Shown: positions 1 through 26,594 of the stretch, piece by piece | Layout: every line of letters begins with the position of its first letter | How positions within the stretch are numbered: the stretch's first letter is position 1 | DNA from: a virus | Virus record (IMG/VR): IMGVR_UViG_3300047994_000099 | Location: 1 to 26,594 of that record | Length of the DNA stretch: 26,594 nt | Direction: 5' to 3' (one strand) | Notes under the pieces: generated by a model | The model's input: only the letters and a program-made list of their open reading frames with translations | Database searches by the model: none | Told to the model about the DNA's origin: nothing | Translations under genes and position numbers: made by a program

Positions 1-105
1 CAGATCAGTCATGATCCGGATGTAATTCTTAACGCACCGATCAATTTGCGCCTCGGTGAACTCGTGGCCCGGTTTTAGCTCGGGCGGCATCCAGCGGGTA
101 ATCAT
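1..105 (-). CDS. Hypothetical protein, 5' part only (runs off the left edge)
   Basis: The first 35 codons are visible, beginning MITRWMPPELKPG; the rest lies outside the window. The ATG overlaps the TGA of the next gene upstream in an ATGA arrangement. A purine-rich ribosome site (GAGGGAA) sits about 8 nt before it within a block repeated at four successive starts here. Residues 16-20 (FTEAQID) recall the TEAQIE near the start of the 209-aa protein at 1636-2265, too short to prove relationship. Function unknown; the coding call rests on the start context and the open frame. Confidence 0.55.
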   Translation of the reverse strand, partial: MITRWMPPELKPGHEFTEAQIDRCVKNYIRIMTDL

Positions 106-308
106 TCGCGTTCCCTCTTGGGCACCAAACTCTCGCCCAGCGGACAGTTGAGTATGAAATCGACGCCTGCAGCGAGGGCTTGTTCTGCGGTAAGTGGCGG
201 TCTTTTCAGCGCCTCCTCGGCTAGACGCAGCGCTTCTGCGCCGATGTTGCAGATGCAATACTGCTCAAGAATCATGCACGTCGAGCAGACTGGTCCGTCA
301 AGGCTCAT
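102..308 (-). CDS. Small cysteine-rich hypothetical protein (68 aa)
   Basis: I start this at MSLDGPVCSTCMILEQYC, not at the longer upstream start, because this ATG overlaps the preceding stop (ATGA) and has an AAAGGGG ribosome site. Cys8, Cys11, Cys18 and Cys20 (CSTC and CIC) could bind a metal such as zinc. The rest is helical in character (EALRLAEEALKRPPLTAEQAL). The end encodes a VPK segment from the repeated ribosome-site block. It is one of a chain of leftward small genes with 4-8 nt overlaps, so probably translationally coupled. Function not recognised. Confidence 0.7.
   Translation of the reverse strand: MSLDGPVCSTCMILEQYCICNIGAEALRLAEEALKRPPLTAEQALAAGVDFILNCPLGESLVPKRERE
106..126 (-). 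promoter_or_regulatory. Ribosome-site block, copy 1
   Basis: Read leftward: GGTGCCC AAGA GGGAACGCGA then ATG at 105. The CCC and GGG arms can pair, placing the ribosome site in the 3' arm of a mini-hairpin. Weakest of four related copies. Confidence 0.5.
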
Positions 309-505
309 ACGTCGCCCCTTTGGGGCACCGCGTTCAATACCTGCCTCTCGTCGTGGACCGCGCCGCACCCGTGCTTCCAGAGGAACGGCTCTACGACGCT
401 CATCCGATGAAATCCACGACAGCGCCCGCAATACGGTGCGTAGGCAGGGTCTTTGTCGTGATTCATCACGATTGTTTTGTCGTGAGCCTTGGATACGTCA
501 ACCAT
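305..505 (-). CDS. Small putative zinc-binding protein (66 aa)
   Basis: The start is the ATG at 505 (MVDVSKAHDKTIVMN), preceded by AAGGGAG and overlapping the upstream stop by 8 nt; the longer open frame upstream has no ribosome site. The protein has a CGRCRGFH segment near residue 26 and a later CGAVH, giving possible Cys/His zinc ligands. It ends with AVPQRGD, encoded by the repeated block that is also the ribosome site of the next gene. It belongs to the leftward small-gene chain, probably expressed early. Function not recognised. Confidence 0.68.
   Translation of the reverse strand: MVDVSKAHDKTIVMNHDKDPAYAPYCGRCRGFHRMSVVEPFLWKHGCGAVHDERQVLNAVPQRGDV
309..329 (-). promoter_or_regulatory. 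Ribosome-site block, copy 2
   Basis: Read leftward: GGTGCCCCAAAGGGGCGACG then ATG at 308. GCCCC-AAA-GGGGC is a perfect 5-bp stem with the Shine-Dalgarno bases in its 3' arm. Confidence 0.55.
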
Positions 506-812
506 GATCGTCTCCCTTCTGGGGCACCGAACACTCGCAGACCTTAGCGCAGCCGCATCGCGGACATCGGCCCGGCGCGTTGGGTTCCGCATCCAAGATG
601 GCGCGTAGGGTTTTTTCCTGCGCATCTCGGTCTACCGGAACCTTGAACGGCTTGAGCAACTGCATAAGATGCGACGCCTCTACTTGAACCCTGCAAGGCC
701 CATTTGTGTGCATGCCCACGGGATGCAACGCCCTATGCAGATCCCGCGCGGCTTTACGCGCCGGATACCCCTCGTACTGGCCCACGAATTCCTGTTCTTC
801 CATTTCACCCAT
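498..812 (-). CDS. Hypothetical protein with C-terminal CxxC pair (104 aa)
   Basis: Starts at the ATG at 812 (MGEMEEQEFVGQYEGYPARK), with an AAAGGGAG ribosome site and an 8-nt overlap with the preceding gene. The N-terminal two thirds are predicted soluble and mixed helix/strand. The tail has PGRCPRCGCAKVCEC, with a CxxCxC and a CxC that look like a zinc ribbon or treble clef. The last residues (SVPQKGDDHG) nearly match the end of the neighbouring protein at 805-1182, because both are encoded by copies of the repeated ribosome-site block. No known family recognised. Confidence 0.72.
   Translation of the reverse strand: MGEMEEQEFVGQYEGYPARKAARDLHRALHPVGMHTNGPCRVQVEASHLMQLLKPFKVPVDRDAQEKTLRAILDAEPNAPGRCPRCGCAKVCECSVPQKGDDHG
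506..528 (-). promoter_or_regulatory. Ribosome-site block, copy 3
   Basis: Read leftward: GGTGCCCCAGAAGGGAGACG, then ATC and the ATG at 505. It also codes for the VPQKGDD end of the upstream gene. Nearly identical to copy 4. Confidence 0.6.
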
Positions 813-1182
813 GGTCGTCTCCCTTTGGGGGCACCGATTTGCGGGCTTTGGCGAGCGACATTTGAATATCAAAGTCCCGGTCCCAGTAGAACTTGCCTAC
901 ATCGGTCATCAAATCGGCGAGCGCCGCCTCAAGTTCGCGGATGCGATCCAGCGCGTCGCATTTATCCTTGTGCAGCCTGATGGCGTCGCTCGCCGCGTCA
1001 CGAAGCTCAGCCAGCAGCGGCAGCAGCTTGACCTCGGGCATCGTGCCTGTCTCGACGATGGGGCCGTGAAAGTCCCCGCCAAACCCAATCCAGATCGCAC
1101 GCATCGCCGTGTACTCAGCCAGCGTGATGAGTTGCCCCGTCGCGGCGACGTACCTGGCGTGTGTGCGTTCCAGTTCGCTCAT
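805..1182 (-). CDS. Hypothetical protein with coiled-coil segment (125 aa)
   Basis: Starts MSELERTHARYVAATGQLIT at 1182, the ATG overlapping the stop of a tiny upstream ORF (ATGA). The middle is rich in Leu, Ala and charged residues (AELRDAASDAIRLHKDKC, then RIRELEAALADLM), consistent with a helical hairpin or short coiled coil. The C-terminus SVPPKGDDHG comes from the repeated block that provides the ribosome site of the next gene. Part of the leftward small-gene chain. No enzymatic motif; function unknown. Confidence 0.72.
   Translation of the reverse strand: MSELERTHARYVAATGQLITLAEYTAMRAIWIGFGGDFHGPIVETGTMPEVKLLPLLAELRDAASDAIRLHKDKCDALDRIRELEAALADLMTDVGKFYWDRDFDIQMSLAKARKSVPPKGDDHG
813..835 (-). 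promoter_or_regulatory. Ribosome-site block, copy 4
   Basis: Read leftward: GGTGCCCCCAAAGGGAGACG, then ACC and the ATG at 812. It also codes for the VPPKGDD end of the upstream gene. Confidence 0.6.
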
Positions 1183-1244
1183 GCCTCATCTTTCCGGTCA
1201 GACGGTACATCGCCTAGCAGCGCTGTGGGGCTCACTCGTTCCAT
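1179..1244 (-). CDS. Tiny ORF (21 aa), possible coupling peptide
   Basis: A 21-codon frame (MERVSPTALLGDVPSDRKDE plus A) begins inside the end of the upstream 25-aa peptide gene in another frame, with GGGAGA 6 nt before its ATG, and ends in an ATGA overlap with the start at 1182. Spacing and ribosome site favour translation, perhaps only to hand ribosomes to the 125-aa gene, whose own site is poor. Nothing about the peptide suggests a function. Confidence 0.4.
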   Translation of the reverse strand: MERVSPTALLGDVPSDRKDEA

Positions 1245-1309
1245 ACCAGTTCTCCCAGCAGACGGGCGCAGGCCGCAACAATCAACGTAGTGGCGTACAG
1301 GAAAAACAT
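1232..1309 (-). CDS. Tiny membrane peptide (25 aa)
   Basis: MFFLYATTLIVAACARLLGE followed by LVWNE. Residues 1-15 are hydrophobic enough for one membrane segment; the rest is amphipathic. A GGGAG ribosome site lies 7 nt before the ATG, and the previous peptide gene ends 1 nt upstream of it. It sits in a run of three very short frames with good ribosome sites, typical of phage membrane peptides, but no holin, spanin or other family is recognised. Confidence 0.45.
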   Translation of the reverse strand: MFFLYATTLIVAACARLLGELVWNE

Positions 1310-1310
1310 T

Positions 1311-1382
1311 TTACACTCCCAGTGCTATGGCTATGATAAGGATGAACAGAAAACCGGCTAGGCCCATGGCGCGCTTCGTCAT
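1311..1382 (-). CDS. Tiny single-pass membrane peptide (23 aa)
   Basis: MTKRAMGLAGFLFILIIAIA followed by LGV: a basic N-terminus then a continuous hydrophobic stretch, the pattern of a one-span inner-membrane peptide. A GGGGGT ribosome site lies in the end of the upstream gene, whose stop is 2 nt before this ATG. It probably shares the transcript that starts at the promoter near 1551-1578. Role unknown. Confidence 0.5.
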   Translation of the reverse strand: MTKRAMGLAGFLFILIIAIALGV

Positions 1383-1384
1383 GA

Positions 1385-1543
1385 TCAGACCCCCAGCCGG
1401 CGCAGGATTTCTTCGCGCTCGACACGGGCGCGGGCTTCAGCCATCACGCGGGCGTTATCGGCTGGGGTGTGTAGCAGCTGGTTAGAAGCCTTCAGCCAGA
1501 CAGTGCGGGCCAGGGCCTGATTCGCTTGGTGCTCGGTTTTCAT
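1385..1543 (-). CDS. Small hypothetical protein (52 aa), probably from a leaderless mRNA
   Basis: The protein starts MKTEHQANQALARTVWLKAS and is highly helical and charged (ARVMAEARARVEREEILRRL), without a catalytic motif. I prefer the ATG at 1543 to a TTG 14 codons upstream because a strong promoter (TTGACA, 16 nt, TAGAAT) covers that extension and its -10 ends 7 nt before this ATG. There is therefore no room for a leader or ribosome site, so a leaderless message is inferred. An operator-like palindrome overlaps the -35. It is first in the leftward unit running to the left edge. Confidence 0.65.
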   Translation of the reverse strand: MKTEHQANQALARTVWLKASNQLLHTPADNARVMAEARARVEREEILRRLGV

Positions 1544-1550
1544 GTGGCCT

Positions 1551-1578
1551 ATTCTACAGCGCCTGACATCCTTGTCAA
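1551..1578 (-). promoter_or_regulatory. Leftward sigma70-like promoter with operator palindrome
   Basis: Leftward -35 TTGACA (1578-1573), 16-nt spacer, -10 TAGAAT (1556-1551). The palindrome TGACATCCTTGTCA (1564-1577) overlaps the -35. The start codon at 1543 follows the -10 by 7 nt. Confidence 0.7.
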
Positions 1579-1592
1579 TTAGCAATTAGAGA

Positions 1593-1633
1593 AACGGGTC
1601 ACATTCCATGCAACCCGTTCCCGGGAACTACCC
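1593..1633. promoter_or_regulatory. Inverted repeat plus GTTCCCGGGAAC palindrome after the 209-aa gene
   Basis: AACGGGT (1593-1599) and ACCCGTT (1613-1619) can form a 7-bp stem just past the stop of the leftward gene at 1636, followed on that strand by TCTCTAATT, a poor but possible terminator tail. It overlaps CCGTTCCCGGGAACTACCC (1615-1633), one of six copies of a recurring palindrome. Terminator or protein-binding site cannot be separated by eye. Confidence 0.35.
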
Positions 1634-1635
1634 AA

Positions 1636-2265
1636 CTAGGCGTGCAATTGAACGCCCATGCGTTCACGGCGCGCGGCCGGCTTATCCAGCTGAGCCAGCG
1701 CGGCCTGTAGGGCCTCGATTGCCTCTTCTAGAGTCTCGCGTGCAGCCTCGGGCGCCTGCCTCTGGGCGTGGCTGATAATTGCAGCCTGTGCCCGTTCCAC
1801 GCGTGACTGAGGTTCCTCCCCATCGGTGCGGGCGGCGTTTACACTGGCGCGTAGTTCCCCCTTGCTGACCGTCATCACGTCAATGGCTCGGATATCCCCT
1901 CCCTCGCGGATCCAACTGACCAGCGTGGACTTTGCCGTGCGGGCGAATGTCGACCGGCGGTTGCGCTCGAGGGTGCGCAGCCTCTGGGCGTCCAGGGGTA
2001 GCGAGGGGTCCGCGGCAATCTCGGGCGTGGTCACCCCGCGTAGCACGGCCGCATAGAACGGGGCGTTCACGTCATCCAGTGCCTTCAGCTGGCCCCCCGC
2101 CGCTAGCCGCCTGCCCTTGACCTTGTCCCCCAGCTTCGCCTGCACGGCCGTGATGATCACGCGCAGATAGGTGGAATCGAAGCCATCTCTAACCGTGGCA
2201 TTATGGAGGCGCTCGGCAGCCAGCGATTCAATTTGCGCCTCGGTCATTACGTACAGATTTTTCAC
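1636..2265 (-). CDS. Hypothetical phage protein (209 aa), helical
   Basis: The frame opens with GTG at 2265 (MKNLYVMTEAQIESLAAERL); an ATG six codons later is an alternative. The protein is basic and mostly helical. Residues about 70-120 contain LRTLERNRRSTFARTAKSTL, rich in Arg/Lys and plausible as a nucleic-acid contact region. The C-terminal third (ETLEEAIEALQAALAQLDK) is a likely coiled coil. It is the largest soluble protein of the left cluster and has the palindrome cluster 2301-2377 directly upstream. A DNA-binding or regulatory role is possible but rests on charge and position only. Confidence 0.75.
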   Translation of the reverse strand: MKNLYVMTEAQIESLAAERLHNATVRDGFDSTYLRVIITAVQAKLGDKVKGRRLAAGGQLKALDDVNAPFYAAVLRGVTTPEIAADPSLPLDAQRLRTLERNRRSTFARTAKSTLVSWIREGGDIRAIDVMTVSKGELRASVNAARTDGEEPQSRVERAQAAIISHAQRQAPEAARETLEEAIEALQAALAQLDKPAARRERMGVQLHA

Positions 2266-2300
2266 TTTTATCTATCCTAGTAAATGGTGTGGTTAACATC

Positions 2301-2377
2301 GACGGGGGAGAGTCTGACACGCATGTCAGTCCCCGTCTGTGCGGTAGCACACAAAGATTATGTCAGACTGATCTGAC
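2301..2377. promoter_or_regulatory. Cluster of three palindromes between leftward genes
   Basis: Three inverted repeats lie end to end: GACGGGG (2301-2307) with CCCCGTC (2331-2337), enclosing the operator CTGACACGCATGTCAG (2314-2329); TGTGC-GGTA-GCACA (2338-2351); and GTCAGACTGATCTGAC (2362-2377). No convincing -10 accompanies the operator, unlike the other copies. This fills most of the 113-nt gap between the genes ending at 2379 and starting at 2265; I see no gene in it. It could be an operator array or tandem terminator hairpins. Confidence 0.55.
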
Positions 2378-2378
2378 G

Positions 2379-2573
2379 TTAGGATTTATCGGCCTTGCGC
2401 CGGTATCGCGTCGGGCCCATGTAGTTCAGCACCGTCAGCTTGTACCGCTCGGGGCGGCGCTTCGTGCTGAACTCTACGTAGCCATCCAGATCCACGCGGC
2501 CCACGAGGCACCCCACGCGGCCATCGGGTACGCGAACTACTGTCGGATTCAGCAGCTTCAGGGAGCCTTCCAT
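2379..2573 (-). CDS. Small hypothetical protein, beta-rich (64 aa)
   Basis: Starts MEGSLKLLNPTVVRVPDGRV with AAGAGG a few nt before the ATG, inside the end of the preceding gene. The sequence alternates hydrophobic and polar residues (GCLVGRVDLDGYVEFSTKRR), suggesting a small beta-barrel such as an SH3-like fold, and ends in a basic tail (GPTRYRRKADKS), which would suit nucleic-acid binding. No family is recognised with certainty. Last gene of the leftward unit that begins near 3005. Confidence 0.68.
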   Translation of the reverse strand: MEGSLKLLNPTVVRVPDGRVGCLVGRVDLDGYVEFSTKRRPERYKLTVLNYMGPTRYRRKADKS

Positions 2574-2743
2574 GCGCCTCTTGCTACCAATTCAGCTAAC
2601 GTTTCAGGGGGCTCGACGTAATCCTTACGGACCTGGCCGCAGAACGCACACACGCCCTGTATCCAGGCCGGATACTGCTGTGTACGTAGGTGCTTTTTGC
2701 AGTCCTTCTGTCGCTGCAGGATTACGGGATCAATGTCCGGCAT
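2558..2743 (-). CDS. Small CxxC protein (61 aa)
   Basis: I use the ATG at 2743 (MPDIDPVILQRQKDCKKHLR); an in-frame ATG at 2761 would add six residues and enlarge the overlap with the upstream gene, and neither has a strong ribosome site. C15xxxH19 and the later CAFC make a possible zinc site (C-x3-H then C-x2-C). It overlaps both neighbours by about 15 nt, indicating coupled translation. Function unknown. Confidence 0.62.
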   Translation of the reverse strand: MPDIDPVILQRQKDCKKHLRTQQYPAWIQGVCAFCGQVRKDYVEPPETLAELVARGAWKAP

Positions 2744-3005
2744 AGGGCGCGCCAGCTGCATGTTTTGTACGAAACTGCAGCATAAACTGATGCTCTTTCA
2801 AGCGCTCAAGGGGGACGTACAGCCCCATGTGGTAGAGACAACGCAGGCACGTAACTTCCGTGTCGTCATTCGTGAATCTCGTAGCTCGGCTGGGGTGCGT
2901 GTCGCATACGGCGCCGTCGATGGCCCACATGTGAACCTTCAAACATCGCTTCGTGCGATTTTGCAGCCGGTAAACCCCCAATGGATCGCCAATGCTCGTT
3001 GCCAC
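2730..3005 (-). CDS. Putative zinc-binding small protein (91 aa), probably leaderless start
   Basis: A TTG-start reading would begin inside the promoter, so it is rejected. GTG at 3005 lies 7 nt after a TAGAAT -10 hexamer, the geometry seen at other starts here. An ATG at 2930 (MWAIDGAVCDTHPSRATRFT) with a GAAGG site is the alternative and could give a short form of 66 aa. The core KVHMWAIDGAVCDT followed by EVTCLRCL looks like a small Cys/His metal-binding fold common in phage early proteins. First gene of the unit ending at 2379. Confidence 0.62.
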   Translation of the reverse strand: MATSIGDPLGVYRLQNRTKRCLKVHMWAIDGAVCDTHPSRATRFTNDDTEVTCLRCLYHMGLYVPLERLKEHQFMLQFRTKHAAGAPYAGH

Positions 3006-3012
3006 GTTGTAA

Positions 3013-3041
3013 ATTCTACTGACGTGCGTGTCAGTGGTCAA
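3013..3041 (-). promoter_or_regulatory. Leftward promoter with operator filling the spacer
   Basis: Leftward -35 TTGACC (3041-3036), 17-nt spacer, -10 TAGAAT (3018-3013). The spacer is almost entirely the palindrome ACTGACACGCACGTCAGT on that strand (3018-3035), so a bound protein would block RNA polymerase. GTG at 3005 follows the -10 by 7 nt. Confidence 0.68.
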
Positions 3042-3204
3042 CAGCCACCCAAACCAGAATCATCAGGCAGATGGGGGTAACCAGAACGCACACCCCACAA
3101 ATGATAATGGCCGCCCCGACGAGCAGGCGGCCACCGATCCATATCAATTTTTCAGCGATTTTAAGTCGCGCTAAACGCTTGCTCACCGAACTGAATAGTC
3201 TCAT
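3031..3204 (-). CDS. Small membrane protein (57 aa)
   Basis: I start at the ATG at 3204 (MRLFSSVSKRLARLKIAEKL); the longer frame begins with an unsupported TTG. A basic amphipathic N-terminus precedes a long hydrophobic stretch from about residue 24 to 55, with GGRLLVGAAIIICGVCVLV and LMILVWVAV, enough for one or two membrane spans. Its 5' part overlaps, in another frame, a decayed copy of the end of the neighbouring secreted protein. Its last codons overlap the promoter at 3013-3041. Function unknown. Confidence 0.58.
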   Translation of the reverse strand: MRLFSSVSKRLARLKIAEKLIWIGGRLLVGAAIIICGVCVLVTPICLMILVWVAVDH

Positions 3205-3298
3205 TCGTCGAACCCGCCAGGACAATCGACCACTTGTACAGGCCGTTGTTCGTCCCCAGGGACAACATCGAGCGGAACGGAATCTTCAGCCAGACCCA
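3161..3298 (-). pseudogene. Duplicated C-terminal module of the secreted collagen-like protein (remnant)
   Basis: Directly after the stop of the 3300-4145 gene, in the +1 frame, there is a 45-codon stretch without a usable start that begins WVWLKIPFRSM and ends IQFGEQAFSAT then stop. It aligns with the last 44 residues of that gene (WNWLKVPFRQI to MQVGAQVFSAQ) with one gap: shared W-WLK-PFR, YK, ET-Q-G-Q and FSA. The DNA is well diverged, so the duplication or exchange is old. It may be a silent alternative ending or leftover of a recombination event. The conserved frame argues against chance. Confidence 0.7.
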
Positions 3299-3299
3299 C

Positions 3300-4145
3300 T
3301 CATTGCGCCGAAAACACCTGCGCACCAACCTGCATAGTCGTCTCGCCGGTCATGGCGAGCGTGTACTTGTACCATGCCGTGTTCGGGTGGATGCCGCCGT
3401 TGATCTGGCGAAACGGTACCTTGAGCCAGTTCCAACCCTTGACCTGTGGCGCGGTTAGGTAGCTGTTGACGATGGCCAGTCCGCTGTTGATGAAAAACGG
3501 CTGGTCGCCGGGTGCTTCGCCGCCCAAGTACCATGTGTCATTACCCGTGCCCGAGTAGACGCGCAGCCACAGGTAATTGTACGGCGTGACGTCCAGCGTA
3601 TCGCCGGGAAAGCGGGGCTGAAATCCGCCCGATCCGCCCATGCCCGCCAGTCCGACAACCTTCGTCTCAAGCGGGAACAGCGGATCAACCGCAGCGGGCG
3701 CCGCGCCGTAGTTCGCCGTGACACCAGAGTAATTATAATCGCCGGGCGACTGCGTCACGCCGTCGTAGTAAAACATGAACTGCGTGCCACTAGGGCCTGT
3801 GCCGTTCGGAAACGGCGTACCGCCGGAGCCGCCAGCCGGCGGCGTGGTGCCCCCACCCCCGGGCGGCGTCGTGACCGGCTGACCGATCGCAGCGGCCACG
3901 GCAGCAATGAATGCCTGATTGGTGGCGAGACTGGCAGCCACGCTCGAGGCCGACGGAGAAGCCCCCGCCGGGCCTGCAACGCCCTGGGGACCAGCCGGAC
4001 CGGTCGCACCTACCGGACCCTGAGGGCCAGGCACAGGCGCCGGAATCGTGATCGAGGCAGTACCCGTAATCGGGACCGTCTGCACAGAAGCGGCCAGCGC
4101 GGCCGTGGACAGCAGCGCAGCTGAGAGAACAAACAATTTACGCAT
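3300..4145 (-). CDS. Secreted collagen-like protein with C-terminal beta domain (281 aa)
   Basis: A TAGGAG ribosome site precedes the ATG. Residues 1-19 are a Sec signal peptide (MRKLFVLSAALLSTAALA, cleavage near ALA-A). Residues about 37-62 are collagen-like Gly-X-Y triplets (GPQGPVGATGPAGPQGVAGP), then Ala/Ser helix, a Gly/Pro/Thr linker (100-125) and an aromatic, beta-rich domain of about 150 residues containing DNTWYLGGEAP-like strands and ending GAQVFSAQ. Collagen repeats are common in phage fibres, but a signal peptide is not, so the product may be exported by the infected or lysogenic host rather than built into virions. A partial second copy of its last module follows. Function unproven. 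Confidence 0.8.
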   Translation of the reverse strand: MRKLFVLSAALLSTAALAASVQTVPITGTASITIPAPVPGPQGPVGATGPAGPQGVAGPAGASPSASSVAASLATNQAFIAAVAAAIGQPVTTPPGGGGTTPPAGGSGGTPFPNGTGPSGTQFMFYYDGVTQSPGDYNYSGVTANYGAAPAAVDPLFPLETKVVGLAGMGGSGGFQPRFPGDTLDVTPYNYLWLRVYSGTGNDTWYLGGEAPGDQPFFINSGLAIVNSYLTAPQVKGWNWLKVPFRQINGGIHPNTAWYKYTLAMTGETTMQVGAQVFSAQ

Positions 4146-4183
4146 TGCAAACTCCTAGTGTTGTGGACCGGCGCAGCATAGCC

Positions 4184-4273
4184 CTAATAATCGTCGCCGT
4201 CTTCACTACCCTCGCGCGATTCGTCATCGTACTGATAGTGGTCACAGTCTCGAGCTAGGGTGAGCGGGCGCAT
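4184..4273 (-). CDS. Possible tiny acidic peptide (29 aa)
   Basis: MRPLTLARDCDHYQYDDESR then EGSEDGDDY, very acidic at the end. No ordinary ribosome site, but TAAAAT lies 6 nt before the ATG inside a small hairpin loop (TGGGGG/CCCCCA), similar to the leaderless starts elsewhere here. It would be the only content of the 162-nt gap between the genes at 4145 and 4308. The call depends on that start signal and is weak. Confidence 0.35.
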   Translation of the reverse strand: MRPLTLARDCDHYQYDDESREGSEDGDDY

Positions 4274-4307
4274 GGGGGCATTTTACTACCCCCACCCCCG
4301 GGCACCA

Positions 4308-4592
4308 TTAAGACTGCCTGTCGAGGAACGCATCGAGGCAGGCCGTCTGTACCCACTTGGCGAACTCCCCCCGCTTCTCAAAACTAAGAGTACCCGGAAT
4401 CTTAACGTGTATTTTCAGCACATCTTCGTTGACCTGCTTTTTTATGGCGCGCCACACGGGATCAATACACGCGATACACGCCCCCGTAGACACATAGCGC
4501 TCAGTTTCGTGCCCGTGGACGCATGGGCGGCCCGTGAAATAACGCTTGCGCCCCTGGAGTCGCGCCTCTTCTCTTTCAATAAAGGTATACAT
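4308..4592 (-). CDS. Small zinc-binding (CxxGH...CxxC) protein (94 aa)
   Basis: Starts MYTFIEREEARLQGRKRYFT with an AGGAG ribosome site, part of which lies in the inverted-repeat arm upstream. Residues about 14-42 carry YFTGRPCVHGHETERYV followed by ACIAC, the short metal-binding module often found fused to HNH endonucleases or standing alone in phages. No HNH catalytic residues follow, so it is probably a free zinc module with a helical C-terminus (WRAIKKQVNEDVLKIHVKIP). It is the first leftward gene beyond the AT-rich divergent region and probably opens that unit. Confidence 0.75.
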   Translation of the reverse strand: MYTFIEREEARLQGRKRYFTGRPCVHGHETERYVSTGACIACIDPVWRAIKKQVNEDVLKIHVKIPGTLSFEKRGEFAKWVQTACLDAFLDRQS

Positions 4593-4601
4593 TTCAAGCT
4601 C

Positions 4602-4797
4602 CTAAGAATATGCATGTACTTTTGTATTGTGCCCCAAGATTCTAACAGTTTAAGGTTATTGAGACAACGAAGATTAAACACTCTTTACATTTAACACTAT
4701 TATATTTTATATATCGAATATTATTTAAGAATGCGCGAAAGAATCTTAATACATGCAGAATCTGTAGCACAATACAAAAGTACATGCATATTCTTAG
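4602..4797. repeat. AT-rich island flanked by perfect 31-bp inverted repeats
   Basis: Positions 4602-4632 and 4767-4797 are exact reverse complements over 31 bp. The 134-bp core (4633-4766) is strikingly A+T-rich in a GC-rich window and holds further AAGATTCT/AGAATCTT repeats and TATATTTTATATAT, with -10-like elements on both strands. It lies between leftward and rightward genes, so transcripts leaving either side through the arms would carry the same 31-nt sequence. Candidates: replication origin, divergent promoter region, or a miniature transposable element (a TA occurs just inside both ends). No gene is seen. Confidence 0.8.
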
Positions 4798-4810
4798 TTT
4801 TCACGATTTA

Positions 4811-4839
4811 TTGTCGTTTTACTTTTGGTGCGCTATTCT
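4811..4839 (+). promoter_or_regulatory. Promoter for the terminase genes
   Basis: -35 TTGTCG (4811-4816), 17-nt spacer, -10 TATTCT (4834-4839), then 7 nt to GTG at 4847. No operator palindrome is seen here. Confidence 0.55.
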
Positions 4840-4846
4840 GTGGATT

Positions 4847-5599
4847 GTGGACGCACTGCCCAACACCACGGCGGCGCCCAGCGTGCCGGCCCCACTCGCG
4901 CCCGCCCTGACACGGCGACAGGAAAACTACGCCCGCTGCGTGGCGCACGGTATGAGCTATGCCGAGGCGTTCAGGCAGGCCGGGCTGGTGGCGTCGACCA
5001 TTGGCAGCCAGGGCGCGCAAATCTCAGAACTGAACCGCAACGCCAAAGTGGTGGCGCGCATCAATCACCTGAGGGCGCTGGCCGATACCGCAACTGAATC
5101 CACGCTCGCCGAACGCATGGCATGGCTGCGCCTGATTATCAGCGCAGACCCCCGGGAGCTAACCCGCATCGTGACCGTGCCCTGTGGCGCGTGCTGGTCG
5201 CCGCTGCTGATCGCTGAGCATTGGCTGGCGCACTTCCGCGAGGAAACGTTTCACCCCGACGAACCCCGGCCCGATGCGCCTGAGCCGCACAAGCCGCGCC
5301 GCGACTGTGACAGCTGTCAGGGCGTAGGGATTCAACGGGTGATTGTGACGCCCACGGATGAGCTATCGCCCTCGGGCCGCGCGCTGTTCATGGGCGCCAG
5401 CCAGGACGAAAAAGGGGTGATCAAGGTCCAGATGCAGGACCAGCAGAAGGCCGCCGACATGCTGAACAAAATGCAGTCGGCTTATGTGCAGCGCACGATG
5501 AATCTGAACGTCAATGCCAGCGTGCATGCGGCGAAGGACGCTGCGCCGGCTGACGTTGAGCGACTGTTCGAGGCGTTCGGTGAGCGACCAGCTAGCTAA
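4847..5599 (+). CDS. terS: Terminase small subunit (250 aa) with zinc-ribbon-like Cys pairs
   Basis: Recognises phage DNA for packaging and partners the large subunit encoded next. I start at GTG 4847 (VDALPNTTAAPSVPAPLAPA): the longer frame from 4784 begins in the inverted repeat, lacks a ribosome site and would add an unlikely hydrophobic leader. Residues 22-60 (LTRRQENYARCVAHGMSYAE, then AFRQAG) form the helix-turn-helix typical of small terminases. Cys113/Cys116 (CGAC) and Cys154/Cys157 (CDSC) make a probable zinc ribbon, absent from many small terminases. The -10 lies 7 nt before GTG, suggesting a leaderless mRNA. The end overlaps TerL by 20 nt. Confidence 0.85.
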   Translation: MDALPNTTAAPSVPAPLAPALTRRQENYARCVAHGMSYAEAFRQAGLVASTIGSQGAQISELNRNAKVVARINHLRALADTATESTLAERMAWLRLIISADPRELTRIVTVPCGACWSPLLIAEHWLAHFREETFHPDEPRPDAPEPHKPRRDCDSCQGVGIQRVIVTPTDELSPSGRALFMGASQDEKGVIKVQMQDQQKAADMLNKMQSAYVQRTMNLNVNASVHAAKDAAPADVERLFEAFGERPAS

Positions 5600-7403
5600 C
5601 GCGGCCTACGCAGCCATGAAGCGCCCGCCTAGCGCCCGGGAACTATTCGAGCGTTGCATGCGTGAACGCACGGCGCCCACGGGCGACGCACTGGCCTATG
5701 GTATGCGTCGCCTCGAGTTACGTGACGTGTACGGCAGTCAGGCGGCCAGCATGCAGGCCCGTGAGGATTGCCTCAGGTGGCTGCGCACCACGGACGGCAA
5801 AGCTAGCAGCGCTGAGCGTGTGGCGTGGGTCAAGCGCTATTACTCGCGCGACGCCCAGACCCTGGCAGATTTCATCAGCGACTGGGGCTACACCATTGAC
5901 CCTCGAGCCATCGCTGAGAGTCGCAATCCCGTCATGGCGTTCGAGCTATGGCCCAGGCAGCGCGAACTGATCGCCCACATGATGGACTGCTGGCTATCGT
6001 CGACGCCCGGCATTGTGGTCAAGGCGCGTGACGTCGGCGCCTCGTGGGTCAGCATGGCCCTACTGGCTAGCCTGTGCATCTACCGCCAGGGATTCGCCGC
6101 GGGCGTGGGGTCCGCCACCGAAATCAAAGTAGATCGTTCAGGCGACCCGGACACGCTGTTCTACAAAGCGCGCTCATTCCTCGAGCATCTACCCCCGGAG
6201 TTTGCCGGCGGCTACGATCAGGACCGCACGTCGGCCTACATGCGCCTGACATTCCCCCTCACGGGATCATCGATCACGGGCGAGGCGGGCGATCAGATGG
6301 GACGAGGCGGCCGTAAATCAATCTACATCGTTGACGAGTTCGCGTTCGTTGAGCGGCCCAAAATCATCGACCGTAACCTGTCGGCCAATACCAAGTGCCG
6401 CATTGACGTGTCGACGGTTAACGGCATGGCTAACTCGTTTTTCACGCGCGCCCACAATCCAGCCATTAAGCGCTTTGATTTCACGTGGAAAGATGACCCC
6501 CGGAAGAACTTCCCGGGCAGCACGTGGGCCGAAAAAATGCAGGCCGAACTGGATGAAACGACCTGGCGCCAGGAATACATGGCCGATTTCCGGGCCACAA
6601 TCGAGGGCGCTGTTATCCCGATCGAATGGGCCGAGGCGTGCATCGATATCGACAAGTTCTTAGGGGTCGATCTACGCACGGGCGCCAAGCGCGCGGCGCT
6701 GGACGTTGCCGACCGCGGTATCGACCTGAACGCATTCGCGATCACTCACGGGCGTGTGCTGTATCACCTTGAGCAGTGGTCAGGCAAGGGCAGCGATACG
6801 GGTTACAGCGTGCAGCGAGCCATGACCCGTTGCGAGGAACACGGCCTGTATCAGTTCGATTACGACGCGGATGGCTTGGGCGGCGCGGCTGTGCACTCCG
6901 ACACGCGGTTGATTAACGAGGCGCGCGGCCACGCACAGCAGGCATCGTTGCGCACCCCAGGCCTAAAACCCGAACAGTATTTTGCGGGCCGTGCGATAGG
7001 CGCTATCCCCTACCGCGGGTCAGAATCTGTCGTGATGCCCGAACGGATAGTTCCCGGGACACAGCGTAAAGCGATTGATCTGTTCGCGAACCGCAAGGCC
7101 CAGACGTGGTATGAAGGGCGCTTGGCATGCTGGAACGCATGGAAAGCCCGTAAGGGGCAGCCTTACGACCGTGAGCGCATCCTGTGCATTGACGGTAAAA
7201 CCCCACTGCGCGATTTGCTCGTTCAGCAGCTGTCGCAGGCTGTGAACAAGCAGACGCTGACGGGGAAAATCCAGATTGACAAGGATCAAGATGACGTCGG
7301 TTCGCCTGACTTGGCGGACGCTACGCTGATGAGCATTGCCCCGCGCAAGTCAAGCATGAATAATATGGGCGCGCTGTTGACAGCAGTGTCAGGCGGGGCG
7401 TAG
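5580..7403 (+). CDS. terL: Terminase large subunit (607 aa)
   Basis: ATP-driven DNA-packaging motor and headful/cos nuclease docking at the portal. GTG 5580 (VSDQLANAAYAAMKRPPSAR) has GAGG 6 nt upstream; the longer frame upstream overlaps TerS coding without a ribosome site. Walker A-like KARDVGAS at residues 148-155, Walker B IVDEFAF with D252/E253. RNase H-fold nuclease acidic residues are in ALDVADRG (D375), YDADG (D429/D431) and SPDLADA (D577/D580). Length is normal for the family. An operator-promoter at 7377 lies across the last codons. Two copies of the GATAGTTCCCGGG motif (5635, 7045) lie inside the gene. Confidence 0.95.
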   Translation: MSDQLANAAYAAMKRPPSARELFERCMRERTAPTGDALAYGMRRLELRDVYGSQAASMQAREDCLRWLRTTDGKASSAERVAWVKRYYSRDAQTLADFISDWGYTIDPRAIAESRNPVMAFELWPRQRELIAHMMDCWLSSTPGIVVKARDVGASWVSMALLASLCIYRQGFAAGVGSATEIKVDRSGDPDTLFYKARSFLEHLPPEFAGGYDQDRTSAYMRLTFPLTGSSITGEAGDQMGRGGRKSIYIVDEFAFVERPKIIDRNLSANTKCRIDVSTVNGMANSFFTRAHNPAIKRFDFTWKDDPRKNFPGSTWAEKMQAELDETTWRQEYMADFRATIEGAVIPIEWAEACIDIDKFLGVDLRTGAKRAALDVADRGIDLNAFAITHGRVLYHLEQWSGKGSDTGYSVQRAMTRCEEHGLYQFDYDADGLGGAAVHSDTRLINEARGHAQQASLRTPGLKPEQYFAGRAIGAIPYRGSESVVMPERIVPGTQRKAIDLFANRKAQTWYEGRLACWNAWKARKGQPYDRERILCIDGKTPLRDLLVQQLSQAVNKQTLTGKIQIDKDQDDVGSPDLADATLMSIAPRKSSMNNMGALLTAVSGGA

Positions 7404-7406
7404 GGT
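7377..7406 (+). promoter_or_regulatory. Rightward promoter with operator at the end of terL
   Basis: -35 TTGACA (7377-7382), 18-nt spacer, -10-like TAGGGT (7401-7406). TGACAGCAGTGTCA (7378-7391) is a perfect palindrome over the -35. It would drive the accessory block starting at 7430. Confidence 0.55.
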
Positions 7407-7429
7407 TCGCCTCGAAACGGGAGAGTGTT

Positions 7430-7693
7430 ATGATTGTCTCGCTTGCCCTGATATCCCTGATGTTAACCGCTTTAACTTGGAAGGTACTTGCCATGTCTGC
7501 TGCATTCGACGCCTTGAACAACCAGATTGCCAGTCTCGCCAATGACGTAACGGCCCTTGAAACGGCCGTCGCGAATATCCAGACGCCCCCGCCCGCCGAT
7601 GATCTGTCTGTACCGGCTGCTGCCGTTACCGCGATCGCCGCGCGTGTTGAGGCCCTGACGGCGAAGCTGATCCCGGCCGCACCGACGGCCTGA
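7430..7693 (+). CDS. Small coiled-coil protein, possible membrane anchor (87 aa)
   Basis: ATG 7430 has GGGAGAG upstream and gives a hydrophobic N-terminus (MIVSLALISLMLTALTWKVL). An internal ATG at 7493 with AAGG upstream (MSAAFDALNNQIASLANDVT) gives a soluble 66-aa form, so two products are possible. The body is a heptad-like coiled coil followed by a Pro-rich linker (PPPADD) and a second Ala/Val helix. Similar short coiled-coil proteins occur near phage tail and lysis genes. Function not established. Confidence 0.65.
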   Translation: MIVSLALISLMLTALTWKVLAMSAAFDALNNQIASLANDVTALETAVANIQTPPPADDLSVPAAAVTAIAARVEALTAKLIPAAPTA

Positions 7694-7769
7694 CCCGGTA
7701 ACGCGGAGCCGCGAACTGAACTGCGGCTTGCACGGGGCGCCGCGACGCGTTTTTTTTTAGGAGTTCACC

Positions 7770-7937
7770 ATGTTTGATAAACTCAAAGCGCTATTTGCCA
7801 AGAAAACCGCGGCAGCCCCCGTGCATTTAGTCGCCACTCCCACGAAACACCCCCACTCGTTCAGCTGCCCGTGTGAGGATTGCACGCGCGAAACGGCCGA
7901 ACTGACTGAGAAGCGGCTGAAGGGGATCAGGAAGTGA
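7770..7937 (+). CDS. Small basic protein with CPCEDC motif (55 aa)
   Basis: Begins MFDKLKALFAKKTAAAPVHL after an ideal TAGGAGTT ribosome site that follows a T9 run (7750-7758). The basic amphipathic N-terminus precedes HPHSFSCPCEDCTRE, a plausible Cys/His metal site, and a charged helix (TAELTEKRLKGIRK). Stop overlaps the next GTG start (GTGA). Function unknown. The ribosome site and overlap with its neighbour make it credible despite its size. Confidence 0.65.
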   Translation: MFDKLKALFAKKTAAAPVHLVATPTKHPHSFSCPCEDCTRETAELTEKRLKGIRK

Positions 7938-8125
7938 AATATCGATGCACCTACGTGCAGGAAGTCGAGAACTTCATCGAGCTGTCTGACATCCAAACGG
8001 CGGCCAACTGGGCGAAAAATAACGCCACGAAATGGGGTTGCCGGCTGCTGTCGGTCCACGCCGAACCGCCCGCGCGCCCCGCCCCCGCTCCCTCCCCGTT
8101 GCCAGAACCCGCTAAAACGCTGTAA
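7934..8125 (+). CDS. Small hypothetical protein with Pro-rich tail (63 aa)
   Basis: GTG 7934 overlaps the previous stop (GTGA) with an AGGA upstream. Residues 1-42 (MKYRCTYVQEVENFIELSDI onward) look like a compact alpha/beta domain, followed by a Pro/Ala-rich tail (PPARPAPAPSPLPEPAKTL). No family recognised. The 111 nt after it hold GC-rich inverted repeats (for example CGGGCGCCCG near 8163) but no gene. Confidence 0.62.
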   Translation: MKYRCTYVQEVENFIELSDIQTAANWAKNNATKWGCRLLSVHAEPPARPAPAPSPLPEPAKTL

Positions 8126-8236
8126 GCTTCGTCCCGGTCGCCCGCTATCCCATAAGCTGGCTCGGGCGCCCGGCTTGGGTATAACTCCTAACCCGTGGTG
8201 GGTCGTGGCGCCCGATCCTTAAACGTTGAGGGCTGA

Positions 8237-8638
8237 ATGCGTAAACTGCTGCTATTGCTACTGTTCCCCCTGCTGGCCGTTGCCCAGTACGGCGTTCCTC
8301 CGCAGGGCAACGGCCAGGCCGGCACTAGTTTCTGGGCTGCGGGCCTCACATCGCAGCTGTCCGCCACGTCTACTAGTTCCGTAGTGTTTCTGTCGGTTGC
8401 GACCAGCAGCCAGGCGCCCAGCGTTCAGGTTTACAACAGTGGTACGGCCGTCGCGTTCATCGTGTGCGGCCCGTCAACCGTGGTAGCCCACACGGGCACA
8501 GCGGGCGCGTTCACAGCGGACTACCCCGTCGCGCCGGGTAGCGTAGTGGTCTACACGCCTCAGGCCGGTAGCAGCACGTGCGCTGCGATTACCTCAAGCG
8601 CGGCCACGATCTACTTCACACCGGGTGCCGGGCTGTGA
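8237..8638 (+). CDS. Secreted beta-rich protein (133 aa)
   Basis: GAGGG precedes the ATG. Residues 1-16 are a Sec signal peptide (MRKLLLLLLFPLLAVA-Q). The mature part is rich in Ser, Thr, Ala, Val and Gly with alternating strands (SSVVFLSVATSSQAPSVQVY), and has two Cys that could form a disulfide. It overlaps the next secreted protein by GTGA, so the two are co-translated and may act together outside the cytoplasm. No family is recognised; a small all-beta binding or decoration-type fold is likely. Confidence 0.72.
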   Translation: MRKLLLLLLFPLLAVAQYGVPPQGNGQAGTSFWAAGLTSQLSATSTSSVVFLSVATSSQAPSVQVYNSGTAVAFIVCGPSTVVAHTGTAGAFTADYPVAPGSVVVYTPQAGSSTCAAITSSAATIYFTPGAGL

Positions 8639-9936
8639 TTCGCAAGCTCGCCGCCCTGCTCGCCGCGCTGGCCCTGTCGGTCAGCGTATCGGCATCCATC
8701 AAGAATCAGCCCCCGGCTACTGGCGGCGGGGGTGGCGGCACCGTCACGGCCGTTACGGGGACTGCCCCGATCGTATCCAGCGGCGGGACCGCGCCGGCCA
8801 TTTCGTGCCCGACCTGCGGCGTAGGGTCGGTCACTGGCGTTATCGGATCGGCGCCGATTTCCTCGGACGGCAATACGACCACGCCCAAGTTGTCGCTGAC
8901 GGCCAACGGGGTGGAGAATTCGTACTTGGCCCAAGCGCCCACGAACACGATCAAGTGTAACAACACGGGTTCAAGCGCTACACCTATTGACTGCACCGTA
9001 GCCCAAGCGCAAGCCCTGCTCAGCATCCCGGGCGTTGTAGACGTTCAGATTTTCACCAGTTCCGGCACGTGGACGAAGCCCACGGGCAGCCCGAAGCTTA
9101 CTCACGTGGTGGCGATTGGTGGCGGTGGCGCGGGTGGGGGTGGCCTGTGGTTCACGGCCCTCGGTACGGCCGGGTCTGGCGGCGCTGGCGGGGGCGGTGG
9201 CGGCTGCATGATTGTTGATATGCCCACCACGTCGCTAAACGCTACCGAAACGGTCACGATTGGTAACGGTGGTACGGCGGGGACGGCGGGGGCCTCAAGT
9301 GGCGCAACTGCCGGCACGGGCGGCACGGGTGCCGCGACTACGTTCGGCACTACCGCTTACGTAATTGCCGGTGGTGGCGGCGGCGGAATTGGCGGTACTT
9401 CGGGCGCTGCGTCGGGCGGCGCAGGCGGCGGCGGGTCTGGCGGGTCTGGTTCGGCTGGCAGCGGCGTTAATGGCGGTGCGGGCGCGGCGGGAGGAGGCAA
9501 CGGCGGCACGTCGGGCGCGGTAGGCTCAAATTCTCCGGGATTGGGCGGCGCGGGCGGCGGCTCGGGCGCCAGTGGCGCGGCTGGCGCGGGCGGCGGCAAC
9601 TCGAATTGCGGTGGCGGCGGTGGCGGCGCGGGCGGCGGCCTGTCGACCACAACGGCGTTTGCCGGCGGGTCGGGCGGCAAGGCTTCATATATCACTACCA
9701 GTGCGGCGGGTGGCACGGTACCGGCGGGCGCGGGCGCGTCGGCTACGGCCCCCGTGGCGTTTGTCGGGGCAGCGGGATCGGGCGGTGGCGGCGCGAATAC
9801 GACCGCAGCGGCCGCAGCAGGGACCGCGGGAACCCAAGCTGGCGCGGGCGGCGGCGGGGCTGGTGCGGGCATCGGTAGCGGCGTTGCTGGTGGCGCAGGG
9901 GGTAAGGGTCTAATCGTCGTAGAGACCTTTTTTTAG
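8635..9936 (+). CDS. Secreted glycine-rich fibre-like protein (433 aa), N-terminal half of a split fibre/esterase
   Basis: GTG 8635 overlaps the previous stop; the frame upstream is not used. Signal peptide MIRKLAALLAALALSVSVSA, then repeated GTVTAVTGTAPIVSSGGTAP-type strands (25-105) typical of phage fibre proteins, then VQIFTSSGTWTKPTG, the usual opening of a glycine-rich fibre domain. About 250 residues of poly-Gly/Ala/Ser follow, closing with GLIVVETFF. That ending normally completes the Gly-rich domain. The stop lies at a T7 run, after which a SGNH hydrolase continues in the +1 frame. A signal peptide on such a protein is unusual. Likely a surface-sugar-binding product. Confidence 0.78.
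   Translation: MIRKLAALLAALALSVSVSASIKNQPPATGGGGGGTVTAVTGTAPIVSSGGTAPAISCPTCGVGSVTGVIGSAPISSDGNTTTPKLSLTANGVENSYLAQAPTNTIKCNNTGSSATPIDCTVAQAQALLSIPGVVDVQIFTSSGTWTKPTGSPKLTHVVAIGGGGAGGGGLWFTALGTAGSGGAGGGGGGCMIVDMPTTSLNATETVTIGNGGTAGTAGASSGATAGTGGTGAATTFGTTAYVIAGGGGGGIGGTSGAASGGAGGGGSGGSGSAGSGVNGGAGAAGGGNGGTSGAVGSNSPGLGGAGGGSGASGAAGAGGGNSNCGGGGGGAGGGLSTTTAFAGGSGGKASYITTSAAGGTVPAGAGASATAPVAFVGAAGSGGGGANTTAAAAAGTAGTQAGAGGGGAGAGIGSGVAGGAGGKGLIVVETFF
9928..9934 (+). other. T7 homopolymer at a frame junction
   Basis: The Gly-rich gene reads TTT TTT TAG. Skipping one T gives TTT TTT AGC and joins the frame encoding EIGNSLTVDG and the SGNH hydrolase. No start codon other than CTG exists in that frame before the catalytic Ser codon (9968-9970). 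The tract could be a programmed frameshift, a phase-variable switch, a mutation or a sequencing error. Confidence 0.65.
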
Positions 9937-10012
9937 CCCGACTGCGAGCACTTATGAAATCGGTAATTCGCTGACCGTCGACGGTGCGGCGATCAATGGC
10001 GGCCAGTTCATC

Positions 10013-10735
10013 ATGGCTAGCCAGAACGGCACGAACTGGAATCCCGACTATCACATCCACACGGGCGAGGATCTGACCGCGATCGTTGCGGCGCCTAGCG
10101 TCTACACGTTCGTATCGCCTAGCCAGTGGAGCATCGCGCTACCCGCCAAGCGCTACACGCAGATGATGGCCGAACCCTTCAACGGGGACACGATCGGCAG
10201 CGAAACGACGGCATTCCTGACCTTGGCAGCCGACAACGCCACGCCCTCGCCTACCCTGTTCGTTTACGAAGGCTGGCCGACGCAGACCAACTACGGCAGC
10301 AACTACCAGACGTATTTCCTGGCGTCCGGTTCGTGGCCCACCACGCAGCAGCTGACCATGCAGCAGGGGGCGATTACCGCGGTTTACACGGCGGTTGCGG
10401 CCCAGTACGGGCTATCGCGCGTGTTCGTCGCGCCTGCGGGCACCGTATTCGCCAGCGTGGACGCAGCGGCTCGGGCGGGTAATATTCCAGGCGCGTCGAC
10501 GGTTGCAGACTTCTACCGGGATGACCAGCACATGGGCCAGGCCGGGCAGTTTGTCGCGGCTTGCACGATTTACAGCACCCTGTTCCGCCAGCAATGCCCC
10601 TCAAACTCGCACGTCGTTTCGTACTTCACGGCCGGCGGATCACTGCCCGGCCTCGCGCTGGATGTGCCTACCGCTCAGATTCTGGCCCCGATTGTGTGGT
10701 CGGCGGTGATGTCGGACTCTCGGGCGTTTCACTGA
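10013..10735 (+). CDS. SGNH/GDSL-type hydrolase domain, 5' end out of frame with the fibre gene
   Basis: The first ATG is 10013, but the family's block I, GNSLT with nucleophile Ser, is encoded upstream at 9962-9976 in the same frame, so the ORF from ATG would lack its catalytic Ser. The catalytic Asp/His block is DDQHMGQAG (His codon 10529-10531), and FVYEGWPTQ resembles the central conserved block. Such domains remove acetyl or other esters from polysaccharides, fitting a fibre that modifies surface sugars. It is most simply read as the C-terminal half of the 8635-9936 protein. Its last 68 bp overlap a leftward gene tail to tail. Confidence 0.72.
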   Translation: MASQNGTNWNPDYHIHTGEDLTAIVAAPSVYTFVSPSQWSIALPAKRYTQMMAEPFNGDTIGSETTAFLTLAADNATPSPTLFVYEGWPTQTNYGSNYQTYFLASGSWPTTQQLTMQQGAITAVYTAVAAQYGLSRVFVAPAGTVFASVDAAARAGNIPGASTVADFYRDDQHMGQAGQFVAACTIYSTLFRQQCPSNSHVVSYFTAGGSLPGLALDVPTAQILAPIVWSAVMSDSRAFH

Positions 10736-11009
10736 TCGTATCGGCGGCTTGCACCAGCCAGTCGGCCAGCTGGCGGGCGCTATCCGGCGTTAGGCTGATC
10801 CACGCGTAGGGCTGGTCAAATGTTACCAGCGGATCCGGGTCTAGGGTGATCGGCGGGTAGCCCGCCGCGCGCTCGTTCAGCCAGTCGGCTAGATGCTGCG
10901 CATCCTCGTCGGGGTAGAAATCCGTCATGGCTGTGAAATCGGGGTTCACCACAACTGACCCGCTCGCAAGGGGGATGACGAAATAGCGAATGTAAATTCC
11001 GGGGATCAT
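10668..11009 (-). CDS. Hypothetical protein (113 aa)
   Basis: Begins MIPGIYIRYFVIPLASGSVV, its ATG overlapping the stop of the secreted protein gene upstream (ATGA). Two similar helical segments, AQHLADWLNERA and ARQLADWLVQAA, suggest an internal repeat around PYAWISLTPD. The last 24 residues are low-complexity Pro/Ser/Glu and are encoded opposite the end of the hydrolase frame, so the true C-terminus is constrained by overlap. Function unknown. Last gene of the leftward unit. Confidence 0.7.
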   Translation of the reverse strand: MIPGIYIRYFVIPLASGSVVVNPDFTAMTDFYPDEDAQHLADWLNERAAGYPPITLDPDPLVTFDQPYAWISLTPDSARQLADWLVQAADTISETPESPTSPPTTQSGPESER

Positions 11010-11581
11010 TTCGACACCAGCTTAATCCGCATGGCATCAACTTCCTGCTGTGTGTACAGCTTCGCAGCCGGCGGGGCAACCGCAACGGGCCGCGCGTGGC
11101 CGGCCGTCAGAATCATCAGGCACTCTTTGCCCAGAACGGCGGCGACGTCCTTAACGCTGCACATCAGCCGATCGCCCGCCTCCCACTGCTGGACGGCGTA
11201 GAACTGCTGGGCAAGTCCGACCTTCCAGCACTCTTTATCCTTGAACGTGAAGCCTACGGAGGCGCCCGCCGGGGTTGTCTGGATCCCAAGGCCCTCAGCG
11301 TAGCGGCACGGCGCCGTAGTCATCTGGAAGCCCGCTACGGCCGTATTGACCGGGATGCGCGGATAGCGAATGTTGTCGCCCACTACGTCGACCGTGGTGG
11401 CGCCCACAGCGGACGCCGAGGCGTCAGACTTGCTGCCGGCTACAGCGGCCTGCTGCTGGCCCTGCTGGACTGTGGGGCTGTTGTCGCCCGTGTATTTGCA
11501 CGTGCCCGTGGTGTTGCTGACGCACGGGTTCGCGAAGGCAGATAGAGGCGCGAGGGCCGCCAAAGCAATCAGATATTTCAT
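11006..11581 (-). CDS. Secreted hypothetical protein (191 aa)
   Basis: A TAGGAGTT ribosome site and TAATG overlap with the preceding gene fix the start. Signal peptide MKYLIALAALAPLSAFA-NP. The mature region has PCVSNTTGTCKYTGDN, a Gln/Ala/Ser stretch (VQQGQQQAAVAGSKSDASAS), and a C-terminal part with spaced Cys (APCRYAEG, KECWKVG, MCSVKD, KECLMI), which could form disulfides in the periplasm. Similar exported proteins occur in some phages of GC-rich hosts, but I cannot name the function. Envelope-located, possibly affecting superinfection or lysis; this is inference only. Confidence 0.75.
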   Translation of the reverse strand: MKYLIALAALAPLSAFANPCVSNTTGTCKYTGDNSPTVQQGQQQAAVAGSKSDASASAVGATTVDVVGDNIRYPRIPVNTAVAGFQMTTAPCRYAEGLGIQTTPAGASVGFTFKDKECWKVGLAQQFYAVQQWEAGDRLMCSVKDVAAVLGKECLMILTAGHARPVAVAPPAAKLYTQQEVDAMRIKLVSK

Positions 11582-11760
11582 TACTTAACTCCTAGTGTGG
11601 TGAAATCAGGCATGCGCCGAATGGCCGACCATGACGTATCGGGCAGTTCGCCCTTGCGCGCCTCGGCGTCAAACCGCGCATTATCGAGCGCTATGACGTG
11701 TTCCGCGTGGCGGGCGAACCATTCGGGGGTACCAAACTTGATGTGTGTTGCGTAGTTCAT
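11581..11760 (-). CDS. Small hypothetical protein (59 aa), probably leaderless
   Basis: Reads MNYATHIKFGTPEWFARHAE, then HVIALDNARFDAEARKGELP and DTSWSAIRRMPDFTTLGVK. ATG 11760 follows a TATTCT -10 by 7 nt, with -35 CTGACA inside an operator palindrome, so translation probably starts at the mRNA 5' end. Its stop and the next start overlap (TAATG), and the ribosome site of the secreted protein lies in its last codons. No family recognised; compact helical protein of phage accessory type. Confidence 0.65.
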   Translation of the reverse strand: MNYATHIKFGTPEWFARHAEHVIALDNARFDAEARKGELPDTSWSAIRRMPDFTTLGVK

Positions 11761-11767
11761 GGTTGAG

Positions 11768-11796
11768 AGAATACAGGCAACTGACGCCCGTGTCAG
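11768..11796 (-). promoter_or_regulatory. Leftward promoter with operator
   Basis: Leftward -35 CTGACA (11796-11791), 17-nt spacer, -10 TATTCT (11773-11768). TGACGCCCGTGTCA (11782-11795) overlaps the -35. The start codon at 11760 is 7 nt past the -10. A further TGACGTGAGT half-like element lies just upstream. Confidence 0.65.
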
Positions 11797-11804
11797 GACT
11801 CACG

Positions 11805-11969
11805 TCACAGTTTTAGCTCCGCGCGGGCGAGCCAGACGGCCCAGAGTGTGGGTATCAGCGTGGCTGGTTCACGGTGCAACGTTTTCTCAGCCATCAGCCA
11901 GCGCTCGAACGCTTTGCGCTCAGATCTGAGATTCACGAGGCGCTGTGTCTGTTCGAGGGGGTCGCTCAT
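11805..11969 (-). CDS. Small hypothetical protein (54 aa)
   Basis: I start at the ATG at 11969 (MSDPLEQTQRLVNLRSERKA), which overlaps the preceding membrane-protein stop as ATGA; the longer frame reads through that gene. It is helical and charged, then hydrophobic near the end (LIPTLWAVWLARAELKL). It is the last gene of the leftward unit starting at 12878, and its stop is just upstream of the next promoter. Function unknown. Confidence 0.62.
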   Translation of the reverse strand: MSDPLEQTQRLVNLRSERKAFERWLMAEKTLHREPATLIPTLWAVWLARAELKL

Positions 11970-12088
11970 GCTGCCGCCCACTGGCTGAGCCAGTACAGCA
12001 GGATAAAGCCAGACGCTACGCACATCAGCAGCCAGAGGCCGAACAGCGCCACGGACGCCCAGGCCACGATTTTAACGAGAATATACAT
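11966..12088 (-). CDS. Small membrane protein (40 aa)
   Basis: MYILVKIVAWASVALFGLWL followed by LMCVASGFILLYWLSQWAAA: almost entirely hydrophobic with a single Lys, long enough for one long or two short membrane spans. GAGGGG lies 7 nt before the ATG, and the end overlaps the next gene (ATGA). Membrane peptides like this often affect envelope function or lysis timing in phages, but nothing identifies it as a holin. Confidence 0.6.
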   Translation of the reverse strand: MYILVKIVAWASVALFGLWLLMCVASGFILLYWLSQWAAA

Positions 12089-12266
12089 CGGGAAACCCCT
12101 CAGATTGTTTGCGAGCGTGATAGTCGGTCTCGGTCGGTTTGTGGGCTGCGTCCCGGTAAACGACGGTATCTAGCTCGACGTGCTGGAATTTTTGACCCCC
12201 GTGCAGCATGCGCGCCTCTAGCAGCCGGTACTGAAGGTCAGCGGCCGACATGGGGACGGCGTTCAT
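12072..12266 (-). CDS. Small hypothetical protein (64 aa)
   Basis: Starts MNAVPMSAADLQYRLLEARM with AAAGGTG upstream and an ATGA overlap with the coiled-coil gene. The C-terminal half has ELDTVVYRDAAHKPTETDYH and a Lys/Arg-rich stretch. It overlaps the start of the next gene by 17 nt. No recognisable family. Part of a six-gene leftward unit with overlapping ends. Confidence 0.65.
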   Translation of the reverse strand: MNAVPMSAADLQYRLLEARMLHGGQKFQHVELDTVVYRDAAHKPTETDYHARKQSEGFPDVYSR

Positions 12267-12496
12267 TTCGACACCTTTACCAGCGCTGAGTTAACGCGGT
12301 TAATCATGCCCTGCAGATCGCTTTTCGCAGCGGTCAGCTGCTGGCGGGCATCGTCGCGCTGTTCGCGGTACAGGTCCCCCAGTAAACGGGACATTCTGCA
12401 CTCGAGCCGCGTATCTTTTAGCTGGGCCTTGAGGGCGTCGCGTTCGGCGATCACGAGGGCGAGAACTTCACACTGTTGTTTGGCTATGGTGTTCAT
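12263..12496 (-). CDS. Coiled-coil protein (77 aa)
   Basis: Starts MNTIAKQQCEVLALVIAERD with AGGATC before the ATG and an ATGA overlap with the gene upstream. Heptad-like spacing of Leu/Ala/Met runs through most of the length (RDALKAQLKDTRLECRMSRL then REQRDDARQQLTAAKSDLQG), so it probably forms a dimeric coiled coil. It has no signal peptide or membrane segment. Could be a partner or chaperone-like protein; no known family. Confidence 0.7.
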   Translation of the reverse strand: MNTIAKQQCEVLALVIAERDALKAQLKDTRLECRMSRLLGDLYREQRDDARQQLTAAKSDLQGMINRVNSALVKVSK

Positions 12497-12693
12497 GTTT
12501 GATCCTGAAAGTTAGGGTTTCCGTAGGTTGCCAAGGGCCGCTGTGAAACGACGAACGAGCGGCGCTTGCTGCGCACGTAGACCGTTTTCGTTTCGGAATC
12601 GTTGCGCACCAGCACTTGGGCACCGTAGCACTTCACGGTGCGGAATTGTCGCGGAGGAATCTCAATCACTGCCTCTGTTTTTCGGTTGCTCAC
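12493..12693 (-). CDS. Small beta-rich hypothetical protein (66 aa)
   Basis: GTG 12693 overlaps the previous stop as GTGA; the longer ATG frame at 12723 is read through that gene and is less likely. VSNRKTEAVIEIPPRQFRTV begins it, then CYGAQVLVRNDSETKTVYVR, alternating hydrophobic and polar residues, and a basic RSKRRSF turn, suggesting a small beta-sheet protein that could touch nucleic acid. No family recognised. Confidence 0.63.
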   Translation of the reverse strand: MSNRKTEAVIEIPPRQFRTVKCYGAQVLVRNDSETKTVYVRSKRRSFVVSQRPLATYGNPNFQDQT

Positions 12694-12878
12694 GTGTGGG
12701 CAACCTCGCGTGCTTCGCGGCACGCCGGGCAGCCATACACGCGGCCGGTACTGTGATGCCCTTTAGCGTGGCTGTCGCGGAGTTGAGCGTCGATACGCTT
12801 CTGGCGTAGGGCCTGAACCCGTTCGATTTTGATAGGCACGTTCAGCCCTTCCACGAGAATACTGGCTTGCTGTTTCAT
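12690..12878 (-). CDS. Small Cys/His protein (62 aa)
   Basis: Starts MKQQASILVEGLNVPIKIER and carries DAQLRDSHAKGHHSTGRVYG followed by CPACREAREVAH, a likely zinc site using His and the CPAC pair. First gene of the leftward unit 11805-12878. The transcript probably starts near 12912, leaving a short leader with a weak GGA site. The short out-of-frame ORF beginning at 12887 overlaps it and looks spurious. Function unknown. Confidence 0.65.
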   Translation of the reverse strand: MKQQASILVEGLNVPIKIERVQALRQKRIDAQLRDSHAKGHHSTGRVYGCPACREAREVAHT

Positions 12879-12918
12879 GTGTAGTCATTCCGTTTTCGTT
12901 TCGTGTTCCGACGGTGCT

Positions 12919-12947
12919 ACTATCTCCCAAACTGACACGGGCGTCAA
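12919..12947 (-). promoter_or_regulatory. Leftward promoter with operator
   Basis: Leftward -35 TTGACG (12947-12942), 17-nt spacer, -10 GATAGT (12924-12919). TGACACGGGCGTCA (12933-12946) covers the -35. Drives the gene starting at 12878. Unlike some others, this promoter leaves a leader of about 34 nt. Confidence 0.6.
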
Positions 12948-12965
12948 TTGCTATTTGTGTTTAGT

Positions 12966-12985
12966 TTTGTGACGTGCGTCACAAA
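12966..12985. repeat. 20-bp palindrome in the divergent region
   Basis: TTTGTGACGTGCGTCACAAA has 9-bp arms around a 2-bp centre. It shares TGACG/CGTCA halves with the operators but with only 2 bp between them, and lies midway between the leftward and rightward promoters. Probably a protein-binding site. Confidence 0.55.
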
Positions 12986-12988
12986 CAT

Positions 12989-13004
12989 GATAGTTCCCGG
13001 GAAT
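12989..13004. repeat. GATAGTTCCCGGGAA palindrome copy
   Basis: GATAGTTCCCGGGAAT, a near-perfect copy of the palindrome repeated at 1615, 5635, 7045, 18139 and 22157. It directly abuts the -35 of the rightward promoter at 13004. Confidence 0.55.
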
Positions 13005-13032
13005 TGACACGCGTGTCAGTTCGTCCGATACT
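13004..13032 (+). promoter_or_regulatory. Rightward promoter with perfect operator palindrome
   Basis: -35 TTGACA (13004-13009), 17-nt spacer, -10 GATACT (13027-13032). TGACACGCGTGTCA (13005-13018) is perfectly symmetric and is the best match to the operator consensus. It faces the structural block; the first gene is at 13075. Confidence 0.7.
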
Positions 13033-13074
13033 GCACGCACTGGAAACGAATTCACCCCTCTTAGGAGATTCCCC

Positions 13075-13299
13075 ATGACCCGCCTCTCAGTCTCTGACGC
13101 CATCATCTCTGCCCGGGCCCACGTGTCGAACGGTTGCCGCATGGAATCCAGCGCGCGGCTTTGTCTGGCTGACGCGGTTGCCCTGTTCGATAAGGGCGAC
13201 CACGAGGCCGCCGGCCAGCGCGCCGTTAAGTCTCTGGCTTACTCGGTCGGTATTCTGCACCCTGACTACCAGCGTGCCGTCAAGGCTATCGGGGCCTGA
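13075..13299 (+). CDS. Small hypothetical protein (74 aa) opening the structural unit
   Basis: Starts MTRLSVSDAIISARAHVSNG after TTAGGAGAT, with a leader of about 36 nt from the operator-promoter. Mostly helical and Ala-rich (SSARLCLADAVALFDKGDHE), with two Cys and no catalytic motif. It precedes the portal gene. Its sequence does not reveal whether it is structural or regulatory. Confidence 0.68.
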   Translation: MTRLSVSDAIISARAHVSNGCRMESSARLCLADAVALFDKGDHEAAGQRAVKSLAYSVGILHPDYQRAVKAIGA

Positions 13300-13300
13300 A

Positions 13301-13337
13301 TCGACAGACGGCGGCGGCCCGGGGTAAACTCCCGGGC
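13301..13337 (+). promoter_or_regulatory. Promoter and hairpin touching the portal start codon
   Basis: TCGACA (13301-13306), 18 nt, TAAACT (13325-13330), then 7 nt to ATG 13338. GCCCGGG (13317-13323) and CCCGGGC (13331-13337) form a perfect 7-bp stem whose 7-nt loop holds the -10. No Shine-Dalgarno sequence is available, supporting a leaderless start. Confidence 0.5.
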
Positions 13338-15137
13338 ATGACCGCCCGCACACCACGCAAGCCCCCTAAAGCCCCGTCCTGGGCCAAAGAACTGCTACGC
13401 GCCGCCCAGGCGCTGCCGTCCGTCCAGACCGGCTACGATCACCCCCAGCGGCCCGACAGGCCCGCCCAGGACGCCTACCCCTTCCCTGAACTGCCGCCGG
13501 GCGTGCTGCCCGGGAAAACGGGAGCGCTGGCGATGGACAAGGTTTGCACGGGCGAAGTGCGCCGGGAAACGATCGCCATGGACGGCGGGTTTGCGCCCAC
13601 GTGGGGGTTCGGCGGCGCCGGGTTTGCCGGCGGGTTCTGGTTCCCGGGCTACCCGTACCTAGCGGAACTTACGCAGATTTCCGAGTACCGTCAGCCCTGC
13701 GAAATCATCTCAACCGAGATGACGCGCAAATGGTTCGAACTGCAGTCCAAGGGCGCCAGCAACCCGGACGAGCAGGACGAAGACGATAAGCAGGCCGCCG
13801 ACCTGGCCCTACCCGACCCTGCAGCCGGCGCCGACAAGCCCGACGACGAAGAGGAAACCGACGAAAACGCGGACCCCGTGAACGCGCGTACCGACGAGAA
13901 AAACGCCAAAGATGAGAAGATTTCCAAGATCATGGCGCGCCTCGAGGAACTTAAAGTTCGGGACTGTTTTCGCCGGGCGGCCCTGCAGGACTGTTTCTTC
14001 GGTCGGTCACAGATCTACATCAACATCAACGACGCGGACGACGGCGAGCGCCAGTTGCCGATTGAACTGACCCCCGAGTCAATCCCCAAGGGGTCGCTCA
14101 AATCGATCCAGACGGTAGAGCCGTACTGGACAACGCCCTATAGCTGGAATGCCAGCTACCCCGAACGGAAGGATTTCTACAAGCCCGTGTCGTGGTATTT
14201 CATGGGTCGGAAAACTCACGCTACGCGCGTACTAACGTTCATAGGCCGCGAGGTTCCCGACCTACTGAAACCCGCCTACAACTTCGGCGGCATGTCGCTG
14301 ATACAGTTGGGCGAACTGTCGGTCAATATGTGGCTACGCACGCGCAAGGCCGTGAATGACCTGATCAACAATTTCAGTATCCCCGTCCTGTCGACGAACC
14401 TACAGGCCACGCTGCAGGACGCGGGCGAAGTGGGCGGCGGCCTGATGGCCCGCATTCAAGCGTTCACGCTGCTGCGCAATAACCAGTCGGTCGCCGCTAT
14501 CCAAATGGGCGAAGAGGAACTGAAGTTCGCAGAAGCGACCCTCGCATCGCTCGACAAACTGCAGGCGCAGTCACAGGAACATCTGGCGGCCGTGTGGGGA
14601 ATCCCGCTGGTCAAGCTGACCGGTATCACCCCGTCGGGCCTGAACGCCTCAAGCGAGGGTGAGATACAGGTATGGTATGACCGCATTAGCGCCATGCAGC
14701 AACAGCTGTTTGAACCGAACCTCACGATTCTGCTAAAGATTGTGCAGCTGGATTTGTTCGGCGAGATTGATGACGATCTGACAATTCATTGGGTTTCCCT
14801 AGACGAACCGACCGCGAAGGAACTGTCCGAGATTCGCAAGTCCGACGCGGACGCGGGCGTGGGGTACATCAACGCGGGCGTTATTTCTCCCGAAGAGGAA
14901 CGAGAACGCTTGCAGAATGACCCGCTTTCGGGGTATGAGAATCTGACCGGCCCGGCGCCGGAACCCATGCCGGACCCCGGGATGGAGATGCAGTTAGGGC
15001 ACGAAGCGGACCAGGCGGACCAGGCGCGACAGCATGAGGCTGACCAGGCAGATAAATCGCGCGAACACGAAACGGGTAAAGCGGTACTTGCGGCTGCCGC
15101 CAAGCCAAAACCCGCGCCCCCGGGCGCGAAGAAGTAG
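13338..15137 (+). CDS. Portal protein, DUF1073/phage_portal_3-like (599 aa)
   Basis: Forms the dodecameric ring at the capsid vertex through which DNA enters and to which the tail binds. Sequence landmarks: GFWFPGYPYLAELTQISEYR and EIISTEMTRKWFEL (about residues 95-135), a long acidic disordered insert (about 138-190, EQDEDDKQAADLALPDP), VLTFIGREVPDL, SLIQLGELSVNMWLRTRKAV (about 315-335), and HLAAVWGIPLVKLTGITPSG (about 415-435) as in this portal family. The C-terminus has HEADQADQ repeats, then a basic Pro/Ala tail. Length fits the family. A hairpin replaces a ribosome site before ATG. Confidence 0.9.
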   Translation: MTARTPRKPPKAPSWAKELLRAAQALPSVQTGYDHPQRPDRPAQDAYPFPELPPGVLPGKTGALAMDKVCTGEVRRETIAMDGGFAPTWGFGGAGFAGGFWFPGYPYLAELTQISEYRQPCEIISTEMTRKWFELQSKGASNPDEQDEDDKQAADLALPDPAAGADKPDDEEETDENADPVNARTDEKNAKDEKISKIMARLEELKVRDCFRRAALQDCFFGRSQIYININDADDGERQLPIELTPESIPKGSLKSIQTVEPYWTTPYSWNASYPERKDFYKPVSWYFMGRKTHATRVLTFIGREVPDLLKPAYNFGGMSLIQLGELSVNMWLRTRKAVNDLINNFSIPVLSTNLQATLQDAGEVGGGLMARIQAFTLLRNNQSVAAIQMGEEELKFAEATLASLDKLQAQSQEHLAAVWGIPLVKLTGITPSGLNASSEGEIQVWYDRISAMQQQLFEPNLTILLKIVQLDLFGEIDDDLTIHWVSLDEPTAKELSEIRKSDADAGVGYINAGVISPEEERERLQNDPLSGYENLTGPAPEPMPDPGMEMQLGHEADQADQARQHEADQADKSREHETGKAVLAAAAKPKPAPPGAKK

Positions 15138-15141
15138 TTTC

Positions 15142-15234
15142 ATGCTGGGGTGGCTTATCGCGTTTTTTCTGTTCGGCGTCATGGCCGGCGTTTGCCTGAC
15201 GGTAGCGTGGGCGTGGTCTAAGACTAACACTTGA
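15142..15234 (+). CDS. Tiny membrane peptide (30 aa)
   Basis: MLGWLIAFFLFGVMAGVCLT then VAWAWSKTNT: one clear membrane span with a short polar tail. The ATG is 4 nt after the portal stop with a weak GAAG upstream. The stop codon lies inside the -35 of the next promoter. Role unknown; its location between portal and the next genes is curious for a membrane peptide. Confidence 0.5.
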   Translation: MLGWLIAFFLFGVMAGVCLTVAWAWSKTNT

Positions 15235-15260
15235 CACGATTGTCAGAGACTGCCTACACT
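15231..15260 (+). promoter_or_regulatory. Rightward promoter with operator after the portal gene
   Basis: -35 TTGACA (15231-15236), 18-nt spacer, -10 TACACT (15255-15260). TGACACGATTGTCA (15232-15245) is the operator palindrome. Transcription would begin near 15267, before the gene at 15293. Confidence 0.6.
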
Positions 15261-15292
15261 TAGCTGCGATACCTAATGTAGGAGTTAACAGT

Positions 15293-15577
15293 ATGGCGAA
15301 ACCTCGCAGCGTTGCCGATTTCAAGGCCGCTCACGACCCCAACGTTATTGTTCCCGCCAAAATCCGCAAGGGCCTTGAACTGATCGCAAAGGACGGCCCG
15401 GAAAATTGGGTTTATGAAGTGGATTTCCTGAAGCTGTCCGGCGTGTCCACTACACAACTGGCGACGTTCCGGGACCAGTTCGCCGAGTACATCGTAGAAA
15501 CCCCAGCCCAGCACGGGAAGAACGTGAAGCGGGTCTACTTCGGTAATGCTAAGGTGGCCGCGAAGTTACGAGGGTAG
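15293..15577 (+). CDS. Small protein sharing an N-terminal module with the metallophosphoesterase (94 aa)
   Basis: A TAGGAGTT ribosome site precedes ATG. It begins MAKPRSVADFKAAHDPNVIV, strongly resembling the start of the next gene product (MAKNVQQFKAAHDPQTIIAD), and both later contain WVYE. The middle, FLKLSGVSTTQLATFRDQFA, could be a helix-turn-helix or winged-helix segment, and the end is basic (NVKRVYFGNAKVAAKLRG). It may bind DNA or act with the phosphoesterase. Own operator-controlled promoter. No established family name. Confidence 0.72.
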   Translation: MAKPRSVADFKAAHDPNVIVPAKIRKGLELIAKDGPENWVYEVDFLKLSGVSTTQLATFRDQFAEYIVETPAQHGKNVKRVYFGNAKVAAKLRG

Positions 15578-15581
15578 ATCC

Positions 15582-16658
15582 ATGGCAAAAAACGTACAGC
15601 AGTTCAAGGCCGCGCACGATCCGCAAACCATCATCGCCGATCTGCGGCGGCAGTTGGCCGACGCCCAGAGTCAGGCGGACAGCGCTCAGGCGCTACGTGA
15701 GTACATCGGCACGGCGCAGCAGAACACGGAAACGCTGGCGTTACCGAAGTGGGTTTACGAACCGAAAGCCGCGAAGGCGCCAGGCGTGCCGAAACTGATG
15801 CTCAGTGATCTGCACTGGGGCGAATCGGTGCGAGCGGAGCAGATCGGGGGCGTTAACGCCTATAGCCTGCCGATCGCTCGCGCCCGCTTGCGCCACGTGG
15901 TAGAGACCACAATAGCGCTGTGCCGAATTCTGGACCCCGGCATGTCGTATCCCGGCATTGTGCTGCCCTTGGGCGGCGATATGATTTCGGGGAACATCCA
16001 TGACGAACTGGCCGCGTCCAATGAACTGAACACGATGCCTACGCTGATGGACCTGTACCGGCATCTGGTGGCGGCGATTACTCTGATGGCCGATACGTTC
16101 GGTCACGTGTTTTTGCCCTGCGTGAGTGGAAACCATGACCGCGACACAAAGAAAACTTGGAGCAAGGATCGCAACCATACTTCGTTCGGCTGGCTGCTCT
16201 ATCAATTCCTCGCAGCACACTTCGAAGGCGATAAGCGCGTTACGTTTTACATTCCCGACGGCAGCGACGCACTGTATCGAATCTACGGTACGCGATACCT
16301 GCTCACCCACGGAGATCAGTTCCGGGGCGGCGACGGCATCATTGGACCGCTAGGCCCCGTGACGCGCGGCGAGCAGAAGAAAAACACGCGCAACGCTGCC
16401 GTGGGCCAGGATTACGACGTCATGGAGTTCGGTCACTTCCACAAGCGAATGCTCACCGCGCGCTTGCGCGGCAATGGATCACTCAAGGGATATGACGAAT
16501 ATGCGCACAGTTCGAACTTCGGCTTCGAACCGCCGTCGCAGAATTTCTGGATTACGCACCCTGACCACGGGATTACGTTTGATGCCCCCGTGTACGCAGA
16601 CGCCAAAACGACGAAAGCCGCTAGGGGGCTAGCGTGGGTGTCGGTGCCGCAGAAATAA
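15582..16658 (+). CDS. Calcineurin-like metallophosphoesterase (358 aa)
   Basis: Two-metal phosphoesterase of unknown substrate (nucleic acid or nucleotide phosphoester likely). Start at ATG 15582 with GAGGG; the longer frame reads into the previous gene. Residues 1-40 carry the FKAAHDP module and a coiled coil (IIADLRRQLADAQSQADSAQ). Catalytic set is complete: SDLHWGE (D76, H78), GGDMISG (D133), GNHDR (N184, H185, D186), LTHGDQ (H243) and GHFHK (H285, H287). It lies among head genes and is presumably co-expressed with them, with a role in DNA processing or packaging possible but unproven. Confidence 0.88.
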   Translation: MAKNVQQFKAAHDPQTIIADLRRQLADAQSQADSAQALREYIGTAQQNTETLALPKWVYEPKAAKAPGVPKLMLSDLHWGESVRAEQIGGVNAYSLPIARARLRHVVETTIALCRILDPGMSYPGIVLPLGGDMISGNIHDELAASNELNTMPTLMDLYRHLVAAITLMADTFGHVFLPCVSGNHDRDTKKTWSKDRNHTSFGWLLYQFLAAHFEGDKRVTFYIPDGSDALYRIYGTRYLLTHGDQFRGGDGIIGPLGPVTRGEQKKNTRNAAVGQDYDVMEFGHFHKRMLTARLRGNGSLKGYDEYAHSSNFGFEPPSQNFWITHPDHGITFDAPVYADAKTTKAARGLAWVSVPQK

Positions 16659-16659
16659 T

Positions 16660-16893
16660 ATGCAGACTCGCCTAGGGTCAATCGTTGAAGCGTGGGCCAA
16701 TATCGCCATCGGGTTCACAATCAATTGGACAGCGAATATGCTGATCCTGCCGGCCTACGGGTTCCACATTACCGGCGGCCAGGCGTTCAGCATGGGCCTG
16801 ATTTTTACCGCCATATCGCTGGTGCGCAGCTACGTGCTGCGCCGCTGGTTCAACGGCCTGAAGTTCGGGAACCGGCATGCCCCTACCAAATGA
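16660..16893 (+). CDS. Small two-span membrane protein (77 aa), DUF7220-like
   Basis: MQTRLGSIVEAWANIAIGFT, then INWTANMLILPAYGFHITGG and MGLIFTAISLVRSYVLRRWF. Two hydrophobic segments (about 11-33 and 40-58) flank a Gly-rich turn, ending in a basic tail. The pattern GS-VEA-ANI-IGF...GQAF...F-AIS-VRSYVLRR-F is, as I recall, typical of small phage membrane proteins grouped as DUF7220. Start is 1 nt after the previous stop without a strong ribosome site, so coupling is likely. Function unknown. Confidence 0.7.
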   Translation: MQTRLGSIVEAWANIAIGFTINWTANMLILPAYGFHITGGQAFSMGLIFTAISLVRSYVLRRWFNGLKFGNRHAPTK

Positions 16894-17221
16894 CCGTGAC
16901 GCGCGGAACGCCCTGCCCGTGTGGGATGGCTGCATAGCGTACTTTCCCGACGCGTGGGCGGAAATCGCCAAGGTATCGGTGCTGGGCAATAAGCAGCATG
17001 CGCTGGGCGCGAGGTTACGGTTCGCTCGGGACATATCGACCGACCACGCAAATAAGATCATGCGGCACATGCTGGACCACGCGGCGGGCAACACGTTCGA
17101 TACCGACGGCACGTATCATTTAGCCAAAGCGGCTTGGCGAGCGCTGGCAGCCCTTCAGGTTGCGATAGAATCCGAACATGCCAAAACAGCTACGCGCGGA
17201 CCCGCCCCCACACAGCCGTAA
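16877..17221 (+). CDS. Putative dATP/dGTP diphosphohydrolase-like protein (DUF5664-type, 114 aa)
   Basis: GGGA before ATG. Starts MPLPNDRDARNALPVWDGCI. It has the family pattern: conserved Pro near the start, LGNKQHALGAR, then DHANKIMRHMLDHAAGN, and a closing HLAKAAWRALAALQVAI helix. Members hydrolyse purine dNTPs, altering the pool during infection, and relate to all-alpha MazG-like enzymes. Here it is short and the acidic metal ligands typical of MazG are not all obvious, so activity is uncertain. Overlaps its neighbours by 17 and 44 nt. Confidence 0.65.
   Translation: MPLPNDRDARNALPVWDGCIAYFPDAWAEIAKVSVLGNKQHALGARLRFARDISTDHANKIMRHMLDHAAGNTFDTDGTYHLAKAAWRALAALQVAIESEHAKTATRGPAPTQP
17144..17171 (+). 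promoter_or_regulatory. Possible promoter before the head morphogenesis gene
   Basis: CTGGCA (17144-17149), 16 nt, TAGAAT (17166-17171), then 6 nt to ATG 17178, inside the upstream coding region. Resembles the leaderless promoters but has a weaker -35 and no operator. Confidence 0.35.
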
Positions 17222-18065
17222 GCCCGTTACCTTGCGCCCCCTCCACGCTAGCGCCGCGCTGCAGGACTGGTATTTCGCGCAGCTGGATGGGCTGCTGAAT
17301 CGCATGGCCGCGGAAGTGGTCAAGGGGATTCTGGCTGTTTACGGCGGGATCACGCAGCCGGATCACGCCATGGACGCGCCGCGCAACCCCTCGCTGTTAC
17401 TCAAAGCGGCGATGCGCAAGCATGGGAATCGCTGGATATCAAAGTTTGACAAGTTGTCATTGGATCTGGGGAAGAAGTTCGCCAGCCGATCGTTTGCCGT
17501 CACGCAGACGCAGTTCCGTGCGGCCCTGAAGGACGCCGGGTTCACCGTCAAGTTCGCGCCCACGCCGGCAGCGGCGGCAGCCTACCAGGCCGTCGTGGCC
17601 GAACAGGTGAACCTAATCAAGTCGATTCCCCAGCAGTACCTGAAAGACGTTGAATCGAAAGTGTGGCAATCCGTCATGCACGGCGGGGACATGCACACGT
17701 TATCCCGGCAGCTGCAGGCTACTAAGCACGTGTCGCGAGACCGCGCGGCACTGATTTCGCGAGACCAAACGCACAAGGCAAAGGCCGTCATCGAGCGTAC
17801 CCGGCGTCAGGAACTGGGCATAACCGAGGCGTACTGGCAGCACTCTGCCGGCGGGAAGGTTCCCCGGAAGACGCACGTCGCCATGTCGGGCAAGCGCTAC
17901 CGGATCAGCGAAGGGATGTGGGACGAGGCGGAAAATCGTTATGTTTTGCCAGGCGAACTGATCAACTGCCGATGCACCAGCAAAGCTATTATCCCGGCGT
18001 TCGATACGAAGGCCCCGCCGTCAAATACCCCTCACCTGAGGGCAGCGGCGGCCCGCGCTAGATGA
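17178..18065 (+). CDS. Head morphogenesis protein, Mu F / SPP1 gp7-like (295 aa)
   Basis: Minor head protein that associates with the portal during procapsid assembly. The N-terminal half (MPKQLRADPPPHSRKPVTLR to about residue 120) is basic and helical. The C-terminal Mu F domain spans about 160-275: RDRAALISRDQTHKAKAVIE, then ITEAYWQHSAGGKVPRKTHV, WDEAENRYVLPGELINCRCT, with the hallmark C264-R-C266. No ribosome site precedes the ATG; TAGAAT 6 nt upstream and the 44-nt overlap with the previous gene leave leaderless or coupled initiation possible. Ends overlapping a tiny ORF (ATGA). Confidence 0.9.
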   Translation: MPKQLRADPPPHSRKPVTLRPLHASAALQDWYFAQLDGLLNRMAAEVVKGILAVYGGITQPDHAMDAPRNPSLLLKAAMRKHGNRWISKFDKLSLDLGKKFASRSFAVTQTQFRAALKDAGFTVKFAPTPAAAAAYQAVVAEQVNLIKSIPQQYLKDVESKVWQSVMHGGDMHTLSRQLQATKHVSRDRAALISRDQTHKAKAVIERTRRQELGITEAYWQHSAGGKVPRKTHVAMSGKRYRISEGMWDEAENRYVLPGELINCRCTSKAIIPAFDTKAPPSNTPHLRAAAARAR

Positions 18066-18139
18066 AACGGGCCGCGTTTCACTTGGGCCGCTGGCTGTAC
18101 CGAATAGGTGATGTGCTGGTGCGCTGGAGCCTCAGCTAG
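18062..18139 (+). CDS. Tiny basic peptide (25 aa)
   Basis: MKRAAFHLGRWLYRIGDVLV then RWSLS. Starts in an ATGA overlap with the head morphogenesis gene, so coupled re-initiation is likely. It is amphipathic and basic with Trp residues, perhaps membrane-surface associated. Its stop is the first base of the GATAGTTCCCGGGAAC palindrome. Small size keeps confidence modest. Confidence 0.42.
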   Translation: MKRAAFHLGRWLYRIGDVLVRWSLS

Positions 18140-18154
18140 ATAGTTCCCGGGAAC
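18139..18154. repeat. GATAGTTCCCGGGAAC palindrome copy
   Basis: The cleanest copy, GATAGTTCCCGGGAAC, between the tiny ORF and the DUF2213 gene, 17 nt before ATG 18172. That gene lacks a visible ribosome site, so this site may matter for its expression. Confidence 0.55.
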
Positions 18155-18171
18155 CCGGATACCATTGGCCC

Positions 18172-19086
18172 ATGCCCTTTGAAGTGATCGACTGGAACGG
18201 TTCTAACAACGGTACCCACGGGACGCGCGAAGCGGCCGAAAAACGGGTTCGTCGGCTGGTAGCCATGAGTAATGGGTACCGGAAAGAGTCGGATTTTACG
18301 ATTCGCGAAGTTAAAGGCAAAGAGGGCAAAGCCGCTAAAGACGCGCGAGTCTCAAAAGTTCAGCTACGGAAGGCGATCGAAGCCGGCCGCGAGGAACTGA
18401 AACATCAGGAAGCCGCCCTTAACGCCCTTGAGGTAGAGTGCGATGAAGACGTCGACCTAGACGACCCGGACGCCGACGTTGAAGTAGAGGCCGTCGAACC
18501 CGACGAACCGACCGAGGATTCCGGGCACCGCGTGCGCTTTGCGATGGACAAGCGCATGGAGACCATTGACGGCCACCTAGTCGTGACGGGCTGCAACATC
18601 ACGAAGGCGAACGTTTGCCCATATCTCGGCTCAGAAATTCCGGGCGCCGAGAAGATGGGCCTTGACCCCTCCAAAATCTACATGCTGTATCGGGACGGCG
18701 CCGAAATCGAAGCGGCGATCGATACTTACAACCGAATTCCCCTGCTGATGCAGCACGTTGCCGTCAGCGCTGACCAGCCCCAGCAGTTCCTGACCGTGGG
18801 CACGATTAGCAACGCGCGATTCCGCTACCCCTACGCCGTGGCCGATTTGACCGTTTGGACGCGTGACGGAATCGAATTGATCCAGTCGGGACGCCAACGG
18901 GAACTGTCCTGTGGTTACCGTTACGTCCCGGACATGACCCCCGGTCATAGTCCAGACGGCACCCCGTATGACGGCCGGATGACTCAGATTGTCGCGAACC
19001 ATATCGCACTGGTCGAAGCTGGCCGCGCCGGGCCGGACGTCCACGTGGCTGACTCCGTGTTGCAAATCCCTACACAGCTAACGTAA
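18172..19086 (+). CDS. DUF2213-type prohead protease-like protein (304 aa)
   Basis: Homologues are prohead maturation protease-like proteins encoded just before scaffold and capsid genes. The N-terminal extension (1-115) has a positive part (EAAEKRVRRLVAMSNGYRKE) and an acidic linker (ECDEDVDLDDPDADVEVEAV). The DUF2213 domain follows: KRMETIDGHLVVTGCNITKA, then NRIPLLMQHVAVSADQPQQF, RQRELSCGYRYVPDMTPG, and QIVANHIALVEAGRAGPDVH with the conserved NHIALVE-GRAG motif. Protease activity is assigned to relatives from fold and position. No ribosome site precedes ATG. The scaffold-like gene follows at 50 nt. Confidence 0.85.
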   Translation: MPFEVIDWNGSNNGTHGTREAAEKRVRRLVAMSNGYRKESDFTIREVKGKEGKAAKDARVSKVQLRKAIEAGREELKHQEAALNALEVECDEDVDLDDPDADVEVEAVEPDEPTEDSGHRVRFAMDKRMETIDGHLVVTGCNITKANVCPYLGSEIPGAEKMGLDPSKIYMLYRDGAEIEAAIDTYNRIPLLMQHVAVSADQPQQFLTVGTISNARFRYPYAVADLTVWTRDGIELIQSGRQRELSCGYRYVPDMTPGHSPDGTPYDGRMTQIVANHIALVEAGRAGPDVHVADSVLQIPTQLT

Positions 19087-19135
19087 TATCGCGCAGAACG
19101 TTAATCCCGTCACAAATCGGAACCCTCACAGAATC

Positions 19136-19750
19136 ATGAAAGCGTCAAAAGTTGCCTCCGTAGTCGCCGCGCTGCTCGCCACCGATGCGAAGCCGACCGA
19201 ATCCCAGATTCTGGCCGCCATTCTCGCCGCCGACAAAAAGGGTAAGGACGGCCTCGGCCCTGAGGAAATCGAGAAGAAGGATCAGGCGAAGGACGGCAAC
19301 GACGATCCCGAGAAGACCAACGACGAATTCCCGGAGAAGGCCGAGGACAAGGCGAAGGACAAGGATTGTGCCGAAGATGACGAGGACATGGACGCCGAAG
19401 ACGACATTCAGCCGAAAGTGACCGAGAAGGGCAACGCCGGCAAGGAACCCGCGATGGATGCGGCGCTGGTACAGCGTCTGCTGGATGCGCGCGATGCGCT
19501 GCACGCGGCCCGCCGGGATGTCGAAACGACTATCGGAATCGTTGGCATGGATTCGGCCGAGGCCGTTTACAAGGCCGCGCTTGACCATCTGGGCGTCGAC
19601 ACGGCCGGGGTTCACGCTTCGGCGTACCGCTCAATGTTCAAGATGGCGAAGGATCAGGCGGACGCAGCCGCGAAGCCCCGTCTTGCCTCCGACGCCGCAA
19701 CCGTTACCGGTATGCGCTCGGCGATCAAGGGCTACGACCGCCTCAAGTAA
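19136..19750 (+). CDS. Acidic scaffold-like protein (204 aa)
   Basis: Starts MKASKVASVVAALLATDAKP. Residues about 38-100 are a dense run of Asp, Glu and Lys (IEKKDQAKDGNDDPEKTNDE), probably disordered, then a helical C-terminal half (AALVQRLLDARDALHAARRD) ending SDAATVTGMRSAIKGYDRLK. Composition and position between the protease-like gene and the capsid genes fit a scaffolding protein, or the scaffold half of a DUF2213 protein here encoded separately. The upstream 50 nt has no strong ribosome site. Confidence 0.72.
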   Translation: MKASKVASVVAALLATDAKPTESQILAAILAADKKGKDGLGPEEIEKKDQAKDGNDDPEKTNDEFPEKAEDKAKDKDCAEDDEDMDAEDDIQPKVTEKGNAGKEPAMDAALVQRLLDARDALHAARRDVETTIGIVGMDSAEAVYKAALDHLGVDTAGVHASAYRSMFKMAKDQADAAAKPRLASDAATVTGMRSAIKGYDRLK

Positions 19751-19792
19751 GAATTTTTTCACGCAGCACACTCCGCACAGGACATAAACGCA

Positions 19793-20932
19793 ATGTTTCA
19801 GAACAAAGTGAACACGAACCAGGCCCCGGGCGTTCTCGGCGATTTCGCCAGCACGAACCCGTTTGCATCGGTCCTGGCGGCGTCGCTGCAGCTGGTCGCC
19901 CCGGCCGGCGGCCTGACCGTAGGCAATTTCGCGTGGGTCGGACCCGCCGGCCAGGTGAGTCAGTCCTACGTGGCGGGCTACCAGATCGGGTTCCTGCTGC
20001 GTAACGAGCAGGCCCTGGTTACTCAGTTCCTCGGCGAAACCTCGCTGGTGGTTCCGGCTGGTTTCCCGATCACTCTGATGAACGGCGGCGACTACTGGGC
20101 GAAGTTCGCCGCAGGCGCCACCCCCGGCCAGAACGTGTACGCAGATCCGAATACCGGCGCGCTGGTTGCAGGCGCGACGACCCCGGCCAGTGCCGCGGGC
20201 ACCGCCACGCAGGGCGTCACCGGAACCCTGACCACGGTCAGCGGCTCGGCAAACGTCACCGTCAACTCCGTGTCGGCCGGTATCCTGGCCGTCGGCGATG
20301 TGGTGGTCAGCGCGAACATCCCCGCCGGGACCACAGTGCTTTCGCAGACCAGCGTGACCGCAGGCAGCGGCGCGGGCCTGCTGGGCGTTTACGTACTGTC
20401 GGCGCCGGCCTCCGCGTCCGCCGGTCCGACCGCTTTCACCAGCAACAGCACGATACTGAACGTCACGGCCGTTTCGACCGGCGCGTTCAACGTCGGCGAC
20501 AGTGTGACCGGTTCGGGCACCACTCAGAACATCGTCAGCCAGGCCCCGCAGTTCCAGGGCGAGGGCACGATTGCCGGCACCACGGCGCTGACCATCACAT
20601 CCGTGAGCGGCACCAGCGGCAAGCTTCGCAAGGGTGACGTTCTGGTGATCGCGGGCGTCCCCGCGGGCACCACGGTTGCCAGCCAGACCAGCGGCACCCC
20701 GGGCGGCGTCGGCGTGTACGTGATGAGCGCGGCGGCCACGGGCACCGCGCAGAACGTCCCCGTTACCGACGCGAACATTCCGGGCAGTGTCGGCCGCTAC
20801 GTGACGAACGTCGCGCAGAATGTGGCATCCGGCACCGTGACTGTGGCGGGCAGCTATCAGGCTACCGGCTTTAAGGTGCGCGGCACCTACACTGCCGGCC
20901 CGAACGAACTGGCGAAGATTTCGACCCTTTAA
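19793..20932 (+). CDS. Capsid cement-like protein with inserted beta repeats (379 aa)
   Basis: AGGA lies 10 nt before ATG. The N-terminal domain (1-140) contains STNPFASVLAASLQLVAPAG, GNFAWVGPAGQVSQSYV and GFPITLMNGGDYWAKFAAGA, matching in order the smaller protein at 22016-22597, so both are probably Gp24-type structural cement proteins binding the capsid surface. From about residue 140 it carries three degenerate beta repeats of the form L-VGD-(V)-G-G(V)PAGT-V-SQTS...GVYV-S (about 142-205, 222-255, 256-325), likely surface-exposed insertions. It ends in a return to the core (VTVAGSYQATGFKVRGTYTA). Confidence 0.75.
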   Translation: MFQNKVNTNQAPGVLGDFASTNPFASVLAASLQLVAPAGGLTVGNFAWVGPAGQVSQSYVAGYQIGFLLRNEQALVTQFLGETSLVVPAGFPITLMNGGDYWAKFAAGATPGQNVYADPNTGALVAGATTPASAAGTATQGVTGTLTTVSGSANVTVNSVSAGILAVGDVVVSANIPAGTTVLSQTSVTAGSGAGLLGVYVLSAPASASAGPTAFTSNSTILNVTAVSTGAFNVGDSVTGSGTTQNIVSQAPQFQGEGTIAGTTALTITSVSGTSGKLRKGDVLVIAGVPAGTTVASQTSGTPGGVGVYVMSAAATGTAQNVPVTDANIPGSVGRYVTNVAQNVASGTVTVAGSYQATGFKVRGTYTAGPNELAKISTL

Positions 20933-20964
20933 TTCGATCAGAAGACGAAACAGGACACGCACAC

Positions 20965-21999
20965 ATGACCCGTATTGCAGTCGACCACGCCGACCTTGGA
21001 CGCCGTTACGGCATCCACTTCATGACCGGCCTCATGCAGGAAGCCCGCGGCATGCAGTTGATTAACCGGGACATGGCGCACGACGCGCAGCCCCAGCTGA
21101 TCACCGCTGCGAACGCTGGCATCCCGTCCCTGTTTACGACTTTCGCGGACCCGGCCATCATCGAAGTGCTCGTTTCGCCCACGAAGGCCGCGGAGCTTTA
21201 CGGCGAGACCAAGAAAGGCACGTGGGTCAGCGATACCGCGATGTTCATCATGGCAGAGCGCACTGGCGAGACTGCCAGCTACGGCGATTTCAGCCAGGAC
21301 GGAATGGCGAATTCGAACGAACAGTTCCCCCAGCGCCAGAGCTATCACTATCAGGTGAACACTCGCTGGGGCGAGCGCGAACTTGCCCGCGCTGCCGAGG
21401 CGCACATTGACAAGGCGAATCAGGTGAACATGGCTTCGGCCCTGACCCTGAAGAAAGCGCAGAACCAGATTTATCTGTACGGCGTGGCCGGCCTCCAGAA
21501 CTACGGCGGCACGAACGATCCAGCGCTTCCGCCGTCCATCTCGTTCCCGACCAGCTGGTTCGGCCTTGACGGTGCGACCATTTACGCGAACGTGCTGCAG
21601 CTGGTTCAGCAGTTGATTTCCCAGGGTAACGGCCTGATTGACGCCGAAACCCCGATGACCATGGGTATCAGTCCGGGCAACGTCACGAACTTCAACAATA
21701 CGAATCAGTTCAACGTCAACGTGTACACGCAGATCAAGACGAACTTCCCGAACCTGTCCATCGTGACGGTTCCCGAGTTTGCACTGAACGGCGGCCACAT
21801 GGCGGGCGGTAGCGAGTTCGTGCAGCTGATTGCGCAGGACATCGAGGGTCAGAAGACTGGCGAAGCGGCGTTTACCGAGAAGATGCGCGCGCATGCGATC
21901 GTGACGAAAACGTCCAGCTGGGAACAGAAGAAGAGTCAGGGCGCATGGGGCGTCATCTTCTACCAGCCGTTCGCAGTCGCCTCGGCTTTCGTTCCGTAA
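20965..21999 (+). CDS. Major capsid protein, DUF2184-like (344 aa)
   Basis: HK97-fold shell protein. Starts MTRIAVDHADLGRRYGIHFM with AGGA 11 nt upstream. Features matching DUF2184 capsid proteins: VLVSPTKAAELYGETKKGTW, TGETASYGDFSQDGMANSNE, WGERELARAAEAHIDKANQV, and a C-terminal WEQKKSQGAWGVIFYQPFAV. Length and position after protease, scaffold and cement genes fit. Codon use is clean and GC-rich, as expected for a highly expressed gene. A strong hairpin begins 5 nt after its stop, a possible transcription attenuator or mRNA stabiliser. Confidence 0.9.
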   Translation: MTRIAVDHADLGRRYGIHFMTGLMQEARGMQLINRDMAHDAQPQLITAANAGIPSLFTTFADPAIIEVLVSPTKAAELYGETKKGTWVSDTAMFIMAERTGETASYGDFSQDGMANSNEQFPQRQSYHYQVNTRWGERELARAAEAHIDKANQVNMASALTLKKAQNQIYLYGVAGLQNYGGTNDPALPPSISFPTSWFGLDGATIYANVLQLVQQLISQGNGLIDAETPMTMGISPGNVTNFNNTNQFNVNVYTQIKTNFPNLSIVTVPEFALNGGHMAGGSEFVQLIAQDIEGQKTGEAAFTEKMRAHAIVTKTSSWEQKKSQGAWGVIFYQPFAVASAFVP

Positions 22000-22004
22000 C
22001 CCCT

Positions 22005-22047
22005 AGGGCGGCGCCATGACGGCCTGTTGTGGGGCCGGCGCCGCCCT
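22005..22047 (+). promoter_or_regulatory. 11-bp hairpin around the start of the second cement gene
   Basis: AGGGCGGCGCC (22005-22015) and GGCGCCGCCCT (22037-22047) pair perfectly. The 5' arm contains the ribosome site, and the ATG at 22016 is the first base of the 21-nt loop. It should reduce initiation, or act as an imperfect terminator after the capsid gene (followed only by AAATTTC). Confidence 0.65.
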
Positions 22048-22597
22048 AAATTTCGGCGCCTACGAAGGTCAGTGGGCGTCCCCGCCGCTCAACGCGAATC
22101 TCGCGCTGGCGGCCCCGTTTGCTTCCGTACTCGCCGGGCCGCTTGCCCCGCGCTCCAGTTCCCCGGGAACTATCCAAGGGCGTTTCGGCTGGCTGGCTCC
22201 CGACGGCCTGGTCTACAACGCGCGCCAGACCGCGCAGGATTCGCTAGGGGTAGTGATCCCCTACCGGTCAATGTCTGGCGTCAATGGCGGCGTTGTGGGC
22301 GGCCCTCGAGGCATCGCCGGTACGCAAGCTAGCTGGACGTGGGAATTCTGGGACCCCGCTGTGGGGGCGTTTCGCGCCCGGCCTGGTCTGGTCGTAACCC
22401 TCCACGCGCGTGGGAATTTCTGGCTACGCTTCGCTGCGGGGGCGATCTACGGCAACACCGTTTATGCGTCGCTGGCCGACGGCACGGCCCTATCCGGGCC
22501 TGCCGACAATTCCGAGGCAACGCCGTTTACGGTATGCTCCGAGGCAACCCCGGGGAGTCTGGGGATCGTTTCATCTACCGCTATTTTCACCACCTAA
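22016..22597 (+). CDS. Second capsid cement-like protein (193 aa)
   Basis: Starts MTACCGAGAALNFGAYEGQW. Shares with the 379-aa protein upstream of the capsid gene: AAPFASVLAGPLA near residue 35, GRFGWLAPDGLVYN near 60, and GLVVTLHARGNFWLRFAAGA, IYGNTVYA near 125-150. It lacks the inserted beta repeats and is half the size. Therefore a paralogue, probably a second decoration protein with another stoichiometry. Its ribosome site is locked in a hairpin, implying lower output than the capsid protein. A GATAGTTCCCGGG-type palindrome (22157-22175) lies within the gene. Confidence 0.7.
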   Translation: MTACCGAGAALNFGAYEGQWASPPLNANLALAAPFASVLAGPLAPRSSSPGTIQGRFGWLAPDGLVYNARQTAQDSLGVVIPYRSMSGVNGGVVGGPRGIAGTQASWTWEFWDPAVGAFRARPGLVVTLHARGNFWLRFAAGAIYGNTVYASLADGTALSGPADNSEATPFTVCSEATPGSLGIVSSTAIFTT

Positions 22598-22614
22598 GTT
22601 AGGAGTTTTGAATC

Positions 22615-23091
22615 ATGGTCGCTAAGTCAACGGTAATCATCGGATGTAAAGCCCCTGCCGGGTTCCTGCTGCAAGTCGGCATCCAGCGCACGCAGGAAGT
22701 GGACGGCAAGAAAATGCCCCTAAATCTTCGCACGTCCGGGTATCAGGAATGGCGGATTTTTGGGTGGAACCACCACAACAAAACCGGGCTGCAAATGCCC
22801 GCCGGCTACGACCAGCGGCCATACCTGAATCGCGGCGTCCCGAAGGATTTTTGGGAAAAGTGGAAAGCCGAGAACCCCGGCATTTGGTTGCTGAAAAACG
22901 AAATTCTGTTTGAGGCCGCCGATGAAGCAAGCGCTACCCTGCGCCAGCTTGAGGGCGATCACACCCCGCGTATCTTGGCGCCGATTGAAGTTGCGAAGGA
23001 CGGCAAGGTGACGAACCCGAACGCGCAAGCGAAGATGGAAATTCAGACGGCCGATTTTGAACCCAACAAACCGGCCAGTGTAAGGACCTAA
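22615..23091 (+). CDS. Hypothetical structural protein (158 aa)
   Basis: A TAGGAG ribosome site precedes ATG. MVAKSTVIIGCKAPAGFLLQ begins it; then EWRIFGWNHHNKTGLQMPAG, VPKDFWEKWKAENPGIWLLK and ATLRQLEGDHTPRILAPIEV. Trp-rich with a Gly/Asn-rich tail. It sits between capsid/cement and connector genes, where many phages encode a conserved small head protein of unknown role. No enzymatic motif is visible. Structural or assembly role inferred from position. Confidence 0.7.
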   Translation: MVAKSTVIIGCKAPAGFLLQVGIQRTQEVDGKKMPLNLRTSGYQEWRIFGWNHHNKTGLQMPAGYDQRPYLNRGVPKDFWEKWKAENPGIWLLKNEILFEAADEASATLRQLEGDHTPRILAPIEVAKDGKVTNPNAQAKMEIQTADFEPNKPASVRT

Positions 23092-23093
23092 AA

Positions 23094-23612
23094 ATGCCCG
23101 TAGTTCCGTGTGCGACCGCTACGCCCGTCTTCGGTATCGTGCAATTCAGCCCGACCGAATTCGTAGCGGCGTACCCGGAATTTGCCGGCCTGACGGACGC
23201 GGCCATGGCGCAGGATTTCGTTTACGCGGAAATCCTGCTGAACAACACGTGTTGCAGCCGCGTGAAGGATGCGAATACCCGGCTGACGTTGCTGTACATG
23301 CTTACCGCCCACGTGGCCGCGATCCTGCAAGGTACGAATGACGGCGCCGGCAATATCACCCCGCCGCTGGGAATCGTGGGCCGGATCAACACGGCCACGG
23401 AGGGCGATGTGTCCGCCGGCGCCGAATGGGCCGCCCCGCCGAACCCCAGCGAAGCGTTTTTCGTCCAGACGAAATACGGCGCGCTGTTCTGGCAGATGAC
23501 GGCCCAGTTTCGAACCGCGCTGTTTTTTCCGGCGCCGCCTCAGGCGTACAACCCCCTGTGGGGGCTGGGGATCGGGCCGTTCGGTCCGTGGGGCAATAAT
23601 GGCCCAGGCTAA
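23094..23612 (+). CDS. Head-tail connector, DUF4054-like (172 aa)
   Basis: Adaptor that binds under the portal ring and links head to tail. AAGGA before ATG. FSPTEFVAAYPEFAGLTDAA (about 17-36) is the family's typical opening (F---YPEF---T), followed by AEILLNNTCCSRVKDANTRL and LLYMLTAHVAAILQ, the helical core, and later EAFFVQTKYGALFWQMTAQF. The Gly/Pro/Trp-rich end (GLGIGPFGPWGNN) is probably flexible. Overlaps the next gene by 14 nt. Confidence 0.8.
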   Translation: MPVVPCATATPVFGIVQFSPTEFVAAYPEFAGLTDAAMAQDFVYAEILLNNTCCSRVKDANTRLTLLYMLTAHVAAILQGTNDGAGNITPPLGIVGRINTATEGDVSAGAEWAAPPNPSEAFFVQTKYGALFWQMTAQFRTALFFPAPPQAYNPLWGLGIGPFGPWGNNGPG

Positions 23613-24066
23613 CCGCGTAATCGGCGGGAAGAAAATCACGATTGCGCTTAAGGTCCTTGAGCAGAAAATCACGAACGCCGGGGTCCTGCGCATGGGGTTC
23701 CTTGAGTCCGCCACGTACCCCCAGACAGCGCCGGGCGCTGCCGCGCTGCATGTGGCGCAAGTGGCGTTCTGGAATGAATTCGGCACGGTCACGGCGCCCG
23801 CGCGCCCGGCGTTCCGTAACATGGTCGCCCGTGAGTCAAAGAACTGGGGGAAGATGCTGGCCGCCGCGATCAAGGCGACGAACTACGACGGCGGGAAAGC
23901 GCTGGCGATGTTGGGGCAGTCCATGCGCGACGAACTGGAATCCGAGATTGCCCAGTGGCCCGCGGACAACGCGCCGTCGACCGTCGCGCGCAAGGGCTTC
24001 AATAAAGGCCTCGTGGATACCGGCGTGCTACAGCGCTCCCCGGATTATGAAGTGGTGAAAGCTTGA
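23599..24066 (+). CDS. HK97 gp10-like neck/tail-completion protein (155 aa)
   Basis: GGGG before ATG. Contains VLRMGFLESATYPQTAPG, AQVAFWNEFGTVTAPARPAF and RNMVARESKNWGKML, the NEFGT...PARPAFR signature of small tail-completion/neck proteins, and closes with VDTGVLQRSPDYEV, the usual D-G-L--S-- end. These cap the tail tube or join connector to tail terminator. Order connector, gp10-like, then neck-terminator matches contractile-tail phages. Confidence 0.8.
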   Translation: MAQANRVIGGKKITIALKVLEQKITNAGVLRMGFLESATYPQTAPGAAALHVAQVAFWNEFGTVTAPARPAFRNMVARESKNWGKMLAAAIKATNYDGGKALAMLGQSMRDELESEIAQWPADNAPSTVARKGFNKGLVDTGVLQRSPDYEVVKA

Positions 24067-24470
24067 ATCTCCACGGTATCGTCCGTTCGGCTATCAACAG
24101 CGTGAACGCCGACAAGCCGGCCCAGTATCTGGCGTCGACCGGCAACACCGTGAACGCCGACGGCAGCCAGACGCCCAGTTACGCGGCTGCGCAGCCGGTT
24201 ACGGTGCAGATTCAGCCCTTAGGCAAATCTGAGTTGGCGCACGTCGACCGGCTGAACCTTCAGGGCGTGTTCCGCACGCTCTACCTGTTCCACAACCCGC
24301 AGGCCATCGTGCGGATTCTAGTGCAGGGTGGTGACCTGTTTCAGTTCGCGCCGTTCCAAGGGCAGGCTGTCCAGAATTGGAAAGTGGTCCTAGCGGATGG
24401 CCCATGGGATGTTGACCAGGGTGGCTGGACGAAGCTTATAGTGTGCCTCCAAACTGATACGCCTACGTAA
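24063..24470 (+). CDS. Hypothetical head-tail joining protein (135 aa), TTG start
   Basis: The frame opens with TTG 24063 in a TTGA overlap with the preceding stop; the protein reads MNLHGIVRSAINSVNADKPA. No in-frame ATG occurs before the conserved-looking part, so TTG is likely. The beta-rich middle (PVTVQIQPLGKSELAHVDRL, FRTLYLFHNPQAIVRILVQG) and DGPWDVDQGGWTKLIVCLQT end resemble head-tail adaptor barrels encoded at this place. Exact family uncertain. It overlaps the next gene by one base (TAATG). Confidence 0.75.
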   Translation: MNLHGIVRSAINSVNADKPAQYLASTGNTVNADGSQTPSYAAAQPVTVQIQPLGKSELAHVDRLNLQGVFRTLYLFHNPQAIVRILVQGGDLFQFAPFQGQAVQNWKVVLADGPWDVDQGGWTKLIVCLQTDTPT

Positions 24471-25006
24471 TGCCGACCGGACCCGCCTCAGTTTCTATCA
24501 CGCTATCAAACATCTACACGGTGTTGCGGACGTTTATTCTGCAATACATCCCTGGGTCGCCCACGGTGATTCAGGGCTACCCGAAACGTACCGCCATGCC
24601 CGTCGGGCCGTTTATCGCCATAACGGCGATGCTAAAAAAGCGCCTGTCTACGAACATCGATTCGTGGCAGCCGACCACGAGTCCGGCCCCTGCGCCCGGC
24701 CCGCAAACCCTTGAGGAACGCCAGCAAGTTACGATTCAGATGGACGTTTACGGGGCGACGTCCGGCGAATGGGCGGACATGCTTACGGCCCTGCTGCGCG
24801 ATAACGTGGGCTGTCTGGCCCTTGCGCCCACGGCCACGCCGCTTTACGCTGACGATCCGGTACGTGCACCCTTGACAAACGCCGAGGCGCAATATGAGGA
24901 TCGCTGGATTGTTCAGGCGGTCCTACAGTACAATCAGGTAGTGACTGTGGGCCAGGACTACGCCGTGGAACTGGGGCCGGTCGACATAATGACTCCGATA
25001 GTTTAA
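24470..25006 (+). CDS. Neck terminator-like protein, LIC_12616 type (178 aa)
   Basis: MPTGPASVSITLSNIYTVLR, then TFILQYIPGSPTVIQGYPKR, FIAITAMLKKRLSTNIDSWQ, and QQVTIQMDVYGATSGEWADM, closing DRWIVQAVLQYNQVVTVGQD. This matches the small proteins encoded immediately before DUF3383 sheath genes, thought to terminate the tail at the neck. ATG is in a TAATG overlap. The Pro/Ala linker TTSPAPAPGPQTLEE (about 68-82) joins two halves. Confidence 0.78.
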   Translation: MPTGPASVSITLSNIYTVLRTFILQYIPGSPTVIQGYPKRTAMPVGPFIAITAMLKKRLSTNIDSWQPTTSPAPAPGPQTLEERQQVTIQMDVYGATSGEWADMLTALLRDNVGCLALAPTATPLYADDPVRAPLTNAEAQYEDRWIVQAVLQYNQVVTVGQDYAVELGPVDIMTPIV

Positions 25007-25020
25007 GGACTGCTCACACA

Positions 25021-26594
25021 TGACCGCATCAATTCCGGCCTCTGCACTGGTCAACGTCATCCCGGGGGTACTGGGCGCAGGCGGAAATCCGCTGTCCCTG
25101 AACGCCGTTATCCTGACCCCGGACACGTCAATCCCGATCGGTGTTGCCCTGCCGTTTGCGAGCGCCACCGACGTTTCCGATTGGTTCGGCCCGAACGCCC
25201 CGGAAACCGCAATTTCGAATGTCTATTTCGCGGGCTTCAATAACTGCACGGTTCTGCCGTCGACCCTGATTTTCTTCCAGTACAACACGGCGGCCGTAGG
25301 CGCGTACCTTCGCGGCGGGTCGCTGGGCGCCCTGACGCTGACCCAACTGCAGGCGCTTAGCGGCGCAATTGTCGTCGCGATCAACGGCCGCACCGTGACC
25401 GGCGCGTCTACGAACCTTTCGAGCGCCACCAGCTTCAGCAATGCTGCTGCGCTTATTCAGGCGGGCTTGCAAAGCGCCAGTTCGCTGTTCTCGGGCACCG
25501 CCTCGCAGGCGGCCGGCGTGGTGACGATCAGCGCGACAGCCAGCGGAACATTGGCGGTAGGCGACACGCTTACCGGCACGGGCGTTGCCGCCGGGTCGGT
25601 TATTTCCACGATCGGCACTTACTCGGCGACGACCGGCACCGGCACCGTGAACGTATCGACGAACGCCACCGTCGCCAGCGGAACGGCGCTGGTCGCATCG
25701 ACCGCCACTGTCAATTACGACGCGCTGCGAAACGCCTTCGTTATCGATTCGCCGACCACGGGCACCGCGTCGACCATCGCGTTTCCGACCACGAATTCCT
25801 TTACCACGGGGCTGGCCCTCACTGCGGCGGCCGGCGCTGTCACTTCTCAGGGCGCGGCAGCGTCCACCCCGGCGGCCACGATGGCGGCGCTTGTCGCCGC
25901 TACACAGAACTGGGCTACGTTCATGACCGTGAGCGAGCAGTCGCTCCAGAACAAAGAAGCGTTCGCCGCGTGGGTTCAGACCACGAACAAGCGGTTCCTG
26001 TACGTCTGCCAGGACAGCGACCAGTCCCCGACGACCAGCCCGAACGCCACTGGATCTTTCGGCAACATCGTGAATGTGGCGGCCGATGACGGCGTGATGC
26101 CGGTCTACGACCAGTCCGGGCTTGGGCTGATGGCCGCTTTCCAGTGCGCGATTGCTGCCTCGATCAATTTCAATCAGCAGAACGGCCGCACTACTTTCGC
26201 GTTTCGCGGGCAGGCCGGGCTGGTCCCGGAAGTGACCAATCAGACCACCGCGAACAACCTGATTGCGAACGGGTACAATTTCTACGGCGCATATGCAACG
26301 GCGAACCAGCTGTTCCAAGAAAACCAGCCCGGTCAGATTTCGGGCGAGTTCAAGTGGGCCGACAGTTACATCAATCAGATTTACCTGAACAGCCAGTTTC
26401 AGCTGGCGCTGATGACGCTGCTGCAAACCGTGCCGTCCGTCCCCTACGTGACGCGCGGCTACAACCTAATCCGCTCGGCGCTGGTCGGTTCCGCGGCCTC
26501 AGGTAACAGCCCGCCCACGGGGCCGATTTCGCAGGGCCTGTATTTCGGTTCGATTGTCCCGGGCGTGTCGCTGTCGGGCGCCCAGTCCGCCGCG
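25021..26594 (+). CDS. Tail sheath-like protein, DUF3383 family (5' 524 codons, runs off the right edge)
   Basis: Contractile sheath subunit, defining a myovirus-type tail. AAGGA 10 nt before ATG. Starts MTASIPASALVNVIPGVLGA. Family landmarks: NAVILTPDTSIPIGVALPFA (about 25-45), DVSDWFGPNAPETAISNVYF, then an inserted beta module (GTLAVGDTLTGTGVAAGSVI, about 175-220) like those in the cement protein at 19793. The conserved C-terminal half follows with NKRFLYVCQDSDQSPTTSPN, RTTFAFRGQAGLVPEVTNQT, NLIANGYNFYGAYATANQLF and YINQIYLNSQFQLALMTLLQ. The remainder is outside the window. Confidence 0.88.

Follow-up and report, generated by a model that had tools for sequence, protein, structure and literature searches.

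Introduction

The lambda-type immunity switch relies on a few clustered operators at a single divergent switch, together with cI/cro and an integrase. In the cluster A mycobacteriophages L5 and Bxb1, many copies of one repressor site, the stoperator, are dispersed over the genome, including at early promoters. A stoperator is asymmetric, 13 bp long and found preferentially in one orientation, and its repressor binds as a monomer (PMC6550527, PMC9283540). In phages of Alphaproteobacteria, the motif TTAA-N7-TTAA of the host-encoded regulator CtrA has been connected with lytic deferment (PMC9437464). In addition, tetR-like genes have been noted in phages phiPLPE, CP-T1 and 138, with co-opted bacterial regulators as the proposed explanation, in a text that makes no mention of promoter, palindrome or TGAC (PMC3391216).

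The window analyzed here, a 26.6-kb fragment (26,594 nucleotides) of a tailed phage, contains repeated copies of the palindrome TGAC-N6-GTCA. These sites span ~14 kb, and neither cI nor an integrase is among the identified genes, although not every open reading frame (ORF) was scanned and the record is a fragment. The resemblance to stoperators lies in the many dispersed copies (9 in the window and up to 44 in a relative, a single binder being inferred), in a motif that covaries with the candidate repressor, and in sites within genes in the window's clade. Here, however, the site is a 14-bp palindrome located mostly on σ70 core promoters, with a TetR-like protein as candidate regulator. With TetR-family repressors and tetO, the system shares a TetR_N helix-turn-helix, a palindrome over the core promoter and probable autoregulation, but the phage protein has mostly 75-130 residues without the usual ligand-binding domain, and each phage carries many sites rather than one or two. 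CP-T1 gp14 and 138 gp14 belong to the same gene family as the candidate regulator; the operator is present in nine copies in CP-T1, eight in 138 and one in phiPLPE. As with CtrA sites (PMC9437464), one palindromic regulator motif recurs at several phage promoters, the motif itself being a different one.

The palindrome in the window

The original prediction listed eight palindromes, corresponding to all operators in Table 1 except that at 14068, and each start coordinate proved exact. Its 14-bp consensus is matched perfectly only at 13005 (TGACACNNGTGTCA), while the other seven sites carry one or two mismatches. The shared form TGAC(A/G)-N4..6-(T/C)GTCA was upheld as a palindrome but not in its variable spacing, which is always N4 between the 5-mers; the core common to all eight is TGAC-N6-GTCA with a fixed 6-nt spacer. 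The next base is G at six of the eight sites, in agreement with the claim that G usually follows.

Table 1. Positions of putative operators and associated features in the window. Genes were called with a home-made program.
Feature	Position	Strand	Description
Operator TGACAAGGATGTCA	1564..1577	-	Left half forms -35 of TTGACA-16-TAGAAT
Cluster-30 gene	1636..2265	-	209-aa all-helical protein, no assigned function
Operator TGACATGCGTGTCA	2315..2328	-	Upstream of gene 1636-2265 (-)
Operator TGACACGCACGTCA	3020..3033	-	Occupies spacer of TTGACC-17-TAGAAT
Terminase large subunit gene	5514..7403	+	PHROG 2
Operator TGACAGCAGTGTCA	7378..7391	+	Within final terminase large subunit codons; -35 of TTGACA-18-TAGGGT, gene 7430-7693
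Operator TGACACGGGCGTCA	11782..11795	-	CTGACA-17-TATTCT
Operator TGACGCCCGTGTCA	12933..12946	-	TTGACG-17-GATAGT, ORF 12690-12878 (-); member of divergent pair
CRP-like palindrome TGTGACGTGCGTCACA	12968..12983	.	Exact midpoint (36 bp) of operators 12933 and 13005
Operator TGACACGCGTGTCA (perfect)	13005..13018	+	TTGACA-17-GATACT, gene 13075-13299 with portal gene behind
Portal protein gene	13338..15137	+	Anchor for finding relatives
Ninth TGAC-N6-GTCA TGACCCCCGAGTCA	14068..14081	.	Deep within portal gene; inner bases off consensus; chance or stoperator-like
Operator TGACACGATTGTCA	15232..15245	+	Between portal and next gene; TTGACA-18-TACACT, gene 15293-15577

The exact motif occurs nine times in the window against 0.55 expected (P = 8e-9), seven of these occurrences being intergenic (0.13 expected). 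Among palindromes built from all 4-mer half-sites with spacers of 0-15, TGAC-N6-GTCA ranks first, and at other spacers the GTCA half is found in only 0-3 copies. With three mismatches allowed, the loose 14-mer is only weakly above chance (15 versus 9.1 expected) and was rejected as a poor test, whereas the exact core exceeds chance by a wide margin.

Position relative to promoters

Seven of the eight palindromes had been assigned to σ70-like promoters on both strands, and this assignment is borne out: six supply the -35 element and one, at 3020, fills the spacer. In a promoter scan these seven score in the top 0.1-2.1% of the window, whereas at 2315 the scan shows no core promoter on the site. 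Only the -10 share of this score is independent of the motif; the -35 share depends on it. The promoters at 1564, 3020 and 11782 appear leaderless, with the start codons of ORFs 1385-1543 (ATG), 2730-3005 (GTG) and 11581-11760 (ATG), all on the minus strand, 7 nt past the -10. Many relatives also have a site at the position of the 15232 operator.

When 143 oriented sites taken from 22 genomes are compared, a TANNNT -10 shows a sharp peak 17 bp from the TGAC -35 (28 sites), against a background of 0-4 sites at most distant offsets, and a second -10 class lies directly behind the site. As judged from sequence, most recognizable phage promoters have the operator either over their -35 or between -35 and -10. 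A MerR-type spacer activator was ruled out, as the spacers measure 16-18 instead of 19-20. Bidirectional promoters arising from one palindrome are not commoner than by chance (2 versus 7.4).

Distribution among related phages

A nucleotide search of named phages with the window returned no matches, and no prophage was found in the bacterial genomes searched with the portal protein. The more complete relatives contain 9-44 operator sites per genome, with 44 in G024 (2.4 expected, P = 2e-39), 31 in G004 (1.75), 22 in G016 (0.98), 23 in G015 (1.5) and 20 in G012 (1.3). In most of these five genomes and the window, TGAC-N6-GTCA wins an unbiased palindrome scan. It is also present in the cultured phages Jedunavirus, PEAT2, LAPP1, PEi21, CP-T1, 138, MR14 and Scuro, and the hosts of motif-bearing phages include Klebsiella, Acinetobacter, Edwardsiella, Vibrio, Pectobacterium and Pseudomonas. 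The putative operator is dispersed over the genome and conserved in a broad set of phages.

Deep intragenic sites are in excess in G024, G004 and G016, and sites are enriched deep within genes in the window's clade; this is compatible with a stoperator-like stop of elongation without proving it. The intragenic sites of some genomes remain unexplained by simple promoter occlusion.

A short TetR-like protein as candidate regulator

A profile HMM of the TetR-like protein revealed a short TetR-type helix-turn-helix protein in the replication module of every near-complete operator-rich genome, its gene lying between those for helicase and primase. In G016, the near-complete relative closest to the window, it occupies 11168-11461 on the minus strand. 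Single-protein scans with the same protein detected few loci. The family (~75-165 residues overall) matches TetR_N (Pfam PF00440) above the cut-off in the G003 member (E = 9.5e-8) and below it in that of G004 (E = 0.003). An AlphaFold model (pLDDT 91) finds its best PDB matches among TetR-family proteins, for instance TetR at 1.4 Å over 59 columns. Beyond the N-terminal TetR_N helix-turn-helix there is little more than a short helical tail; the C-terminal ligand-binding/dimerization domain of the TetR family (~120-150 residues) is absent. In Scuro and SppYZU01 the protein is extended at its N terminus.

In 11 genomes (SBP, KpV79, LAPP1, PEAT2, PEi21, Scuro, MR14, G003, G005, G018 and G019) the tetR-like gene is preceded by an operator at a distance of 35-109 nt, making autoregulation probable on positional grounds, in the absence of binding data. 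The original prediction had called for a helix-turn-helix gene whose promoter region contains the site; such a gene is found in relatives but not in the window, from which it is probably missing because the window is only a fragment.

Covariation of operator and candidate regulator

From one phage clade to the next, the inner operator bases change together with the helix-turn-helix of the phage TetR-like protein. Operator sequence correlates with this region at r = 0.43-0.83, and with seven other phage proteins controlled for, partial correlations of 0.38-0.76 remain (P ≤ 7e-4). The operator tracks the helix-turn-helix rather than other genes of the phages (partial Mantel P = 3e-4), and those seven proteins add nothing significant to the correlation (P = 0.09-0.93). 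As a counterpoint, the C-terminal part of the TetR-like protein correlates too in the portal- and capsid-controlled subsets (0.56 and 0.76).

Presence and absence alone are only weakly significant (Fisher P = 0.04). TetR-like gene and operator are both lacking in G014, Amjad_SA and Aeromonas 4_D05, and G023, a related 60-kb phage contig, has no TetR-like match and one site against 1.1 expected. Among 32 near-complete TetR-carrying genomes, 13 do not reach P < 1e-3 for the operator. Two of these 13 clearly use variant operators, G007 (CCGACGAACTCGTC) and G013 (GACCG-N2-CGGTC). When TetR-carrying phages devoid of TGAC sites were searched for another operator, SFCi1 alone showed a clear repeat, a different palindrome (AGTGTTACGTAACTAT) present three times; in several TetR-carrying genomes below the threshold no operator was found.

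A proposed repressor circuit and its alternatives

We estimate at roughly 0.68 the probability that TGAC-N6-GTCA serves as operator for a short, autoregulated TetR-type repressor encoded by the phage and acting at most phage promoters, binding and repression both being inferred. The dispersed repressor regulon of the original prediction would have been refuted by sites not enriched at promoters or explained by TTGACA -35 elements alone. Instead, sites are enriched at promoters in the window and in many relatives, and the right half at fixed N6 is conserved independently of the -35. Both results support the regulon, repression itself being deduced from site position and protein family. A dimer of the TetR_N-like protein would bind the operator with one recognition helix per TGAC half and block host σ70 RNA polymerase at early promoters as well as at those of replication and structural genes. 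Were its own operon promoter blocked too, the repressor circuit would span the phage and limit itself. The additional in-gene sites of the window's clade may serve as roadblocks. Because the binding surface of the TetR-like protein covaries with the operator in operator-rich relatives, one small viral protein probably gates the entire virus.

CRP-like palindromes flank operators in the window's clade, which suggests host input. Only tentatively can the circuit be extended to non-classical, genome-wide silencing (pseudolysogeny or lytic deferment), in which a TetR helix-turn-helix protein devoid of a ligand domain on 10-44 sites at almost all phage promoters, in-gene roadblocks in the window's clade and CRP-type host input at fixed spacing from the operators would act together. 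If true, this could offer a candidate answer to how phages like CP-T1, which have no known lysogeny genes, can be temperate.

No published description of the regulon was found in the searched literature, nor did literature searches return anything on Jedunavirus/JD001/KpV79 TetR operators. Many phages with this module, including therapy-studied Klebsiella Jedunavirus phages, carry an unstudied 'TetR family transcriptional regulator', for which an operator, a regulon and a mechanism are now predicted and open to quick testing by gel shift or reporter. The idea that apparently virulent myophages contain a repressor circuit acting phage-wide thereby becomes testable, and the natural TetR-type helix-turn-helix/operator pairs constitute a family for specificity studies.

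Some TetR-fold proteins (LuxR/SmcR) activate as well as repress, and LuxR-DNA structures of both kinds are among the PDB matches of the model. The TetR-like protein might accordingly be the binder yet mainly activate, or switch from repressor to activator, setting expression timing; often poor -10 boxes (TAGGGT, GATACT, GATAGT) would need such help. We regard this as unlikely, since a dimer bound over the -35 and spacer should exclude sigma and the -35 elements are near-consensus TTGACA/G, unlike those of activator-dependent promoters.

Considerably more doubtful is a regulatory role for the cluster-30 protein, which is encoded in the window and has the site in its own promoter region, as do 7/7 and subsequently 20/24 homologues upstream of the gene. 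It matches no known DNA-binding family, its structure model has no confident PDB match, and no match exists in named phages, several of them operator-bearing. Moreover, G023 possesses the gene without a TetR-like match or operator excess. The protein is disfavored as binder, and its gene is likely a regulon member. The Pro-rich cluster-23 protein, with a site upstream in 9/10 cases, was likewise considered as regulator and judged by its sequence to be a target.

Equally improbable is that the sites are bound by a transcription factor of the host, which the phage exploits. CtrA shows that sites for a host regulator can be dispersed over phage promoters (PMC9437464), but the same motif occurs in phages of six host genera, and its inner bases change by clade with the phage TetR helix-turn-helix. 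Finally, that the palindromes are merely σ70 -35 boxes with accidental symmetry, or chance, is suggested by TGAC being the TTGACA core and by its use as -35 at 6/8 window sites, but is refuted by the spacing-specific enrichment: GTCA recurs at N6 only, many sites read TGACG or TGACC, unbiased scans choose the palindrome in many different phages, and sites occur deep in genes too.

The proposed operator in the window

The window spans the whole of a viral record in IMG/VR that is classed as linear and measures exactly 26,594 bases; it probably represents about half of a phage genome of roughly 50 kb (relatives, 44 to 54 kb). It carries genes for terminase, portal, an exonuclease-type protein, head morphogenesis, protease, capsid and other structural proteins as well as two small-gene blocks, and lacks the replication module and regulator genes known from relatives. 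A nucleotide search of 50,697 phage records with the window gave no match. Directly 5′ of the gene for the small terminase subunit lies a perfect 31-nt inverted repeat (4602-4632 and 4767-4797, with a 134-nt AT-rich spacer), which may serve as a divergent promoter, an origin or a packaging signal. At 8578-9936, a predicted 452-aa open reading frame (ORF), extremely rich in Gly and Ala (GGC-type repeats), adjoins other probable fibre-like ORFs.

All eight palindromes of the original prediction were found, at 1564, 2315, 3020, 7378, 11782, 12933, 13005 and 15232. The 14-mer TGACAC-N2-GTGTCA, of which eight copies had been proposed, is perfect only at 13005, and the element common to all eight is TGAC-N6-GTCA. 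Assuming independence of half-sites, which underlies all expected counts reported here, about 0.55 elements are expected from half-site counts and nine occur, the ninth at 14068 within the portal gene; other spacers between TGAC and GTCA give 0-3 each. In an unbiased scan of the window over all 4-mer half-sites and spacers of 0-15, TGAC-N6-GTCA ranked first (P = 8e-9), as it did among intergenic palindromes (7 versus 0.13 expected).

The proposed location of seven sites at promoters was borne out by a promoter scan, in which 7/8 lie on σ70-like promoters that rank among the best-scoring 2.1% in the window. At six of these, TGAC serves as the −35 element; no core promoter was detected on site 2315. 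Since the −10 elements fall outside the motif, they support the promoters independently. Every operator promoter runs into an ORF, and at 1564, 3020 and 11782 the start codon (1543, 3005 and 11760, minus strand) lies 7 nt past the −10, suggesting a leaderless-mRNA geometry.

Conservation in relatives and cultured phages

The same element occurs in portal relatives among viral contigs; its inner bases differ by clade, for example TGACTTATCTGTCA, TGACGAGGTCGTCA and TGACGCTGCGGTCA, and a site directly past the portal gene, like that at 15232, is frequent. One contig (G013) has the variant GACCG-N2-CGGTC, another (G007) variants of CCGACGAACTCGTC.

Operator counts in related genomes, and two elements of the window
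Genome or element	Position	Sites	Expected	Remark
G004		31	1.75	near-complete relative
G005		16	1.6	near-complete relative
G009		14	0.95	near-complete relative
G012		20	1.3	near-complete relative
G015		23	1.5	near-complete relative
G016		22	0.98	near-complete; close to window by 1636-2265 protein
G024		44	2.4	near-complete relative; P = 2e-39
Klebsiella phages SBP, KpV79		13, 14		
PEAT2		17		cultured phage
Acinetobacter phage LAPP1		16		
Edwardsiella phage PEi21		13		
Vibrio phages CP-T1, 138		9, 8		
MR14, Scuro		7, 5		cultured phages
Operator, window	3020			fills spacer of TTGACC-17-TAGAAT (promoter scan)
CRP-like TGTGAN6TCACA, window	12968-12983			exactly midway between divergent operators 12933 and 13005; at about −63 relative to each predicted start

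Across 22 genomes (relatives' genes called with a simple caller), 201 of 324 sites are intergenic, and for most of the 143 that could be oriented the distance to a start codon is about 20-60 nt. Among these 143, TANNNT −10 elements peak 17 bp 3′ of the TGAC −35 (28 sites, against a background of 0-4 at most of the distant offsets), and a second class has TANNNT immediately past the site. The palindromes are dispersed, conserved and centred on promoters.

In Shewanella phage SppYZU01, TGAC/GTCA tetranucleotides are nearly missing genome-wide (0.03 pairs expected), perhaps through restriction avoidance, yet the few pairs include two that form the palindrome.

Candidate regulators

A TetR_N-like protein is encoded in the helicase-primase stretch of the relatives' replication module (PHROG 8723; Pfam TetR_N, E = 9.5e-8 for one member) and carries a TetR-family annotation in SBP, KpV79, Scuro, SppYZU01, B2 and CP-T1. 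Its predicted structure (pLDDT 91) matches TetR-family structures; most members have only about 75-130 residues, without the usual ligand-binding domain. An HMM of this protein matches every near-complete operator-rich genome. A helix-turn-helix regulator gene with the site in its own promoter, as had been anticipated, exists in relatives, a site lying 35-109 nt upstream of the tetR-like gene in 11 genomes; the gene is absent from the window itself.

Two other protein families also have a site in the promoter region of their own gene. A Pro-rich protein encoded divergently from the helicase gene has a site in its promoter region in 9/10 cases and does not look like a DNA-binding protein. For the conserved family of the window gene 1636-2265 (minus strand; 209 aa), designated cluster 30, this held in 7/7 homologues and later, with the operator upstream of the gene, in 20/24 viral loci encoding relatives. 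The cluster-30 protein does not look DNA-binding either and has no family match; its confident, all-helical model (pLDDT 90) found no convincing match in the PDB.

Two tests, absence and co-divergence, favour the TetR-like protein as binder, on comparative grounds and without binding or expression data. Contig G023 encodes a cluster-30 homologue, has no TetR-like match and contains 1 site versus 1.1 expected; portal relatives G014, Amjad_SA and 4_D05, without the tetR-like gene, show no site excess. Presence or absence alone is a weak link (Fisher P = 0.04), because the TetR-like proteins of some phages seem to use other operators. Shewanella phage SFCi1 (L085/W01) has the tetR-like gene and no TGAC excess; it carries three identical intergenic copies of AGTGTTACGTAACTAT (24418, 37637 and 38253), which may be the operator of its own TetR-like protein.

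Operator divergence follows that of the TetR helix-turn-helix (r = 0.52; partial correlation controlling for helicase 0.47, P = 2e-4), the reverse partial correlation, of helicase controlling for TetR, being −0.02. After removal of near-duplicates, the partial correlation was 0.38-0.76 (P ≤ 7e-4) against each of seven control proteins, none of which added significantly (P = 0.09-0.93). The part of the protein C-terminal of the helix-turn-helix correlated less (0.20-0.31) in five sets; in the subsets for portal and for capsid (0.56 and 0.76) it did not. The operator is linked statistically, and specifically, to the TetR helix-turn-helix.

Inferred mechanism and known systems

We infer that the TetR-like protein would bind the operator as a dimer, occluding σ70 polymerase at the −35 or spacer, and that most phage promoters, including that of the TetR operon, would thereby be repressed. 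Deep intragenic sites are strongly in excess in the window's clade (G024, 22 versus 1.3; G004, 14 versus 1.0; G016, 9 versus 0.5; contigs of loci L151, L018 and L154) and at chance level in Jedunavirus and other cultured phages. By analogy, the TetR-like protein may also act as a stoperator-like roadblock in the window's clade. The nearest concept is the stoperators of cluster A mycobacteriophages, which, unlike the present sites, are asymmetric and served by a different repressor (PMC6550527, PMC9283540). Comeau et al. 2012 (PMC3391216) reported tetR-like genes in phiPLPE, CP-T1 and 138 and commented on the temperate behaviour of CP-T1 in the absence of known lysogeny genes; a text search of that article gave no mention of promoter, palindrome or TGAC. 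In the open literature that could be searched, neither a TGAC-N6-GTCA operator nor its regulon has been described.

CRP-like palindromes beside operators

In the window's clade, 21 of 54 GTGA-N6-TCAC palindromes lie no more than 70 bp from an operator versus 2.8 expected, the maximum for eight control palindromes being 3 versus 1.2. GTGA-N6-TCAC was seen in contigs G004, G005, G007, G009, G012, G013, G018 and G024, in some at a fixed spacing from the operator (−22 three times in G018, 15 four times in G024).
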